Made by a program: the position numbers and the translations under genes. The notes under the pieces are model-generated. The model was not told where the DNA came from, ran no database searches, and saw nothing but the letters and a program-made list of their open reading frames with translations. Source: Variovorax sp. S12S4 (GTDB lineage: Bacteria > Pseudomonadota > Gammaproteobacteria > Burkholderiales > Burkholderiaceae_C). Taken from it: DNA of 64,000 nucleotides. Shown piece by piece: positions 1 through 64,000 of this stretch. Position 1 is the stretch's first letter. Each line of letters starts with the position of its first letter. The stretch lies in contig NZ_JALPKR020000002.1 of assembly GCF_023195515.1 (NCBI RefSeq), forward strand, positions 5,433,001 through 5,497,000, read 5' to 3'.

Positions 1-17
1 CCACAGCCCAAAGGCAA

Positions 18-46
18 GGGCCGCTAGCGGTTGACGCAAGCGGCCC
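18..46. terminator. GC-rich hairpin, possible terminator
   Basis: An 8-bp perfect stem (GGGCCGCT at 18-25 with AGCGGCCC at 39-46) closes a 13-nt loop and is followed by TCTT. It could end a transcript entering from the left of the window on the plus strand. The T tract is weak, so this is a structural call only. Confidence 0.35.
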
Positions 47-55
47 TCTTGAGCA

Positions 56-118
56 CCCGAACCCGAAAGAACTGGCACCCGTCTGGCGAGACAGGGAGCA
101 GTTTAAACCGGGTTCGGG
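56..118. promoter_or_regulatory. 10-bp inverted repeat upstream of the AlpA-like gene
   Basis: CCCGAACCCG (56-65) and CGGGTTCGGG (109-118) are perfect inverted copies separated by 43 bases and end 28 bases before the first gene. The arrangement fits paired half-sites of a regulator or the arms of a long stem. No clear sigma-70 promoter was recognised between them. Confidence 0.35.
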
Positions 119-146
119 AAGTTTTGGCTTTGAACTGAAAGCACCT

Positions 147-344
147 ATGACCCGTGACAGTGATCCCACTCCGCCAGCCGACAGGCTGCTACGCCTTCCA
201 GACGTCCTCACCAAAGTGCCGGTCGGCCGCGCTTCTTGGTGGAAAGGTGTCAAGGACGGCCGCTACCCCGCCGCCATCAAGCTGGGCCCGCGCACGAGCG
301 CTTGGCGCGCGTCCGACATCGACAAGCTGATCGCTTCTCTCTAG
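147..344 (+). CDS. AlpA-family phage regulatory protein (HTH)
   Basis: This 65-residue protein matches the AlpA/excisionase-like pattern: a short helix-turn-helix opening with RLLRLPDVLTKVPVGRAS, then a basic wing with GRYPAAIKLGPRTSAW, and the usual closing W-R-x-S-D-I-D-x-L helix. AlpA proteins of P4-like satellites and integrative islands activate the integrase/excisionase gene, which would fit the integrase at 5446-6744. It is the first gene of the element inside the window and has no obvious operon partner on its strand until 1655. Family call is firm; the target promoter is inference. Confidence 0.8.
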   Translation: MTRDSDPTPPADRLLRLPDVLTKVPVGRASWWKGVKDGRYPAAIKLGPRTSAWRASDIDKLIASL

Positions 345-485
345 GCAGGGAGATCAATCATGACCAAGATTGCGGCGGGCAACCGTCGGCGGAGCGCTGC
401 GCGGCGTACGGAACACCTCGCGAACAAGCGTCACAACTTGACGACGCAACTGAGCCCTCTAGGCGCTGATGCAGAAAAATTGCGG

Positions 486-827
486 TCAGGAGGGCTGGGA
501 AGCAGCCTCGCGGTAGGCCCGCTTCCATCGCATCAAATCGTCCGCCAAATTCGCCACAGAGACAACGATCAAAAGAGTCAGCCCCATAGCAACCAACACA
601 TCCGTTTTCGTTGCGGGTTTGCTATTCAGGAAAAGGTCAAACGCGAAGTAGATGCCGAAGATGGCCGAAGCCAAATCGACAAGGACCGGTACAGCCTTCC
701 AGCTCAGGAGGTTGTAAAGCCTGTCGCCGTGCTTATCGAGCCAACGCTTCATCAAGTACTTGCCGGTCTCAACCAGGATGAAGGCAATGACGCCCCATGC
801 GATATACCAAGGGTTGAATTCAGTCAT
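486..827 (-). CDS. Small membrane protein of the mobile element
   Basis: A 113-residue protein with three hydrophobic stretches: residues about 7-20 (WYIAWGVIAFILV), about 47-67 (VLVDLASAIFGIYFAFDLF) and about 77-93 (VLVAMGLTLLIVVSVANL), with positively charged loops between. No family was recognised. It starts 9 bases after the stop of the ribbon-helix-helix gene on the same strand and is probably co-transcribed with it. The Shine-Dalgarno sequence is weak, so translational coupling is likely. It could be an accessory gene of the island, for example an immunity or exclusion function, but nothing in the sequence proves that. Confidence 0.6.
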   Translation of the reverse strand: MTEFNPWYIAWGVIAFILVETGKYLMKRWLDKHGDRLYNLLSWKAVPVLVDLASAIFGIYFAFDLFLNSKPATKTDVLVAMGLTLLIVVSVANLADDLMRWKRAYREAASQPS

Positions 828-836
828 ACGAGACGC

Positions 837-1559
837 TCAGGGTTTCGGCTTGCGGGCATTCGGGCTGCGTTTCGGGCCTCTGTTGGCCGGCGGGGGTGGC
901 GGGCTACGCGGAACGATGACCTTGTCCAAAATCGTTCCAGCCAATGGGAACTCACGGTTTTCGGGAGACATGCGGCCGATGTTGCCAACCAGCAGCACCT
1001 TGTTGATCGATCCCTTCGAACTAGCCTCTCGTGCGGTCACGCCCTCTCGGATGCGCCGCTCAACCACCTCTCGAGCTTCGGTTATGTGACGCCTCATGCC
1101 GTCAAGGTGCTCAAGCACCGCTTGCCGCTCACGGACGATGACGTTCAGTTCTTGCACCTGCATCTCCGCATCGCGCTGGACAGCCTTGAATTGCCGAATG
1201 CTTTCTTCAGCACGAGCGAAGTCCTCGTCGGTTTTAGCTTCGCGGGTGAGCCGCTCCGACTCCTGAGCGATCAAACGCGCGCGCACATCAAGCCCATCGA
1301 GTCGGCTCTTCACCAACTCGATTCGCATGTCCAACATGGACACGCGAGACTGCACAAGTTGCACCTGCGCCTCAAGGTATTGATCCATGGTTTCGCGCGG
1401 GGCGGCTGCCTGCGCAAGCGACGCCTCAAGCCGCGAGACGATCTCTGCGTTATAGCTTCGCCCAGAAGCTTGCGCAGCCGCGTGCATAGCCTCGTGCACC
1501 TCGGGAGGCAGTCGGAGTGCCGTTTTCACGAAGTTCTTCTGGTCGATGCTTGTAGCCAT
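837..1559 (-). CDS. Arc-type ribbon-helix-helix protein with coiled-coil tail
   Basis: The 240-residue product starts with an Arc/Mnt-like ribbon-helix-helix domain: the strand FVKTALRLPPEVHEAM and the helix SYNAEIVSRLEASL, residues about 9-48. A long charged helical region (about 55-180), likely a coiled coil for oligomerisation, follows. The tail (about 215-240) is proline- and basic-rich. The ATG at 1559 is chosen because the RHH domain begins there; an upstream extension in the same frame adds only low-complexity sequence. The gene diverges from a second RHH gene at 1655 with nearly the same DNA-binding domain, and three operator-like repeats lie at and between the starts. The likely role is a repressor controlling the divergent promoters; the tail makes it much longer than Arc (53 residues). 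Confidence 0.75.
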   Translation of the reverse strand: MATSIDQKNFVKTALRLPPEVHEAMHAAAQASGRSYNAEIVSRLEASLAQAAAPRETMDQYLEAQVQLVQSRVSMLDMRIELVKSRLDGLDVRARLIAQESERLTREAKTDEDFARAEESIRQFKAVQRDAEMQVQELNVIVRERQAVLEHLDGMRRHITEAREVVERRIREGVTAREASSKGSINKVLLVGNIGRMSPENREFPLAGTILDKVIVPRSPPPPPANRGPKRSPNARKPKP

Positions 1560-1644
1560 GCCTCCATGATAGTCCCTCAAAAATCGTCGGGTATTGCCTC
1601 CATGACGGAAGCACGATACAGTCGATTCAATGCCTCCATTATGG
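1559..1644. promoter_or_regulatory. Three 36-bp-spaced direct repeats, putative RHH operators
   Basis: TGCCTCCAT occurs at 1559-1567, 1595-1603 and 1631-1639, exactly 36 bp apart each time. Each copy begins a partly palindromic site: the third reads TCCATTATGGA (5-1-5 palindrome), the second TCCATGACGGA, the first TCCATGATAGT. The array fills the 95 bp between two divergent Arc-type genes, and the first copy overlaps the start codon of the minus-strand gene. Arc-family proteins bind tandem half-sites, so this is a good candidate for a shared operator array. Confidence 0.6.
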
Positions 1645-1654
1645 AAACACTTAA

Positions 1655-1837
1655 ATGAGCAGCCAGAAAGACTTTGTGAAAACCGCCCTGCGTCTGCCTC
1701 CTGACCTCCATGCATCGCTCCATGGGTCCGCCAAGGAAAGCGAACGAACCTTCAACGCCGAAATCCTCCATCGCCTGCGCTCGAGCTTCAAGGCTAGACG
1801 CGTTCCGCATCCCGTCACCTCGAAAGGAACTCTGTGA
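1655..1837 (+). CDS. Small Arc-type ribbon-helix-helix protein
   Basis: A 60-residue protein that is nearly all RHH domain: DFVKTALRLPPDLHASLHG and the helix TFNAEILHRLRSSF. It is clearly paralogous to the N-terminus of the divergent gene at 837-1559 (same FVKTALRLPP strand) but lacks the coiled-coil tail. Its stop overlaps the GTG start of the antirepressor (GTGA), so repressor and antirepressor are translationally coupled. This mirrors the Arc/Ant arrangement of phage P22, where arc precedes ant. By that analogy it should repress the antirepressor operon. Confidence 0.75.
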   Translation: MSSQKDFVKTALRLPPDLHASLHGSAKESERTFNAEILHRLRSSFKARRVPHPVTSKGTL

Positions 1838-2607
1838 CCACCATCGTCCCCTTTAACTTCGATGGCGCCGCCGTCCGCGCGCTTGAAATCGACAACGAGC
1901 CCTACTTCGTCGGAAAGGATGTCGCCGGAGCCCTGGGCTACAGCGATGCGACCACGGCGATCCGGTCGCACTGCCGCGGGGTGCAAAAGCTGCACCCCAT
2001 CTCCGACAGCCTCGGCCGCATGCAAGAGACCCGCCTCCTTTCTGAACCCGACGTCCTGCGTCTGATCGTGAACAGCACTCTTCCGGCTGCAGAGCGGTTC
2101 GAGCGCTGGGTGTTCGAAGAAGTGCTCCCGTCGATCCGCAAGACGGGCAGCTACTCGTCCCCGAAAGCCGCGCCCTCGCCTGTCCGACTGGCTTACGACG
2201 CCGCCAAAGCCTTCCCGCCGCTGTTCCGCGTTGCTCGCCTACTGGGTTGCGACAAGAACGCTGCGGCCATCAGCGCCAATCAAATGGTGCGCAAGCTCAC
2301 CGACGTGAACCTGCTCGAAGGTCTGGGCCAGGTGCATCTCGAAGCCGAGAAGCAGGACACTCAGTTCTTCACGCCCACCGAACTCGGCAAACGCATCGGC
2401 GCCAGCGCCCGCGGTGTGAACCTCCTGCTCGCGGAGGCTGGTATGCAGATGAAGCGCGGCGACGTTTGGGAAGTGACCGATGCCGGACGCGAGTTCGCGC
2501 GCATTCTGGACACCGGCAAGAAGCACGGCAGCGGCGTCCCGATTCAGCAGGTCAAGTGGAGCCCCAATGTGCTGCCCCTGCTCGGCAGCGAAAAGGAGGC
2601 TGCGTGA
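1834..2607 (+). CDS. Bro-N domain phage antirepressor
   Basis: A 257-residue protein starting with a Bro-N domain (residues about 1-110): strands around VPFNFDGAAVRALEID, then FVGKDVAGALGYSD and the conserved R-F-E-R-W-V-F-E-E-V-L-P-S-I-R-K-T-G-S-Y end. The C-terminal half (about 130-250) resembles the winged-helix antirepressor tails (LLGCDKNAAAISANQMV, then FFTPTELGKRIGASARGVNLLL). Start is GTG at 1834, preceded by AAAGGA and overlapping the upstream stop. Proteins of this type relieve prophage repression or inactivate host repressors. Position directly behind an Arc-like gene fits the P22 immI-type switch. Confidence 0.85.
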   Translation: MTTIVPFNFDGAAVRALEIDNEPYFVGKDVAGALGYSDATTAIRSHCRGVQKLHPISDSLGRMQETRLLSEPDVLRLIVNSTLPAAERFERWVFEEVLPSIRKTGSYSSPKAAPSPVRLAYDAAKAFPPLFRVARLLGCDKNAAAISANQMVRKLTDVNLLEGLGQVHLEAEKQDTQFFTPTELGKRIGASARGVNLLLAEAGMQMKRGDVWEVTDAGREFARILDTGKKHGSGVPIQQVKWSPNVLPLLGSEKEAA

Positions 2608-2771
2608 ACTCGCTCGAAAAAAATACTCGATTCGCACCTAGCGCGATTCGAACGACGATTGCTATCGTAATAGCAGACCTCGAAAAAGGCGAAACCGGCA
2701 TGCGCTTGGACCCGCATCCGGCTTCTGTGACCCGAAACCCCTGTGACAAGGAAACGAATCATGCCCAATGA
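2604..2771 (+). CDS. Short unknown protein, GTG start
   Basis: A GTG at 2604 overlaps the antirepressor stop (GTGA) and opens a 55-codon frame containing a hydrophobic stretch IRTTIAIVIADL followed by a charged tail. No family is recognised. The same overlap style links nearly all genes of this strand, which is the main support. The local sequence (2607-2760) is more A/T-rich than the neighbours. A further 22-codon frame, ATG at 2761 to TAA at 2829, follows AAGGAAACG and could be a leader peptide; it is too short to call. Confidence 0.35.
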   Translation: MNSLEKNTRFAPSAIRTTIAIVIADLEKGETGMRLDPHPASVTRNPCDKETNHAQ

Positions 2772-2843
2772 TGCCACGCTCGCGCAGGCAGGCGCAACCG
2801 AGCCCCCTCCCCTCCTCGGATGGGAGTAATCACTGGTGAGCCA

Positions 2844-3125
2844 ATGCCCCATCCCCGGATCGCATTCGACTCGTCGGCGTACGACACGCTCACGATGCGC
2901 ACCACGGAGGTCCAGGCACTCGCCTCGTGCGTGGTCTGCCTCACTGCAGTGGAGAAATCTGAGGATGGTCGCTTCAGCGGCTACGAACTGACCGACGACG
3001 CGCTGCCGCTACTCGGCGGCGTGATCATGCGGCTCGCCCGAGAAGCCGAAACCGCCAGCCATCAGCTGTGGGACCAGTACCAGCAAGCCAGTGCAATCGC
3101 CAACGGTCGTGGGGTGCAGCAATGA
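2844..3125 (+). CDS. Hypothetical protein of the mobile element
   Basis: The frame encodes 93 residues from ATG 2844 (or 101 from ATG 2820). ATG 2844 has GGTGAG just upstream and begins MPHPRIAFDSSAYDTL. The sequence reads as a short strand-rich N-terminus and two helices (VQALASCVVCLTAVEK and LLGGVIMRLAREAETASHQ), with no recognised family. Its stop overlaps the next start in an ATGA, so it belongs to the coupled gene chain that runs to 5473. Function unknown. Confidence 0.55.
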   Translation: MPHPRIAFDSSAYDTLTMRTTEVQALASCVVCLTAVEKSEDGRFSGYELTDDALPLLGGVIMRLAREAETASHQLWDQYQQASAIANGRGVQQ

Positions 3126-4345
3126 ACGCCGTTGCCATCAAACCCCCCGCCGCGCCCGCCACGGTCCGCACCCCAACTGAGAAGGTGTCCCCGAAATGGC
3201 ATACGGCTGCCTATGCCGGTCGCGCTGCGGTTACGAAGCTGCTCACCGAGGCGCTGGGCCTCAGCAAAGACGCAAACGAAGACTCGTCTGGCTGGGCACA
3301 CCGCCTGATCTCGAACGCGATCACGAGCAACGAGACGAGCGGCGACGATACCCAGTACGAAATTGCAGACACTGCATGCAACGTCGAGGCCGCGCTGCAA
3401 GGCGTGTTGAACCTCCCCGACGATCCGGTGGTGCCCGTTGTTCGCGCCAAGCTCGAGCACGCGATTTCCATCCTCGAAGCAATCGCAACGTTCAACGCCG
3501 AGGAAATCAGTGCCGCAATCGAGACGGCGCCCAGCGCGGCCCTTGGAACTCTGGTTTCGGTCGGCCCCAATGGTCGCAAGCCGAACGCCACCTACGTCGC
3601 AGCCACCGGCGACGATTGGAAGGCGCGACTGGCGACACTGCAGGCCGCGTGTACTGAAGCCGACGAAAAGCTGGAAATGGCCTATGACGCCGCAGAGCGC
3701 GGCGAACCGGTTGACACGCTTCTCGACCACATCAACCACGCGCTACTTCCCGATGCGGTGCGCCCGATGTTCCTGGGGCAGCCCACGAAGGCCGATGCGG
3801 CGGCAACCTATGACGCACTGTTCGCCCCGCTCGCCTGCCTCGAAGGTGCGCTAGCCCTGGCGGCTGGCACCGTGATTCACGGCACGCTGAAGGAAGCCTT
3901 CGATCTGCTCGATTGGGCGCAGACGGAATGCGACGGCGCAGCGCTTGGAAAACTGCTGCCGGCGCAAGCCGAGCAGGACGACCGTCAACACTCCGAGCGC
4001 GAGACTGCCCCGAGCCATTCGTTCGAGGCGAACGGCATCGAAGACGGCGCCTACCTGATCGCGAATGAGGCCATCGCAATCATTCGGGCGCGCGCCGAGG
4101 AGGTCGGCTCCGATCTGGTCTACGGAGCGATCTACGTGGCCGAGCGCGCAAAGGACATTCTTGGTGAAGGCATCCACGCCCGCGACGTTCAGATGTGCGA
4201 GGACGCCTCCGCCCCTCTCGCTGTCGCCATCGCAGTGCTCGAAGCGGGTGTCCATGCGCACGACGATGTTGCGCTGCACGGTGCGCTGCGTCTCTTGGAA
4301 CTGGCCAAGACCTCCCTCGACGACGCTATCGCGGAGGTCCAATGA
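3122..4345 (+). CDS. Unknown helical-repeat protein of the mobile element
   Basis: The ATG at 3122 overlaps the upstream stop and gives 407 residues; a longer frame from 3068 adds only residues antisense to nothing known. The protein is acidic and almost wholly helical. At least three segments share a design of paired amphipathic helices ending in A-x-x-I-L-E or A-x-x-x-L-D: around residues 60-120 (RAKLEHAISILEAI), 160-285 and 325-405 (ALHGALRLLELAKTSLDDAI). No enzymatic motif, signal peptide or membrane segment is seen. A scaffold or binding role is possible. Coding is supported by length and ATGA coupling at both ends. Confidence 0.6.
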   Translation: MNAVAIKPPAAPATVRTPTEKVSPKWHTAAYAGRAAVTKLLTEALGLSKDANEDSSGWAHRLISNAITSNETSGDDTQYEIADTACNVEAALQGVLNLPDDPVVPVVRAKLEHAISILEAIATFNAEEISAAIETAPSAALGTLVSVGPNGRKPNATYVAATGDDWKARLATLQAACTEADEKLEMAYDAAERGEPVDTLLDHINHALLPDAVRPMFLGQPTKADAAATYDALFAPLACLEGALALAAGTVIHGTLKEAFDLLDWAQTECDGAALGKLLPAQAEQDDRQHSERETAPSHSFEANGIEDGAYLIANEAIAIIRARAEEVGSDLVYGAIYVAERAKDILGEGIHARDVQMCEDASAPLAVAIAVLEAGVHAHDDVALHGALRLLELAKTSLDDAIAEVQ

Positions 4346-5001
4346 AAGCGGTAAACGATAACCCTGGCGTCGAGTTCGACGCGGGCGTGAGCGGTGATCG
4401 CTACAGCGGCAGCGTAGAAGCCCTGATCGCGGCCGGCATCATCACCGCGGAGCACCTTCCCGCCGCCACCTCAGTGACCTTCTTCAATGGCGTTCAAGTC
4501 GATGGCCGCAAGGTCAAGGCGATGCAGGATGAGCGCTGGATGCAGGTTCGGTGCGTTGGGCGCAGCCTTCGGGTCACGAAGGGGATCACCCGCGAAGAGC
4601 GCGCGCGCCGTGAGGAAGCCCGCAGGCTGGAAGTTGAAGAGCTGGCCCGCACTGCTCCGCGCAAAGATCCAGGCTTCGACGGCGTCCGAGTGATGGACTA
4701 CCAGGCGAGCGCGGCGTTCGTGGTCGGCGACGAAGTGTTCGCCCACGGCAAGGCCGCTACGGTTGTCGGCCCCTACAAGCTGTATCGCGTGCGAGATGAC
4801 GACGCCGGAGAGTTCAGCGACGGCAAGAGCCGTGCCGATTACCTCTACGGCTATCTATGCCGGCTGGAGAGCAACGGGGAGGAATTCTTCTATCCGGCGC
4901 ATGGTGTGCGCGCGAGGTCTGGAACTGTGAGCCATCTTCGGCTGGTATCCGGCGCCGGCCCACGTCGGGAAATCGGCTTCTCGATCCGGAGCCTCGCATG
5001 A
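4342..5001 (+). CDS. Hypothetical protein of the mobile element
   Basis: The start at 4342 is supported by GGAGG at 4333-4337 and an ATGA overlap with the upstream stop. The 219-residue product has a charged central helix (ITREERARREEARRLEVEEL, about residues 93-112) between two strand-rich parts, the second with several Tyr/Phe positions (KLYRVRDDDAGEF and YLYGYLCRLESNGEEFFY). No family recognised. The next gene again begins within its stop codon. Confidence 0.55.
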   Translation: MKAVNDNPGVEFDAGVSGDRYSGSVEALIAAGIITAEHLPAATSVTFFNGVQVDGRKVKAMQDERWMQVRCVGRSLRVTKGITREERARREEARRLEVEELARTAPRKDPGFDGVRVMDYQASAAFVVGDEVFAHGKAATVVGPYKLYRVRDDDAGEFSDGKSRADYLYGYLCRLESNGEEFFYPAHGVRARSGTVSHLRLVSGAGPRREIGFSIRSLA

Positions 5002-5216
5002 CCGACATCTACACCGATGGGTCACGCCGGCTGAACCCGAACGCCGCCGGCATTATTCATGACGGCGTGATCGACGCGGACTGGCTGGCCTCCAAGGTCA
5101 TGGAGAACCTCGACCAGGAGGCGCCGGAGTTCTGGGCTAACCACCCCCTCACGGATCGCGGCAACCTTCGCAACATCATCGTCCGCGTCTTCATGGACGA
5201 AGGTGCAAAGCGATGA
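4998..5216 (+). CDS. Small hypothetical protein of the mobile element
   Basis: Seventy-two residues, ATGA overlap with the gene before and after. The sequence begins MTDIYTDGSRRLNP and continues with an acidic amphipathic helix (DADWLASKVMENLDQEAPEFW). No family or motif is recognised. Inclusion rests on its place in the overlapping chain. Confidence 0.5.
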   Translation: MTDIYTDGSRRLNPNAAGIIHDGVIDADWLASKVMENLDQEAPEFWANHPLTDRGNLRNIIVRVFMDEGAKR

Positions 5217-5473
5217 AGAAGCCCGTTCTTCCTATCGTGCAGATCAGGCCGCTGTACTTGGCTCGTCCGGACGCAGCGGCCTTCCTGGCGATTTCGGAAA
5301 GCACGCTCGACGCTTTGGTGGCTAGGGGCGAGGCGCCCAAGCCGCGCAAGGTCAGCGCGGGCCGTACTGCGTGGCTGGTTGAGGACCTGGAGAACTGGGG
5401 GCGTGAGCGGCCGATCTCTGATCTTTTGCCGCCCAAGAACAGCGGCTACGGCCGCGCAGGCGCGCCGGTCTGA
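5213..5473 (+). CDS. Excisionase/AlpA-like HTH protein
   Basis: Eighty-six residues with a MerR/excisionase-type winged helix: LYLARPDAAAFLAISESTLD, then ARGEAPKPRKVSAGRTAWLVEDLENW, the same R-T-x-W-x-x-x-D-x-x-x-W ending as the first gene of the window. It converges on the integrase gene, with a 28-bp overlap of the two 3' ends. Small HTH proteins beside integrases are commonly directionality factors (Xis), so this is the best excisionase candidate here, with the gene at 147 as the alternative. Confidence 0.65.
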   Translation: MKKPVLPIVQIRPLYLARPDAAAFLAISESTLDALVARGEAPKPRKVSAGRTAWLVEDLENWGRERPISDLLPPKNSGYGRAGAPV

Positions 5474-6744
5474 CGAAGGCGCTCGAGGTGCTTGGCCAGC
5501 CGCGTTAGCCACATGCGCCGCTCGGCGTCGTAGGTGTGGGAGTTGTAAGTGCCCTCGATGACCGGCGGCAGGTGCCCGAGGATGGCCTCGGCGATTTCCT
5601 TTGGGCAACCGAGCGAGGCGAGCATGGTACGACTGGTCCGGCGCAAGTTGTGCGGCGTCCAGTTCGTGACCGGCAGCACGAGCCCATCAGCCTCGCGGCG
5701 CGCCACCTTCGCGGAATACGGCTGCAGGCCGTAGATGTAGGTTGAGAAATCGTGTTGTGTGTATTGCTCGCCGCGGGCATCTTCAAACAGCAGCCCGGAA
5801 ATTCCGACCTTCTTCATACGGCGCTGAACGACTTCCAAGGCTCGGCCAATTAGCGGCACCCGAAAATCGACAGCATTTGGAAAGCGAGCATTTTTTGTCA
5901 TCGCCTTTGGCACGGTCCACCACCAGCCGTCCGACTCTTTGGTGATGAATTCCGGGCGCATTCCGCAGATTTCTACGCCGCGGGCATCCGTCCAGAGATA
6001 GATCACGGTCACATCACGGCCGAGCTCGTGCATGTTGGGCAACCAGTTCAGCAACACACCGACTTCATCGTCGCGCAGCACGCGTCGCTGCTGGCCTTGG
6101 TGCTCGCCACCGACGATCTTCCCTTTGCTCTTCAGCTTGCCCTTCATGAGCGTCGGCCACCAGTTCGGCACGTCTTCGTCGATGCGGCCGGCGTCCAGCG
6201 CGCGCGCCCAGGCAGCACCGAGCATTGAGCGTAGCTTTTGGGCCGCCGTCGGCGTGGCTTTTCGGGCCTCCAGGATGTTGAAGCAGGCGGAGCGGGTCAC
6301 GCCCGGAGCCGACGTCTCCGCGAACTCCGGCTCCTCCTCGAGCAGCTTCTCGAGAGCGCGCCGCGCAGCTGTGGCGCCGGCTTCCTGACGCTCGTGCTCG
6401 ATGTGTTGGCTGATGTAATCCTGCACCACGTCTCGCACGGTGGGCACGCCAGCGATCGGCGGCGGCGCCATGGGCTTTCGCTGCTGGCGCTGGTATTCCT
6501 TGGGATCGATACCCGCGACACGCTTCGCGCGCAAGGTCTCCCAGGACGCTGCAGCCTCGGAAGCACGCATCTTGGGATATGGCCCGATGGAGGTCTGCTT
6601 CATCAGGCCCGTTGCCGGGGACTTGTAGCGGTAGGTCCAGGTCTGCTTTGACGCAGAGGCGACCAGGCGCAGGCCCTCGCACCCTTCCACCGTCAGGTGC
6701 TCTCCAGGCTTGAGAAGCTTGGCGGCTCGAACGTCAAAGAACAT
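5446..6744 (-). CDS. P4-type tyrosine site-specific integrase
   Basis: A 432-residue integrase. The N-terminal part (about 1-85) is the DUF4102-like arm-binding domain of P4 integrases (KLLKPGEHLTVEGCEGLRL, then TSIGPYPKMRASEAA). A helical core-binding domain (about 105-210) follows, then the catalytic domain. Visible catalytic residues are the first Arg in DARGVEICGMR, the His-x-x-Arg box HNLRR, the second His in LGHLPP and the nucleophile Tyr in HTYDAERR or TYNSH. The start ATG at 6744 is preceded by GGAG nine bases upstream. A 24-residue in-frame extension to 6816 looks unsuitable. Its N-terminus faces tRNA-Gly(CCC), 225 bp away. Confidence 0.92.
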   Translation of the reverse strand: MFFDVRAAKLLKPGEHLTVEGCEGLRLVASASKQTWTYRYKSPATGLMKQTSIGPYPKMRASEAAASWETLRAKRVAGIDPKEYQRQQRKPMAPPPIAGVPTVRDVVQDYISQHIEHERQEAGATAARRALEKLLEEEPEFAETSAPGVTRSACFNILEARKATPTAAQKLRSMLGAAWARALDAGRIDEDVPNWWPTLMKGKLKSKGKIVGGEHQGQQRRVLRDDEVGVLLNWLPNMHELGRDVTVIYLWTDARGVEICGMRPEFITKESDGWWWTVPKAMTKNARFPNAVDFRVPLIGRALEVVQRRMKKVGISGLLFEDARGEQYTQHDFSTYIYGLQPYSAKVARREADGLVLPVTNWTPHNLRRTSRTMLASLGCPKEIAEAILGHLPPVIEGTYNSHTYDAERRMWLTRLAKHLERLRQTGAPARP

Positions 6745-6797
6745 GGACCTATACTCCGGCTGTCGGCTCCCGCAGGCATGCGGAAGACGAGTGGTTT

Positions 6798-6808
6798 CGG
6801 GTGTAGTT
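6798..6808 (+). other. 11-bp copy of the tRNA-Gly 5' end, possible att core
   Basis: CGGGTGTAGTT at 6798-6808 is repeated exactly at 6971-6981, inside the 5' part of the tRNA-Gly gene. It lies between the integrase start and the tRNA promoter. Either it is a remnant attachment core or a chance match; the other end of the element is outside the window. Confidence 0.3.
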
Positions 6809-6817
6809 TCTCTCAAA

Positions 6818-6841
6818 AAAACCTACGCCAAAACCTACGCC
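6818..6841. repeat. Perfect 12-bp tandem repeat, possible integrase arm sites
   Basis: AAAACCTACGCC is present twice head to tail (6818-6829 and 6830-6841), 74 bp upstream of the integrase start codon. Direct repeats in this position are typical of integrase arm-type binding sites. The assignment is by position only. Confidence 0.45.
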
Positions 6842-6895
6842 AAGGTGCCAAGTTGATAGAGGTGAGGCCGGGTGACGTTGGGAACACGGTCGAAG

Positions 6896-6923
6896 TTGAA
6901 ACTCCAACTTTCCTCTGTAGAAT
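6896..6923 (+). promoter_or_regulatory. Sigma-70 promoter of tRNA-Gly
   Basis: TTGAAA (6896-6901) and TAGAAT (6918-6923) are separated by 16 bp and lie about 47 bp before the tRNA. Between promoter and tRNA there is a 7-bp inverted repeat (AACTCGT 6941-6947 and ACGAGTT 6956-6962). The promoter being intact argues that any element junction is upstream of it or that the element re-supplied it. Confidence 0.65.
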
Positions 6924-6969
6924 CAGGCACTTAGGTCGATAACTCGTAGAAATCAACGAGTTGCCAGAT

Positions 6970-7043
6970 GCGGGTGTAGTTCAATGGTAGAACGGCAGCT
7001 TCCCAAGCTTCATACGAGGGTTCGATTCCCTTCACCCGCTCCA
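6970..7043 (+). tRNA. glyU: tRNA-Gly (anticodon CCC)
   Basis: A 74-nt cloverleaf: acceptor GCGGGTG (6970-6976) pairs fully with CACCCGC (7033-7039), the discriminator is T and CCA is encoded. The D-arm reads GTTCAATGGTAGAAC and the T-arm AGGGTTCGATTCCCT. The anticodon loop TTCCCAA places CCC at positions 34-36. The sequence is very close to E. coli glyU. The anticodon stem GCAGC/GCTTC contains one C-T mismatch at its second pair, where E. coli has G-C. Confidence 0.95.
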
Positions 7044-7332
7044 AGCGCTGCGCAAATAGCTGAAACTCCGCGCGAGTAAGAGGCGCTTCGCCAGCCGCAT
7101 TTACAGCACGCCCATGCCAAGCAGTGCTGTGCAAGACCCCTACAGTTCATCCCACCTGCATCGCAAGCATTCGCTAGGCCCGGGCCATGCGCAACATGCG
7201 GCCCTTCGAGAGAAAGCAACGCATTCCGCGCTGCTCCTCCGACCCGTACGCCCCGTCATGCAGGAGACAGCCGCCCAGCCCGCAGCCGGGCACCATCGAG
7301 GCACTCCCAACGCCCCTCGAAAGACGTCTCTC

Positions 7333-8565
7333 ATGGAATTCGCCTACACGCCCAAGGTCCAGGACCTGCGCACGCGCCTGCTTGCCTTCATGGATGCGCA
7401 CATCTACCCGAACGAGAAGCGCCAGGCCGAAGAGGCGCATCAGTCGTACCTCAACGCGCAAAAGAACGGCGGCTTCTACACCGGCCTGCCGCTCTTGGAA
7501 GAGCTGAAAGAAAAGGCCCGCGCGGTGGGCCTGTGGAATCTGTTCCTGCCCGAGACGGCGCACGGTGCGGGTTTGACGAACCTGGAGTACGCGCCGCTGT
7601 GCGAGATCATGGGCCGCCGCTACTGGAGCGCCGAGGCGTTCAACTGCAGCGCACCGGACACGGGCAATACCGAGGTGATCGAGCGCTATGGTTCGGCCGA
7701 GCAGAAGGCGCGCTGGCTGCAGCCGCTGCTCGACGGGCAGATCCGCTCCGCCTTTGCAATGACCGAACCGGCAGTGGCCTCTTCGGATGCCACCAACATC
7801 GCGTGCAGCATCCGGCGCGAGGGCAACGAGTACGTGATCAACGGGCGCAAGTGGTACATCACCGGCGCAATGAACGAGCGCTGCAAGCTGTTCATCCTGA
7901 TGGGCAAGACGGACCCCGACAACGCCGATCGCCATCGGCAGCAGTCGATGATCATCGTGCCCGCGGACACACCCGGCATCACGGTGCTGCGCGACATGGC
8001 GCTGGTCAATCACTTCGATGCGCCGTTCGGCCATCCGGAGGTGCTGTTCGAGAACGTGCGCGTGCCGGTCGACAACATTCTGCTGGGCGAGGGCCGCGGC
8101 TTCGAAATTGCGCAGGGTCGCCTCGGGCCGGGACGCATTCACCACTGCATGCGCATGATCGGCATGGCCGAGTCGGCGCTGGAGATGATGTGCGAACGCG
8201 TGGTGTCGCGCGTGGCCTTCGGCAAGCCGCTTTCCGAACAGGGCGTGTGGCGCGAACGCATTGCCAAGAGCCGCATGCTGATCGACCAGACGCGCTGGAT
8301 GGTGCTGCACGCAGCCTGGCGCATGGACACGGTGGGCAACAAGGTGGCAGCGCAGGAGATCGCGATGATCAAGGTGATTGCGCCCAACAACTGCATCCAG
8401 GTGATCGACGACGCGATGCAGGCCTTCGGTGCCATGGGCTTGAGCCAGGACACGCTGCTGGTGAACTTCTGGGCCTATGCCCGCCACCTGCGCATGGCCG
8501 ATGGCCCGGACGAAGTGCACCGCAACGCGATTGCCAAGCACGAGCTCGCGCGCTACGCACATTGA
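7333..8565 (+). CDS. Acyl-CoA dehydrogenase family protein
   Basis: A 410-residue flavoprotein of the ACAD10/11-like class. It has the N-terminal helical domain (about 1-130), the FAD-binding signature [16 protein letters not shown] in the middle and the C-terminal helical domain with [22 protein letters not shown]; the terminal part [33 protein letters not shown] carries the substrate/FAD-contacting region. It would oxidise an acyl-CoA to the enoyl-CoA and pass electrons to ETF; the acyl substrate cannot be told. The start [12 protein letters not shown] is chosen over an upstream frame start at 7114 because homology begins here. The 289 bp between the tRNA and this gene show nothing recognisable. 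It stands alone. Confidence 0.9.
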
Positions 8566-8605
8566 CAACGGCGAGAGCGCTAGCGAATAGCCCTCTCCCT
8601 GCCCC

Positions 8606-9372
8606 CTACCCGGCAAGGTCGAAGCAGCATCCCGCGTAATACGGTTTGTCCCCGCCCTCGACAAAGGGCACTTCGATGGGCTTGCCTTCGTTGCGCCAGG
8701 CATCGCGGCGCTTGTATCCGGCGTTTCTCAACTCGGCCCACAACTCCTCGTCGTGCTGGATGCGGTAGGGGCACACCGCAAAGCCGATGCTGTTGAGCGT
8801 GTAGATGGTGCGCTCGGGGTGAACGGCGGTCGTGTTCAGCACGATGCGCTTGGGCTTCACTGCAAGCGACGCAATGATCTTGGAGATCTGTACGGACAAG
8901 TACTGCAGGCTGCCCGATGCATACAGCACGTCGCAGCCGCTCGCATCTTCGTAGTTGGTGGTAAAGCTCAACTGCGCGGTCGCCTCGCGCCGCACGGCCA
9001 GCTCGCGCCCGGTTTGCACCACCCCGGAACATCGCAAACGGTCCAGCGCAGGTTGTCGGGGTAAGGCATCACGCGGCGAAACGCGTAGTACTTGATGCCC
9101 ACGTGCCCGCCCAGGTCGAACACGCGCGACATGCCCGCGTCGATCGACCTGGAGAGCCAGAAAAGACCCGGATAGTCGTAGAAATAAATCTGGTGGCTGT
9201 AGATTTCCCAGGCCGCTTCGGCGTTGTCGTAGCCCACCGCCTTCGAAGGAGGTGCGCCTGCTTCGGCGGCGGCAAAACTCTCGAACGAACCCATGAAAAG
9301 GTTCTCGTCCTGGTTGGCCAAAAATTTGCGCTCGTAGTCGCTCGGTGTCAGGGGCATCAGGGTTGAAAGCAT
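8606..9372 (-). pseudogene. TIGR04325-type methyltransferase, broken by a frameshift
   Basis: The reading begins MLSTLMPLTPSDYERKFLANQ (start 9372) and runs through VFDLGGHVGIKYYAFRR, a SAM-binding-like glycine motif, to WTVCDVPG. A one-base loss in the C run at 9022-9025 then throws the frame, and coding resumes in the next frame as VVQTGRELAVRREATAQLSF to the proper end YYAGCCFDLAG. Together the pieces form one protein of about 255 residues resembling the TIGR04325 putative methyltransferases found in polysaccharide loci. The break could be a true mutation or a read error. It lies 35 bp downstream of the methyltransferase at 9408 and shares its strand. Confidence 0.75.
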
Positions 9373-9407
9373 GGGTCGGTCTCCTCTTTGTTGTTGTGAA
9401 AACGGCT

Positions 9408-10295
9408 TTATTCCGCCGCCATGTTTGGCGCATCGCCGCGGCGCTTGGCTACGCACATCAATGACAACGCACTGGTAGGTGCGGACGGGCGCCGGCCGGA
9501 CAGCACATTGCCCAGACGGTACTTCCATTGCGCGGGCCCCACAACGCCGCTCAGCGCTTCGGCGCCGATCTGGTGGTTGTGCGGATAAACGTGCACATCG
9601 AAGCCGAGCGGCTCCAGTGTCGACTTGAAGAACTCCTTCGTGACGCCGTCACCGGGCTGGTGATGGACTTCGGTCCTGAGGCCCCACGACTGCTGGCTGC
9701 CGGTCTTGTGAAAGCCATGCCGGATGGCCCGGTAAACCCACAGCCGCGCATCCCACATGAGCTTGGCGATGCCCTTGTAGTCCCACGCGGTGAGCTGCGG
9801 ATCGTGGTCGGTTACCAAAAGGCCGTGCGGCTTGACGAGCCGGGCGCCCTCGCGCAGCACCGCAGCCATGTCGTCGCAATGGTGCAGCGACGCATTGATG
9901 GCGACGATGTCTGCCACGTGCGAGCGAAAAGGCGTGTAGGCCGCATCGGCCAGCACCGCCGTATAGCCCAGTTTTGCCGCCAGTTCCAGCGAGCCGGGGG
10001 CGACATCGACGCCCACGAGAAGCCGCGGCTTTCCGCCCACGGTGGCAAAGATGTTCCCGGGTCCGCAGCCCAGGTCGATGACAACCTTGTCCGTCCAGTC
10101 GCCGGCCGCCGCGAGCCATCGGCTCCTGAAATGCGCATCTCGATGGCAAAAATCGAGGTACTCCTGGGCCCACTGCGGATTGCCAAAATAAGTGGCGTTG
10201 GCGGTAATGGCTTCGGTTTTTCGCTCCAATCCAGACTCGTAGTAGACCCCGGATTGCTTCAATTTTGCATTTGGCAATAAGATGTCCCGGAACAT
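9408..10295 (-). CDS. Class I SAM-dependent methyltransferase
   Basis: A 295-residue Rossmann-fold methyltransferase. Motif I VVIDLGCGPGN (about residues 70-80) and the acidic ribose-binding VDVAPGSLELA follow class I rules; the motif IV region reads ADIVAINASLHHCDDM and motif VI LVKPHGLLVTDHDP, as in methyltransferase domain 11/25 proteins. The C-terminal third is lineage-specific. It is divergent from the NRPS/PKS operon across an 821-bp control region and upstream of a second methyltransferase. Both may decorate the polysaccharide or peptide made by that locus; the substrate is unknown. Confidence 0.8.
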   Translation of the reverse strand: MFRDILLPNAKLKQSGVYYESGLERKTEAITANATYFGNPQWAQEYLDFCHRDAHFRSRWLAAAGDWTDKVVIDLGCGPGNIFATVGGKPRLLVGVDVAPGSLELAAKLGYTAVLADAAYTPFRSHVADIVAINASLHHCDDMAAVLREGARLVKPHGLLVTDHDPQLTAWDYKGIAKLMWDARLWVYRAIRHGFHKTGSQQSWGLRTEVHHQPGDGVTKEFFKSTLEPLGFDVHVYPHNHQIGAEALSGVVGPAQWKYRLGNVLSGRRPSAPTSALSLMCVAKRRGDAPNMAAE

Positions 10296-11116
10296 TTGGA
10301 ATCCTTCAAAAGTTGCGACAATCTTGAGACAAGTTATTGCTCAAGAATTACATGAACTCGGATTCCATGACGGGATTTTTTAACTTGGTTACAAGCTCGG
10401 ATGATTAATAACAGGGGCCGTTTACCCTGTTTATCCATACATCCTTAGTTCTCGATATTTTCGCGTCGCGTTCGCGCCACTTGCAGGCACCGATTCGGGG
10501 CAGCGCCGCTGCGATCAAGGCCGAACTGTAATCACCTGGCCCCCGGTGCAACGCCCGGTATCCCCTCTCCCTCTTTTGACCGCAGCCCGCCGCGCCATGC
10601 AGGCGCTTTGTCATGGGTCCGTCCGAGGGAAACGGGGCGATTGTCTCCCCTGAAAGGGGGCACATCGCTCATGCGCCAAGGCCACGGAATTTTTACATTG
10701 GTTCCCCCGTGAACAGATCACGGCCACTGTTTTCACGCAGACCGGGAACAACAGCGCACCCTCGATAGCGAGTTACCTACTTGAATCGAGTGATTAGCTA
10801 CCCTGTTTGGGCGATATCAGGTAGTACGTCTATGTAACAAATGATTCCGGAGTGTAACTTGACCAACATTTGCTCCCACCGTTTGCGTCAAACACCCTAG
10901 GATTGCCTCCGAAATATGACCAAACGTACTACCTCCTTTTATTCTTACTTAATGCAATTTTTCCGTATTCAATGTATTAGCAGATATTACTCATTCGAGC
11001 TTTTCCATGAAATTTCATTCGGTATTTTCGGCCCAATTCGAAGTCCCCCGCTCTCACTGGGCGACCTGTTCGTTTCGCTGCCCAGCTCGGCGACGGTAGA
11101 ACGAATTGGCGGTTCG
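10296..11116. promoter_or_regulatory. 821-bp divergent control region before the NRPS/PKS locus
   Basis: This stretch is clearly richer in A/T than its flanks and holds no convincing gene. Structures seen: AACAGGG/CCCTGTT inverted repeat (10410-10416 with 10425-10431, 8-nt loop); TACCCTGTTT present at 10423-10432 and again at 10799-10808; an imperfect palindrome CTACCCTG/CAGGTAG (10798-10805 with 10818-10824); a CCCCT-GAA-AGGGG hairpin at 10647-10658; and GTAAC repeated about 21 bp apart near 10835 and 10856. Several read like regulator sites for a large operon. The frame of the first NRPS gene stays open back to ATG 10916, but base composition there is non-coding-like. Confidence 0.5.
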
Positions 11117-14100
11117 ATGGCACTTGCACCGAAAAATGCACGGCATTGGAGCCAATGGACTGCAGCCGCCGGTCAATTGCCGGACACCCCGTTTGCAGCA
11201 GCCTGGCTCCTGTTGCAGGCCCGCTGGCTCGGCGCGCAACAAACGGTCCTGCACGAAGCCTCGGCGCACGGATCGCAAGCAGCCGCACGGCACACCGCGC
11301 TTGCCGAAACCCTCGATCCCGCGCAGCCGGCGGGCGCATGGCTCGCCACGCTCGACCAGAAGCGGCGCCAGGCCGCTGAAGCACCCGGCACAGACACGCC
11401 CGAGTCCTCGCCCAGCTTTCTCTGGCTCCGCGCCGAGACCGTCGCCCCCGCACTGCAGGCACCCCTTCACCTCTGGCTGAACGCCGCATCAGACGCGCCG
11501 CGCCTTCGCGCCGACGCCGCAGCAGGTCTTCTGGACGCCGCATCCATCGAGCAATTGCTGGCCGCAATCGCCGACACGGCCGCCGACCTGCTCTGCCGCC
11601 CCGACGCACCGCTGGGCGACATCCGCACCCTGCCCGCGGCTGACCGCGAGCAACAGCTCATCGCATGGAACACGCCGCCTGCCCCGCTGAACCGCCAACT
11701 CAATGTGGCGCAAATGTTCAGCCGCCAGGCCGCCGCCACGCCAGATGCGCCGGCCCTTGCCGAAGGCGATGCGCAGATGAGCTACAGCGAGCTCGAGCGC
11801 CGCTCCGGCCGGCTCGCCCAACGCCTGCAGCAAACGGGTGTGCAGGCAGGCGACGCCGTCGGGCTGCTGCTCGATCGTTCGATGGCGGCGGTGGTGGCCC
11901 ATCTGGGTGTTCTCAAGGCGGGCGCCGCCTATGTGCCGGTGCCGACGGACTTTCCGGCCGAGCGTATTGCCTACATGCTGGGCGAGGCGAACGCGCGGCT
12001 CACAATCGCCGCGCCCGCGCATCGCCATCTCGCGCCCGAGTCGATGGCCGTGCTGGTGCTCGACGAGTTGGCAGAAGTGCCTGACGGCGGTGAAGGCAGT
12101 GCGCCTGCGTCGTGGGAAGCCCCCGCCATCGACGGCGAATCGGTGGCGTACGTGATGTACACCTCTGGCTCGACCGGCACGCCCAAGGGCATCGAGATTT
12201 GCCATCGCGCAATCCTTCGCCTGGTAGTCGATGCCGGCTATGTCGAGCTGGCTCCCGGCCGCGCGATGCTGCATGCCGCGCCGCTCGGCTTCGATGCCTC
12301 CACGCTCGAAGTCTGGGGCCCGCTGCTCAATGGCGGCTGCTGCGTCATTCACGACGAGCGCGTACCCACGGGCGCCGGCCTCGCCCGCACCATTGCACGC
12401 CACAACGTGCACACCGCCTGGCTGACGGCGGCGCTGTTCAACGCGGTGATCGACGACGACCCGGCGCACCTCTCCGGCCTGCGGCACCTGCTTACCGGCG
12501 GCGAAGCTCTTTCGGTGCCGCATGTGCGGCGCGCGTTGGCCGCGCTTCCGCAGCTCGCGTTGAGCAACGGCTACGGCCCCACCGAGTGCACGACCTTCGC
12601 GGCCACCTACCGCATTCCTGCCGCGCTGTCCGCCGACCTGCGCTCGGTGCCGCTCGGGCGGCCCATCAACGACACGGTGCTGCGCGTGCTGAGCCCCACG
12701 ATGGCCCTGCTTCCCACGGGCCTGGCGGGCGAGCTCTGCATCGGCGGACACGGACTGGCGCGCGGCTACCTGGGGCAACCCGCGCTGACGGAACAACGCT
12801 TCGTGCCCGACCCCTTCGGCGCGCCGGGCGAGCGCCTCTACCGCACGGGCGACCTCGCGCGCTGGCTGCCCGACGGCACCCTCGAGTTCATCGGCCGGCG
12901 CGACGGGCAGGTCAAGATCCACGGCCACCGCATCGAAACCGGCGAGGTGGAAGCGGCCATCCTCGCCCATCCGGCGGTGAAGAACTGCGCCGTCGTCGCG
13001 CGGCCCGATGCCGACGGGCAGCTGAGCCTTGTCGCCTACCTTGTCGCGCGTTCGCAGGAAAAGCTCTCGTGGGAGGCACTGCGCGCGCACCTGGCGGCCC
13101 GCCTGCCCGCGGCCTTGCTGCCCTCCGCACAGGTCTGGCTCGATCAGCTGCCGGTTACCGCCAACGGCAAGCTCGACCGCAAGGCCCTGCCTGAGCCGGC
13201 CGGCGAGCGGCCCGATCTTGCACAGCCGTTCGAAGAGGCGCGCAACGCCACCGAGCAGCGCGTGTGCGAAGCCTTTGCGCGCGCGCTGCGCATCGCCAAG
13301 GTCGGCCGCAACGACAACTTCTTTGACCTCGGCGGCGATTCGATGCGCGTGCTGCAGGTGCTGGCCGATCTGCAGCGGGACAGCGCAAAGCCGCTTTCGA
13401 CCAATCTCTTCTTCCGCTATCCGACGCCGGCCGCAATGGCGGCTCAGCTGGCGCCCGCCGGTGATGCCGCGCCCACAGCCATCGATCGCCCACGCGCACC
13501 CCACGCTCAGGCAGGCACAGACTTGCAAGACGCCGTGGCGCTGGTCGCCACCGCGGGCCGCTTTCCGGGCGCCGCGGATGTCGAGCAGTTCTGGGACAAC
13601 CTGGTTGCCGGCCGCGACACCATCAGCTTCTTCGACGACGAGACGCTCGACGCCGGCGTGTCCGAGGCCTTGCGTAGCGACCCGGCCTATGTGCGCGCCC
13701 GCGGCGTGATCGAAGGCATCGAGAACTTCGACGCCGCCTTCTTCGGCATCGGCCCGAAGGAAGCGGCACTGATGGACCCGCAGCAGCGCGTGTTCCTCGA
13801 GATCTGCTGGGAGTGCCTGGAGCGTGCCGGCTATGTGCCCGACGCCGCCCCCGGCCCCGTGGGCGTGTATGCCGGCATGTACAACGCCAGCTACTTCCAG
13901 CGCCACGTCAGCACGCGGCCCGACCTCATCGAGGCCGTGGGCGAGTTCCAGGTGATGCTAGCCAACGAGAAGGACTACATCACCACGCGGGTGGCCAACC
14001 GGCTCAACCTCACCGGCCCCGCGGTGAGCGTGCACACCGCCTGCTCGACATCGCTGGTGGCCGTGGCGCATGCCTTTCATGCGCTGCGCACGGGCCAGTG

Positions 14101-16219
14101 CTATATGGCGCTGGCGGGCGGCGCGTCCGTTACCTGCCCCACGCGCAGCGGCTACCTCTACCAGGAGGGCTCGATGCTCTCGCCCGACGGCCGCACGCGC
14201 AGCTTCGATGCGCAGGCCCAGGGCACCGTGTTCAGCGATGGCGCCGCGGTGGTGCTGCTGAAGCGCCTGGCCGACGCACAGGCCGACGGCGACACCATCT
14301 ACGCGGTGCTGCGCAGTGCCGCCGTCAACAACGACGGCGGCGCCAAGGCGAGCTTTACCGCGCCCAGCGTGGATGGCCAAGCCGCGGTGATTCGCGCCGC
14401 ATTGGCTGCGGCCAATGTGGAGGCGCGCAGCATCTCGTATGTAGAAGCGCACGGCACGGCCACGCCAATGGGCGACCCGATCGAAGTCGAGGCGCTGACC
14501 TGTGCCTATGGCGAACACACCGATGCGCTGGGCTTCTGCACGCTCGGTTCGCTCAAGAGCAACGTGGGCCACATGGTCACGGCGGCCGGCGCGGCCGGGC
14601 TCATCAAGGCAGCGCTTTCGCTGCACCACGAAGTGATTCCGCCGACGGCGCACTTCACCGCACCGAACCCGTCCATCGACTTTTCGCGCACGCCCTTCTA
14701 CGTGACGCCAAGCCTTCAGCCGTGGCCGCGCGCCGCCGAGCCGCGCCGCGCAGGCGTCAGCTCCTTCGGCGTGGGCGGCACCAACGCGCATGTCATCGTC
14801 GAAGAGGCGCCCCCGCGCCCCGCTTCGCCAATCGCGGTCGGCCCCCAGGTGCTGCCGCTTTCAGCCCGCTCGGAGGCCGCACTCGCAATGGCCGCGGAGC
14901 AGCTGGCGGCGCACCTCGATGCAACGCCCGGGCTGCCGCTGGCCGATGTGGCCTATACGCTGGGCGTCGGCCGCAAGGCACACGCCTTCCGCCGCGCCGT
15001 GGTGGCCAGCGATGCGGCCGAAGCCGTTGCCGCGCTGCGTGGCAGCGACGGTGCATGGCGCGTCAGCGGCCACATCGATTCGCGCGCGCCGCAGCTGGTG
15101 CTGATGTTTCCCGGCCAGGGCGCGCAGTACGCCGGCATGGGCAAGAACCTGCATGCGAACGATCCCGTCTTCGCGGCCGCCTTCGATGCTTGCGTGAAAG
15201 CCTTCGGCAGCGCGCTCGACTTCGATTTGCGCGAGCGCATGTTCGAAGGCGAAGCCGATGCGCTGTCGCCCACCGCCGTGACGCAGCCCGCCATGTTTGC
15301 GCTCGAATACGCGCTGGCACGCAGGCTGCTCTCGCTGGGTGCGCGGCCGCATGCGCTGATCGGCCACAGCGTGGGTGAGTTCGTGGCCGCGGTGCTGGCG
15401 GGTGTGATGCGGCTCGAAGACGCCGCACGGCTCGTCGCCCGCCGCGGCGCGCTCATGCAGGCCCAACCCGCGGGGGCAATGCTGTCGGTGCGCCTGGGTG
15501 CCGAACAGCTCACGGCCAGGCTCGGCGATTCGCTATCTCTTGCCGCAGACAATGGCCCGACAGCTTGTGTGGCCGCCGGCCCCTTCGAGGCGATTGCGGC
15601 GCTGCAAGCCTCGCTGCAGGAAGAAGACATTCCGAGCCGCCCGCTGCAGACATCGCACGCATTCCACAGCGCAATGATGGACGGCGCAGTCGAGCCCTTC
15701 GAAGCGCTGGTCAGTGAAGTGGCACTGCATCCGCCGACGATTCCGATCTATTCGACGCTCACCGGCCGGCTGCTCGAAGACGCCGAGGCGACCAGCGCCA
15801 GCTACTGGGCCCGCCACCTGCGCGGCACCGTTCACTTTTCACCGGCCGTGCGCAACGTCATGGAACACACGACGCGGCCGCTCTTCGTCGAGGTCGGCCC
15901 GCGCAACGCACTGACCACGCTGGTGCGCCAGCACGGCGCCGGCGAAGTGATGCCGCTGCTGCATGGCGAGCCGGCCGACGAGGCCCGCACCCTGCGCCTG
16001 GCGCTGGCGCGCCTCTGGACATGCGGCGCCGATGTCGAGTTGTCGCGGCTCGCGGTGCGCACCGGCGCCCAGCGGGTTCGCCTGCCCACCTATCCGTTCG
16101 AGCGCAAGCGTTTCTGGGTCGACATCGCGGCCCCCGCGGCAAAGCCGGCCACCTTGCCGGAAGCCGCGCCGCCCGTGCCCGCCCTTTTCGTACCACCCCC
16201 GTTTTGGAGAAGACCGTGA
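11117..16219 (+). CDS. Hybrid NRPS/PKS: (C remnant)-A-T-KS-AT
   Basis: A 1700-residue megasynthase. Residues 1-175 match only the tail of a condensation domain. The adenylation domain (about 180-690) shows A3 YTSGSTGTPKG near 347, A5 NGYGPTE, A7 YRTGDLARW and A10 NGKLDRKAL. The carrier site is FFDLGGDSMRV near 734. The ketosynthase (about 800-1230) has active Cys in TACSTSL near 975, EAHGTATP near 1110 and KSNVGH near 1146. The acyltransferase (about 1325-1640) has GHSVGE near 1415 and HAFH near 1514, the malonyl-CoA type. Expected role: activate an amino acid, then extend it by one malonate. Residues lining the A pocket read roughly D-A-L-W-L-G-G-T-F-K; the substrate is not assigned. Start at ATG 11117 is uncertain. 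Confidence 0.92.
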   Translation: MALAPKNARHWSQWTAAAGQLPDTPFAAAWLLLQARWLGAQQTVLHEASAHGSQAAARHTALAETLDPAQPAGAWLATLDQKRRQAAEAPGTDTPESSPSFLWLRAETVAPALQAPLHLWLNAASDAPRLRADAAAGLLDAASIEQLLAAIADTAADLLCRPDAPLGDIRTLPAADREQQLIAWNTPPAPLNRQLNVAQMFSRQAAATPDAPALAEGDAQMSYSELERRSGRLAQRLQQTGVQAGDAVGLLLDRSMAAVVAHLGVLKAGAAYVPVPTDFPAERIAYMLGEANARLTIAAPAHRHLAPESMAVLVLDELAEVPDGGEGSAPASWEAPAIDGESVAYVMYTSGSTGTPKGIEICHRAILRLVVDAGYVELAPGRAMLHAAPLGFDASTLEVWGPLLNGGCCVIHDERVPTGAGLARTIARHNVHTAWLTAALFNAVIDDDPAHLSGLRHLLTGGEALSVPHVRRALAALPQLALSNGYGPTECTTFAATYRIPAALSADLRSVPLGRPINDTVLRVLSPTMALLPTGLAGELCIGGHGLARGYLGQPALTEQRFVPDPFGAPGERLYRTGDLARWLPDGTLEFIGRRDGQVKIHGHRIETGEVEAAILAHPAVKNCAVVARPDADGQLSLVAYLVARSQEKLSWEALRAHLAARLPAALLPSAQVWLDQLPVTANGKLDRKALPEPAGERPDLAQPFEEARNATEQRVCEAFARALRIAKVGRNDNFFDLGGDSMRVLQVLADLQRDSAKPLSTNLFFRYPTPAAMAAQLAPAGDAAPTAIDRPRAPHAQAGTDLQDAVALVATAGRFPGAADVEQFWDNLVAGRDTISFFDDETLDAGVSEALRSDPAYVRARGVIEGIENFDAAFFGIGPKEAALMDPQQRVFLEICWECLERAGYVPDAAPGPVGVYAGMYNASYFQRHVSTRPDLIEAVGEFQVMLANEKDYITTRVANRLNLTGPAVSVHTACSTSLVAVAHAFHALRTGQCYMALAGGASVTCPTRSGYLYQEGSMLSPDGRTRSFDAQAQGTVFSDGAAVVLLKRLADAQADGDTIYAVLRSAAVNNDGGAKASFTAPSVDGQAAVIRAALAAANVEARSISYVEAHGTATPMGDPIEVEALTCAYGEHTDALGFCTLGSLKSNVGHMVTAAGAAGLIKAALSLHHEVIPPTAHFTAPNPSIDFSRTPFYVTPSLQPWPRAAEPRRAGVSSFGVGGTNAHVIVEEAPPRPASPIAVGPQVLPLSARSEAALAMAAEQLAAHLDATPGLPLADVAYTLGVGRKAHAFRRAVVASDAAEAVAALRGSDGAWRVSGHIDSRAPQLVLMFPGQGAQYAGMGKNLHANDPVFAAAFDACVKAFGSALDFDLRERMFEGEADALSPTAVTQPAMFALEYALARRLLSLGARPHALIGHSVGEFVAAVLAGVMRLEDAARLVARRGALMQAQPAGAMLSVRLGAEQLTARLGDSLSLAADNGPTACVAAGPFEAIAALQASLQEEDIPSRPLQTSHAFHSAMMDGAVEPFEALVSEVALHPPTIPIYSTLTGRLLEDAEATSASYWARHLRGTVHFSPAVRNVMEHTTRPLFVEVGPRNALTTLVRQHGAGEVMPLLHGEPADEARTLRLALARLWTCGADVELSRLAVRTGAQRVRLPTYPFERKRFWVDIAAPAAKPATLPEAAPPVPALFVPPPFWRRP

Positions 16220-16686
16220 CAGTTGCTGCAGCGCCCCCGCTACCTGTTTCTTCCGCATCCGCTTCGCCGGAGGCCTCGCTGGACGCGCGGCTGCGGTCCT
16301 TGTTCGAAGACATCTCCGGCATCGACATGGCCCAGGCGGAAGGGAACGCCGCCTTCAGCGAGCTCGGGCTGGACTCGCTCACGCTGACCCAGGTCGCCAC
16401 GCAGATCAAGAAGCGCTTCAAGGTGAACCTGAGCTTCCGCCAGCTCATGGAAAACTACCGCAGCCTCGACGCGCTCGGCGCATTCCTGCGGGAAAGCCTG
16501 CCGGCCGAACCCGTAGCTGCAGTCGCGGCTGCTCCGGTAATCGCTCCGGTAGTGGCTCCGGTGAGCGCAGCCGTTCTTGTCCCTGCGGCAACGGCAATCA
16601 CTGTGCCGGCCGCCGTGCATCCGTCGCCCCTTTTCACGCCGCTGCAAGCCATGGCGGAATCGGCGCCACACCGCTTGTACAACTAG
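16216..16686 (+). CDS. Acyl carrier protein, probably the N-terminus of the aminotransferase
   Basis: GTG at 16216 overlaps the PKS stop (GTGA) and follows GGAGA at 16206-16210. The 156-residue frame holds one acyl carrier domain (residues about 20-95) with the phosphopantetheine site FSELGLDSLTLTQ, followed by an Ala/Pro/Val linker. It ends at TAG 16684-16686. In the next frame the linker continues into the aminotransferase with PLVQLVTQQMELMRQQL, the usual glutamine-rich run before fused aminotransferase domains. One missing G near 16661 would explain the split. The carrier accepts the malonyl-extended beta-keto chain from the preceding KS-AT. Confidence 0.8.
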   Translation: MTVAAAPPLPVSSASASPEASLDARLRSLFEDISGIDMAQAEGNAAFSELGLDSLTLTQVATQIKKRFKVNLSFRQLMENYRSLDALGAFLRESLPAEPVAAVAAAPVIAPVVAPVSAAVLVPAATAITVPAAVHPSPLFTPLQAMAESAPHRLYN

Positions 16687-16697
16687 TTACGCAGCAA

Positions 16698-18443
16698 ATG
16701 GAATTGATGCGACAGCAGCTCGCGCTGCTGTCCGGCGCCGGGGCGGATCTGTCCCATGACGCGGCTGCACAGGCGGTGCAACAGGCCACCCAGCCCGCCA
16801 TGCAGGCCGCCGTGCCGCAGCCGATGCCGGCCTCACCAGCGCTGCCCAATGCCGACGAGCCCGCCGCAGCCAAGGAGCCGGTGCGCTACGACGTGACAAA
16901 GGCTTTCGGCGCCATCGCACGCATCCACACGCAGCGCACCGCCGAGCCGAGCGGCCGGCAAAAGGCGCGGCTTGCGGCCTTCATGCGCCGCTACGTGGCA
17001 CGCACGCAAAAGAGCAAGCAGTTCACCGAAGCCAACCGCCCCCACATGGCCGACCCGCGCGTGGTCAACGGCTTTCGCCCGATCACCAAGGAGATCACCT
17101 ACCAGATCGTCATCGAGCGCTCCAAGGGGTCGAAGCTCTGGGACCTGGACGGCAACGAATACGTCGATGCGCTCAACGGCTTCGGCATGAACATGTTCGG
17201 TTGGCAGCCCGACTTCGTGCAGGAAGCCGTGCGCCGCCAACTCGACGAGGGCTATGAGATCGGCCCGCAGCATCCGCTGGCCGCCGAAGTCACGGCGCTC
17301 ATCTGCGAGCTCACGGGCAGCGACCGCGCGGCGCTTTGCAACACCGGCTCCGAAGCGGTCATGGCGGCGCTGCGCATCGCGCGCACGGTCACCGGGCGCA
17401 GCACCGTGGTGGTGTTCACGGGCTCCTACCACGGCACCTTCGACGAAGTGCTGGTTCGCGCCGGCAAGGGCGGCAAGGGCCTCTCGGCCGCGCCCGGCGT
17501 GATGAGCGGCATGTTCGGCGACATCCGCGTGCTGGACTACGGCACGCCCGAGGCGCTGGCCTTCATCCGCGAGAACGCCGAAGACCTTGCCGCCGTGCTG
17601 GCCGAGCCGGTGCAAAGCCGCCGCCCCGACTTCCAGCCGCGCGAGTTCCTGGAAGAAGTGCGTGCCATCACCGCGCAGAGCGGCAGCTGCCTGATCTTCG
17701 ACGAGGTCATCACGGGCTTTCGCGTCGGGCTGGGCGGCGCGCAAGAACTGTTCGGCATACGCGCCGACCTTGCCACCTACGGCAAGGTGATCGGCGGCGG
17801 CTTCCCGGTCGGCGTGATTGCCGGCAAGCGCGAGTTCATGGATGCGCTCGACGGCGGCGCCTGGCAGTACGGCGACGACTCCATTCCCGGCGTGGGCGTG
17901 ACCTACTTTGCCGGCACCTTCGTGCGGCACCCGCTCGCGCTGGCCGCGGCCAAGGCATCGCTCACCTATCTGAAAGAGGCTGGCCCCGCGCTGCAGATCG
18001 GCCTCAGCACCAGCACGGGCACGATGGCCGAGGAGCTCACTGCGTGGTGCGCCGAGGTGGGCGCGCCCATCGCCATCAGGCACTTCGCTTCGCTCTGGCG
18101 CGTGAGCTGGCTCGAAGACCATCCGCTGCAGGACCTGCTGTTCGCAATGATGCGCAGCCGCGGCGTGCACATCCTGGACAACTTCCCGTGCTTCCTCACG
18201 AGCGCGCACAGCGCCGAGGACATCGAGACCATCCAGCGCGCATTCAAGGAGTCCGTGGCCGAGATGCAGGAATCCGGATTCCTGCCGCGCCGCGCAACGG
18301 TCATCACCGGCTTCGACTACCGCAAGGCCGAGGAAGAAGACGGCTCCGTTCTCGCCCGCGACATCGATGGCCAGCCCTTCTGGTACGTGCCCGACACCAC
18401 CTCTTCCCCCAGCCATCTGATCAATGGAAAGGCCACAGCATGA
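16698..18443 (+). CDS. GSA-type PLP aminotransferase of the NRPS/PKS line
   Basis: A class III (glutamate-1-semialdehyde aminomutase-like) aminotransferase of about 581 residues from ATG 16698. No ribosome-binding site precedes that ATG, and coding sequence in this frame begins before it. Residues about 1-120 are a linker; the fold starts near SKGSKLWDLDGNEYVDALNG. Visible are the cofactor-binding NTGSEAVMAALRIAR, the Asp of IFDEVITGFR and the Schiff-base Lys of YGKVIGGGFPVG (near 361). Such domains, as in mycosubtilin and related lines, convert an ACP-bound beta-ketoacyl chain to a beta-aminoacyl chain. It overlaps the next gene by ATGA. Confidence 0.88.
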   Translation: MELMRQQLALLSGAGADLSHDAAAQAVQQATQPAMQAAVPQPMPASPALPNADEPAAAKEPVRYDVTKAFGAIARIHTQRTAEPSGRQKARLAAFMRRYVARTQKSKQFTEANRPHMADPRVVNGFRPITKEITYQIVIERSKGSKLWDLDGNEYVDALNGFGMNMFGWQPDFVQEAVRRQLDEGYEIGPQHPLAAEVTALICELTGSDRAALCNTGSEAVMAALRIARTVTGRSTVVVFTGSYHGTFDEVLVRAGKGGKGLSAAPGVMSGMFGDIRVLDYGTPEALAFIRENAEDLAAVLAEPVQSRRPDFQPREFLEEVRAITAQSGSCLIFDEVITGFRVGLGGAQELFGIRADLATYGKVIGGGFPVGVIAGKREFMDALDGGAWQYGDDSIPGVGVTYFAGTFVRHPLALAAAKASLTYLKEAGPALQIGLSTSTGTMAEELTAWCAEVGAPIAIRHFASLWRVSWLEDHPLQDLLFAMMRSRGVHILDNFPCFLTSAHSAEDIETIQRAFKESVAEMQESGFLPRRATVITGFDYRKAEEEDGSVLARDIDGQPFWYVPDTTSSPSHLINGKATA

Positions 18444-21400
18444 ACGCCGTTCTTCGCCCCCCCGCCGCCGCGGGCCTTATCGAATGCGTCATTCCGACGA
18501 CTGAATCGCAGCGCGAAGTCTGGCTCGGCGCAACGATGAGCACCGAAGCCTCGCTCTCGTACAACGAATCGGTGCTGCTGCGCTTTCGCGGGCCGCTCGA
18601 CCGCGATGCCATGGCGCGTGCCGTGGCACGCCTCGTCGCGCGCCACCAGTCGCTGCGCGCCACGGTCTCGCCCGACGGCACCTGCATGCTGGTCGGCCAG
18701 CCGCCCGAAGACCCGATGGAGCAAAAGGACCTGAGCGGCCTCTCGCCCGAAGCCCGGGCACAGGCGTTGAAGACGGCCCACGACACCGCGGTGTGCACGC
18801 CTTTCTCGCTGGAGCAAGGCCCGCTGTTCCGCGCCGTGCTGTACCGGCTTGGCGATGCCGAGCATGAACTCGTCATGTCGGCGCACCATGTGGTCTGCGA
18901 CGGCTGGTCGTGGGTGGTCATTACCGAGCAGCTCGGCCATCTGTATGCCGAGCAAACCGGCAACGGCCTGCGGCTCAAGCCGGCGCCGACCTATGCGGCC
19001 TTTGCCGCGGAAGAAGCCGCCGAAGCCGCGCATCCCGACATGCAGGTGCATGTGGACTACTGGCTGGAGCGCTTTCCCGGCGGAACCCTGCCCGTGATCG
19101 AGCTGCCGCTCGACCACCTGCGCCCCGCCACGCGCACCTTCAGCTCGCGCCGCGCCGAGCGGCTGCTCGACCGCCGCCTGGTGACCACGCTGCGCTCGAT
19201 GAGCGCTAAGACCGGCGCCAGCCTGTTCGCGGGCCTGCTCACCGGCTTTGTCGCCACGTTGCACCGCCTTACCGGGCAGGACGACATCGTGGTCGGCATT
19301 CCGGCGTCGGGCCAGATCGCGCGCGACATGCCCGACCTGGTGGGCCACTGCGTCAACCTGCTGCCGCTGCGCCTTGCCGCGCACGGCCAGATGCGCTTCG
19401 ACGCATTGCTGGGCGAATGCAGCACCGCCGTGCTCGATGCCTTCGACCACCAGGCGCTCACCTACGGCGCGCTGCTGGGCAAGCTTGCGCTGCAGCGCGA
19501 CCCGAGCCGCCTGCCGCTGGTGAGCGTGGTGTTCAACGTCGACCCCGACGTGGCCAGCAGCACGCAGGCCTTCACCGGCCTGGATGTCACGCAGGACACC
19601 ATCCCCCGCCAGTACGAGAACTTCGAGCTCTTCCTGAACCTGCGCCCGCTCGACGGCGGGCTGCAGATGGAGGCGCAATACAACGCCGACCTGTTCGACG
19701 AGGCCAGCGTGCAGCGCTGGCTCGACATGTTCGAGTGCGTGCTCCGCTCGGCCGCGCGCAATCCGGGCGAAACCGTCGGCGGGCTCGAGGTGCTTTCGCC
19801 GGAAGGCGCGCAAGAGCTCATCGCGTTGCAGCCGCCGCCCACCCCGCTGGAAGGCGCGCCGCATGCGCTCGCACGTTTCCTGGCCCGCGTGCCTCTGCAG
19901 CCTGACCGCCCTGCCGTGCGCGACGGCGCGCGAATCTTCACCTATGCCGAACTCGACGCGCAGTCCAACCGGCTCGCGCGTGCATTGCGCGAGCGCGGCG
20001 TGCGGCGCGGCCACCATGTGGGGCTGTGCCTGGAGCGCAGCCTCGAGATGGTGCTTGCAATGGTCGCCGTGCTCAAGGCGGGCGCCGCCTACGTGCCGCT
20101 CGACCCCGCCTTTCCGCAGGCGCGGCTCGACCACTACGCCAAGGATGCCGGCCTCAGCCTGCTGCTGACCTCCTCGGACCTTGCCGCGGCGCCGCGCAGC
20201 TGGCGCGAGGGCGCGGGCGAACAGGTGTTCGAGATCGACCGCGACAGCGCCTGGCAACAGGCCTCCGGCGATCCCCTGCCCGCGAGCGAAGACGACGCCG
20301 GCCCGGACGACCCTGCCTATGTGATCTACACCTCCGGCTCCACCGGCCTGCCCAAGGGCGTGTCCGCGCGGCACGCATCGGTGGCCAACCTGCTGCAGTG
20401 GATGCAGAGGAAGTCCGGCATGAACGCCAGCGACCGCATTGCCGCGGTGACCACGCTGTCGTTCGACATGGCGGTGCCCGACCTGCTGCTGCCGCTGGCC
20501 GTGGGCGCCGAGATCGTGATGGTGCAGCGCGAGCTGGCCATGGACGGCGTGCGCCTGAGCACGCTGCTCCAGGAAGAGCAGATCAATTTCCTGCAGGCCA
20601 CGCCCGGCATGTGGCAGCTGCTGCTCGACGCCCAATGGCCGGGCGCACCGGGCTTTCGCGGCTGGATCGGCGGCGAGCCGCTGCGCCCGAGCTTTGCGCT
20701 TGCGCTGTGCGAGCGTCTTTCGGAGCTCTGGAACGGCTATGGCCCGACCGAAACCACGGTGTATTCGACCGCATGGCTGGTCGACCCCAAGGCCGTGGCA
20801 TCGCGCGGCGTGTCCATCGGCCACCCGGTGGACAACACCGAGATCTGGATTCTCGACGCCGACCTGCAGCCCTGCCCCATCGGCGTGCCGGGAGAAATCT
20901 GCATTGCCGGCGACGGGCTGTCGCAAGGCTACATCGACCGGCCCGAGCTCACGGCCGAGCGCTTCGTCACCGCCCGCATCTTCGGCACGGCCAAGCGGCT
21001 GTACCGCACCGGCGACCGCGGCCGCTGGCGCAACGACGGGCTGATCCAGCACCTGGGCCGGCTGGACTTCCAGCTCAAGGTGCGCGGCTACCGCATCGAG
21101 CCGGGCGAGATCGAGGCGCGCTGCCGCGAGGTGGCCGGCGTTTCGCGCTGCGTGGTCGTGGCGCGCGAAGACAGCCCGGGCGACGTGCGCCTGGTGGCCT
21201 ACCTTGCGCTCACGCCCGGTGTCGATTTCGACCAGGACGTGCTGATGGCGCACCTGCGCGAGCACCTGCCCGCCTTCATGCTGCCGCAGCACGTGGTGGC
21301 GCTGAAGACGCTGCCCACGCTGCCCAACGGCAAGGTCGACCGGGTTTCGCTGCCGCCGCCGCAGGCCGTCTCGCGCGACGAGGCGCGGCGCGGCGCCGGC

Positions 21401-23449
21401 CCCCGCACCGATTGCGAACGCAAGGTGCTCGAGACCATGGAAAAGGTGCTGAGCCTGCCCGGCCTCGACATGCGGGACGACTTCTTCGCCATGGGCGGCC
21501 ATTCGCTGCTGGCTTCGCGCCTGACCACGCTGCTGAGCCGCGAGTTCAAGATCACGCTGCCGCTGCGCTCGCTGTTCGAAGCGCCCACGGCCGAAAAGCT
21601 GGCCGCCGTTGTCGAAGGCCTGCAAAGCGCGGGCTCCCGTGCACAGGCGCCGCTGCCCTGCCGCATCAATCGCAAGACGGCGCCGCTGACGCCGTCGCAG
21701 GAACGCATCCGGTTCATGGAGGACCTGCATCCCGGCCGCTCGGTCTACAACGCGCCCGCCGCCCAGCGCCTGACCGGCAACTTCGATATGCAGCGCTTCG
21801 AGGCCGCGTTCAGGGAAATCATTCGCCGCCAGCCCGCCCTGCGCACCCGCATGGCGACCGACCCGCACACCGGGCAGCCGGTGCAGGCGATGTCGGAGGC
21901 GGTGGACTTCGAACTGCCGTTCATCGACCTGCGCAACCTGCCGGCCGACCAGCGCGAAGCCGAGCTGGCCGATCGCATGCAGGAGCTTGCCGACCGGCCG
22001 ATCGACATTCACCGCGCGCCCATGATGCATGCGGCGGTGTTCCAGCTCGATGCGCATGAGCATGTGTTCGTGTTCGTGCCGCACCACCTGATCTGGGACG
22101 GCTGGTCATTCGACCTGCTCCAGCGTGAGCTCTCCGCCATCTACGACGCGGCGGAACGCGGTCGCCCGCACGGCCTGCCCGCGCTTGCCACCACGCATGG
22201 CGACTATGCCGAGTGGCAGGCCAACTGGATGAACGAGCCCGGCTTCCAGGAGCAGCTGGACTTCTGGCTGAAGCGCTTCGCCGACGCGCCGATGCCGCGC
22301 CTGCCCAACACCGACATGCCGCGGCGCTCGGGCAAGAGCGGCCAGGGCGGCGCGCAGTGGATCCGCGTCGACCTTGCGACCACGCAGCAGTTGCGCAAGG
22401 TGGCCCGCGACATGGACGTGACGCTGAGCATGCTGACCTTCGGCATCTATGCGCTCACCATGAGCCGGGTCATCGGCTCGGAGTCGATCGTCATCGCCAA
22501 CCCGGTGCGCGGCCGCCAGCAGCCCGAGACCGAAGACGTGATGGGCTTCTTCAACAACGTGCTGCCGGTGTCGCTGCAGGTCAAGCTGGACCAGCCGCTC
22601 GCCGAGTTCATGCGCTACGTGAAGCGTGAGCTGCTGTCGATCATGAACTACCAGCAGGTGCCGTTCGAGCGGCTCATGGCGGAGCCCGCCCTGGGCGCCC
22701 GCATCCGCGCGGTCGGCCCTTACCAGACGATGTTCTCGTTCCAGGACGCGCGCGACCGCGCACGGCGCCTGGGCAGCCTGCAAACCCGCCAGCTGCACCT
22801 GATGCAGCACGGCGCCACCGACGACATCGGCATGTGGCTGATGGACAAGCCGCACGGGCTGGAGGGCGCGCTGAACTACAACGCCGACATCTACCTGCGC
22901 GAAACCGGCGCGCACCTGCGCGACCGCTACCTGGAGTTGCTGCAACGGGCCGCCGAGCATCCCGAAGCCACGCTGGACGAACTCTCCAGCGAAGAAGGTT
23001 CGGCCAGCGCCGTGTACCTGCGCAAGCTCGCGGCGGTCGATCCGCTCAAGGCCACGGCCGCGGCACCGGTCAACGGCACGGCCGTGGCCCCGAAGGCGGA
23101 CGAGACGCTCCTGAACCCGGAGCACGCCCGCCTCGCGCAGATCTGGGCCTCGGTAATCGGCATCGACGTCAACGACATCCGCCCGACCGACAACTTCTTC
23201 GACCTCGGCGGAGATTCGCTGCTCGTGCTGCGGGCGCTGCAGCAGACCGAGCAGACGCTGGGCTATCGCGTGCAGTCGCGCCGCTACCTGTTCGAAAACC
23301 TCGGCCAGATCGCCGCCTCCGCCCGCGAAGCGCATGACAGCGCCGATCTCTCGGAGCTCGCGCCGCTGGCCATGGGCAACCTCAAGGCCGGTGCGCGCGG
23401 CGAGGGACTGCTGAGCCGCACTTTCGGCGGCTGGCTGCGCAAGGAGTAA
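18440..23449 (+). CDS. NRPS C-A-T-C-T without thioesterase
   Basis: A 1669-residue synthetase starting at an ATGA overlap (GGAAAGG upstream). First condensation domain (about 10-450) has an intact HHVVCDG near 149. The adenylation domain (about 470-970) has YTSGSTGLPKG near 630, NGYGPTE and YRTGDRGRW. Carrier site FFAMGGHSLLA lies near 1014. The second condensation domain (about 1060-1500) has HHLIWDG near 1214. A last carrier site FFDLGGDSLLV lies near 1585, then about 75 residues. There is no thioesterase, reductase or epimerase. It should join one more amino acid to the beta-amino chain; the final C-T pair either transfers the product to an outside amine or alcohol, or condenses with a chain loaded on the last carrier by another enzyme. 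Confidence 0.93.
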   Translation: MNAVLRPPAAAGLIECVIPTTESQREVWLGATMSTEASLSYNESVLLRFRGPLDRDAMARAVARLVARHQSLRATVSPDGTCMLVGQPPEDPMEQKDLSGLSPEARAQALKTAHDTAVCTPFSLEQGPLFRAVLYRLGDAEHELVMSAHHVVCDGWSWVVITEQLGHLYAEQTGNGLRLKPAPTYAAFAAEEAAEAAHPDMQVHVDYWLERFPGGTLPVIELPLDHLRPATRTFSSRRAERLLDRRLVTTLRSMSAKTGASLFAGLLTGFVATLHRLTGQDDIVVGIPASGQIARDMPDLVGHCVNLLPLRLAAHGQMRFDALLGECSTAVLDAFDHQALTYGALLGKLALQRDPSRLPLVSVVFNVDPDVASSTQAFTGLDVTQDTIPRQYENFELFLNLRPLDGGLQMEAQYNADLFDEASVQRWLDMFECVLRSAARNPGETVGGLEVLSPEGAQELIALQPPPTPLEGAPHALARFLARVPLQPDRPAVRDGARIFTYAELDAQSNRLARALRERGVRRGHHVGLCLERSLEMVLAMVAVLKAGAAYVPLDPAFPQARLDHYAKDAGLSLLLTSSDLAAAPRSWREGAGEQVFEIDRDSAWQQASGDPLPASEDDAGPDDPAYVIYTSGSTGLPKGVSARHASVANLLQWMQRKSGMNASDRIAAVTTLSFDMAVPDLLLPLAVGAEIVMVQRELAMDGVRLSTLLQEEQINFLQATPGMWQLLLDAQWPGAPGFRGWIGGEPLRPSFALALCERLSELWNGYGPTETTVYSTAWLVDPKAVASRGVSIGHPVDNTEIWILDADLQPCPIGVPGEICIAGDGLSQGYIDRPELTAERFVTARIFGTAKRLYRTGDRGRWRNDGLIQHLGRLDFQLKVRGYRIEPGEIEARCREVAGVSRCVVVAREDSPGDVRLVAYLALTPGVDFDQDVLMAHLREHLPAFMLPQHVVALKTLPTLPNGKVDRVSLPPPQAVSRDEARRGAGPRTDCERKVLETMEKVLSLPGLDMRDDFFAMGGHSLLASRLTTLLSREFKITLPLRSLFEAPTAEKLAAVVEGLQSAGSRAQAPLPCRINRKTAPLTPSQERIRFMEDLHPGRSVYNAPAAQRLTGNFDMQRFEAAFREIIRRQPALRTRMATDPHTGQPVQAMSEAVDFELPFIDLRNLPADQREAELADRMQELADRPIDIHRAPMMHAAVFQLDAHEHVFVFVPHHLIWDGWSFDLLQRELSAIYDAAERGRPHGLPALATTHGDYAEWQANWMNEPGFQEQLDFWLKRFADAPMPRLPNTDMPRRSGKSGQGGAQWIRVDLATTQQLRKVARDMDVTLSMLTFGIYALTMSRVIGSESIVIANPVRGRQQPETEDVMGFFNNVLPVSLQVKLDQPLAEFMRYVKRELLSIMNYQQVPFERLMAEPALGARIRAVGPYQTMFSFQDARDRARRLGSLQTRQLHLMQHGATDDIGMWLMDKPHGLEGALNYNADIYLRETGAHLRDRYLELLQRAAEHPEATLDELSSEEGSASAVYLRKLAAVDPLKATAAAPVNGTAVAPKADETLLNPEHARLAQIWASVIGIDVNDIRPTDNFFDLGGDSLLVLRALQQTEQTLGYRVQSRRYLFENLGQIAASAREAHDSADLSELAPLAMGNLKAGARGEGLLSRTFGGWLRKE

Positions 23450-23454
23450 CGATC

Positions 23455-24171
23455 ATGGGACACGCGGCCTTCGCCCTTTCTTCTGTCGACGCACCGCTCT
23501 GCCGGTATTTCGACCTGGATGACTGCGCCGGTCCCGGCGCCGCGCTGATCCTCTCCAAGGAGGAACGCACACGCGCCGGACAGTTCCGCTTTCCCCAGGA
23601 GCGGCAACGGTACGTGGCGGCGCACGCCGCGCTGCGCTACGCGCTGGCCGAGCAGACCGGCGCGCGCGCCGATGCGCTGCGCTTCACGCACAGCGCCTTC
23701 GGCAAGCCTTCGCTGCTGGGCTGGCCGCGTGTTCATTTCTCGCTGAGCCACAGCCAGGGGCTGGGCCTGATCGCCATCGGCGAGCGCGGCCCGCTGGGCG
23801 TGGACGTGGAGCAGCTTCGCCCCGTGCCCGACGCATTGGCACTTGCCGCCACGCATTTCACGCGGCTGGAGAACGAAGCGCTGCGCGCCCTGCCCGCCAA
23901 CGAGCGCGACCAGGCCTTTCTCACCTGCTGGACGCGCAAGGAGGCCTGCCTCAAGGCCATCGGGCTGGGGCTGATCGTGCCTCCGGAGCGCTTTGAAGTG
24001 GGTGTGGACGCGGACTGCCGCAGTGTCGAGGTGCCGGTCGCCGGCCGAATCCTGTGGCTTGTGCTGCAGCCCGCGCCTTCGCGCATGGACAGCGTGGGAT
24101 CGATCGCCGAGTGGCGGCAGACCCACACCCGCGCCAGCGTGCCGCGCGGCGCAACGGAGAGCTTTGCATGA
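23455..24171 (+). CDS. Sfp-type 4'-phosphopantetheinyl transferase
   Basis: A 238-residue enzyme that moves phosphopantetheine from CoA to carrier domains. The Mg-binding GVDVEQLRP and the CWTRKEACLKAIG box are intact, as is the N-terminal FGKPSL...HFSLSHS region. It starts 6 bp after the NRPS stop behind AAGGAG, so it is made with the four carrier domains it is expected to load. Confidence 0.93.
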   Translation: MGHAAFALSSVDAPLCRYFDLDDCAGPGAALILSKEERTRAGQFRFPQERQRYVAAHAALRYALAEQTGARADALRFTHSAFGKPSLLGWPRVHFSLSHSQGLGLIAIGERGPLGVDVEQLRPVPDALALAATHFTRLENEALRALPANERDQAFLTCWTRKEACLKAIGLGLIVPPERFEVGVDADCRSVEVPVAGRILWLVLQPAPSRMDSVGSIAEWRQTHTRASVPRGATESFA

Positions 24172-24986
24172 CCCCCTACCCATTCCTTTTCGGCCCCGCA
24201 TCGCGGCAGATCTTCGGCCTGTTCCACGCCGCCGAGGAAGCTCTGCCCGGAAACACCGCGGTGCTCATCTGCCCGCCTTTCGGGCAGGAGGGCATGCGCA
24301 CGCACCGCTTCTTCAAGGTGCTGGCCGAACGCCTGGCGCGCTCCGGCATCGCAACCTTGCGCTTCGACTTCTACGGCACCGGCGATTCACCGGGCGACGA
24401 GGACGACGGCGAGCTCGACGGCTGGCGGCGCGACCTGTGCTCTGCGCATGAAGAGCTGCGCCGGCGCGCACCGGGGAGCCGCATCGTCTGGGTGGGCGCG
24501 CGGCTCGGCGCCACCCTGGCCGTGCTGGCGGCGCGCAACGGGCGCTGCGACCCGGCGCGGCTGGTGCTGTGGGAGCCGGTGATCGACGGGCGCCGCTATG
24601 CGCGCCTGCTGCGCGAAGAGCATGTGGCGGCCCTCGACACGACCTTCTGCATTCCCGACCTGGCGTGGCGCCGCAGCCTTTCGCGCGAGCCCGGCGCCAT
24701 GCCCGAGGAGGCACTGGGCACCTCGCTTTCGCCCACGCTGCGCACGCAGCTGGCCACGCTCACGCCTGAATCGCTCCCGCTCACGGCCCTGCACGACACG
24801 CTGGTGCTCACAGGGCCGGACGACGAAGAGACGGCGCAGTGGGCGGCCGAGCAGCAGTCGCGCTACATGCCGGTGCGCCTTGCGTACTTCCAGCACCGGC
24901 TCGACTGGACTTCAGACCCCTACCCCAACAGCGCCATGGTTCCGGCCGACGCGCTCAACCGCCTGCAGGGGGCCCTTCATGAATGA
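24168..24986 (+). CDS. Alpha/beta-hydrolase fold protein, exosortase-associated hydrolase 2-like
   Basis: A 272-residue alpha/beta-hydrolase-fold protein: VLICPPFGQEGMRTHR, LRFDFYGTGDSPG and the elbow strand RIVWVGARLGATLA. The elbow reads G-A-R-L-G, so the usual nucleophile Ser is replaced by Arg at that position. It resembles the hydrolases that travel in pairs with exosortase A-type exopolysaccharide loci (TIGR03101-like), although no exosortase is present here. It overlaps the PPTase by ATGA and the next hydrolase by 8 bp. With no TE domain in the synthetases it may act on the released or tethered chain, but missing Ser suggests a binding or structural role. Confidence 0.75.
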   Translation: MTPYPFLFGPASRQIFGLFHAAEEALPGNTAVLICPPFGQEGMRTHRFFKVLAERLARSGIATLRFDFYGTGDSPGDEDDGELDGWRRDLCSAHEELRRRAPGSRIVWVGARLGATLAVLAARNGRCDPARLVLWEPVIDGRRYARLLREEHVAALDTTFCIPDLAWRRSLSREPGAMPEEALGTSLSPTLRTQLATLTPESLPLTALHDTLVLTGPDDEETAQWAAEQQSRYMPVRLAYFQHRLDWTSDPYPNSAMVPADALNRLQGALHE

Positions 24987-25905
24987 CATGACGCAAACCC
25001 CGGTGCGGTTCGGCGCCGGCAACTCGCTGGTCGGCACCGTCACGATGCCCGCGCGGCAAGTGCCGGCCACCGCCGCATGCCTGATGTTCAACATGGGCGC
25101 CAACCATCGCATCGGCCCGCGCCGCATCAACGTGAAGCTGGCGCATGTGCTGGCCGCGCGCGGCGTGAGCAGCCTGCGCTTCGACCTGGGCGGCGTGGGA
25201 GACAGCGAGGCGTCCGACTTTTCGCACGACCTGCAGACCCGCGCCATGCACGATCTGCAGGCCGGCATGGACCTGCTCGAGAAAACGATGGGCATCCGGC
25301 AATTCGTGATCGTGGCCATGTGCTCGGGCGTGGAGCACGCCATGGCGGTGGCCGAAGCGGACACGCGCGTGGTGGCGATTTCGCTGTTCGACGGCTTCGC
25401 GTTTCCGGAATGGCGCTCGCGCTGGGAGCGCACGGTGCGGCGCGCCATTGCAGCCCCCGCGCACCCGGCCTTCGCGGGCAAGGCCAAGCGCTGGCTCCAG
25501 CGGCACTTTCTGCGCAGCCATTCGACAAAGGCGCTGCCCGGCTTCTTCACGGAAAGAAAGCCGCCGCAGGTCAACGCCCTGTGGTTCGGCGCGGCCATGA
25601 AGCGCCTGGTCGAACGGAAGGTGGCGGTGCAGCTGCTGTATTCGGGCTCCCTGCATGTATCGGACCGCGGCCGCGACCAGCTCGGGCCCTTCCGGCGCGA
25701 GCCCTTCGCGCAGGCCCTCCAGTACGAGTTCATGCGCGAGCTCGACCACACCTTCTGCACGGCAAAGGGCCAGCAGCTCTTTCTCCAGTCGGTGGGCGAC
25801 TGGGTAACCGCATGCGCCTCGGGCGCCGGCACCGAGCGCCGCACCGTGAGCCCCACGCCGGCCGTTGCCGAGCCCCCGCTGCATGGCGCCTACGCGCCGC
25901 AGTGA
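24979..25905 (+). CDS. Alpha/beta-hydrolase fold protein with Cys elbow, exosortase-associated hydrolase 1-like
   Basis: A 308-residue protein of the same fold: CLMFNMGANHRIGPRR, LRFDLGGVGDSEA and the elbow FVIVAMCSGVEHAM. The nucleophile position is Cys (A-M-C-S-G), as in dienelactone hydrolase-like members; an acidic residue (ISLFDGF) and a late His (ELDHTF) could complete a triad. It resembles TIGR03100-type proteins paired with the gene before. Together they form the bridge between the assembly-line genes and the export genes. A stand-alone chain-releasing or acyl-transferring enzyme is a reasonable guess. Confidence 0.75.
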   Translation: MNDMTQTPVRFGAGNSLVGTVTMPARQVPATAACLMFNMGANHRIGPRRINVKLAHVLAARGVSSLRFDLGGVGDSEASDFSHDLQTRAMHDLQAGMDLLEKTMGIRQFVIVAMCSGVEHAMAVAEADTRVVAISLFDGFAFPEWRSRWERTVRRAIAAPAHPAFAGKAKRWLQRHFLRSHSTKALPGFFTERKPPQVNALWFGAAMKRLVERKVAVQLLYSGSLHVSDRGRDQLGPFRREPFAQALQYEFMRELDHTFCTAKGQQLFLQSVGDWVTACASGAGTERRTVSPTPAVAEPPLHGAYAPQ

Positions 25906-25952
25906 ACCCATTCCAGGACTTTCAGGATCCCCCACGAGCAAAGGACCATCCC

Positions 25953-27143
25953 ATGGCACACCTTGACCCAGCCAGTTCTTCGCGCGGCGCACCCGTTGCC
26001 CCCGCGTCCGTCCAAGCTTCCGCCCGCGAGCGCGTCCGACGCCGGATCGGGTCGGTGGTTGCGCTGGTGCTGCCGCTGTGCCTGGCTGGCTGCGGGATTC
26101 CCGGCTTCAAGACGCCGGACACCAGCGGCTGGAGCAGCTCCCACGCGGAAGGCGAGCCGAAGATCGTTCCCATCACGCCCGAGCTGATCCGCACCCGCGC
26201 CGCGCAGGAGCCGCAGGGCGTGCCGGCGGAGGTGCGGCAGCTCTTCGGCAAGGCACCGGCCTACACGATCGCTCCGGGCGACGTGATCGGCATCGTGGTG
26301 TACCGGCATCCGGAACTCATGCCCAACGCGGGCGCCGTGATCTCGCAGCAGTCGGATCCGACGGGCGTGAGCGTGGCTCCCGGCTTCATCGTCGACGGAT
26401 CGGGCGAGATCAGCTTTCCCTACATCGGCCGCACCAAGGTCGAGGGCATGACGGAAAGCGCCGCCTCCGACCTGATCACGCGGCGCATTTCACCCTTCGT
26501 GAAAGACCCGCTGGTCAGCGTTCGGATCCAGTCGTTCCGCAGCCGCCGCGTGTACGTGGAAGGCGAGGTCCGCACCCCGGGCCTGCAGATCTTCACCGAC
26601 GTGCCGATGACGCTTGCAGAGGCGATCAACCGCGCCGGCAGCGTGACCACCGCCGCCGACCGCTCCCGCGTGACCCTCACGCGCGGCGAGCGCACGGTGA
26701 CCATCGACCTGCCGCTGCTGCAGCGCTACGGCTTCGACGCGAGCCGCATTCCGCTGCAGAACGGCGACCTCGTGAACGTGGGCACCCGCGAAGACAGCCG
26801 CGTGTATGTGATGGGCGAGATCCGCAACCCCTCGGCCCTGCTGATGCGCAACGGCAGGCTGAGCCTGAACGAGGCGCTGGGCGATGCGGGCGGGCCCGAC
26901 CTGCTGACCTCGTCGCCCGGCCAGATCTACGTGGTGCGCAACTCGCGCGGCGAAGTGCCCGAGATCTACCACCTCGACGCAAAGAACCCGGTGGCGCTGG
27001 CGCTGGCCGACCGCTTTCCGCTGCAGGCGCGCGACGTCGTCTACATCGACCCGGTGCCGCTGGTGCGATGGAACCGCGTCATCAGCCTGATCCTTCCCGC
27101 CGCGCAGGTCGTGAACCTTGGCGGCACGGCAAGCCGCCGCTGA
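25953..27143 (+). CDS. Wza-type polysaccharide export lipoprotein
   Basis: A 396-residue outer-membrane export protein. The N-terminus is long and basic before a lipoprotein signal (ALVLPLCLAGC, Cys near residue 49). The Poly_export domain YTIAPGDVIGIVVYRHPEL is followed by SLBB repeats (RRVYVEGEVRTPGLQIF and SRVYVMGEIRNPSALLM). The C-terminus RWNRVISLILPAAQVV is the amphipathic helix that forms the outer-membrane barrel in Wza. Start ATG 25953 has AAGGA 7 bases upstream. It is separated by only 47 bp from the hydrolase, so it is likely in the same transcript. Confidence 0.92.
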   Translation: MAHLDPASSSRGAPVAPASVQASARERVRRRIGSVVALVLPLCLAGCGIPGFKTPDTSGWSSSHAEGEPKIVPITPELIRTRAAQEPQGVPAEVRQLFGKAPAYTIAPGDVIGIVVYRHPELMPNAGAVISQQSDPTGVSVAPGFIVDGSGEISFPYIGRTKVEGMTESAASDLITRRISPFVKDPLVSVRIQSFRSRRVYVEGEVRTPGLQIFTDVPMTLAEAINRAGSVTTAADRSRVTLTRGERTVTIDLPLLQRYGFDASRIPLQNGDLVNVGTREDSRVYVMGEIRNPSALLMRNGRLSLNEALGDAGGPDLLTSSPGQIYVVRNSRGEVPEIYHLDAKNPVALALADRFPLQARDVVYIDPVPLVRWNRVISLILPAAQVVNLGGTASRR

Positions 27144-27182
27144 ACCCTCCCTCCCGTCCAGGCAACCCAAAAAGGTGATCTC

Positions 27183-29495
27183 ATGAATGCGCACTGGCAA
27201 CCCATGGTTACCGCCCCCACAGATGCGGCGCCGGCTTCCGAGCAGCCTCCTTCAAGACTGCGGGAGCACATCGACCTGCTGATCGACAACCGATGGAAGA
27301 TCGCGAAGATCACCGCGGTGGCACTGCTGATCGGCGCCGCCTACGCGATGTTCGGGCCGCGCGTGTACGAGGCCAACGTGCTCATCCAGGTCGAAGACCC
27401 GGAGCGCTCGGGCGGCACGCTGGTCGGCGACTCCGCGAGCAGCGCACTGAACGCCAAGACGCCGACGGCCGGCGAGGCCGAGATCCTGAAGTCGCGCCTG
27501 GTGCTCGGGCAGGCCATCGAGAACACCAAGCTCTACATCGAGGCCGAGCCGCTCTATCTGCCGATCGTCGGCCCCTGGCTCGCACGCCGCGCGAAGACGC
27601 TCTCCGAACCCGGCTTTGCGGGCCTTTCGGGCTACGTGAGCGGCAACGAGCGCATCGTGGTGGCGCAGATGGACGTGCCGACGGATCTGGAGGGCACGCG
27701 TTTCCTGTTGACCGCCGGCGAGAACGGCGCCTACACGCTGACGCACCCCAAGCTGGATGCACCGATCGAAGGCAAGGTCGGCACGCCGCTCGACGCCGAA
27801 ACGCCGCTCGGCCCTGTGCACCTGCTGGTGGGCTCCGTCTCGGGGTTGCCGGGCGCCGCGTTCTCGCTGGTGCGCCAGTCGAAGCAGCTCACGCTGCTCG
27901 AGCTGCAGAAGGACCTGCGCGTCATCGAAAAAGGCAAGCAGTCTTCGGTGATGGACGTGAGCTGGCAGACCGGCAACCGCACGCAGCTGGCCAATCTTCT
28001 CAATGAAGTCGCTCGGCTGTATGTTCGCGTGAACATCGACCAGAAGACGGCACAGGCCCAGCGCGCGCTCAACTTCCTGGGCGGCGAGCTGCCCAAGTTC
28101 AAGCAGCAGCTGGAGGACTCCGAAGAGGTCTACAACCAGTACCGCAACCGCAACGGCACGATCAGCCTCGACGACGAGGCGCGCAACGCGCTGTCGCAGA
28201 ACATCGACCTGCAGACCAAGCTCTTCGATGCAACGCAGAAGCGGCTGGAGCTGACCGAGCGCTTCACGGCCCGCGACCCGAGCGTCATGACCATCGACGC
28301 GCAGATCGCCTCGCTGAAGAAGGCACTCGGCGGCGTGGAACAGCGCATCCGCCGCATGCCCATGATGCAGCAGGACTCGCTGCGCATGCAGCGGGACATC
28401 AAGGTCAACACCGACCTCTACGTGTCGCTCCTGAACAGCTCGCTGCAGATGCGGCTCGCGAAAGAGGGGCGCATCGGCAACGTGCGCGTGCTCGACCAGG
28501 CGCTGACGCCTGAAAAGCAGATCCGGCCCAAGGCCTCGATCACCATGGCGCTTGCGCTGCTGGCGGGCCTGTTCATCGGTGCGGCCTCGACCTTCATGCG
28601 CAGGTCGTGGCGCAACACCATTGCCAGCCCGGCCGAGATCGAAACCCACACCGGCCTGGACGTGTACAGCACCGTCACGCTGAGCGACCAGCAGCGCCAT
28701 CTCGACCGCGCCGTGCTCCACGGCAAGCCCGGCGTGCACCTGCTGGCGGCGGCTCATCCGGATGATCCGGCGCTCGAGGGCTTGCGGCGGCTGCGCACCG
28801 CGCTGAAGTTCGCGATGCCGCGCGCGCTGAACAACCGGATCATGATTTCGAGCGCCACGCCCGGCGCGGGCAAGACCTTCGTGTCGTCCAACCTCGCGGC
28901 GGTGCTTGCATCGAGCGGCCGGTGCGTGCTGCTGATCGATGCCGACCTGCGGCGCAGCAGCGTGGCACCCCGCTTCGGACTGAAGCGCACAGGCGGCCTC
29001 TCGGAGCTGATCCAGGGCTCCATCGAGCTCGACGGCGCCATCCACAAGGGAGTCCTGCCGCATCTCGACGTGATGACGACAGGCGCGTTGCCGTCCGACC
29101 CGACGGGCCTTCTCACGAGCGATGCCTTCGCCCGCGTGCTCGAGAAGGTCTCGACGCGCTACGACGTGGTGATCGTCGACACGCCGCCCACCCTGCTCGC
29201 ATCGGAAACGGCCGAGATGGCGACCTGCATGGGCACGCTGCTCATGGTTGCGCGCGCCGGCGACAACGAACTGGGCGACCTGACCGAAAGCGTGAAGCAG
29301 CTGCGGCATGCCGGTGCGCATTTCCAGGGCGTGGTGCTCAACGCGCTCGACACGCGCCGGCGCTACTACGGCAGCCTTGCCTACCGCTACGGTGCCTACC
29401 GGCTGCGGGCCCATGACTACCCGACAGCGCCCGAACTGCCCCGGCCCGCAACGCCGGTCGCAGCCGCGGCCGCCGCGGAGGGAGCGACAGCGTGA
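27183..29495 (+). CDS. Wzc-type chain-length determinant tyrosine autokinase
   Basis: A 770-residue inner-membrane protein. The Wzz domain starts with TM1 (IAKITAVALLIGAAYAMFG, about 40-58), a large periplasmic helical part, then TM2 (ASITMALALLAGLFIGAAS, about 450-468). The cytoplasmic BY-kinase has Walker A ATPGAGKTF near 558, A' LLIDADLRR and Walker B VVIVDTPP. The C-terminal tyrosine cluster (RRRYYGSLAYRYGAYR) is the autophosphorylation tail. Wza and Wzc together span the envelope and set polymer length. The stop overlaps the next start as GTGA. Confidence 0.93.
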   Translation: MNAHWQPMVTAPTDAAPASEQPPSRLREHIDLLIDNRWKIAKITAVALLIGAAYAMFGPRVYEANVLIQVEDPERSGGTLVGDSASSALNAKTPTAGEAEILKSRLVLGQAIENTKLYIEAEPLYLPIVGPWLARRAKTLSEPGFAGLSGYVSGNERIVVAQMDVPTDLEGTRFLLTAGENGAYTLTHPKLDAPIEGKVGTPLDAETPLGPVHLLVGSVSGLPGAAFSLVRQSKQLTLLELQKDLRVIEKGKQSSVMDVSWQTGNRTQLANLLNEVARLYVRVNIDQKTAQAQRALNFLGGELPKFKQQLEDSEEVYNQYRNRNGTISLDDEARNALSQNIDLQTKLFDATQKRLELTERFTARDPSVMTIDAQIASLKKALGGVEQRIRRMPMMQQDSLRMQRDIKVNTDLYVSLLNSSLQMRLAKEGRIGNVRVLDQALTPEKQIRPKASITMALALLAGLFIGAASTFMRRSWRNTIASPAEIETHTGLDVYSTVTLSDQQRHLDRAVLHGKPGVHLLAAAHPDDPALEGLRRLRTALKFAMPRALNNRIMISSATPGAGKTFVSSNLAAVLASSGRCVLLIDADLRRSSVAPRFGLKRTGGLSELIQGSIELDGAIHKGVLPHLDVMTTGALPSDPTGLLTSDAFARVLEKVSTRYDVVIVDTPPTLLASETAEMATCMGTLLMVARAGDNELGDLTESVKQLRHAGAHFQGVVLNALDTRRRYYGSLAYRYGAYRLRAHDYPTAPELPRPATPVAAAAAAEGATA

Positions 29496-30154
29496 ACACC
29501 CTGCGATCGAATGCTCCCGTCCAGTGGGCGGGCAATTCGCGGTTGCTGATGGCCACCAAGCGCGGTATGGACATCGTGATGGCGAGCTGCTTCTTCCTCT
29601 TCCTGGGCTGGGTCTACGCGATGGTGTGGCTCGGCGTGCGGCTGACCTCCGGCGGCCCGGCGATCTACAAGCAGCCGCGCTACGGCCGGGACGGGCGCGT
29701 CTTCAGCTTCTACAAGTTCCGCTCGATGGTGGCCGACTCCGACGCAGTGCTGGCGCGCCACCTGCGGGAGAACGAAGAGGCGCGGCGGCAATGGGACATG
29801 TACCAGAAGCTGGAGCATGACCCGCGCATCACGCCCTTCGGCGCGTTCCTGCGCAAGTACAGCCTCGACGAACTGCCGCAGTTCTGGAACGTGCTCAAGG
29901 GCGACATGAGCATGGTCGGCCCGCGCCCCTGCATGTTCTCGCAGAAGGACCTGTACGGCCCTTACTGGGGCCACTACTGCTCGGTGCGCCCGGGCATCAC
30001 CGGCCTGTGGCAGGTGAGCGGGCGCAGCGAGGTCAGCTACCGGCGCAGGGCCGCCATGGATGCCGACTACGTCGCCACGCTGTCCCTGCGCCAGGACATC
30101 GTGATCCTGCTGAAAACCTTTCTGGTGGTCGCGGGCGCAAAGGGTTCCGGCTAG
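29492..30154 (+). CDS. Undecaprenyl-phosphate sugar phosphotransferase (initiating)
   Basis: A 220-residue bacterial sugar transferase (PF02397 type), only the catalytic half with one membrane segment ([18 protein letters not shown]). Family marks include [45 protein letters not shown] and the [14 protein letters not shown] box. It should place the first sugar phosphate (Glc or Gal) on undecaprenyl phosphate. GTG start inside the Wzc stop. Confidence 0.92.
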
Positions 30155-30218
30155 GCGCCGGGGCCCGCGCACTCCCTGTTCCGACATCTCAATCCTCAAC
30201 CTTCAACCGAAAGAACAT

Positions 30219-31196
30219 ATGCGTATATACGTTGCTGGTCATCGCGGCATGGTGGGTCAGTCGCTCATGAAGCGCCTGCGGGGCCTCGGGCACGAGGTCG
30301 TCACGCGCGGCCGCGAGGAGCTCGACCTGCTCGACCAGGAGGCAGTGCGCCGGTTCTTCGCCACCGAGCAGATCGACCAGGTCTATCTCGCGGCGGCAAG
30401 GGTCGGCGGCATCCACGCCAACATGACCTACCCGGCGGAGTTCATCTACCAGAACCTCCTGATCGCCGCCAATGTCACGCACCAGGCGTTCCTTGCGAAC
30501 GTCAGGCGTCTCCTGTTCCTCGGCTCGAGCTGCATCTACCCGCGGCTTGCCGAGCAGCCCATCCACGAAGATGCGCTGCTCGGCGGCAAGCTCGAGCCGA
30601 CGAACGAACCCTATGCAATCGCCAAGATTGCAGGCATCAAGCTGTGCGAGAGCTACAACCGGCAGTACGGCGCCTCCCACGGCATCGACTACCGCAGCGT
30701 GATGCCCACCAACCTGTACGGGCCCGGCGACAACTACCACGCGCAGAACAGCCACGTGGTGCCGGCCCTCATCAGGCGCTTTCACCTGGCCAAGCTGGAG
30801 AACGCCCCCGAGGTGGTGATCTGGGGCACCGGCCGCGCGCGGCGCGAGTTCCTCTATGTCGACGACATGGCCGACGGCTGCATCGCGGTGATGGACATGA
30901 CGCGCGACAGCTACGAGCAGCACACCACGCCCATGTGCGCCCACATCAACCTCGGCACGGGTGAAGACCTGTCGATCGGCGAACTGGCAGCGTTGATCGG
31001 CGACGTCGTCGGCTACCGCGGCCGGATCTGCTTCGACACCTCGCAGCCGGACGGCGCGCCCAGGAAGCTGCTCGACGTGTCGTGCGCAGCCGCCATCGGG
31101 TGGCAAGCCACGGTGCCGCTCGAAGAAGGCCTGCGCCGCACCTATGCGGCCTACCAGGAGGCGATCCGCCCGGTCCAAGAGATCGCCCACGCCTGA
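30219..31196 (+). CDS. fcl: GDP-L-fucose synthase
   Basis: A 325-residue short-chain dehydrogenase of the WcaG/Fcl family converting GDP-4-keto-6-deoxymannose to GDP-L-fucose with NADPH. The Rossmann motif is [12 protein letters not shown], the catalytic Ser is in LGSSCIYP, and Y-A-I-A-K (near 131) holds Tyr and Lys. [13 protein letters not shown] is the usual later block. The GDP-mannose 4,6-dehydratase (gmd) that makes its substrate is not in the window, while ManC at 39095 supplies GDP-mannose. It marks the exopolysaccharide as probably fucose-containing. Confidence 0.94.
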
Positions 31197-31240
31197 GCCG
31201 AACACTTCACACCCCCGACCTCCACCCACAAGGCCCTGTC

Positions 31241-32569
31241 ATGAGAACACTCTGCTTCTGGTTCGGCATTGCGGCTGCGTTCGCATGCGCCCAGGTAGAC
31301 CCGGTCTGGGGCTACGCGGCGGTGTGCGTGCTCTCGCTGGTGCAGCTTGCAATGCTCGGCGCCGCGGGAACGAGCACGTTCCTGCTGATCCACTATACCG
31401 CGGTACTCACCTACTTCTCGGTGGCGCCGGCCATGCAGATCGCGGCCGACGTTTCGTTCTGGGACACGGGCGTGATCGGCGCGGGCGCGCACACGCAAGC
31501 CATCACGCTGCTGCTGCTGTACATGGCGGGTGTGGAGGCCGCCAGGTTCGGCATGCATGAGGCGGCGGCCCCGGCTTTCGCGCGCGGGGCCGGCGTGCCC
31601 GAGACGCAGATCGCCGGCGTTGCGCACCCTGTGCTGCTGCTGTTGAGCGGCACGGTCGCGGCGTTCGCGTCGCTGTTCATCCGCCCCGACCTGAACTTCA
31701 TCGCACGCGGCCTGCCGGACGAAGGCCAGAACCTCCCGGTCGATTTCATCGTCTATTCGACGCTGCCGAAGCTCATCGTGCTGATGTGCTTCGTGGCGCT
31801 GGCCATCCACGCATACCGCCGCCGGACGATCTGGTCGTGGTGTGCCGCCGGCTTTGCGCTGGTGCTGGCCGGCATTGCGGCCTATCCGGTCAACACGCCC
31901 CGGCAGATCCTGCTGATCGGCCTGCTGCCGCTTTTCATCTACGTGCTTGGCGTGAAGCGCCGCTGGCTGCTCGCCATGCTGATCTTCGGTGCCATCGCCG
32001 GCCTCGGCCCGGTGCTGAACCTGATTTCTCGCGGCAGCTTCTGGGGCGAGACGCTCACCACCTTTCCCTACAGCCAGGACTTCGACGCGATGTACATCGT
32101 GGCCGGGCTGTTGGAGCGCGCGCCCGAACCAGAGCTCGGTTTCGGGCGCTACCTGTTGTCGGCCTTCTCTTTCATGCTGCCGCGCAGCCTGAAGATGTAT
32201 CCGGAGTTCGACCCCCTCGGATGGCCGGCCGTGCTGGGCAACTTCTCGCAGAGCAATCTCTCGCTGCCGCCATTCACCACGGCGTACTTCGACTTCGGCC
32301 TGGCGGGGCCGGTGATGCTTGGCCTGGCGGTCTCGGCCCTGTTCCGCGTGCTCGACAAGGTGGCCCAGCCGCATGCCGCGCTCTCGAGCACCTACCTGTG
32401 CGCTCTGGTGCTGCTGGCCGCATATGTGCCCTTCATGCGCGGCCCGATTCTCGGGTGGGGCCCGTTCGCGGCCTCGGGGCTGATCGCGGCCGTTTTTGCC
32501 GGGCTGCTGAGCTCGCGGTTTCGCCAGCCGCGCCGCGCGCCGGCGATCTACGCCCAGGGCACGACGTGA
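31241..32569 (+). CDS. Wzy-like O-antigen/EPS polymerase, putative
   Basis: A 442-residue integral membrane protein with about ten or more hydrophobic segments, starting ATG 31241. A periplasmic loop in the second half (about 265-340, FWGETLTTFPYSQDFDAMY to LPRSLKMYPEFD) has the arrangement of polymerase catalytic loops. Sequence alone is poorly conserved in this class; the call rests on topology and its place between the sugar-nucleotide gene and glycosyltransferases in a locus that also has Wza, Wzc and a flippase. Confidence 0.7.
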   Translation: MRTLCFWFGIAAAFACAQVDPVWGYAAVCVLSLVQLAMLGAAGTSTFLLIHYTAVLTYFSVAPAMQIAADVSFWDTGVIGAGAHTQAITLLLLYMAGVEAARFGMHEAAAPAFARGAGVPETQIAGVAHPVLLLLSGTVAAFASLFIRPDLNFIARGLPDEGQNLPVDFIVYSTLPKLIVLMCFVALAIHAYRRRTIWSWCAAGFALVLAGIAAYPVNTPRQILLIGLLPLFIYVLGVKRRWLLAMLIFGAIAGLGPVLNLISRGSFWGETLTTFPYSQDFDAMYIVAGLLERAPEPELGFGRYLLSAFSFMLPRSLKMYPEFDPLGWPAVLGNFSQSNLSLPPFTTAYFDFGLAGPVMLGLAVSALFRVLDKVAQPHAALSSTYLCALVLLAAYVPFMRGPILGWGPFAASGLIAAVFAGLLSSRFRQPRRAPAIYAQGTT

Positions 32570-32578
32570 GGCTTCACC

Positions 32579-33673
32579 ATGTACAAATACCTCTTCTACG
32601 ACTCGATCAGCCTCAACAAGGGCGCGGGCGGCGTGCTGAATGTGTCCGATCTTCTGCTGCGCAGGATGCGCATGTGCAAGGGCGACCACATCCAGCCGAT
32701 CAGCGAGCGGCACCCGCGCATATACGCCGCGGCGCAGCGCCTGAAGATCAGCCGGTTCCTGCTGGAGATAGCGCTCTACAACTATCACCGGCTGAGGGCG
32801 CTGGTATCCGGCGAGACGGTGTTCTCGCTGTTCCCCAACTACTTCCTTCCGTTCACGCTTTTCGGGCGCCACCGCGATTCGATCGTGGTGGTGCACGACC
32901 TGCAGTACAAGGCCTATCCGCAGTATTTCAGCCGCACCAAGCGCCTGTGGCTCGACTGGTGCCTGCGGCGCGTGGCGCGCAGCGCGGCCGATGTGGTGTT
33001 CATCAGCAGGAGCAGCCAGCAGGATTTCGAGCGCTACTTCGGGCGCTGCGAGCACCCGAACGTCATCTTCAACCCGGTCGATGCGACGCGCTCGCCCGGC
33101 CCGCCGGGCCCGGTCAAGCCGGCACGCGCGGCGGCCATTGGCGAGCGCTACCTCATCGCCTCGTACCACTACTACCCGCACAAGAACTTCGACGGCACGC
33201 TGAAGCTGTTCGAGCGCATGAAGCGCGAGGGCCTGGTCGACTGGCTGGACGTTACCGGCAACGGCGCCGCGGAGGTGAAGCGGATGGCCGCCCGCATGGA
33301 TCCCGCCATCAGCGGCTGCGTGCGCCACAGGGGAATGGTTTCGCGCAAGGAGCTGACGCAGCTGTACTGCGGCGCGGCGGCCTTCATTTCGCTGTCGGCG
33401 TTCGAGGGCTTCAACCTTTCCGCCGCCGAGGCCGCCACGCTGGGCGTGCCGCTGCTGCTGTCGGACATTCCGGTGCACAGGGAGCTGTTCGGCGACTACG
33501 CCTTCTTCATCGGCAACGGCTCCACCGACCTCGACGGTTTGTCGCGCTACCTGGCCGAGCACCGGGCCAAGCAGCCGGCCTGGCCGCTCGCCGAAGCTTG
33601 CGCACCGGGCACGGTGGCAAGGCGCTACCTCACGCTCAAGCATGAAGCCGTTTCGCTCGCGGGGGCCATGTGA
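32579..33673 (+). CDS. Glycosyltransferase family 4
   Basis: A 364-residue GT-B glycosyltransferase. The C-terminal half carries the GT4 block: YLIASYHYYPHKNFDGTLKL, then RGMVSRKELTQLYCGAAAF and the nucleotide-sugar contact SLSAFEGFNLSAAEAATLGVP. The N-terminus (YLFYDSISLNKGAGGVLNV) is the acceptor side. Donor and linkage cannot be predicted. Its stop overlaps the next start (TGATG). Confidence 0.88.
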   Translation: MYKYLFYDSISLNKGAGGVLNVSDLLLRRMRMCKGDHIQPISERHPRIYAAAQRLKISRFLLEIALYNYHRLRALVSGETVFSLFPNYFLPFTLFGRHRDSIVVVHDLQYKAYPQYFSRTKRLWLDWCLRRVARSAADVVFISRSSQQDFERYFGRCEHPNVIFNPVDATRSPGPPGPVKPARAAAIGERYLIASYHYYPHKNFDGTLKLFERMKREGLVDWLDVTGNGAAEVKRMAARMDPAISGCVRHRGMVSRKELTQLYCGAAAFISLSAFEGFNLSAAEAATLGVPLLLSDIPVHRELFGDYAFFIGNGSTDLDGLSRYLAEHRAKQPAWPLAEACAPGTVARRYLTLKHEAVSLAGAM

Positions 33674-34614
33674 TGACCTGGCTTGCAGGCGCTCTTCGGC
33701 GGCTTCTCCCGGCATGGCTGCTGTGCGCGGCTTGCGCGGCGTCGGCCGCGCCGCCGATGACGGGCTTCGGGGTGATGGTGCATTACCTGCCCGACAAGCA
33801 GACCATTGCCGATGTGGCGCGATTCGATGCCGAGGCGCTTGCGGCATCGCTCGCACGCATGCGGGCCTCCTACCTCATCCTGACGCTCGGCCAGAACAAC
33901 GGCCAGTTCATCGCGCCCAATGCCGCGCTGGAGCTGCTGTGCCCCGGCAGCATCGAGAACCGCCCGCCGCGCGACCTGCCGATGGAGATCGGCCGCGCCT
34001 TGCAGCGCCGTGGCATCGGGCTGGTGCTGTATTTGCCCTTCCGTGCGCCGCAGGGCGATGCCTACCTGATGGATTGCCTGGGCGATGTTTCGGAGCAGAA
34101 GCCGCCGCCCGCGCGCTTCATCGCCGGATGGACCGCGGTGGTCCGGGAATGGTCGGAACACTACGGCGCGCTGGCCAAGGGCTGGTGGTTCGACGGTGTC
34201 TACAACACCAAGGGCATGTCGGCCGAAGACTGGAACGGGCTCTGCGCCGCCGCGCGCACCGGTGCGCCCAAGCGGTGGCTCGCCTTCAACTCCGGCGAGG
34301 GGCCGCAGCGCTTCAGTGCCAAGGCCGCGCCGTGCCAGAACCTCATGGCGGGCGAGCTCCTGCAGCCTCCGGCGCCTTCGGTGCCTTCCACCACCCCCGC
34401 ATCGGGCCTGGCGTTCCACGTGCTCACGCCGCTCGGCGCGTCGTGGGGCCAGACCACTGCGCCTCGCTTCACGGCCGCCCAGGTGCGCGACTGGATCGCC
34501 GATGCGAAAGCGCGCGGCGGGCTGTTCACGCTCGATCTGCCGCTGGACTCGGACTACCGCTTTCTACCCACGCACATCGCGCTGGTGCGCAGCGCCACCG
34601 CGCCGCGGCCCTGA
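33673..34614 (+). CDS. Secreted alpha-L-fucosidase-like protein
   Basis: A 313-residue protein with a cleavable signal (hydrophobic LLPAWLLCAACAASAAPP). The body reads like a shortened GH29 TIM barrel: YLILTLGQNNGQFIAPN occupies the place of the LTAKHHDGF strand of fucosidases, and GWWFDGVYNTKG the place of the W-x-D-G nucleophile strand. The match is by eye and partial, so activity is unproven. A periplasmic trimming or quality-control enzyme for a fucose-containing polymer is plausible because GDP-fucose synthase sits in the same operon. GTG 33670 is the alternative start. Confidence 0.5.
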   Translation: MTWLAGALRRLLPAWLLCAACAASAAPPMTGFGVMVHYLPDKQTIADVARFDAEALAASLARMRASYLILTLGQNNGQFIAPNAALELLCPGSIENRPPRDLPMEIGRALQRRGIGLVLYLPFRAPQGDAYLMDCLGDVSEQKPPPARFIAGWTAVVREWSEHYGALAKGWWFDGVYNTKGMSAEDWNGLCAAARTGAPKRWLAFNSGEGPQRFSAKAAPCQNLMAGELLQPPAPSVPSTTPASGLAFHVLTPLGASWGQTTAPRFTAAQVRDWIADAKARGGLFTLDLPLDSDYRFLPTHIALVRSATAPRP

Positions 34615-34654
34615 GTGCCGACCCACGACCAACGCCATCTTTTTTCCATAGCCC

Positions 34655-35587
34655 ATGACCAACGCTCTCGCATTCATCGTGGTGGAAGACCGCCAGAACA
34701 AGACCCTGCTGCTGTGCCGCGAGTCCGCGGCCCGGGCCGAGGAGCATCTCGTCGTGCTGGCGGGCACCGACGCCGGCCCCGACTACGAGCGCCTGTGCAG
34801 CCACTATGTGCACTTGTCGAGCAATTCGCCGGAGTTCGAGAAGATCTGCTTCCGGCGCTACTTCCTCCTGGCCGAATATCTCAAGGCGCATCCGGAGTGC
34901 CGCGAGTTCGTGCTGATCGACAGCGACGTGCTGCTGTTTCGCGGCGTCGGCGCGCACATACGGCGCGTGGCCGGAAAGGCGGATTTCTCCGGCTCCTACA
35001 TGCGCCCCCGCGACGGCTGGGACCCATGCCAGATATCGCCGCACGTGAGCTACTGGACCGCGATGGGCCTGCAGCGCTTCATCGCCTTTGTGCTCAACAC
35101 CTACGCCACGCCCGCCGGCCGCCGCAAGCTGCGCGCGATTGCGGCGCGGTTCGCAGCCCGCGGCGTGCGCGGCGGCGTGTCCGACATGACGCTGCTCCAC
35201 CTCTGGGCCCAGGCGAGCGGCAATGCGGATCCGATCAACCGCGTGTTCGGCGGACGGATGATCGACCACAACATCAACGGCGGCCACAACCTGCTGTTGA
35301 ACGAATTCCAGGCCCGGGGCGGCGCCAAGCGCATCGTGTATGTCGACGGCCAGCCCAGCGTGGTCACGCCGGCCGGCGAGCTGGTGGGCGTGATGGCCCT
35401 GCACTTCCAGGGCAGCGCAAAGATGGCCATGTCGCACGTGCTGCATGGCCGCGTGCACACGGCCGCCGCGCTGACGTATGTGCTGCAGGCGGCGCGCCGC
35501 GCCAAGAACTGGGCCTTCGGCCGCGGCCTGCTCGCGCAGCGTGCCGCCGGCGCCGGCCCATTCGCGGGCGCCTCCGCGCCGAAATGA
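34655..35587 (+). CDS. GT-A fold glycosyltransferase-like protein
   Basis: A 310-residue soluble protein with a nucleotide-sugar transferase look: FVLIDSDVLLF gives a DxD-type metal motif near residue 90 and SDMTLLHLW a later conserved acidic patch, as in capsular or lipopolysaccharide GT-A enzymes. No exact family was recognised. It overlaps the flippase by ATGA and is therefore part of the operon. Confidence 0.55.
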   Translation: MTNALAFIVVEDRQNKTLLLCRESAARAEEHLVVLAGTDAGPDYERLCSHYVHLSSNSPEFEKICFRRYFLLAEYLKAHPECREFVLIDSDVLLFRGVGAHIRRVAGKADFSGSYMRPRDGWDPCQISPHVSYWTAMGLQRFIAFVLNTYATPAGRRKLRAIAARFAARGVRGGVSDMTLLHLWAQASGNADPINRVFGGRMIDHNINGGHNLLLNEFQARGGAKRIVYVDGQPSVVTPAGELVGVMALHFQGSAKMAMSHVLHGRVHTAAALTYVLQAARRAKNWAFGRGLLAQRAAGAGPFAGASAPK

Positions 35588-36882
35588 CGCGGCCCGGCAC
35601 GCAACAGGCGCAGGCCATGAACCTCCTCGACCGCTCCATCACGCTGCCCGGCTTTCGCGCCGTGCAGTTGCGCGGCCTGGGTGCGCTGGCTTCGCGACTG
35701 TATGCCTACCTGTCGGGCTTCCTGGCCGTCTTTCTGATGGCGGCGTATGTCTCGCCCGCGGAGTTCGGCGAGTACTCGATCTACCAGTCGGTGCTGGAAG
35801 CGGCACTGGTGGTGGGCACGCTGGGCAGTTCGCTTCTCTTTTCGCGCGAAGCCGGCAGCGTGCCGCCGGGCGTGCGCCGGGGCGACGTGCTGCGCACCCT
35901 GGCCATCGGCATTCCGCTGGCCACGCTGCTGATCGTGCTGATCCTGAAGGTTCAGCACCTGCCGGTGGCGGGCGCGCCCTTTGTGCTGATGGTATCCACG
36001 CTGGCGGTGTTCTCGTTCATCAGCCTGCGCCTTTCCTACAGCCGGGGGCTGGGCTATGCGGGGCTGCTCAACCTGGAGACGGGCATCCGCTCGAGCATTC
36101 TGGTGCTGGGCATCGCGGCGCTCATCGTGCTGGGGTCCGAGCTGGGTGCCTGGCAGCTGCTGCTCATCAACCTCTTGGCCTTTTTGATCGTGGGCGCGGC
36201 CAGCATGCGCACGGGCTGGGCTGCAGGTCCGCCGCGCGGCCGGCCGGCGCTGCGCCTGCAGTCGCAGGGCGGCGCCACCGTTTATTCGCTGCTGATGTTC
36301 CTGCTTCGCAAGTCGGACCTGCTGGTGGTCGCCTTCTTCATGCCGCTCGGATACGTGGGCGCTTTCAAGGTCGCGTTTCTGCTGGCGGAAGCACCGTCGC
36401 AGTTCGTGCAGGCATTTCTCTATACGAAGACGCGCGCCATGCTGGGTGCCGAGGCCGGCAAGCTCGATGCGTCGACGCTGCAGCTGGCCAAGCAATCGTT
36501 CCTGCTGGGCTGCGTGCTCTTCGCCGGCCTGGCCGCGCTGATCACGGTGGCCGCGCCGCTGCTGAAGGTGGGGCACGAGGCGCTGGAGATCTTTCTGTGC
36601 ATTGCGCCGTACTTCCTGCTGCGCACCTACACGATCCACCACGAGATGCTGCTCGCGCTCAAGAGCCCGGTGGCCGCACTCGGTGGCTGGGCATTGCTCG
36701 AAGTGGCGCTGCGGCTTGTGTCCTACGGCGTGGTGGTGTCGGTTTTTCCCGGCAAGCCGCACTACGTTTTCTTCATCGCCTTCTTCACCGACTTTCTTCT
36801 CTACGAAGTGCGCATGCGCGCGCTGTTCGGCTTCTACCCGATCGTGCGGCTGGTCCGCGGTTCCTTTGAAAGGGCATCGTGA
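35584..36882 (+). CDS. Wzx-like polysaccharide flippase
   Basis: A 432-residue membrane protein of the MATE/polysaccharide-transporter type with about 12 hydrophobic segments. The N-terminal LASRLYAYLSGFLAVFLMAAYVSPAEFGEYSIYQSV region is typical of these proteins. It should move lipid-linked repeat units across the inner membrane. Start is the ATGA overlap at 35584; ATG 35617 is an alternative. Its stop overlaps the next GTG start. Confidence 0.82.
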   Translation: MTRPGTQQAQAMNLLDRSITLPGFRAVQLRGLGALASRLYAYLSGFLAVFLMAAYVSPAEFGEYSIYQSVLEAALVVGTLGSSLLFSREAGSVPPGVRRGDVLRTLAIGIPLATLLIVLILKVQHLPVAGAPFVLMVSTLAVFSFISLRLSYSRGLGYAGLLNLETGIRSSILVLGIAALIVLGSELGAWQLLLINLLAFLIVGAASMRTGWAAGPPRGRPALRLQSQGGATVYSLLMFLLRKSDLLVVAFFMPLGYVGAFKVAFLLAEAPSQFVQAFLYTKTRAMLGAEAGKLDASTLQLAKQSFLLGCVLFAGLAALITVAAPLLKVGHEALEIFLCIAPYFLLRTYTIHHEMLLALKSPVAALGGWALLEVALRLVSYGVVVSVFPGKPHYVFFIAFFTDFLLYEVRMRALFGFYPIVRLVRGSFERAS

Positions 36883-38159
36883 AAATTCTGCTTTACTCGA
36901 TGAACTTCACGCCCGAGCTGGTCGGCATTGGCAAGTACTCGGGCGAAATGGCGCAGTGGCTGCATGCAAAGGGCCACGACGTGCGCGTGATCGCATCGCC
37001 GCCCTTCTTTCCGAACTGGGCGCCGTTCGAGGGGTATTCGGCCTGGGCCTACCGCAAGACCGATTGGAACGGCATCACGGTCTGGCGCGCGCCGACCTGG
37101 ATACCCGCACGCCCGCGGGCGCTCGCGCGCCTGGCGCATCTGTTCTCGTTCATGGTGTCGAGCTTGCCCTTGCTCTTCGCGCAGATCCGCTGGAAGCCGG
37201 ACGTGGTCTTCGTGGTCGAGCCGCCCCTTTTCTGCGCGCCGTCCGCGCTCCTCTTCTCGCGGATGCTCGGCATCAAGTCGTGGCTGCACATCCAGGACTA
37301 CGAGGTGGACGCCGCCTTTGGCATGGGCCTGGTGCGCGGCGCGCGGGTGCGGCGCTTCGCGCTCTCGGTGGAACGCTGGCTGCTTGGCCGGTTCACCCGC
37401 GTATCGACCATCTCGGCCGCCATGCTCGACAAGGCGAAGGACAAGGGCATTGACGAAACCCGGCTGGTGCTGCTGCCCAACTGGGTGGATGTGCGCTCGA
37501 TCTTTCCGCAACCCGCCGATGCGCCGGATGCGGGCGGCGCCACCGGCTACCGGAGCATGCTCGGCATTCCGGCGGACGAGGTGGTGGTGCTCTATGCGGG
37601 CAGCCTGGGCGCCAAGCAGGGCATCGAGTTGCTGGCCGATGCGGCGCACCGCCTGGTCGCGGCGGCGCATATCCACTTCGTGTTCTGCGGCAACGGCCCG
37701 AGCCGCGAGCCGCTGAAGGCAGCCTGCGCAAACTTGCCGCGCGTTCACTTCATCGACCTGCAGCCTGCCGAGCGGCTCAACGAACTGCTGGGCATGGCGG
37801 ACATCCACGTGCTGCCGCAGCGCGCCGACGCCGCGGACCTGGTGATGCCTTCGAAGCTGGCCGGCATGCTCGCGAGCGGCAAGGCCGTGATCGTGACGGC
37901 CCATGCGGGCACCGAGCTGAGCAACGTGGTGTCCGGCCGCGGCATGGTGGTTGCCCCCGGCGATGCGGACGCGCTGGCCGACGCCATCGCGCAGCTTGCG
38001 ATGTCTCGCCCGCAACGCGAAGCCATGGGCGCGGCCGCCCGTTCGTTCGCGGAAACAGAGCTGGACCGCAACGCCATTCTCCAGCGCCTGGAGCGCGAAC
38101 TGATGCGCTGCGTGGCCGAGCCGCTCGCGGTTCCCGCCCCCACCGGATCCAGGCCATGA
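36879..38159 (+). CDS. WcaI-family glycosyltransferase (GT4)
   Basis: A 426-residue GT-B enzyme very like colanic-acid WcaI proteins: MKILLYSMNFTPELVGIGKYSGEMA, IASPPFFPNW, WKPDVVFVVEPPLFC and the late block PSKLAGMLASGKAVIVTA. In colanic acid loci WcaI acts with fucose enzymes, matching fcl here. It ends the coupled gene series and is followed by a strong hairpin. Confidence 0.88.
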   Translation: MKILLYSMNFTPELVGIGKYSGEMAQWLHAKGHDVRVIASPPFFPNWAPFEGYSAWAYRKTDWNGITVWRAPTWIPARPRALARLAHLFSFMVSSLPLLFAQIRWKPDVVFVVEPPLFCAPSALLFSRMLGIKSWLHIQDYEVDAAFGMGLVRGARVRRFALSVERWLLGRFTRVSTISAAMLDKAKDKGIDETRLVLLPNWVDVRSIFPQPADAPDAGGATGYRSMLGIPADEVVVLYAGSLGAKQGIELLADAAHRLVAAAHIHFVFCGNGPSREPLKAACANLPRVHFIDLQPAERLNELLGMADIHVLPQRADAADLVMPSKLAGMLASGKAVIVTAHAGTELSNVVSGRGMVVAPGDADALADAIAQLAMSRPQREAMGAAARSFAETELDRNAILQRLERELMRCVAEPLAVPAPTGSRP

Positions 38160-38193
38160 CTCTTTCAAAGCTGCCTGCAAAGGCTTCCAAAGT

Positions 38194-38213
38194 GCCGGCC
38201 CCCGAGGGCCGGC
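38194..38213 (+). terminator. Perfect 8-bp hairpin after the glycosyltransferase series
   Basis: GCCGGCCC (38194-38201), tetraloop CCGA, GGGCCGGC (38206-38213). No T tract follows, so it may be a Rho-assisted end, an mRNA-stabilising stem or an attenuator before the regulator gene. Confidence 0.45.
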
Positions 38214-38270
38214 GTATCTCGATGCAAACGTGAAACCTCCTCCAACCCTAACAACTCTCTAGGAACCTTC

Positions 38271-39059
38271 ATGTCCGACACCGCGCCTCACTCTTCCGAC
38301 TCCCCTGACTCCGCTCGGGCGTCCGAGCGCCGCACGGTTTATCCGTCCGGCGTCTGTCCTCCGGCCGAACCGCTGTGGCCGCATTTCCTGACGGGGCAGG
38401 AAGACGCCCCGGTTCGCGTGCTGCTCGTCGACGACGACGAGTTCATGCGCCGCGTGATTGCCCAAGAGCTGCTGTCGGACATGCGCATCCAGCTGGAGGC
38501 GCAGGCCGGCAGCGTGCGCGACGGCCGCCGCCTGCTGGCGACCCATGAATTCGACGTGCTGATGGTCGACCTCCGGCTCGGCGACGGATCCGGCTTCGAA
38601 CTCATTCGCGAGGCGCGCAAGCTGCATCGCTACTGCGAAATCATCGTCATCTCGGCCATGGAAGACGACGCCCACGTGATGCACGCCTTCGAGCTTGGCG
38701 CCACGGGCTACCTGCTCAAGCACGCCTGGCTGCAGAGCTTTGCGCAGGCCGTGCTGCAGGTGGTGAACGGCGGCGCGGCCATCACGCCCAAGCTGGCGCG
38801 CCGGCTGCTGACACGCATGAACCAGCACACCAGCGAGCCGCCCCCGGTAGAAGCACCGCAGCGCGAGGTAACGCTGACGACGCGCGAGCGCGAAGTGCTC
38901 CGCTGCGTGGCGCGCGGCTGCGTGTCGAAGGAGATCAGCATGAGGCTCGGAATCTCGGGGCAGACGGTCAACGCCCACATCAAGAACATCTACAAGAAGC
39001 TGCAGGTGCATTCGCGCGCGCAGGCGGTGAGCTTCGCCACCAACACCGGGCAGCTCTGA
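38271..39059 (+). CDS. LuxR/NarL-type response regulator, orphan
   Basis: A 262-residue two-domain regulator. After a 45-residue extension rich in Ser and Pro comes a receiver domain (VLLVDDDEFMRR, phospho-acceptor Asp in VLMVDLRLGDG, Lys in GYLLKHAWL) and a C-terminal LuxR helix-turn-helix (LTTREREVLRCVARGCVSKEIS, then TVNAHIKNIYKKL). No histidine kinase gene is beside it. It sits inside the polysaccharide locus and is the likely regulator of that locus. Confidence 0.9.
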   Translation: MSDTAPHSSDSPDSARASERRTVYPSGVCPPAEPLWPHFLTGQEDAPVRVLLVDDDEFMRRVIAQELLSDMRIQLEAQAGSVRDGRRLLATHEFDVLMVDLRLGDGSGFELIREARKLHRYCEIIVISAMEDDAHVMHAFELGATGYLLKHAWLQSFAQAVLQVVNGGAAITPKLARRLLTRMNQHTSEPPPVEAPQREVTLTTREREVLRCVARGCVSKEISMRLGISGQTVNAHIKNIYKKLQVHSRAQAVSFATNTGQL

Positions 39060-39094
39060 GCGCGCCGGCCTTCACCTTCATCAAGGACGTTGTC

Positions 39095-40603
39095 ATGAAC
39101 ACCCCCACCATCCATCCCGTCGTGCTCTGCGGAGGCAGCGGCACTCGCCTGTGGCCGCTCTCGCGCAAGACGCTTCCCAAGCAGTTCGCACCGCTGATCG
39201 GCGACAAGAGCCTGCTGCAGATGACGCTGGAGCGCCTGTGCAGCCTGAACAGCAACATCACCTGCATCGCATCGGAAGACCACCGCTTCCTGGTGCGCGA
39301 GGCCGTCGAGAAAGCCGGTGCCACCGGGCGGCAGATCCTGGAGCCGATGGCGCGCAACACCGCGGCGGCCATGGCGGCTGCGGCACTGCTCGCCAACAAG
39401 GACGACCTGCTTCTGTTCGCCCCCTCCGACCACCACATTCCCGACACGCCGCTGTTCGCCGAGACGATACGGCGCGGCGTCGATGCGGCGCTGGCCGGGC
39501 ATATCGTGACCTTCGGCGTGATGCCTTCCTTTGCGAGCACTGCCTATGGCTACATCGAAGCCGGCGCCGTGTCGGCCGACGGCTGCAGCCGGGCCGTGGT
39601 GCGCTTCGTCGAAAAGCCCACGGCGTCGGTGGCCGAATCGCTGATCCTGCACGGCGGCTACAGCTGGAACGCGGGCATCTTCCTGGTGCAGGCAAGTACG
39701 CTGATTGCGGCGTTGAACGCGCACGCCCCCGACATCCTGCTGGCCTGCCAGCGTGCAACCGCCGGTGTTTCGAGCGAAGGCAGTTTCGACCGCCTGGACC
39801 CGGAGGCCTTCCAAGCCTGCCGCAGCGACAGCATCGACTATGCGGTGCTCGAAAAGCAGCAGAACATTGCCGTGGTGAAGTTCGAAGGCGCCTGGAGCGA
39901 CGTGGGAAGCTGGAACGCCGTGGCCACGCTGCATCCGGAAGACGGAACCGGCAACCGCCTGAGCGGCCAGGCCAGGACGCTGCGTGCGCGCAATACCTTC
40001 ATTCATGCGCCGCACCGGCCGGTGGTGGCCCTGGGCACCGAGGACCTGATCATCGTGGACACCCCCGACGCCGTGCTGGTGGCGAAGGCGGATTGCGCCG
40101 AGCAGGTCGGCGAGGTGGTGCGCATGCTCGCGCAGCAAGGCCAGGCCGAAGCGACCGAACACCGGCGGGTGGTGCGGCCTTGGGGCGCCTACGACAGGCT
40201 CGACTTCGGCGACCGCTTCCAGGTGAAGCGCCTCACCGTGAATCCGGGCGCCAAGCTGTCGCTGCAAATGCACCACCACCGCGCCGAGCATTGGATTGTG
40301 GTGCGCGGCACCGCCAAGGCCACCTGCGACGGCCAGGTCAGCCTGGTGCGGGAGAACGAATCCATCTACCTGCCCTCGGGCGCGATCCACCGGCTCGAAA
40401 ACCCGGGCAAGACCATGCTCGAAGTGATCGAGGTGCAGACCGGCAGCTACCTGGGCGAGGACGACATCGTGCGCTTCGACGACACCTACGGCCGCTGCGC
40501 CTCCATCAGGGCGCAGCCCGAAACGGCGACGGCGATGCCGCCCGAAGCGCTGGCTGCAAGCGCCAGCGCGAGTGCGGGTGCACAGCTAGCGGCACACCCC
40601 TGA
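39095..40603 (+). CDS. manC: Mannose-1-phosphate guanylyltransferase / mannose-6-phosphate isomerase
   Basis: A 502-residue bifunctional enzyme. The N-terminal nucleotidyltransferase has VVLCGGSGTRLWPLSRKTLPKQF-type start (read here at residues 7-29), with FVEKP and WNAGIF blocks; the C-terminal cupin isomerase has RPWGAYDRLD, GAKLSLQMHHHRAEHW and LPSGAIHRLENPG. It makes GDP-mannose for mannose and, through Gmd and Fcl, fucose. AAGGA precedes the start. The last 25 residues are an alanine-rich extension. Confidence 0.94.
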   Translation: MNTPTIHPVVLCGGSGTRLWPLSRKTLPKQFAPLIGDKSLLQMTLERLCSLNSNITCIASEDHRFLVREAVEKAGATGRQILEPMARNTAAAMAAAALLANKDDLLLFAPSDHHIPDTPLFAETIRRGVDAALAGHIVTFGVMPSFASTAYGYIEAGAVSADGCSRAVVRFVEKPTASVAESLILHGGYSWNAGIFLVQASTLIAALNAHAPDILLACQRATAGVSSEGSFDRLDPEAFQACRSDSIDYAVLEKQQNIAVVKFEGAWSDVGSWNAVATLHPEDGTGNRLSGQARTLRARNTFIHAPHRPVVALGTEDLIIVDTPDAVLVAKADCAEQVGEVVRMLAQQGQAEATEHRRVVRPWGAYDRLDFGDRFQVKRLTVNPGAKLSLQMHHHRAEHWIVVRGTAKATCDGQVSLVRENESIYLPSGAIHRLENPGKTMLEVIEVQTGSYLGEDDIVRFDDTYGRCASIRAQPETATAMPPEALAASASASAGAQLAAHP

Positions 40604-40663
40604 CATACGCGGCAACAACGCCACCGGAGGACGGGGCTGTTGCCATCACGTAGCATCCGGCCC

Positions 40664-40948
40664 ATGAGCTACACAGTGAACCTGATCGACTTTCCCGATG
40701 CACCGGCCGAAGTCATTTCCGCGGCGGAGTCGCGCTTCCGGCGCGAACTCGACAAGCTGCTGGGAGACGGCGTGGCGCAGGCGCTGAAGGCCTTCGAAAA
40801 CGCCCGCGAGTCGAGTGCCGACGAGTTGACGAAAGACGAGATCGCGCTGGCCGCAAACTGGGCCAAGGCCTACGAAGCCGCCAAGACCGCGGGCTTTCGC
40901 GCGCTGGGCGAGGCCGACGAAGCGTATTTCGAAGTCCGGCCGGACTGA
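40664..40948 (+). CDS. Small conserved-type hypothetical protein
   Basis: Ninety-four residues from ATG 40664, mainly helical and acidic; MSYTVNLIDFPDAPAEVISAA opens the protein. No family, signal or membrane segment recognised. It is separated by 60 bp from manC and by 37 bp from the lipoprotein gene and need not belong to the polysaccharide locus. Confidence 0.6.
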   Translation: MSYTVNLIDFPDAPAEVISAAESRFRRELDKLLGDGVAQALKAFENARESSADELTKDEIALAANWAKAYEAAKTAGFRALGEADEAYFEVRPD

Positions 40949-40985
40949 CGGCCGAGGCAGCCACCCCGTTTCAGGCAGGCCCTTC

Positions 40986-41582
40986 ATGACGAAGCGTTGG
41001 CCTGCCCTGATCTTGACGGCCGCAGCCCTGCTCGCGGGCTGCACCGCGCCGCCCGCGAGACCTCCCGTCGCCTCGGCTCCGGCCGCCAGTGCGGTGCAAT
41101 GGCAGTACGTGCGCTCGACCTCGTACGAGGCCGGGCAGCCCGGCCTGGGCGTCAGCCACCGGTATCAAAGCAACGTGGGCTGGGTCGACGTCTACGTGTA
41201 CGGCATGAAGCGCAGCGACTGGGCCGCCGGCGTCGCCGACCCGGAGTTCGACGAGCACTTCAAGGCCGCCGTGGAAGAGGTCCGGCTTGCGGGCGCGAGA
41301 GGCGTCTATGCCAAGGTGGAAGTCGGCCCGGTGCGCGATGAGCTGATCGACGGGCAGGCCTTCCGGCGCGTGAGCTTTCGCGTGCTGCACGCCCAGAGCC
41401 AGAAGACCTACGAGTCGTTCACCTTTCTGACGGGGCGCAACGGCCGGTTGCTGAAATACCGCATGTCCTTCGTCACGCCGGCGCCGGCCAATCTGGATGC
41501 CATTGCCCGCGAATTCATCGAGCGCAACCTGCGCAGCGGGCCGGACATGCCACGGGCCATGCACCCTCTCCTCAGCATTTGA
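40986..41582 (+). CDS. Putative lipoprotein
   Basis: A 198-residue protein with a lipoprotein signal (ALILTAAALLAGC, Cys near 19) and a proline-rich linker, followed by a strand-rich domain with VDVYVYGMKRSDW and TYESFTFLTGRNGRLLKYRMSF. It reads as a periplasmic or outer-membrane-anchored domain of unknown role. The lipobox is clear; function is not. Confidence 0.7.
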   Translation: MTKRWPALILTAAALLAGCTAPPARPPVASAPAASAVQWQYVRSTSYEAGQPGLGVSHRYQSNVGWVDVYVYGMKRSDWAAGVADPEFDEHFKAAVEEVRLAGARGVYAKVEVGPVRDELIDGQAFRRVSFRVLHAQSQKTYESFTFLTGRNGRLLKYRMSFVTPAPANLDAIAREFIERNLRSGPDMPRAMHPLLSI

Positions 41583-41595
41583 GACGGCGCAAATA

Positions 41596-41615
41596 TACTG
41601 TACGTTCATACAGTG
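41596..41615. promoter_or_regulatory. LexA (SOS) box upstream of a small gene
   Basis: TACTGT at 41596-41601 and ACAGTG at 41610-41615 with 8 bases between match the TACTGT-N8-ACAGTA consensus at 11 of the 12 conserved positions. A TAGAAT -10-like hexamer at 41623-41628 lies next to it, so LexA would cover the promoter. The downstream gene is at 41664. Confidence 0.75.
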
Positions 41616-41663
41616 TTTCCTCTAGAATTACTCGTCTCCCAGAGCAACATTCGAGGCGACACC

Positions 41664-41873
41664 ATGACCACCGCCAGCCCGCCAGCGCCTTCTGCGCGGA
41701 TCCTGTTTTTTTCGCCGCTGAGGCGCTCGCAGCCGCGCCCGCATGCGGGCCGCATTTCGACCTGGCCTTTTCGCGTGGTCTCCGACAAGGAGCGCGGCGA
41801 CGGCAAGGACATCCGCCTGCAGGCGGCCCGCGTCATCCGCACCACGGCCGAAGAGTGGTGGCCTGAGTCCTAG
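41664..41873 (+). CDS. Small putative SOS-regulated protein
   Basis: A 69-residue basic protein (MTTASPPAPSARILFFSPL at the start; RVVSDKERGDGKDIRLQAARVIR near the end). No family recognised, no membrane segment. Support comes from the LexA box 49 bp upstream and its place facing the imu cassette. An in-frame extension to 41613 would start within the box and is unlikely. Confidence 0.5.
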   Translation: MTTASPPAPSARILFFSPLRRSQPRPHAGRISTWPFRVVSDKERGDGKDIRLQAARVIRTTAEEWWPES

Positions 41874-41902
41874 TGATTTGCAACGGCCGCGCAGGCCGTC
41901 AT

Positions 41903-42832
41903 TCAGGGCGCATCGTCGCCCAGCATGTCCTGCGCATCGTCATCGAAGCCCGCAATGGGCTGCGCCTTTGCAAGCGCCAGCCACACGCCGAACGGAATGC
42001 GCTCGAACGCGCGGTGCACGGCCGCGCGCGCCACCACCAGCCGTTCGCCTTCTAGCACCAGCACGCCGCACTCCTGCGGAATTTCGTCGGGCGACGCAAT
42101 GCAGCGGCCCCGCGCGTCGTTGCCCAGCACATACCAGCACTCGCCACCCAGGTCGAGGTAGGCCGCGCGCTTGTCGGGCTTGCGCAGGTCGCCCAGCAGG
42201 TCGGCGCGGCTCACCTTCACCTCGTGCACGATGGGGTGCGCATAGGCTTCCACGCTGGTATTGCGAATGGAAAACACATCGGGCTTTGCAATGCACCAGC
42301 GCGGTTTGCCGCCCTCTTCGAGCGGTGGCAGGCGCGCCCGCAGGCCGAGGCCGCGCCATGCGATGCGGCCGCCGCGCGTCATTTCGCGTGCCACGCGTTC
42401 AACCAATGCCTCGTGCGGCGAGAGCGCCGCGCGGTTGATGGTGAGCGTGGTGGCAATGCGTGCAATGCCGGCGTCCGTCACACGCAAGGTCTCGTGGCCG
42501 TGCGGCGTGCGCACGCGCTCGAGAAATCCGCCGGCCAGCAGTTCGACCTCGATGGTGTCGCAGCAGGGCCAGCCGGCCGAGCGATAGATTTCACGCAGCC
42601 GACGCGCGTGCGCCTTTCCGAAAGGCACCTCGCCGGTTTTCTGCATGGGCGGCGGCGGATCGATCACCGGCGGCGGAAAGCCGGGGTCGGTGAACGGCGG
42701 CTCCGCGGGCGGCGGATCGCCTTCCGGCGGCGGCCCGGGCTGCGGTGGCGGCATGGGAATGGGTACATCGGGCGCAGGCGGCGGCGGACCGATCGGCAAG
42801 GCCACGACGGGATCAAGTGCAAGTGCGGACAT
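41903..42832 (-). CDS. Predicted PD-(D/E)XK-type nuclease, MmcB-like
   Basis: A 309-residue protein. Residues 10-65 are an extreme Pro-rich run. The middle (about 80-185) looks like winged-helix folds (RVRTPHGHETLRVTDAGIARI). The core (about 195-260) has KPDVFSIRN followed by HEVKVSRADLLGDLRKPDKRAAY and ECWYVLGND: an Asp, then E-x-K, then a Gln/Trp-rich strand, as in restriction-type nucleases and the damage-inducible MmcB of alpha-proteobacteria. It lies 68 bp behind dnaE2 and could be read from the same SOS transcript. No Shine-Dalgarno is seen at ATG 42832. Confidence 0.6.
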   Translation of the reverse strand: MSALALDPVVALPIGPPPPAPDVPIPMPPPQPGPPPEGDPPPAEPPFTDPGFPPPVIDPPPPMQKTGEVPFGKAHARRLREIYRSAGWPCCDTIEVELLAGGFLERVRTPHGHETLRVTDAGIARIATTLTINRAALSPHEALVERVAREMTRGGRIAWRGLGLRARLPPLEEGGKPRWCIAKPDVFSIRNTSVEAYAHPIVHEVKVSRADLLGDLRKPDKRAAYLDLGGECWYVLGNDARGRCIASPDEIPQECGVLVLEGERLVVARAAVHRAFERIPFGVWLALAKAQPIAGFDDDAQDMLGDDAP

Positions 42833-42900
42833 GGAAGAAGCAGGTTAGCGAAAAGTGGCCGGTTGCGCGAGCCATGGAACGATCGGTTGCATCCGCGCCG

Positions 42901-45900
42901 TCAATGAAAATCGCGGCTGGTGTTGCTCTGCGCCAGCCGGCCCATGAGCGGCGTCAGGTCCTTGAAGCCCGTGGCAATCAGGTGTTGCACCTTGCCGCCG
43001 GTCTCGTCGTCGCGCTGCCAGGTGCCCTGCACCGCCAGCAAGTGCGACTTGAGCAGCGGCTCGCGCCAGGCTTCGATGACATGGCTCCAGACGATGACGT
43101 TGACATTGCCGGTCTCGTCCTCGAGCGTGACGAAGATGGTGCCGTTGGCGGTGCCCGGGCGCTGCCGCCCCTTGACGATGCCGCAGGCGCGCGCGGTCTG
43201 GCCGCTGGGCAGGCTGCGCAGTTCTTCGGCGCTCATGAGCTTCATGCGTGCGAGGCGCGGGCGCAGCAAGGCGAGCGGATGGCGCCGCAGCGTGAGGCCG
43301 AGCGCCGCGTAGTCGCCGACGATTTCCTCGCCCTCGGGTGCCGCGGGCAGTTGCAGGACCTGCTCGTTGATCGGCACGCCCTTGAGCAAGGCCGGCGAAC
43401 GCCTCTGCGCTGTGGCGTCCCACACCTGCTGGCGCCGATGGCCCGAAAGCGACATCAGCGCATCGGCGGCGGCCAGCGCGGCCATGTCCTTGCCGTCGAG
43501 TTCGGCGCGCAGGGCGAGGTCTTCGGTGCTGGTGAAGGGCGCTTGCGCGCGCGCTTCGAGCAGGCGCTTTGCGCCCTCCTTGCTGAGGCTCGAAACCCGG
43601 TTCAGCCCGAGCCGCACCGCGGGCTGGTTCTCGTTGCCGAGGCGATTGGCGTAGCGCGCATCGGTGCCCGGCGGCATGCGCGGTGCATCGGGGCTGCGGG
43701 CCTCGAGCGTGGTGTCGATGTCGCTGCACGCGACATCGACCGGCCGCACTTCCACGCCATGCCGCCGCGCGTCCTGCACAAGCTGCGAGGGGCTGTAGAA
43801 GCCCATGGGCTGCGAATCGAGCAGCGCCGCGAGGAAGCAGGCAGGCTCGTAGTTCTTGAGCCAGCTGCTCACGGTGACCAGCAGCGCAAAGCTCGCGGCA
43901 TGGCTTTCGGGAAAACCGTAGTCGCCAAAGCCGAGGATCTGCTTGAAGATGGCTTCGGCGAAAGACTCCTTGTAGCCGTTGTCGACCATGCCCTTCACGA
44001 GCTTCTCGTGGAACTTCTCGAGGCCGCCCTTGCGCTTCCATGCGGCCATGGCGCGCCTCAGCTGATCGGCCTCGTCGGCGGTGAACTTGGCCGCGATCAT
44101 GGCGATCTGCATCACCTGCTCCTGGAAGATCGGCACGCCGAGCGTGCGCTCGAGTGCTTCTTTCAGCTCTTCCTTCTCGTAGTGGATCGCCAAGCCCTTG
44201 GCCAACCGCTCGCGCTGCTTGAGGTAGGGATGCACCATGCCGCCCTGTATGGGCCCGGGCCGCACGATCGCGACCTCGATCACCAGGTCTTCGTAGCAGC
44301 GCGGCTTCAGGCGCGGCAGCATCGACATCTGCGCCCTGCTCTCGATCTGGAACACGCCGATGGTGTCGGCGTCGCAGATCATGTCGAACACCTTCTGGTC
44401 GTCGTTGGGGATGTGATGCATCTCCACCATCGAGCCGCGCCAGCGGTTCATGTGGTCGAGCCCGCGTTTTATCGCGCTGAGCATGCCGAGCGCGAGCACG
44501 TCGACCTTGAGCATGCCCATGGCTTCGAGGTCGTCCTTCTCCCACTGGATGACGGAGCGGTCTTTCATCGATGCCTTTTCGACCGGCACCAGCCGCGTGA
44601 GCTTGGTGTGCGTGAGCACAAAGCCGCCCACGTGCTGGCTCAGATGGCGCGGAAAGCCCTTGAGGCGCTGCGTCATCTCGATCCATTGCACCAGCTTGAG
44701 TTCGTCTTCCTGCACGCCGACGCGCGCGGCCGCCTTGAACAGTTGCTCGCCCAGCACGGTGTCGTCGAACCAGTAGTGGTCTTTTGCAAACTCGTCGATC
44801 AGGCGCTCGTCGATGCCGATGGCCTTGCCCACGTCGCGCAAGGCGCTGCGTGCGCGGTAACAGATGACGACGGCGGCAATGGCTGCGCGCTCGCGGCCGT
44901 ACTTTTCGTAGATGTACTGGATGACCTCTTCGCGCCGCTGGTGCTCGAAGTCGACATCGATGTCGGGCGGCTCATTGCGATGCCGGCTCAGGAATCGCTC
45001 GAACAGCAGGTGGCCTTTTTCAGGGCTGACCGCGGTAATGCCCAGGCAGTAGCAGACGACCGAGTTGGCTGAAGAACCGCGCCCCTGGCAAAGGATGTGC
45101 TTCGAGCGCGCAAAGCGCACGATGTCTTCCACCGTGAGAAAGAACATCTCGTACTTCAGCTCGACGATCAGCGCGAGTTCCTTTTCGACCTGCTCGCGCA
45201 CCTTGCCGGGGATGCCCTCGGGAAAGCGGACCGCCGCGCCCTCCCAGGTCTTGCGCACCAGCGTCTGCACGGGCGTCTCGTGGTTGCCCACGGTTTCGAG
45301 CGGGTACTTGTAGGTCTCGCGGATCACATTGGGATCGAACCGGCAGCGCTCGGCCACCACCAGCGTGTTCGATAGCATTTCGGAGAGATACAGCTCGGCC
45401 AGCCGCACCCGCTGCCGCAGATGCCGCTCGGCATTCGACTGCAGCGCAAAGCCGCATTCGGCCACGGTCTTGCCTTGGCGCACGGCGGTGAGCACGTCGT
45501 GCAGCGGCTTGGCCGCGCGCGCATGCATGTGCACGTCGCCGGCCGCCACGAGCGGAACGCCCACGTGCTCGCCCGCCTGCATCAGCGTGACAAACCACAG
45601 GTCGTCGTCGAGCTCGTTGAGCATCTCCACCGCCAGCCACAGGTTTTCTCCATAGAGCGCCTTGGCGGCCAGCAGGTCTTCATGCAGCGAGGCGACGTCC
45701 ATGGCACCGCCCGGCGCCCTGTGCGGCACAAAAAGAACCTGGCAGTGCTGCAGCGATGCCACGTCGCTCTCGTCCCAGCTCACGCGGTATTCGCCCTTGG
45801 GCAGCTCGGTGTTGCGCGCGGCGGTGATGAACTCGCACAGGTTGCCCCAGCCCTCGGTGTCGTTGGCGATGACCACGAGCCTGAAGCGCTCGAAGCGGAA

Positions 45901-46257
45901 CTCGCTGCCGAACAACAGCCGGAAATCGGGGTTGCGCGGAAGCGGCGGCTCGTCAGGATGGTCGCGCTCGTGTTCTTCCAATTTGGCCGGCAGATCGCGC
46001 AAGCAGACGTGCGCGCGCACGATGCCGGCCACCGAGCATTCGTCGGTAATGGCCAGCGCCGTGTAGCCGAGTTGGTAGGCGCGCTCGACCATTTCTTCAG
46101 GCGTCGAGGCGCCGCGCTGAAAGCTGAAGTTGGTCAGGCAGTGCAGCTCGGCGTAGTCGGGCAGCGTGGGCGGTGGCTTCTTGCGCAAGGGCAACGGCAG
46201 CGCATGCACCTTGGCGGAGTTGCGTCCGCGCAGCTGCTTTTCGCTCAGGTCAGGCAT
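42901..46257 (-). CDS. dnaE2: Error-prone DNA polymerase DnaE2 (ImuC)
   Basis: An 1118-residue C-family polymerase. It opens with the PHP domain (ELHCLTNFSFQRGAS, ITDECSVAGIVRAH), carries the polymerase catalytic PPDIDVDFEHQRREE block and LCQGRGSSANS, then helix-hairpin-helix and OB folds (ACGIVKGRQRPGTANG). The length fits DnaE2 rather than the 1160-residue DnaE1. It works with ImuA and ImuB in SOS mutagenesis and lesion bypass. Its ATG overlaps the imuB stop by 8 bp. Confidence 0.95.
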   Translation of the reverse strand: MPDLSEKQLRGRNSAKVHALPLPLRKKPPPTLPDYAELHCLTNFSFQRGASTPEEMVERAYQLGYTALAITDECSVAGIVRAHVCLRDLPAKLEEHERDHPDEPPLPRNPDFRLLFGSEFRFERFRLVVIANDTEGWGNLCEFITAARNTELPKGEYRVSWDESDVASLQHCQVLFVPHRAPGGAMDVASLHEDLLAAKALYGENLWLAVEMLNELDDDLWFVTLMQAGEHVGVPLVAAGDVHMHARAAKPLHDVLTAVRQGKTVAECGFALQSNAERHLRQRVRLAELYLSEMLSNTLVVAERCRFDPNVIRETYKYPLETVGNHETPVQTLVRKTWEGAAVRFPEGIPGKVREQVEKELALIVELKYEMFFLTVEDIVRFARSKHILCQGRGSSANSVVCYCLGITAVSPEKGHLLFERFLSRHRNEPPDIDVDFEHQRREEVIQYIYEKYGRERAAIAAVVICYRARSALRDVGKAIGIDERLIDEFAKDHYWFDDTVLGEQLFKAAARVGVQEDELKLVQWIEMTQRLKGFPRHLSQHVGGFVLTHTKLTRLVPVEKASMKDRSVIQWEKDDLEAMGMLKVDVLALGMLSAIKRGLDHMNRWRGSMVEMHHIPNDDQKVFDMICDADTIGVFQIESRAQMSMLPRLKPRCYEDLVIEVAIVRPGPIQGGMVHPYLKQRERLAKGLAIHYEKEELKEALERTLGVPIFQEQVMQIAMIAAKFTADEADQLRRAMAAWKRKGGLEKFHEKLVKGMVDNGYKESFAEAIFKQILGFGDYGFPESHAASFALLVTVSSWLKNYEPACFLAALLDSQPMGFYSPSQLVQDARRHGVEVRPVDVACSDIDTTLEARSPDAPRMPPGTDARYANRLGNENQPAVRLGLNRVSSLSKEGAKRLLEARAQAPFTSTEDLALRAELDGKDMAALAAADALMSLSGHRRQQVWDATAQRRSPALLKGVPINEQVLQLPAAPEGEEIVGDYAALGLTLRRHPLALLRPRLARMKLMSAEELRSLPSGQTARACGIVKGRQRPGTANGTIFVTLEDETGNVNVIVWSHVIEAWREPLLKSHLLAVQGTWQRDDETGGKVQHLIATGFKDLTPLMGRLAQSNTSRDFH

Positions 46258-47617
46258 AGAACCCCTGCAGGTACCAGCGCACTTCGCCCTGGGAAAAGCG
46301 TGCGGAGAGCCGCTCGCGAAAGATCCACACCAGTCCGGCTTCGGGGCTTTCCGCCACGTAGTAGTCGCGCATGGCCGGCTGGCCGCCGTCTTCCTTGCCG
46401 CCCCACCAGCCGGCTTCGACGCGCTGCGGCCCGATCAGTTTGCTGAGGGGGCCGCGGTAGCACGGGCGCTCGCCGTCCATCTCGAGCAGCAGCGGCTCGG
46501 GCAAGAGCCACGGCGGGTAGAGCGCATCGGGCTGCAAAGCCGCGGCCTTCGCCTTTGCAGTTTCCCGGGCTTCCTTGCGGGTGCCCGGCAGCGCAGTGTC
46601 TTTCTGCAGCGCGGGCCGCCAGGCCTGCTTGCGCTCGGGCCGGTGGTCGGCCTGGGCCACGGGCACCACCACCTGCTGCGCCCCGAGCCGCACGCTGAGC
46701 CGCTCGACCATTTCGTGCAGCTTGTCGCCCTTGCGGTTGTCTTCGGGCAGAAAGCTGGTGCTGGCGCCGGCCCACGGATCGGTTTCGAGTGTGCGGAGGC
46801 GCAGCCAGCTTGCGGGCGCCGCAAGCGTGGTGAGGGCGAGTTTTTCGGAGAGCAGGCGCCGCAGGTGCGCCATGTCCTGCGTGGGCTCGGCCGTGCGCAC
46901 GGTGACCTGCTGGTGCGGCGGCAGGTTCACGCCGTTGAAGCGCTTGAGGTCGAGCGTCCATTGCAGCTCGAGCGCGCGCGCGCCGCGCTGGCGGGCACGC
47001 AGCCAGAACTGCAGCGCCGTAAGCAGCCGGTTGGCCGACCACATCAACTCGGGTGCGGTTTCGGCCAGCGCGGGCAGCTCGAGCTTCTGCTCGAACACGT
47101 CGGGCAGCGTGAGCCAGCTGTGGCTTTCGGGGCGCAGGCCCCAAGCCACGTCGAGCGCCTCGCGCAGCGCCGCGCCAAAGCGCCGCGTGAGGCCGCCGCG
47201 CGGCAAGGCCGCCACGTCGCCCCAGGTGCGGCAGCCCAGGCGCGCCAGCAGATCGAGGTGTTCGCGCGCGGCGCTCAGCGTGTCCAGCGGCAGGCCGGCG
47301 GGAATGTCCTTGGGCCGGCTCTCTTCGCGCTCGAACAGCCGCAGCCGGGCCAGCGCGATGAGGCTGGTGGCGCCCTGCGCGCCGCGCATCACGGCGTCGG
47401 GCGCGGGGTTCTCGTGGGCCAGCTGGCGCATCAGCGACGAGCGCCCACCCCACAGGCGCTCGCAGGCCGAAACCTCGAGCATCAGCGCCTCGTCTTGCCA
47501 GGCGACGTGCGGCGTGTATTGCAGCGCCCACCAGCCCAGCGCCTCGGGCGTGGGCAGGGGCTGCGCTTCGTCAGGCGAATCGGATTCAAGCGACCACCGC
47601 AATGCGATCCAGTGCAC
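46250..47617 (-). CDS. imuB: ImuB, inactive Y-family polymerase subunit
   Basis: A 455-residue protein of the DinB/UmuC superfamily: WIALRWSLES start, then LMLEVSACERLWGG, the LARLGCRTWGDVAALPR helix-hairpin-helix and the late WYLQGFY ending. The acidic metal-binding residues of active Y-family enzymes are not seen, as is normal for ImuB, which ties DnaE2 and ImuA to the sliding clamp. GTG 47617 is chosen because GGGAGG lies five bases before it; the frame is open 63 bp further but without a good site. It overlaps imuA by 32 bp. Confidence 0.92.
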   Translation of the reverse strand: MHWIALRWSLESDSPDEAQPLPTPEALGWWALQYTPHVAWQDEALMLEVSACERLWGGRSSLMRQLAHENPAPDAVMRGAQGATSLIALARLRLFEREESRPKDIPAGLPLDTLSAAREHLDLLARLGCRTWGDVAALPRGGLTRRFGAALREALDVAWGLRPESHSWLTLPDVFEQKLELPALAETAPELMWSANRLLTALQFWLRARQRGARALELQWTLDLKRFNGVNLPPHQQVTVRTAEPTQDMAHLRRLLSEKLALTTLAAPASWLRLRTLETDPWAGASTSFLPEDNRKGDKLHEMVERLSVRLGAQQVVVPVAQADHRPERKQAWRPALQKDTALPGTRKEARETAKAKAAALQPDALYPPWLLPEPLLLEMDGERPCYRGPLSKLIGPQRVEAGWWGGKEDGGQPAMRDYYVAESPEAGLVWIFRERLSARFSQGEVRWYLQGFYA

Positions 47618-48398
47618 TGGGGCCTCCCTTCCATGCGTCGATGCGCACCACCGTGGCCGCGGTCGATGTTGTCTCTTCACCGGCCGCCGCCGTGCCCTGC
47701 TGCTGCAGCCGCAGCTTGCGGCGCAACCGGGCGGCCGCCAGCAATGCGGCCATGCGCTCGTTGCGCGCGGGCAGCATCACCGGCGCGGCCAAGGGCGGCC
47801 CCCGGCGCTTGAGAATGCGCAGTTCGATCTGCGAGCTGTCGGCCTCGCAGCTTTCCACCTGAAGCCGAAGCCGCGCCGGCGACGCACCCTGCGCGGCCGA
47901 TTCGGGCCGGCACACGAAGAGCAGCACGTCATGCTGGGCGGCGGCCAGTTGCAGCCGCCGCAGCTCGCCCACCCGGGCCTGCGGCAGCCAGGCCAGCACG
48001 GCCGACACATCCGCACAGCGCAGCGCCTGTTCGCAGGCCCACAGGCGCGAAGCCGGCGCGTCGCTCCGGACCCACATCAGCGCTTCCACCGGCAAGCCCT
48101 GCGCCGCCAGAGACGGCCCGCAGGGTTCATAGGGCGCGCCGATCAGCACCACCGGCCCGCCGCGCGCCTGGACGGCCTGCGCCAAAGCGGGCAGCAGCAG
48201 TCGCCAGACATGGGCCTCGGGCGCGGTTTGCAGCAACTCCGTCATGGCGCCTACAGGCCAGCCGCCACCCGGCAGCTCGGCGTCGAGCGCGGCGTGGCCG
48301 GTGGCGACGACCTGCGCGTCGGCCAGGCCGAGCTCGTCGGCATGCCAGACGCCACGGCCTGCGGCGGCGGAAAAGGAGTTGAGGAAAGGAAGGCCCAT
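47586..48398 (-). CDS. imuA: ImuA, RecA/SulA-like mutagenesis protein
   Basis: A 270-residue RecA-fold relative: LDAELPGGGWPVGAMTELLQ, then GPVVLIGAPYEPCGPSLAAQGL and LQLAAAQHDVLLFVCRP. ImuA stimulates the ImuB-DnaE2 bypass complex. First gene of the cassette, 12 bp downstream of a LexA box on the same strand. Confidence 0.92.
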   Translation of the reverse strand: MGLPFLNSFSAAAGRGVWHADELGLADAQVVATGHAALDAELPGGGWPVGAMTELLQTAPEAHVWRLLLPALAQAVQARGGPVVLIGAPYEPCGPSLAAQGLPVEALMWVRSDAPASRLWACEQALRCADVSAVLAWLPQARVGELRRLQLAAAQHDVLLFVCRPESAAQGASPARLRLQVESCEADSSQIELRILKRRGPPLAAPVMLPARNERMAALLAAARLRRKLRLQQQGTAAAGEETTSTAATVVRIDAWKGGPSALDRIAVVA

Positions 48399-48410
48399 GA
48401 TGCAATCGTT

Positions 48411-48430
48411 AACTGTATTTTTATACAGTA
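48411..48430 (-). promoter_or_regulatory. LexA (SOS) box of imuA-imuB-dnaE2
   Basis: AACTGTAT (48411-48418) and ATACAGTA (48423-48430) form a near-perfect LexA operator of the CTGT-N8-ACAG type, only 12 bp before the imuA start codon. It should make the cassette damage-inducible. The divergent substrate-binding protein gene starts 88 bp on the other side. Confidence 0.88.
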
Positions 48431-48518
48431 TTCCATGGGCCGCAACCGGGGCAGGACAAATAGCGATTTACCCAAAGCGCCTTGCCTCTTAAGATGGCCG
48501 AACAAACAATTTGTGACC

Positions 48519-49646
48519 ATGCAATACAAAAAGATTCATTTGCTGGCTTCGGCCTTTGCCGCTCTCCTCCTTGCGGTACAGCCTGCGGCGCAGGCCCAAA
48601 CCAAGCCGCTCCTGATCGGCCAGACCTATGTGCAGACGGGCCCGCTGGCAACGCTGTCGACCGAGCCGCTGGTCGGCATTCGCGCGCTGTTCACCGCAGT
48701 GAATGCGAACGGCGGCGTGAACGGCCGGCCCATCGAGCTGCGCCAGCTCGACGATGCGTACGACCCCGCCAAGGGCGCCGAGAACGTGAAGACTTTCGTG
48801 AAGGACGGCGCCGTGGGCATCCTGATGCCGATCGGCACGTCGTCGGCGGTGGGCGCCTTGAAAGCAGCCAACGAACTCAAGATTCCGGTCGTAGGCTCGT
48901 ACACGGGTGCGGCGCCGGTGGTGAAACCGTCCGAATACGGCTTTCCGGTGCGCATCAGCTTCGACGAGGAATACAGCCGCATCGTGAACCACCTGTTCAC
49001 CATCGGCCTCTCGCGCATCGCCTTCGCGCACAACGACAACCCGGGCGCGCGCTCGGCGATGGAGAGCACGCAAAAATTCATTGCCGAGCGCGGCGAAAAA
49101 ATGGTCGGCAGCGTGTCGATCAAAAATGACGGCTCGGACGCAGCCGAACGCGCGGCGGAGCTGGTCAAGCTCAAGCCCAAGGCCGTGGTGCTGTCGGCCA
49201 CGAACGACGTGGCGGCCAAGTTCATCACGGCCTACCGCGCGGCGGGCGGCGAAACGGCTTTCTATTCGTTCTCTTTCCTGAACGGCCAGAAGCTGTTCCA
49301 GGACATCAAGAAGGACGCAGCCGGCGTGGTCATTTCGCAGGTCGTGCCGTACCCATGGAACACGGCAATGCCGATGATTGCCGAGTACCAGGCGGCCATG
49401 AAGAAAATCGGCGCGACGGAGTTCAGCTACGCCAGCCTCGAGGGCTATGTGGCGGCCAAGGTCATGGTCGAAGGCCTGAAGCGGGCGGGCACCAGCCCTA
49501 CGCCCGATTCACTGCAGAAGGGGCTCGAGTCGTTCAAGACGCTGGACATCGGCGGGATTGCTGTGTCTTACCGGCCCGGCGAGCACCGGGGGCTGACCTT
49601 CTCTGAGCTTTCGATGCTCAAGGCTGACGGGCGCTATTTGCGTTGA
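48519..49646 (+). CDS. ABC transporter substrate-binding protein, LivJ-like, orphan
   Basis: A 375-residue periplasmic binding protein with a signal peptide (LLASAFAALLLAVQPAAQAQ). The two-lobe type I fold is seen in LLIGQTYVQTGPLATLS, NANGGVNGRPIELRQLDD and PIGTSSAVGALKAANELKIPVVG. This is the branched-chain amino-acid/aromatic-acid class (HAAT). No permease or ATPase genes are in the window, so the transporter partner is elsewhere. The ligand is unknown. Confidence 0.88.
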   Translation: MQYKKIHLLASAFAALLLAVQPAAQAQTKPLLIGQTYVQTGPLATLSTEPLVGIRALFTAVNANGGVNGRPIELRQLDDAYDPAKGAENVKTFVKDGAVGILMPIGTSSAVGALKAANELKIPVVGSYTGAAPVVKPSEYGFPVRISFDEEYSRIVNHLFTIGLSRIAFAHNDNPGARSAMESTQKFIAERGEKMVGSVSIKNDGSDAAERAAELVKLKPKAVVLSATNDVAAKFITAYRAAGGETAFYSFSFLNGQKLFQDIKKDAAGVVISQVVPYPWNTAMPMIAEYQAAMKKIGATEFSYASLEGYVAAKVMVEGLKRAGTSPTPDSLQKGLESFKTLDIGGIAVSYRPGEHRGLTFSELSMLKADGRYLR

Positions 49647-49700
49647 GTGCTTTCTGCGGGGCGGGGTAAGTTCTTTTTCAGGGCGAGTGCAAAGGCCACC

Positions 49701-49913
49701 GGGTACTCCCCTCCGCGAATGTCCCCCGGCCTGCGGCCTCCTCCTTTATTTCGCTGCGCGGAGCACCCGATGCCCTGTGCACCGGGACACGCTGCTGGTG
49801 CACCGCTGATCAACGACCGCTCTGAATCACGCACACGTCGATGGGGTGCCTTGCGCAGCGAAATAAAGGAGGAGGGGCGCAGCCCCGGGGGACATTCGCG
49901 GAGCAAGGTACCC
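49701..49913. repeat. Large imperfect inverted-repeat element (about 213 bp)
   Basis: Left arm 49701-49768 and right arm 49844-49913 are inverted copies of each other over about 70 bp with few mismatches; both share the blocks CCGCGAATGTCCCCC and CTCCTCCTTTATTTCGCTGCGC. The middle (49769-49843) has a smaller repeat GTGCACC/GGTGCAC. The element fills the gene-free gap of 342 bp between two genes on the same strand. It has the form of a non-autonomous palindromic repeat and could also end transcription of the binding-protein gene. Confidence 0.75.
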
Positions 49914-49988
49914 CGTCGGCGGGTGCGCCGCCCTGAACAACGCCCCCAACGAACACTCAGTCAAAGCCCCTGGCGCAGAATTTGATTC

Positions 49989-50943
49989 GTGACACCCCTC
50001 ACGAACCAACCCCACCTCCCCATTACCCGCGCCCGGCTGCTCAGGCTAGGCGCCGCACTCTGCGCCGGTGCCGCGCTCCCCTCCTTCGCACAGCAACAAG
50101 GCAGGCCTGCGATGACCATGAACACCCGCCCTATTCCTTCCACCCAGGAGGCCCTGCCGGTTGTCGGCTGCGGCACCTGGATCGGGTTCGACCAGCGCCC
50201 CGGTACCGATGAATACAAGCGCCTGCCGGGTGTGCTCGACGCCCTCTTTGCCGCGGGTGGCAAGGTGATCGACAGTTCGCCGATGTACGGGCGCTCTGAG
50301 GAAACCACCGGCGAACTGCTGGCCTCATCGAAGCAGCGCGAGAACAAGGCTTTTCTTGCGACGAAGGTCTGGACATCGGGCCGGGATGCCGGCATTGCGC
50401 AGATGGAGCAGTCTTTCACGCGGCTGCGCACCCAGCGCATGGACCTGATGCAGGTGCACAACCTGGTGGACTGGAAAACCCATCTTTCCACACTGCGCGA
50501 ATGGAGGGGCAAGGGCCGGGTGCGCTACATCGGCATTACGCACTACACCGCCTCTGCCTACGACGAGGTCGAAGCGGTGCTGCGCGCCGAGAAGCCTCGA
50601 CTTTTTGCAGATCAACTATTCGATCGACGCGCGCGAAGCCGAGCAGCGACTGCTGCCGCTCGCAGCCGAGCGCGGGGTGGCGGTCATCGTCAACATGCCG
50701 TTTGGCGGGGGCGGCCTCCTGCGCCGGCTGCGGGACAAGCCGCTGCCTGCGTGGGCCGGCGAGATCGGCTGCACAAGCTGGGCGCAGGTGCTGCTGAAGT
50801 TCGTGCTGAGCCACCCGGCGGTGACCTGCACCATTCCCGGCACCAGCCGCGCCGAGCACATGGCCGACAACGCCGCGGCCGGCGCGGGCTCGTTTCCGGA
50901 TGCGGCGTTCTGGCGCAGCAACGCGCGCTCGATCGGGCTCTGA
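49989..50943 (+). pseudogene. Aldo/keto reductase with signal sequence, frameshifted
   Basis: GTG 49989 opens a frame with a hydrophobic export-like leader (LLRLGAALCAGAALPSFAQ). The reductase body has the family residues Asp and Tyr in IDSSPMYGRSEE, Lys in LATKVWTSG and His in QVHNLVDW. At 50595-50598 one base too many (AAGCCTCGAC where AAGCCNGAC is expected) switches the frame; coding goes on as FLQINYSIDAREAEQRLL to the stop at 50943. The restored protein is about 317 residues. The break is a mutation or a read error. Confidence 0.75.
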
Positions 50944-50959
50944 GCCGCAACCGCGGCGG

Positions 50960-51931
50960 CTATTCGAACTTGACGTTGTGCTGCCGCATGGTGGCGCCGA
51001 AGGCGTCGTATTGCGCGCGGAAGAACTCGGTGAACTTTGCGGGGCTCATGCCGTAGCCCTCGAAGCCCTGCTGCACCAGCTGCGCATGCACGTCCGGCCG
51101 CTTTAGCGTGTTCTGCAGTTCCTGCGACAGCTTGGCGGTAATGGCGGGCGGCAACCCCGGCGGTCCGAAAAAGCCGGCCCAGGGCGTGATGGTGAGCTTG
51201 CCCAGGCCCAGCTCACTGCCCGTGGGCACGTCGGGCAGCAAGGCGCTGCGCTGCGGCAGCAGCGTGACCAGCGCGCGAATGCGCCCCTCTTTCACGAAGC
51301 CCGGGGCCAACGTGCCGGTGGTGAACATCATGTGGATCTGGCCGCCGAGCAGGTCGGTCATGGCTTGCATGTCGCCCTTGTAGCGCGCGTTCACCACCTT
51401 GCGCTCGCCCAGCAGCTGCAGCATGGCCAACTCCGAGGCGCTGTTGCTCGACGCCGAGTTGTAGGCGCCGGGCTTGGCCGCGACCAGGGCCAGCAACTCG
51501 TTCACGCTCTTCGCCGGCAGGCTCGAAGGCACCACCAGGAACATCGAGAACTGGCCGGCCGAGCTGATCGGCGTGAAGGCCTTGAACGGATCGTAGGGCG
51601 GCGTGGGGCGCAGCGTGGGCGCCGCCACCATGGCGGTATTGGTGCCCATCAGCAGCGTGTAGCCATCCGGCTTTGCAGACGACGTGGCCTGCGCCGCTAG
51701 AACGCCGTCGGCGCCGGGCCGGTTTTCCACGATCACCTGCTGGCCGAGCTGCTTCGACAGCCCCTCCGCAATGATGCGCGTGAGCGCGTCAGCACCGCCG
51801 CCGGGTGCAAAGCCGACGATCAGGCGCAGCGGCTTGTCCGGATAGGTCTCGGCGCTCCACGCTGCCGCACCGGGCAGCATTGCCAGCGTGCTCCCCGTGA
51901 GGGCCGCCAGCGTCAGGTTTCTGCGTCGCAT
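50960..51931 (-). CDS. Bug-family (TctC) solute-binding protein
   Basis: A 323-residue tripartite tricarboxylate transporter receptor with a signal peptide (LAALTGSTLAMLPGAAAWSA). Family marks are YPDKPLRLIVGFAPGGGADALTR, VIVENRPGADG and KPDGYTLLMG. No TctA/TctB membrane genes are in the window. It starts 14 bp after the porin stop and is the last gene of the minus-strand catabolic operon. Confidence 0.9.
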   Translation of the reverse strand: MRRRNLTLAALTGSTLAMLPGAAAWSAETYPDKPLRLIVGFAPGGGADALTRIIAEGLSKQLGQQVIVENRPGADGVLAAQATSSAKPDGYTLLMGTNTAMVAAPTLRPTPPYDPFKAFTPISSAGQFSMFLVVPSSLPAKSVNELLALVAAKPGAYNSASSNSASELAMLQLLGERKVVNARYKGDMQAMTDLLGGQIHMMFTTGTLAPGFVKEGRIRALVTLLPQRSALLPDVPTGSELGLGKLTITPWAGFFGPPGLPPAITAKLSQELQNTLKRPDVHAQLVQQGFEGYGMSPAKFTEFFRAQYDAFGATMRQHNVKFE

Positions 51932-51945
51932 TTCTTGCTCCTTGT

Positions 51946-53073
51946 TCAGAAGAGATGCCGCACGCCGAGCTCCCAGCCCGACGAGCGGCGGCCACCGGCC
52001 GGTGCCACGCCGCCACTGACGACATAGCGCGCCTGGCCGCTGTTCATGAGCCGCGCGTAGGTGCCATAGAGCGCGGTGCGTTTGGAGAGGTTGTGCACAT
52101 AGCCGATGCCGAACTGCCGCGCATCGTCGCGGTTGCGCGGCATGCCGTTGGCGTTGCGCAGGCTCTCGTCGCTGCGGTCGTCCAGGTAGGCGTAGCTCAC
52201 GCGGATTCGGCCAACCTCGAAGGCCGGAACGTGCGCGCCGATCTCGGCGGTGTTCTTGCGCACCGTGCCGGTGGCGAGCTTCACGGTCACCTTGTTGTAG
52301 AGCGCAAAGAACTTCGCAAAGCCGACGTCCCATGTGCCGCCGATGTTGGCGTGCGTGTAGTTGCCGATGGTGGCGGTCGCGTCGTAGTGGGTGCGCGTCA
52401 CGGCGGCGGCAATGTCGAATGCGCCCGAGGCGAATCCGAAGCGCGCACCGGCAAAGTTGCCGTCGTCGCGGTTGGGCGCGGTGGAATCGTTCTCGCCCGT
52501 GCCGATCATCGCCATGCCGTAGAAGCCGCCGAGCCCGGCCGGCAACCAGTAGCTCACCGTGTTGCTGCCCGTGATGGCCGAAGGGAGCGGCCCTGTGCCC
52601 GAGCCCGCGAACGTGAGGTTGCCCGCGCGCGCCACGCCGTTGGCGTTGAAGGGGTCGAAGTAGATGCTGTTGTAGTGCGTGGGAATGAAGTCGCGGCCCA
52701 GGCGCAGTTCACCCATCTTCTGGTGCGAGAGGCTCACGAAGGACATGCGGTCGAAGGTGATCGGCCCCGCCACGCCCGCGCCGCTCGTCTGGTTGTTGCT
52801 GTTGCTCGCGCGGCCGGTGCCGGTGTCGGGGTTCAGGCTGCCCTCGAGCCAGAAGCCTGCGCGCAAGCCGCCGCCCAGGTCTTCGGTGCCGCGAAATCCG
52901 AGCCGGCTCGTTGAAAGCCCGCCGTTCGATAGCGCCTTGACCGAGCCGCCGCCATCGCCGTTGGTGTACTGGATACCGAGGTCCATCACGCCGAACACGG
53001 TCACGCTGGATTGCGCATGCGCCGCGCCGCTGCTCGCAAGCCCTAGCGCTGACCACATCAAAATCTTCTTCAT
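51946..53073 (-). CDS. Gram-negative trimeric porin
   Basis: A 375-residue outer-membrane barrel of the beta-proteobacterial porin family. It has a signal (ILMWSALGLASSGAAHAQ), then SSVTVFGVMDLGIQYTNG, SRLGFRGTEDLGGGLRAGFWLEG and the terminal Phe of GVRHLF needed for outer-membrane insertion. It likely admits the substrate that the Bug protein and dehydratases handle. It is 120 bp behind the dehydratase gene. Confidence 0.93.
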   Translation of the reverse strand: MKKILMWSALGLASSGAAHAQSSVTVFGVMDLGIQYTNGDGGGSVKALSNGGLSTSRLGFRGTEDLGGGLRAGFWLEGSLNPDTGTGRASNSNNQTSGAGVAGPITFDRMSFVSLSHQKMGELRLGRDFIPTHYNSIYFDPFNANGVARAGNLTFAGSGTGPLPSAITGSNTVSYWLPAGLGGFYGMAMIGTGENDSTAPNRDDGNFAGARFGFASGAFDIAAAVTRTHYDATATIGNYTHANIGGTWDVGFAKFFALYNKVTVKLATGTVRKNTAEIGAHVPAFEVGRIRVSYAYLDDRSDESLRNANGMPRNRDDARQFGIGYVHNLSKRTALYGTYARLMNSGQARYVVSGGVAPAGGRRSSGWELGVRHLF

Positions 53074-53193
53074 GGTTTTCTTGTCTCCTGCTTCTTCTCT
53101 TGGTTGAAAAACTCGGAACGCGCGCAGGGCTGCGCCACCGGGTGCGCACGGGGGTGCGCGCCGGTCGGCGAAGGCCGGGGTAAAAAGGTGCTG

Positions 53194-54898
53194 CTAGCCG
53201 GAAGGCCCGGGTCGTTCGGTGCGCACGAGCACGGCGCCCTTGGACAGCGGGCTCACGTTGCGCCGGTATTGCTGCAGCCAGCCGGTGTCGAAGGCGGGGG
53301 CGGCGCCTGCCAGTCGGCGCGGCGCGCCTGCAGCTCCGCATCGGTCAATGCAATGTCGAGGCGGCGCGCGTCCAGGTCGATGGTGATCACGTCGCCATCG
53401 CGCACCAGCCCCAGCGGCCCGCCGAGCGCAGCTTCGGGCGAGACCTCGGCCACCACAAGCCCCTTGCAGACCAGGCCTGAAAGATGCCCGTCGGTCAGGA
53501 TCGCGACCTGGTCGCCCAGGCCCGCGCCGTCGATGGCGAACACCACGCGCGAGGCGCCGCCGCCCATCGCCGGGCCGCCGCAGGCACCGGCGCCGCGCAT
53601 CACGACCACCTGGCCCGGCACGATCTCCCCCTTTTTTCATTGCGGCAATGGCGGCGTCCGAGGTCCAGAAGCACACGGCCGGACCTGTGAAGCTGCGCAC
53701 CTTGCGTTCCACGATGCCGGTCTTGATGAGGCCGGACTCGGGCGCAAGATTGCCGCGCAGCAGCACGATGGCGGGCAGCGGCGCAACCGGGCGATCGATG
53801 GGGCGGATCACCTCTGCGTCGGCAACTTCGGTGCCCTGCAGGTTGTCGGCCACGGTGCCGCCAGTGACGGTGGGCGCGCTCGTGTCGAGCAAGGGCGCAA
53901 GCTGCTTCATGAGCGCGCGGCAGCCGCCTGCCGCCTCGAAGGCTTCGATGCTGTGATCGCCGATCGGCCGCACGCCGGCCAGCACCGGCGTCGTCGGGCC
54001 GAGGCTTTCGAAAAGGCCATACACGTCGACACCGCACTCGCCTTCGGTCGAAACCGCCTGCAAGTGCTTGGCCGTGTTGAGCGAGCCGCCGATGGCCAGC
54101 ACCGCGCGCACCGCGTTGGCGAAGGCGCCGGGCGTGAGGATGTCGCGCGGCTTCAGGTCGTCCCACACCATCTGCACGATGCGTGTGCCGGCCGCGCGCA
54201 CGTCGGCCATCATCTTCGGGCTCAGCGCGGCAACCGGCGCGCTGCCCGGCAAGGCCAGGCCGAGGGCCTCGCAGACGATGTGCATCGAGTTGGCCGTGCC
54301 CAGGCCCGAGCACACGCCCGGGCCACGGATCGCCTCGCGGCTCATGCCCACGAGTTCTTCGACCGGCAGGTGGCCCGTGACGGCATGCATCGCGCCGATG
54401 AAAACTTCCTCGATGTCTATGTGCTTGCCGCGGTACTCGCCGCTGGGCTGGTAGCCGCAGGGCACGAGCAACGTCGGAATGTTGAGCCGCGCCGCCGCCA
54501 TGAGCTGGCCCGGCACGGTCTTGTCGCACGAGGTGAGGCACACCATGCCGTCGAGCTGCGCGCCCTCCACCGCCACTTCGATGTCGTTGGTGACCAGGTC
54601 TCGCGCACCCAGCATGTAGGCGCCGCGTGCACCCGCGCCGGTGATGAAGTCGCTGGGCGCTGCCGTGCGGATCTCGAACGGCACGCCGCCCGCCGCGCGG
54701 ATCGCGGTCTTGATTTCCGCCGCCACCTTGTCAAGGTGGCTGGAAGCAAGCCGCGAGTTCGGACGAGCTGTTGACGATGGCGATCTTCGGCTTCTCGCAG
54801 TCTTCTTCCGGAATGCCGAGCGCGCGCCAGTGCGCATTGCGCACTGACCAAAGATAAGAGCCGCGCGGAAAGTTGCTGCGCAGGGGGCGGGTGGTCAT
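53194..54898 (-). pseudogene. IlvD/Edd-family dehydratase, three frameshifts
   Basis: The restored product (about 568 residues) has the family landmarks: SYLWSVRNAHWRALG, CDKTVPGQLMAAARL, GPGVCSGLGTANSMH, RGAGACGGPAMGGG and LTDGHLSGLVCKG with the Fe-S cysteines. It would dehydrate a sugar acid or dihydroxy acid. Breaks: an extra G at 54738-54739, an extra C in the five-C run 53627-53631 and a missing base in the five-G run 53296-53300 (plus-strand reading). Two of these lie in homopolymers, so the gene may be intact in the cell. Its ATG overlaps the aconitase X small-subunit stop. Confidence 0.8.
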
Positions 54899-55347
54899 GG
54901 GCGGTCTCCGGGTTTGTTCTTCTTGGTGATCTCGATCACGCCGCGGTCGGCGTCCACGCGCACCCAATCGCCGGTCTCGATGCATTCCAGAGGGTCGCGC
55001 TCGAAGTCGGTCATCGAAGGCGAGTGCGTCACCACCGCGCCCAGCGCCATCTTGGTGGTCATCTCATTGAACAGGAAGGCCGCGGGCGCGGAGTTCATGA
55101 GCCGCGTCATGTGGAACATGGCCGACCAGCCCGACGAGCCCTTGGCCCCCGGAAACACGAGCACCTTGCCCGCAAAGCTCTGGCCGCGCAGCTCGTGCCG
55201 CGTCTCGATGACGGTGCCGGTGCGCGGATCGATGCCGCCCCAGCCCGAGATGCGGTCGCGCGTGACGAGTGCCTCGCCTTCGGCCACGCCGCCGACCACC
55301 TTGCGGCCGCGGATGACGAGCGTGGATGTGTTGTCGCGCGCATTCAT
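54895..55347 (-). CDS. Aconitase X swivel (small) subunit, DUF126
   Basis: A 150-residue protein with the swivel-domain pattern: LVIRGRKVVGGVAEGEALVTRDRISGWGGIDP, then AGKVLVFPGAKGSSGWSAM and IETGDWVRVDADRGVIEI. In two-gene aconitase X enzymes it forms the active site with the large subunit at 55473. AAGGAG lies 7 bases before the ATG, inside a hairpin repeat. Confidence 0.9.
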   Translation of the reverse strand: MNARDNTSTLVIRGRKVVGGVAEGEALVTRDRISGWGGIDPRTGTVIETRHELRGQSFAGKVLVFPGAKGSSGWSAMFHMTRLMNSAPAAFLFNEMTTKMALGAVVTHSPSMTDFERDPLECIETGDWVRVDADRGVIEITKKNKPGDRP

Positions 55348-55353
55348 GGTTTT

Positions 55354-55454
55354 GCTCCTTCCCCTTTCGGGGAAGGTTGGGATGGGGGCAGCCAGAGCGC
55401 TCGATGGATGCGCCGCATGCCCCCACCCCTGCCCTCCCCAGAGGGGGAGGGAGA
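55354..55454. repeat. Paired-hairpin (REP-like) repeat between the aconitase X genes
   Basis: Two related inverted arms, 55354-55390 and 55418-55454. The first holds a perfect stem CCTTCCCC/GGGGAAGG with a TTTC loop (55357-55376); the second CCCTCCCC/GGGGAGGG (55432-55451). The arrangement is that of a bacterial interspersed palindrome. It carries the Shine-Dalgarno of the small subunit. Confidence 0.7.
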
Positions 55455-55472
55455 AAGTCCGGAGAGCGAGCT

Positions 55473-56768
55473 TCATTGCATGTCTCCATTCCACCGCCCG
55501 GTGCACGCCGCATCAATGCATTCCGCCGTGCTGCCGAACCACGCCTGCACGCCAAGAATGGCGGGCAGGTAGTGCGCCTGCTTGGCCGAGTCGAGTGCCA
55601 CGGTCTTCGTGCCCTTGGGCACAGCGCGGCTCATGGCGGAGCAGCTGTCGGTCATGAGGATGCCGCCCGCGTCCTCGATGATCCTGGTGTAGCCGTTGCG
55701 GTCGGCCAGCGACTTGATGGCGCGTGGCGTGAAGATCCACAGCTCGCAATCGGGGTGCACCTTGCGCCCTTCGATGAGCTGCGCGGCCTCCCAGATCTGC
55801 TCGATGGTGTAGTGCGGGCAGCCGAGCATCACGTACTGCACCTCGGCCTCCCTGCCGGTCGCGTTGATCTTCTCGTAGGTGGCGCGGCGCTCGGCCTCGC
55901 CGTAGCGCAGCACCTCCACCGGTGCACGGCCGCCGAGCGCCTGCTCCAGTGTGAGCGCCTCGGGCGTGACGCCGGCAATGTGGTACATCTCCACGCCGCC
56001 TGAAGACGATGCCGCCGCGCCGAAGTGCTTGAGCCGCGGCAGGTTGGGTACGCGGCCAATGCCGCGCCTGCTGTGCACCACCGGCACGCGCTCCTGCACG
56101 TGCTCGCCGATGTAGTAGCCGAGCAGGCCCCAGTCCTGCACTGATTCAACCTGGACCTCGAGCTCGACCACATGCGTGGCGCGGCGGTTCTCGTCGAGGT
56201 GATAGCCCCAGTAGGGAATGCGGCCGGTGAGCATGGCCGCGCCGGTGCTCTCGCGCCCTTCGGTATTGGTGCGCGCACCGAGCACCGAGTTGCAATACAC
56301 CACGGCCGACGATTCCATCCACGCGCAATGCTCGCCGCGCGTGGGGATGTTGCCGACCTGGTAGGGCGTGCAGGTGTTCATGATCTGCGCGCCGAGGCCC
56401 GCCGCATGGCGCTCGCTCTTGTTGTAGAACTGAACGATCTCCTCGCTCACGCCCATGCGCTCGGGCTGGCCGGGGTCGAAGCCCAGCTGCAGGTGGCTGG
56501 TGAAGACCTTGAACTTTGGAATCTCGACGGTCTCCTGGCTGTCGAGGCTGAACTCGGAGAACACCGCGTCCATGCCGCCGCCCTTGGCCAGCGCAAAGTC
56601 ACGCTGGAACGGCGTGGTCGAGGTGATGGTGGCGCAGACGTTGCGCGTCTCGACCAGCCGCTCGGCGCCCAGCGCTTCGCCATAGCGCATCAAGAGGTCC
56701 ATCGCCTTCTGCACGGCCGGTCCGTCTCGGCCGTCCATCATGGCTTTTTCTTCATCGCTCAGGTGCAT
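55473..56768 (-). CDS. Aconitase X catalytic (large) subunit, DUF521
   Basis: A 431-residue protein of the aconitase X family: MHLSDEEKAMMDGRDGPAV start, NTCTPYQVGNIPTRGEHCAW, VVYCNSVLGARTNTEGR, LGCPHYTIEQIWEAA and MTDSCSAMSR, which carry the Fe-S cysteines and substrate residues. Known bacterial members are cis-3-hydroxy-L-proline dehydratases; archaeal ones act on mevalonate 5-phosphate. The substrate here is not settled. Start 56768 has GGAG nine bases upstream. Confidence 0.92.
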   Translation of the reverse strand: MHLSDEEKAMMDGRDGPAVQKAMDLLMRYGEALGAERLVETRNVCATITSTTPFQRDFALAKGGGMDAVFSEFSLDSQETVEIPKFKVFTSHLQLGFDPGQPERMGVSEEIVQFYNKSERHAAGLGAQIMNTCTPYQVGNIPTRGEHCAWMESSAVVYCNSVLGARTNTEGRESTGAAMLTGRIPYWGYHLDENRRATHVVELEVQVESVQDWGLLGYYIGEHVQERVPVVHSRRGIGRVPNLPRLKHFGAAASSSGGVEMYHIAGVTPEALTLEQALGGRAPVEVLRYGEAERRATYEKINATGREAEVQYVMLGCPHYTIEQIWEAAQLIEGRKVHPDCELWIFTPRAIKSLADRNGYTRIIEDAGGILMTDSCSAMSRAVPKGTKTVALDSAKQAHYLPAILGVQAWFGSTAECIDAACTGRWNGDMQ

Positions 56769-56824
56769 GACCTGTGTCTCCGTTCTTGTGTTTGCAGTCG
56801 TGGGGTCGGCCCGCGCCGTGCCCG

Positions 56825-57673
56825 CTAACCCGGTGAAGGCGTAGGCGTGGGCACATGCCCGCCGATGTCGCGCGCAATGGTCAGCGCAATGTCGTGCAGG
56901 CGCGGTGCCAGTTCGTTGCGCAGGCGCTCTTCGGTGAACACGAAAGCCGCGCCGCCGCCGTTGAGCGACATCACTTCGCCGTCGGGCCCGATGAGGGGCA
57001 CCGACACCGAATTGATTTCGCGGTGGAATTCGCCGAGCGAGAGGCAGTAGCCCAGCCGCCGCGCTTCGCCGACGGCGCGGGTCATGCCGGGCGCGATGCT
57101 GTCCCACTCTGGGCCGCGCAAGAGGCGCATCGAATCGATGAGCTGGTTGCGCTGCGCCTCGGGCAACGCCGAGAGGTACGCGCGGCCCAGGGCCGAATTG
57201 GCCAGCGGCGCGCGCGAGCCCACATCGAGCCGCGCCGAGAGCATCGACGAGCGCGGCCGGCAAGCCTCGATCAGCACCATCTCCATGCCGTCGCGTATGG
57301 CCAGGTAGACCGAGGCGCCCACCTCCTCCGCCATCGCCTGCATGCTGGGCCGCGCGGCGGCGCGCACGTCGAGGCTGCCCAGGAACACGCGCGACAGCGA
57401 CACCACGCCGGGCCCGAGCATGAAGCGGTCGGCCACCTGCGCGGCCTTGAGCATGCCCATGGAGAGCAACGTGGCGACGAGCCTGTTGACCGTGGGGCGC
57501 GGAATGCCGGTCATGCGCGCGATGTCGGCATGGCCCAGCACGGGGCGCTCTTCGCTGAAGCAGCGCAGCACCGAGATGCCGCGCTCCAGCGCGCTCACGG
57601 TGTCGGAGCGGTCGCCGCGCGCATCGGCGGCTTCCGATGCGGAAAAAGAGGTGTCGTTTTTTTCAGTGGACAT
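56825..57673 (-). CDS. IclR-family transcriptional regulator
   Basis: About 282 residues. The winged helix is SALERGISVLRCFSEERPVLGHADIARMTGIPRPTVNRLVATL; the effector domain follows with GASVYLAIRDGMEMVLIE and SRAPLANSALGRAYLSAL. It is placed inside the catabolic operon and is its likely local regulator. Start 57673 is preferred as homology starts soon after; 57742 is possible. Confidence 0.9.
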   Translation of the reverse strand: MSTEKNDTSFSASEAADARGDRSDTVSALERGISVLRCFSEERPVLGHADIARMTGIPRPTVNRLVATLLSMGMLKAAQVADRFMLGPGVVSLSRVFLGSLDVRAAARPSMQAMAEEVGASVYLAIRDGMEMVLIEACRPRSSMLSARLDVGSRAPLANSALGRAYLSALPEAQRNQLIDSMRLLRGPEWDSIAPGMTRAVGEARRLGYCLSLGEFHREINSVSVPLIGPDGEVMSLNGGGAAFVFTEERLRNELAPRLHDIALTIARDIGGHVPTPTPSPG

Positions 57674-57748
57674 GGAAGAACCCGTTGCAAGACTCAAGAC
57701 TCTGCAATGTAGAGGCTCGCGGGAAAGGTCGGCCGGACTCATGGCAAG

Positions 57749-59215
57749 TCATTCAGACGCCGGCTTCGGCAACGCAGCCGCTGCCGCCGGCGCATGCGCG
57801 CCCTGCCCGGCACCGGCGCGCAGGTAAACGCCCTGCGCGAGCAGCGCCGACTGCAGCGCGCCCACGTCGACAAGGCGCGGCTCGATGCCGCCCTGCGAGG
57901 CCAGCGCCGCCGCCACGCCGGCCGCCTGCCCGGTGATCCAGCACTGCGGAATCTCGCGCATGAAGCCGTGCGAGTTGCGGTCGCATGAAATATGGCGCCC
58001 GCAAGCCACCAAGCCGTCGAGCTGCTGCGGCACCAGCGCGCCGTAGGGAATGGAGATGTTCGGAAACTTGGGCGACACCGCGGGCGTCACGCCCACTTCG
58101 TCGGCCAGCGCCACGCCGTCAGGCCACTGGCTGCGCAGCATGGCGCCCACACCGGTGAGGCGCCGCGCATGGCGCACGCCGATCTGCGGTGCGCTGAGCA
58201 TCAGGTAGGCATCCTCGAAGCCAGGCGCATGCGCCTTGAAGTAGTCCAGGTGCGCGGCCATGGCGCGGTGCGAGCGCACCTCCACGGCCGTGAGGTCGTC
58301 CACGTCCAGCGCCGAGTAGCCCGACTGGCGCGGCCCCATGAACAGCGCCACATCGTTGCGCCATGAAACGAACGGCCGCTCGAACAGGCCGCACACTTCG
58401 CGCCCGCGTGCCATGAAGGCGGTGAACGCCTCGGGCTGGCCGGCCTTGAATTCGATCCAGCGGTTCATGTCCACGCCGCCGAAGAGCCACGAGGTGTTCA
58501 TGCAGTGGTGCACGTCGGCTTCCTCGATGTCGTTCACGTAGGCGGCACCGGCACGCGCGAACAGGTCGCCGTCGCCCGTGGCGTCGACCACCACGTCGGC
58601 CATGATCGCCATGCGGCCTTCCTTGCTCTCGAAGACCACGCCCTTCACGGCGCCGTCCTGCACGATGGGAATGGCCGCCCACGAGTGGTAGATGAGCTTG
58701 ACCTTGCGCTCCAGCACGATCTCCTGCGAGAGCAGCTTGAGCCGCTCGGGGTCGATGGTGGGCGACCAGGTCACCACGCCGTGATAAGCGGCCGTGCGCT
58801 GCGACCAGTGCGCGGCCTTGGCCGTGTCTTGCGAGCCCCAGTCTTCCCTTGCGGGGCCGGCAATGGCATCGGCCGGCAGGCGGTCGAACAGTTCTTCGGC
58901 AAAGCCGCGGATCACCAGCTTGCCTTCCCAGTCGGTCATGCGGTCGATCCAGATCACGAGGCCGCCGGTGGAAAGCCCGCCCAGGTGGTTGTAGCGCTCG
59001 AGCAGCGCCACGTCGGCACCGGCACGGGCGGCAGCTGCGGCGGCCGCGGTGCCCGAAGGGCCGCCGCCCACCACCAGCACGCCGCAGCGGTGGTAGACCG
59101 GAATGTTCTTGCCGGGCTCGGCCCAGGTGCCGTGGTCAGGGCGCTTGACGCGGCTGTCGCGGTCGAAGATGTCGGAGCTGAGGATGCGTTCGTCGGTGCG
59201 GACGACAGTTTTCAT
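57749..59215 (-). CDS. FAD-dependent oxidoreductase (FAD_oxidored family)
   Basis: A 488-residue flavoprotein. The dinucleotide fold CGVLVVGGGPSGTAAAAAAARAG and LLERYNHLGGLSTGGLVIW are diagnostic; VVVDATGDGDLFARAGA is the second FAD contact. The end of the protein has CGRHISCDRNSHGFMREIPQCW. It is the first gene of the minus-strand catabolic run. The oxidised substrate is unknown. ATG 59215 is chosen over 59260 because the conserved part begins there. Confidence 0.88.
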   Translation of the reverse strand: MKTVVRTDERILSSDIFDRDSRVKRPDHGTWAEPGKNIPVYHRCGVLVVGGGPSGTAAAAAAARAGADVALLERYNHLGGLSTGGLVIWIDRMTDWEGKLVIRGFAEELFDRLPADAIAGPAREDWGSQDTAKAAHWSQRTAAYHGVVTWSPTIDPERLKLLSQEIVLERKVKLIYHSWAAIPIVQDGAVKGVVFESKEGRMAIMADVVVDATGDGDLFARAGAAYVNDIEEADVHHCMNTSWLFGGVDMNRWIEFKAGQPEAFTAFMARGREVCGLFERPFVSWRNDVALFMGPRQSGYSALDVDDLTAVEVRSHRAMAAHLDYFKAHAPGFEDAYLMLSAPQIGVRHARRLTGVGAMLRSQWPDGVALADEVGVTPAVSPKFPNISIPYGALVPQQLDGLVACGRHISCDRNSHGFMREIPQCWITGQAAGVAAALASQGGIEPRLVDVGALQSALLAQGVYLRAGAGQGAHAPAAAAALPKPASE

Positions 59216-59247
59216 GGATAGGTGTCTTGGATGGGCTGTTTCGTCGT

Positions 59248-59303
59248 ATTTTGATTTCAATGTTCATTTTGTCAAACACAAAAGGTAGAAAATGGCACCT
59301 TTT
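59248..59303. promoter_or_regulatory. Divergent promoter region with 7-bp inverted repeat
   Basis: AAAAGGT (59280-59286) and ACCTTTT (59297-59303) form a perfect inverted repeat with a 10-bp spacer. Just beyond it, on the minus strand, TTGACA (59275-59270) and CAAAAT (59253-59248) are spaced 16 bp. The site lies in the 167-bp gap between the oxidoreductase and the divergent Bug genes, and is the best operator candidate for the IclR protein of the cluster. Confidence 0.5.
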
Positions 59304-59382
59304 CGGGGTATTCCCTAGAGTATGTGGATTTTTCTGGTTTTCTAAATCAATATAAGAAGAACATACATAAACGGAGACATCG

Positions 59383-60381
59383 ATGAAGAAACCTCGCGGC
59401 ACCCGCCGTGCGTTCGGCGCTGCGCTCGGCGCGGCGGCCTTGCTGGGCTTGGCGCCCTTGGCCCTGGCGCAAGACTTTCCGGTGCGCGGCGGCAAGCCGA
59501 TACGCATCGTGGTGGGCTTTACCGCCGGCGGCGGCACCGATGCGCAGGCGCGCATCGTGGCGCAGAAGCTCGGCGAGGTGCTGGGCACCGGCGTGATCGT
59601 CGACAACAAGCCAGGTGCCAGCACCATGCTCGCCGCAAGCGAGGTGGCGCGCGCGCTGCCCGACGGCTACACGCTGCTCTACGCGCCCTCTTCGACCATG
59701 GCGCAGAACCCGCACACCTTCTCGCAGGTGCCCTACGACCCGTTCAAGGACTTCACCGCCATTTCGATGGGCGGACGCGGACCGCTGGTGCTCTCGGTGA
59801 GCACCACCGTGCCGGCCAGCAACGTGAAGGAGCTCATCGCCTACGTGAAGGCCAACCCGGGCAAGGTGAGCTACGCCTCCTTCGGCGCGGGCACCTCGTC
59901 GCACATCTACGGCGAAGCCTTCGTGAAGAAGGCCGGCATCGACGCGGTGCACATTCCCTACAAGGGCGGCTCGGACGCGGCCAAGGACCTGATCGGCGGC
60001 CGCGTGCAGTACATGTTCGATTCGGCCTCGTCGGCCCTCATCACCTCGGGCACCGGCAAGGTGAAGATCCTGGCCATTGCCGCGAACGCGCGCATTGCGG
60101 CCCTGCCCGACGTACCCACCTTCGCCGAGCAAGGCGTGGCGGGGCTCGACCTGCCGAGCTGGCTCGGCTTCTACGGCCCCGCGCACATGCCGGCGCCGGT
60201 GGTTGCCAGGCTCAATGCGGCGCTCACGCAGGTGCTGGCGATGCCGCAGGTGCGCGACTTCTACCGCTCGGGCGGCTACGAAGCCGGCGCCTCCACGCCG
60301 GAGGAATTTGCAAGCGTCACGCGGTCGAGCTACGAGCGCTGGGGCGCGATGGTGCAGCAGGTGGGGTTGGCCAGGCAATGA
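59383..60381 (+). CDS. Bug-family (TctC) solute-binding protein, copy 1
   Basis: A 332-residue periplasmic receptor with a signal peptide (ALGAAALLGLAPLALAQ). Family marks are GKPIRIVVGFTAGGGTDAQAR, VIVDNKPGAS, LPDGYTLLYAPSS and HIPYKGGSDAAKDLIGGRVQ. It shares a large part of its sequence with the next gene, which starts inside its stop (ATGA). The pair is divergent from the catabolic operon and probably brings in its substrate. Confidence 0.92.
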   Translation: MKKPRGTRRAFGAALGAAALLGLAPLALAQDFPVRGGKPIRIVVGFTAGGGTDAQARIVAQKLGEVLGTGVIVDNKPGASTMLAASEVARALPDGYTLLYAPSSTMAQNPHTFSQVPYDPFKDFTAISMGGRGPLVLSVSTTVPASNVKELIAYVKANPGKVSYASFGAGTSSHIYGEAFVKKAGIDAVHIPYKGGSDAAKDLIGGRVQYMFDSASSALITSGTGKVKILAIAANARIAALPDVPTFAEQGVAGLDLPSWLGFYGPAHMPAPVVARLNAALTQVLAMPQVRDFYRSGGYEAGASTPEEFASVTRSSYERWGAMVQQVGLARQ

Positions 60382-61394
60382 ACCACTCGCGCTTCTTCAA
60401 CCGTCGCCGCATGGCCGCGTGCCTTGGCCTCGGCATCGCACTTGGCGCAACCGCATTGCCGCCCAGCACGCTCGCGGCCGAGCCCACGGCCTTCCCCGAA
60501 AAGGGCCGCAGCATCCGCATCGTGCTCGGCCTTGCGGCGGGCGGCGCCTCCGACGCGCAAGCGCGCTTCGTCGCCAACAAACTCGGCGAAGTGCTGCAGA
60601 CACCGGTAATCGTCGAGAACCGGCCAGGCGCGAGCTTCATCCTGGCCACCGAGGAAGTGATTCGCGCCGCACCCGACGGCTACACGATGATGTACGCGCC
60701 CTCTTCCGTGGTGGCGCAAAACCCGCAGACACTGGCACAGGTGCGCTACGACCCGTTCAAGGACCTCACGCCCATCTCGCTCGGCGCACGCGGGCCGCTG
60801 GTGCTCACGGTGCATGCGAGCGTGCCGGCGCGCACGGTGCAGGAGCTCGTGGCCTACATCAAGGCCAACCCCGGCAAGATGAGCTACGCGTCCTTCGGCA
60901 CCGGCACCTCGTCGCACATCTACGGCGAGGCCTTCGCGCAGAAGGCGGGGCTGGATGTGGTGCATGTGCCCTACAAGGGCGGCGCCGATGCCGCGAAAGA
61001 CTTTCTTGCAGGTCGCGTGCAGTACTACTTCGACGCGGCGCCCAACGCCATCCAGAACACTGCCACCGGCAAGGTCCGCATGCTGGCGGTGGCCGCGCCG
61101 AAGCGCAGCGCAATGCTGCCCGACGTGCCCACCATGACAGAACAAGGCGTTGCCGGCGTCGATATGCCGAGCTGGCTCGGCTTCTTCGGGCCCGCGCGCA
61201 TGCCGGCGCCCGTGGTCGCCAAGCTCAACGGCGCGCTCGCGCAGGTGCTGGCGATGCCCGCCACGCGCGACTTCTTCCGCCAGGGTGCTTATGAAGCAGA
61301 GTCTTCGAGCCCCGCGCAGTTGGCCGAGCTCACGCGTACCACCTACGACCAGTGGGGCGACATGATCCGCAAGCTGGGGCTGGTGAAGCAATAG
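60378..61394 (+). CDS. Bug-family (TctC) solute-binding protein, copy 2
   Basis: A 338-residue paralogue of the gene before: SIRIVLGLAAGGASDAQAR, PDGYTMMYAPSS, YASFGTGTSSHIYGEAF and PYKGGADAAKDFLAGRVQYY. A tandem duplication with later divergence is the simple reading. The signal peptide follows FFNRRRMAACLGLG, with a twin-arginine-like run. No membrane transporter subunits follow. Confidence 0.92.
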   Translation: MNHSRFFNRRRMAACLGLGIALGATALPPSTLAAEPTAFPEKGRSIRIVLGLAAGGASDAQARFVANKLGEVLQTPVIVENRPGASFILATEEVIRAAPDGYTMMYAPSSVVAQNPQTLAQVRYDPFKDLTPISLGARGPLVLTVHASVPARTVQELVAYIKANPGKMSYASFGTGTSSHIYGEAFAQKAGLDVVHVPYKGGADAAKDFLAGRVQYYFDAAPNAIQNTATGKVRMLAVAAPKRSAMLPDVPTMTEQGVAGVDMPSWLGFFGPARMPAPVVAKLNGALAQVLAMPATRDFFRQGAYEAESSSPAQLAELTRTTYDQWGDMIRKLGLVKQ

Positions 61395-61475
61395 CAAAAG
61401 CTCCAGCTTAAAAAGATATTAAAAACTCTGGGGCATCATCCGCACTGCTTTTCACGCGCCATACCCACGCCCCCA

Positions 61476-62141
61476 ATGCACCTGCTCCTGGTCGAAGACG
61501 ATGCCATGCTGGGAGAGGCGGTGTGCGACGGCGCGCGCCAGGGCGGCTGGACCATTGACCATGTCTGCGATGCGCCCGCGGCCCGGCTCGCGCTCATCGA
61601 CCATGCCTACGCCGCCGTGCTGCTCGACATCGGGCTGCCGGGCGAGTCGGGGCTCTCGGTGCTGCGCGCGATGCGCGGCCGCTACGACCCCACGCCCGTG
61701 CTGATGCTGACTGCGCGCGGCCAGCTCAGCGAGCGCATCCACGGGCTCGACGCGGGCGCCGACGACTACATCGTCAAGCCCTTCCAGTTCGACGAGCTCT
61801 GGGCGCGCGTGCGCTCGGTGATCCGGCGCAGCCAGGGCCGCGTGATCCCGGTGTTTTCGCACGGCGACATCGAGGTCGACCGCAGCCGCCGCGTGGTGTC
61901 GAAGGCCGGCGTCGAGGTGACGCTGAGCGCGCACGAATACCGCACGCTGCTGGCGCTGCTCGAGCGGCCCGGCCACGTGGTCACGCGCGACCATCTGCAG
62001 GACGCCGTCTACGGCAACGCGAGCGCGGTCGAGAGCAACACCATCGCGGTGTTTATTCACCAGCTGCGCCGCAAGCTCGGCGACGACCTGATCCGGACCG
62101 TGCACGGGCACGGCTACGTGGTGGGCCAGCCGCGTCCATGA
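61476..62141 (+). CDS. OmpR/QseB-type response regulator
   Basis: A 221-residue regulator: receiver domain LLLVEDDAMLGEAV, phospho-Asp in AVLLDIGLPGESG, ADDYIVKPFQFDELWARV, then an OmpR winged helix ending NTIAVFIHQLRRKLGDDLIRTVHGHGY-type (residues 190-216). QseB/PmrA-like by the VESN-A/T-V box. It shares an ATGA overlap with its kinase. The upstream 81 bp are A/T-rich (TTAAAAAGATATTAAAA), the likely promoter site. Confidence 0.92.
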   Translation: MHLLLVEDDAMLGEAVCDGARQGGWTIDHVCDAPAARLALIDHAYAAVLLDIGLPGESGLSVLRAMRGRYDPTPVLMLTARGQLSERIHGLDAGADDYIVKPFQFDELWARVRSVIRRSQGRVIPVFSHGDIEVDRSRRVVSKAGVEVTLSAHEYRTLLALLERPGHVVTRDHLQDAVYGNASAVESNTIAVFIHQLRRKLGDDLIRTVHGHGYVVGQPRP

Positions 62142-63547
62142 GACTGAACTCGCTGCAGGCGCGGATGATCATGGTGATCGCCGCGACCATCGCGCTGTGC
62201 TGGGCGGTGGCGCTCGCGGTGCTGTTCGTCTATCTCACGCACAACAGGAACAGCATCTGGGACGACAAGCTCCAGACCATCGCCACGCGCATCCTGCTGA
62301 CCATTCCCGGCGAAGACAAGCTCAAGGGGCTGCGGCCGCGCGCCAACGGCCTGCAGCTGCGCGATGAAGCGCTGCCCGAGAGCGAGGCGCTCGCGTTCCA
62401 GATCTGGCTCGACGACGACCGCCTGCTCGTGCGCTCGCCCGGCGCGCCCGACACCCCGCTGCGGCCAGGCTTCGCCGGAGGCGCGGCCACCAGCGTGATC
62501 GGGGGCGCGCGATGGCGCGTCTACTCCGTCTCGGACAAGACCGGCCGCGTGCATGTGCAGGTGGGCAATCTGCACAGCGTGGTCGACGCCGAGCTGCGCG
62601 GGGATGCGATGACCGCGCTGGTCATCAACACGCTGTTGCTGTTGCTCGTGGGGGCGCTGATGTGGTTTGTGGTACGCCGTTCGCTCAAGCCGGTGCTGGC
62701 ACTGGGCGAGCAGATGCGCCAGCGGCGCAGCTTCGACCTCACGCCGCTGTCTCCGGCGCCGCTGCCGCGCGAACTGCATCCGCTTGTGGTCTCCTTCAAC
62801 CATGCGCTGCGGCAGCTCGACGAGGCGGTCGAGGGCGAGCGCCGCTTCATCGGCGACGCGGCGCACGAGCTGCGCACGCCGCTCTCGGCGCTGCAGGCGC
62901 AGGCCCAGATCGCGCTGCGCGCGCCCACTGCAGCAGAGAAGGACATCGCACTCGCCAAGCTGCTCGCCGTGGCCGAGCGCAGCACGCGCCTGTCGGAGCA
63001 GCTGCTCGATCTGGCGCGCCTCAATGCGGGCGCCAACGCGCCGCAGCATGCGCCGGCCGACCTGGGCGCGCTGGTGATGCACGTGGCGAACGAGTTCGAC
63101 GTGCATGCGCTCCAGCACGCGCGCACCATCCTGCTCGATGCGCAGCCGTGCACCATCCGCTGCGACATCGACGAGATCGGCATCCTGCTGCGCAACCTGG
63201 TGGACAACGCGCTGCGCTACACGCCCAAGGGCGGGCGCGTGCGCGTGAGCTGCGGCCAGGAACCGGGCACGGCGCCGCCGCAGCAGCGGTGTGTCTACCT
63301 CGAAGTGGCCGACGACGGACCCGGCGTGCCCGCGTCGGAGCGCGCAGCCATCTTCAAGCGCTTTCACCGCGTGGCCGGGGCACCTTCGCGCGGCAGCGGC
63401 ATCGGGTTGTCGCTGGTGGCGGGCATCGCCGAGGTGCACCGCGCAACCATCGAGACCGGCGCCGGGCTCGACGGCCAGGGCCTCGGCATTCGCGTGGTGT
63501 TTCCGCCGACGGACTCCGCCGGGGCTTTTGTGCCTCAGAACCTGTAG
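62138..63547 (+). CDS. QseC-like sensor histidine kinase
   Basis: A 469-residue kinase with two membrane segments (MIMVIAATIALCWAVALAVLF near 10-30 and ALVINTLLLLLVGALMWFVV near 152-171) and a periplasmic sensor loop between. The H-box is IGDAAHELRTPLSAL; the ATPase has N-box LRNLVDNALRYTP, G1 VADDGPGVP and G2 GSGIGLSLV. Partner of the regulator before it. The signal is unknown. Confidence 0.93.
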   Translation: MRLNSLQARMIMVIAATIALCWAVALAVLFVYLTHNRNSIWDDKLQTIATRILLTIPGEDKLKGLRPRANGLQLRDEALPESEALAFQIWLDDDRLLVRSPGAPDTPLRPGFAGGAATSVIGGARWRVYSVSDKTGRVHVQVGNLHSVVDAELRGDAMTALVINTLLLLLVGALMWFVVRRSLKPVLALGEQMRQRRSFDLTPLSPAPLPRELHPLVVSFNHALRQLDEAVEGERRFIGDAAHELRTPLSALQAQAQIALRAPTAAEKDIALAKLLAVAERSTRLSEQLLDLARLNAGANAPQHAPADLGALVMHVANEFDVHALQHARTILLDAQPCTIRCDIDEIGILLRNLVDNALRYTPKGGRVRVSCGQEPGTAPPQQRCVYLEVADDGPGVPASERAAIFKRFHRVAGAPSRGSGIGLSLVAGIAEVHRATIETGAGLDGQGLGIRVVFPPTDSAGAFVPQNL

Positions 63548-64000
63548 AGGTAGCCAACTCGCACGCCGGTCTGGCTCGACCGGCCGACCAGCGGGCTGTT
63601 CTTGATGCCGCTGCCGAGGCTGGTGCCGCTGACGTCCAGGAAGATTGTCTGCTTGGGCGCGACGGCGTAGTCCACGCGCAGGCCCAACTCGACGTTCGCG
63701 GCGGATTCGCCGTCGTACTGGGCGCGGTCCGCGCGCGATTCCGCTGCGCGCACGCCGTAGTAGTAGTCCACATACTTGCGATCGGCCCACTGCACCGCGA
63801 CCCGCGGCGTGAAGCTGAAGGCACCCGAAGTGAAGCGACGATCGACCTGCAGCTTGACCCGTGTTCCCTTGCTGTGCCCGGAAGCGTCGGCCAGCAGCTC
63901 GGTCGACAGGTTGGCGAACTCGTTGCGCCAGATTGCCGCACCGCCGAGCCAGATGCTGGCCTTGCGCTCGTCCATGCCGGTCAGGTAGGGGGAGTCTTCG
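63535..64000 (-). CDS. MipA/OmpV-family outer-membrane protein, C-terminal part
   Basis: The frame is open to the window edge; visible are SPYLTGMDERKASIW near the edge, then LSTELLADASGHSKGTRVKLQVDRRF and the end VGYLYRF with a terminal Phe. These are MipA/OmpV marks. The 5' part lies beyond 64000. Its 3' end overlaps the kinase gene by 13 bp on the opposite strand. Genes next to QseBC-type systems are often their targets. Confidence 0.8.
   Translation of the reverse strand, partial: EDSPYLTGMDERKASIWLGGAAIWRNEFANLSTELLADASGHSKGTRVKLQVDRRFTSGAFSFTPRVAVQWADRKYVDYYYGVRAAESRADRAQYDGESAANVELGLRVDYAVAPKQTIFLDVSGTSLGSGIKNSPLVGRSSQTGVRVGYLYRF

What the first reader, a model, noticed from the sequence alone, without database searches (positions are those of the whole stretch)
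11117..40603. NRPS/PKS assembly line built into an exopolysaccharide locus
Seen: A-T-KS-AT, ACP, GSA aminotransferase, C-A-T-C-T, PPTase and two hydrolases run directly, with ATGA/GTGA overlaps, into Wza, Wzc, initiating transferase, Fcl, polymerase, glycosyltransferases, flippase and ManC, all on one strand. Known: exosortase-A exopolysaccharide loci carry an AMP ligase, a carrier protein, a PLP enzyme and two hydrolases of this kind. Here the same logic seems to be carried out by modular megasynthases, with no exosortase. Inference: a beta-amino-acid-containing acyl or peptidyl group is made and attached to, or exported with, a fucose-containing polymer. I know no described pathway of exactly this form.
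Basis: partly seen in the sequence, partly recalled or inferred. Interest (0 to 1): 0.87.

Follow-up and report, generated by a model that had tools for sequence, protein, structure and literature searches.

The report
Peptide assembly line joined to polysaccharide operon
Soil bacteria of the genus Variovorax carry a giant enzyme line for a small unusual peptide in one run with the genes for a slime polysaccharide, and a different polysaccharide operon in another genus is joined to the same line, which suggests that such peptides may decorate bacterial slime.

Summary
A TE-less NRPS/PKS line (A-T-KS-AT-ACP-aminotransferase, then C-A-T-C-T), a PPTase and two alpha/beta-hydrolases run, with gaps of at most 64 bp, into a Wza/Wzc/PGT/Fcl/Wzy/Wzx operon. 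One correction: the separate ACP and aminotransferase ORFs reflect two frame breaks in this assembly; relatives have one ORF (37 of 37). The polymerase is in 44 of 101 Variovorax genomes, 5.3-6.7 kb from Hyd1 in 43, contig-split in one. But 49 genomes have only a diverged Hyd1 copy; the 19 such pair loci fetched show no EPS match. The strongest new evidence is recurrence: another genus joins the cassette to a non-homologous EPS operon (L196), and a third keeps PPTase-Hyd2-Hyd1 at the head of that operon with the NRPS elsewhere. The pair resembles exosortase-A "hydrolase 1/2" (below cut-off): Hyd1 has a Cys nucleophile (77 of 78), Hyd2 Arg there (78 of 79). Linked NRPSs lack a TE (18 of 19 loci). 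Best reading: the pair transfers a 3,4-diaminoacyl-peptide to the glycan or its precursor. Attachment is inferred, not shown.

The parts
11117..16219 (+). NRPS/PKS, A-T-KS-AT part (an upstream in-frame ATG lies at 10916); A1 code DALWLGGTF
   Evidence: Pfam; code
16216..16686 (+). ACP part of the same megasynthase, in another frame in this assembly
   Evidence: PP-binding; one frame in relatives
16698..18443 (+). PLP class-III (GSA-type) aminotransferase part, third frame in this assembly
18440..23449 (+). NRPS C-A-T-C-T, no thioesterase; A2 code DMPQWGGVY
23455..24171 (+). 4'-phosphopantetheinyl transferase
24168..24986 (+). Hyd2: alpha/beta-hydrolase family, Arg at the nucleophile position; TIGR03101-like
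24979..25905 (+). Hyd1: alpha/beta-hydrolase family, Cys at the nucleophile position; TIGR03100-like
25953..27143 (+). Wza, outer-membrane polysaccharide export
27183..29495 (+). Wzc, tyrosine autokinase / chain-length protein
29492..30154 (+). initiating sugar phosphotransferase (Bac_transf)
30219..31196 (+). GDP-L-fucose synthase (Fcl)
   Evidence: 478 bits against a cut-off of 500
31241..32569 (+). Wzy-like polymerase
   Evidence: weak TIGR04370 match
32579..33673 (+). GT4 glycosyltransferase
33670..34614 (+). glycosidase-like protein, weak alpha-L-fucosidase match
   Evidence: below cut-off
34655..35587 (+). conserved unknown, glycosyltransferase-like by reading only
   Evidence: no family match
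35584..36882 (+). Wzx-like flippase
   Evidence: weak Polysacc_synt match; gene at this place in V. paradoxus VAI-C annotated 'polysaccharide biosynthesis protein'
36879..38159 (+). WcaI-family glycosyltransferase
38271..39059 (+). LuxR-type response regulator
39095..40603 (+). ManC, mannose-1-phosphate guanylyltransferase / mannose-6-phosphate isomerase

Best explanation
A TE-less NRPS/PKS line builds a short peptide that starts with a 3,4-diamino acid: an amino acid chosen by A1 (Val-type code, meaning recalled) is extended by malonate, and the unreduced beta-ketone is aminated by the aminotransferase. One A2-chosen residue follows, and possibly a third on the last T domain. The peptide is taken off the last T by Hyd1, an alpha/beta-hydrolase with a Cys nucleophile, working with Hyd2, its nucleophile-less partner. 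They transfer it to an amine or hydroxyl of a sugar in the fucose-containing repeat unit or its lipid-linked precursor, which is then flipped, polymerised and exported by Wzx, Wzy, Wzc and Wza. Shown: gene content, synteny, recurrence with a second EPS type, TE-less ends, Cys/Arg conservation. Inferred: product structure, transferase rather than hydrolase chemistry, a Hyd1-Hyd2 complex, glycan as acceptor.
For: (1) The EPS polymerase in Variovorax was not found apart from the cassette: 43 of 44 genomes have Wzy and Hyd1 on one strand 5.3-6.7 kb apart, the 44th is contig-split. (2) The Hyd1-to-Wza gap is at most 82 bp in 16 of 16 loci (Wza start inferred in 4), with no terminator-like site on the + strand there. 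(3) A second genus (g207) carries the cassette, PPTase, Hyd2 and Hyd1 running into a non-homologous EPS operon of GT2, deacetylase, Wzy_C polymerase, GT4, deacetylase, GT4, ElyC: uninterrupted in G636 (L196; ElyC matches in two pieces), with a transposase-like gene inside one GT in G306 (L191, L198) (families checked). (4) In g224, PPTase-Hyd2-Hyd1 head that operon in the 4 loci read (L186, L189, L190, L192) and, by coordinates, Hyd2 and the polymerase are neighbours in the fifth genome (G437), while the C-A-T-C-T NRPS matches lie elsewhere in 5 of 5 (only partial in G640). (5) G430, the only 1 of 9 WzyX genomes without a Hyd2 match, also has no full-length C-A-T-C-T match. (6) Hyd1 and Hyd2 share order and nucleophile residues with the pair of exosortase-type loci: Cys in 77 of 78 Hyd1, Arg in 78 of 79 Hyd2. 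(7) The NRPS ahead of the pair ends 54-88 residues after its last T motif, too short for a TE, in 18 of 19 loci; the 19th could not be read. (8) The EPS-joined lines are separate clades in the Hyd tree (1.00 each) and in the aminotransferase tree (1.00 and 0.99).
Against: 49 of 101 Variovorax genomes have only a diverged Hyd1 copy; 19 of 19 fetched loci of that type with the pair match none of 21 EPS queries in the stretch read, 12 kb to 40 kb; loci of g246, g208, g266, g251, g180 and g293 likewise within about 10 kb each side. In EPS-free Variovorax copies A1 varies (9 of 20 not Val-type), as in free natural products. G578 has the pair and the g207 EPS genes but only partial NRPS matches. Hyd1 and Hyd2 fall below the TIGR cut-offs, and sub-cut-off TIGR03101 matches also ring in 7 of 14 control genomes, so that kinship rests on the pairing and residues, not on the score. 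No dedicated acyltransferase to sugars is recognised. The EPS-joined Variovorax cassettes are one clade, so the 44 genomes are one event. PDB relatives by sequence are mostly esterase-type hydrolases. No structure was obtained.
Confidence: 0.45

Rival explanations
1. The cassette makes a free small peptide (signal, antimicrobial or metal binder) released by Hyd1/Hyd2 as a trans thioesterase. In some lineages it became co-transcribed with EPS because both are made in biofilms; the peptide may sit in the matrix but is not bonded to the polymer.
For: No EPS match beside 19 of 19 fetched diverged Variovorax pair loci; A1 variation in EPS-free copies; RND pump-like genes (by reading) next to several of those copies; TE-less ends fit a trans thioesterase. 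One Variovorax strain's T1PKS/NRPS cluster is reported as 'microsclerodermin', 21% similar, by antiSMASH (PMC10946135, passages); I cannot show that it is this one.
Against: Join to a second, non-homologous EPS operon, and the pair heading EPS genes without adjacent NRPS in g224; same residues as the exosortase-type pair; no other exporter recognised in the EPS-joined operon.
Confidence: 0.32
2. The join is operon fusion without functional coupling: the EPS genes only use the cassette's promoter.
For: The cassette is separable from EPS in much of the genus.
Against: Recurrence with a different EPS type in the same order, PPTase-Hyd2-Hyd1-EPS; retention in 43 of 44 genomes with one contig-split, although the genes around the unit match the window's in only 2 of 4 EPS-joined loci checked.
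Confidence: 0.13
3. The peptide is attached to another envelope carrier (LPS, lipid or protein), and the EPS genes are partners in the same surface coat.
For: A TIGR04325 methyltransferase beside an EPS-free copy (L184) and an EPS-joined one (VAI-C); a GDSL-like protein beside L184; similar genes by reading at other EPS-free copies.
Against: No LPS or lipid gene was seen to recur next to the cassette in the loci read; this was by reading, not by a search.
Confidence: 0.1

Closest known systems
Exosortase-A (XrtA/PEP-CTERM) exopolysaccharide loci with TIGR03098 ligase, TIGR03099 PLP decarboxylase, ACP, TIGR03100 and TIGR03101 hydrolases (locus composition recalled)
   Same: Adjacent hydrolases with Cys (Hyd1) and Arg (Hyd2) at the nucleophile site
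   Different: Here the activator is a modular NRPS/PKS, the PLP enzyme is an aminotransferase, both hydrolases are below the TIGR cut-offs and the locus has no exosortase
Beta-amino acid NRPS/PKS lines with in-line GSA-type aminotransferase (microginin, microcystin McyE, iturin type; recalled)
   Same: A-T-KS-AT-ACP-AMT order without KR, followed by a condensation module
   Different: First A domain is of the amino-acid type (TIGR01733 over cut-off), no TE, last unit is C-T, and an EPS operon follows
Wzx/Wzy-dependent exopolysaccharide operons (colanic acid type)
   Same: Wza, Wzc, PGT, Fcl, WcaI, ManC, Wzx- and Wzy-like genes
   Different: Preceded on one strand by a peptide assembly line, its PPTase and hydrolase pair
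Thiopeptidoglycan sheath of Sphaerotilus/Leptothrix (recalled; only titles in reference lists seen)
   Same: A peptide-bearing glycan from related bacteria
   Different: Its genes were not compared here

Membership tests
Exosortase-A EPS system | Exosortase gene in the locus | tested here: not met
   The only PF09721 match of the genome is 3.7 Mb away
Exosortase-A EPS system | Hydrolases over the TIGR03100/TIGR03101 cut-offs | tested here: not met
   58 of 168 bits and 99 of 203 bits
Exosortase-A EPS system | AMP ligase over the TIGR03098 cut-off | tested here: not met
   208 and 240 bits of 592; both are NRPS A domains
Modular NRPS/PKS assembly line | A, T, C, KS, AT domains with active-site motifs | tested here: met
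   Pfam; KS TACSTS, AT GHS, C HHxxxDG and T GG(D/H)S motifs in the window and in most aligned relatives
Modular NRPS/PKS assembly line | Thioesterase or reductase at the end | tested here: not met
   72 aa after the last T motif; same in 18 of 19 related loci. Not a strict requirement of the family
Wzx/Wzy-dependent EPS | Wza, Wzc, PGT, Wzx, Wzy together | tested here: met
   Wza, Wzc, PGT strong; Wzx and Wzy only weak matches
Hyd1/Hyd2 pair as in exosortase-type loci | Cys nucleophile in Hyd1, Arg in Hyd2 | tested here: met
   77 of 78 and 78 of 79; the Hyd1 exception (L197) is a Hyd2-like gene picked by the script
NRPS-decorated polysaccharide (proposed) | Peptide bonded to glycan | not testable with these tools
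   Needs chemistry

The most novel reading that the evidence does not exclude
Modular NRPS/PKS assembly lines decorate exopolysaccharides: TE-less lines load a 3,4-diaminoacyl-peptide, and a Cys-hydrolase/pseudohydrolase pair of the kind found in exosortase EPS loci transfers it to the glycan. This pair would be a general carrier-protein-to-glycan acyltransferase, which would also explain the unassigned exosortase hydrolases 1 and 2.
Probability: 0.4. Interest if true: 0.92.

Novelty: new variant of a known kind. Interest (0 to 1): 0.78.

Why it matters
If true, bacteria use natural-product assembly lines to put non-proteinogenic peptides on slime polysaccharides, a glycoconjugate route for which I saw no report in the listings of the searches made (open-access PMC papers only). 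It would also give a testable role to the paired hydrolases of exosortase EPS loci. Variovorax strains that differ in whether the cassette is joined to EPS, and g224 strains with the parts unlinked, make the question testable with gene deletions and standard glycan chemistry.

Tried and rejected
Considered and rejected or left open: (a) separate ACP and aminotransferase genes: rejected, one ORF in relatives. (b) EPS join unique to this strain: rejected. (c) EPS locus usually without NRPS: not seen for Wzy (0 of 44; one contig-split); WzyX without a Hyd2 match once (G430). (d) Known siderophore cluster variochelin: the published cluster (PMC10999976, passages) is described with a fatty-acyl start and Arg, Asp, Ser, Pro and Orn modules; rejected on domain order, no direct sequence comparison made. 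(e) Leptothrix sheath papers: only reference-list passages seen, led nowhere. (f) Haft 2006 (PMC1569441): the words hydrolase, ligase, acyl carrier and decarboxylase have no occurrence in the main text held. (g) AlphaFold jobs for Hyd1 and Hyd2 had not finished when last asked (for Hyd1, for Hyd2), so no fold comparison.

Biases and flaws: WzyX was chosen because it flanks a Hyd pair, so the Fisher value for the family sample is inflated and I do not use it. The A1-code comparison (17 of 17 against 11 of 20, p = 0.0015) is not corrected for phylogeny; EPS-joined copies are one clade; G011 (no A1 in the contig) and G057 (outside the genus) were left out of it. In one search my 'Wzx' query was an out-of-frame reading of that gene (the right ORF is 35584-36882); its rows show only that homologous DNA is there, and one of the 21 EPS queries has the same flaw. 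Absence of EPS means no match to those 21 queries, not absence of any polysaccharide gene. 'XrtA-type' for L188 rests on reading and recall; loci L158-L163 are below the TIGR03101 cut-off and were not checked for an exosortase. Names of g191, g207, g224 and g302 are not given by the tools. G009 and G028 (fragmented assemblies) carry the EPS-type cassette but gave no Wzy. G024 and G042 show the C-A-T-C-T gene split over two frames and L176 has a break inside it; they were kept in the counts (G024, G042; L176). Of 28 non-Variovorax genomes with Hyd2, 22 were fetched and 6 (G437, G512, G431, G646, G651, G545) were not. One record of the plasmid collection matched Hyd2 (V. paradoxus VAI-C).
Full report
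What is there. The window lies in a 6.0 Mb genome; named close relatives are Variovorax. From 11117 to 40603 on the + strand lie: a hybrid megasynthase with A, T, KS and AT domains, an ACP, a GSA-type PLP aminotransferase, a C-A-T-C-T NRPS, a PPTase, two alpha/beta hydrolases, then Wza, Wzc, an initiating sugar transferase, GDP-fucose synthase, a Wzy-like polymerase, a GT4, a glycosidase-like protein, an unknown, a Wzx-like flippase, a WcaI-type GT, a response regulator and ManC. Gaps are -8 to +64 bp up to WcaI. gmd, needed with ManC and Fcl for GDP-fucose, lies elsewhere in the genome; in V. paradoxus VAI-C it follows the locus.

Frame breaks. In this assembly A-T-KS-AT, ACP and aminotransferase are in three frames. 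In 37 of 37 relatives that carry this stretch they are one open frame, also in L021, whose Hyd2 is 99% identical. So these are one protein in the family; I read the pieces apart and mended nothing.

Conservation inside the genus. Wzy of this locus is in 44 of 101 Variovorax genomes, Hyd1 in 95 of 101, Wzc-like proteins in 98. In 43 of the 44, Wzy and Hyd1 are 5.3-6.7 kb apart on one strand; in the 44th they are on different contigs. In 16 of 16 such loci fetched the order is that of the window; some have extra genes, two (G032, G044) lack a PPTase match, and G017 was read only to Wzc. Hyd1-to-Wza gaps are 82 bp or less (Wza start inferred in 4). The genes around the unit match those of the window in 2 of 4 EPS-joined loci checked and not in the other 2, so the unit is kept where its neighbourhood is not. 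Two more genomes have the EPS-type cassette without a found Wzy (G009, G028, fragmented); 49 have only a diverged Hyd1 and 6 none at the E-value used. Of the diverged kind I fetched 19 loci with the hydrolase pair; none matches any of 21 EPS query proteins in the stretch, which is about 40 kb in most and 12-30 kb in three. Of 12 read with a further 20 kb upstream, G018 has GT2-like matches about 11 kb upstream of the cassette and the other 11 none. In loci looked at gene by gene they share a context with MiaB and, in several, an RND pump (by reading).

Outside the genus. Hyd2 is in 32 of 399 genomes of the family sample, 14 of 141 genera. Of the 28 that are not Variovorax I fetched 22. G290 (another genus) has the same joint locus as the window; the window's Wzy is otherwise only in Variovorax in that sample (4 of 399). 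In genus g207, G636 has the cassette, PPTase, Hyd2 and Hyd1 followed at once by GT2, polysaccharide deacetylase, a Wzy_C-type polymerase (WzyX), GT4, deacetylase, GT4 and ElyC, the last matching in two pieces. G306 has the same with a transposase-like gene inside one GT. G578 has the pair and the same EPS genes without the cassette next to them, and only partial NRPS matches in its genome. The remaining g207 locus read (L197, G511) has NRPS-like genes and a Hyd2 match but only weak GT matches. Families were checked on g224 and g207 proteins. WzyX was not found in 101 Variovorax genomes and is in 9 of 399 family genomes. In g224 the four loci read (L186, L189, L190, L192) have PPTase-Hyd2-Hyd1 at the head of that operon; in the fifth genome (G437) Hyd2 and WzyX are 3 kb apart by coordinates. 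In 5 of 5 g224 genomes the C-A-T-C-T NRPS matches lie elsewhere, on another contig or hundreds of kb away; in G640 they cover only part of the protein. G430, the only one of the 9 without a Hyd2 match, has no full-length C-A-T-C-T match either. In g302 two loci have an NRPS and the pair with a Wzy_C-type polymerase, and in L182 a deacetylase, some kb further on the other strand. Loci of g246, g208, g266, g251, g180 and g293 show the pair near NRPS genes and no match to the EPS queries within about 10 kb; in g266 the NRPS does not lie upstream of the pair.

The hydrolase pair. Best NCBIfam matches are TIGR03101 for Hyd2 and TIGR03100 for Hyd1 in the window and in 5 of 5 other pairs scanned, all below cut-off. 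As a control, weak TIGR03101 matches also ring in 7 of 14 well-known genomes, none over the cut-off, so a weak score alone says little. What is specific is the pairing and the residues: among 78 Hyd1 and 79 Hyd2 sequences from Variovorax, other genera and exosortase-type loci, the nucleophile is Cys in 77 of 78 Hyd1 (the exception, L197, is a Hyd2-like gene picked by the script), with His257 in 77; in Hyd2 the site is Arg in 78 of 79 and Trp247 is in all 79. So Hyd1 is likely an active Cys enzyme and Hyd2 a non-catalytic partner; this is inference from residues. Solved relatives by sequence are mostly esterase-type hydrolases. The NRPS upstream of the pair ends 54-88 residues after its last T motif, with no GxSxG seen, in 18 of 19 loci, including lines of different length; the 19th could not be read. 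This fits a trans release or transfer role.

Trees. Hyd1+Hyd2 place the EPS-joined Variovorax and g191 pairs in one clade (1.00) inside EPS-free cassettes, and the g207/g224 EPS-linked pairs in another (1.00). In the aminotransferase tree EPS-joined Variovorax and g191 form one clade (1.00) and the two g207 sequences another (0.99). So the link to EPS arose, or survived, in at least two lines with non-homologous EPS genes.

Chemistry. The A1 code is DA(L/F)W(L/I/V/F)GGTF in 17 of 17 EPS-joined sequences; in EPS-free Variovorax copies it is of that type in 11 of 20, and some of the other nine resemble Thr, Pro or Gly codes (code meanings recalled). A2 is DMPQWGGVY in 14 of 17 EPS-joined sequences. 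Without KR, Val plus malonate plus transamination gives 3,4-diamino-5-methylhexanoyl (inference).

Reading. Retention, recurrence with another EPS type, the residues shared with the exosortase-type pair and the TE-less lines make a functional link between line, pair and EPS more likely than not. That the peptide is bonded to the glycan is my best explanation at 0.45; a free peptide made with the EPS is the main rival at 0.32. I saw no report of such a system in the listings of ten library searches, which cover open-access PMC papers only. Of papers I saw passages of PMC10946135, PMC10999976, PMC1569441, PMC2907700, PMC11412304 and PMC11087309; the rest only as search listings.

Noticed in passing
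window 1834-7043: Bro-N antirepressor-like gene, integrase-like gene 5446-6816 (-) and tRNA-Gly 6970-7043 with lower GC at the window start: looks like the end of an integrated element 4 kb upstream of the NRPS.
   Followed up: partly
window 16216 and about 16690: Two frame breaks in a protein that is one ORF in 37 of 37 relatives.
   Followed up: partly
G004, G007, G003, G014 (loci L062, L064, L065, L066): C-A-T-C-T paralogs at about 53% identity without the rest of the cassette; the alignment shows HR instead of HH in the second C motif of four sequences, not traced to rows.
   Followed up: no
L199:3580-4353 and L184:14126-14932: TIGR04325 methyltransferase genes beside the cassette; similar genes were read beside other EPS-free copies.
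   Followed up: partly
G005, G001, G036 A1; G022, G023 A1: First adenylation domain of EPS-free copies has different codes, as if swapped between lines.
   Followed up: no
G000 C2:1715410-1716141: Exosortase-family protein elsewhere in the window's own genome.
   Followed up: no
L191:16469-17824: Transposase-like gene (by reading) inside a glycosyltransferase gene of the g207 joint locus.
   Followed up: no
window 33670-34614: Protein with a weak alpha-L-fucosidase match inside a fucose EPS operon.
   Followed up: no
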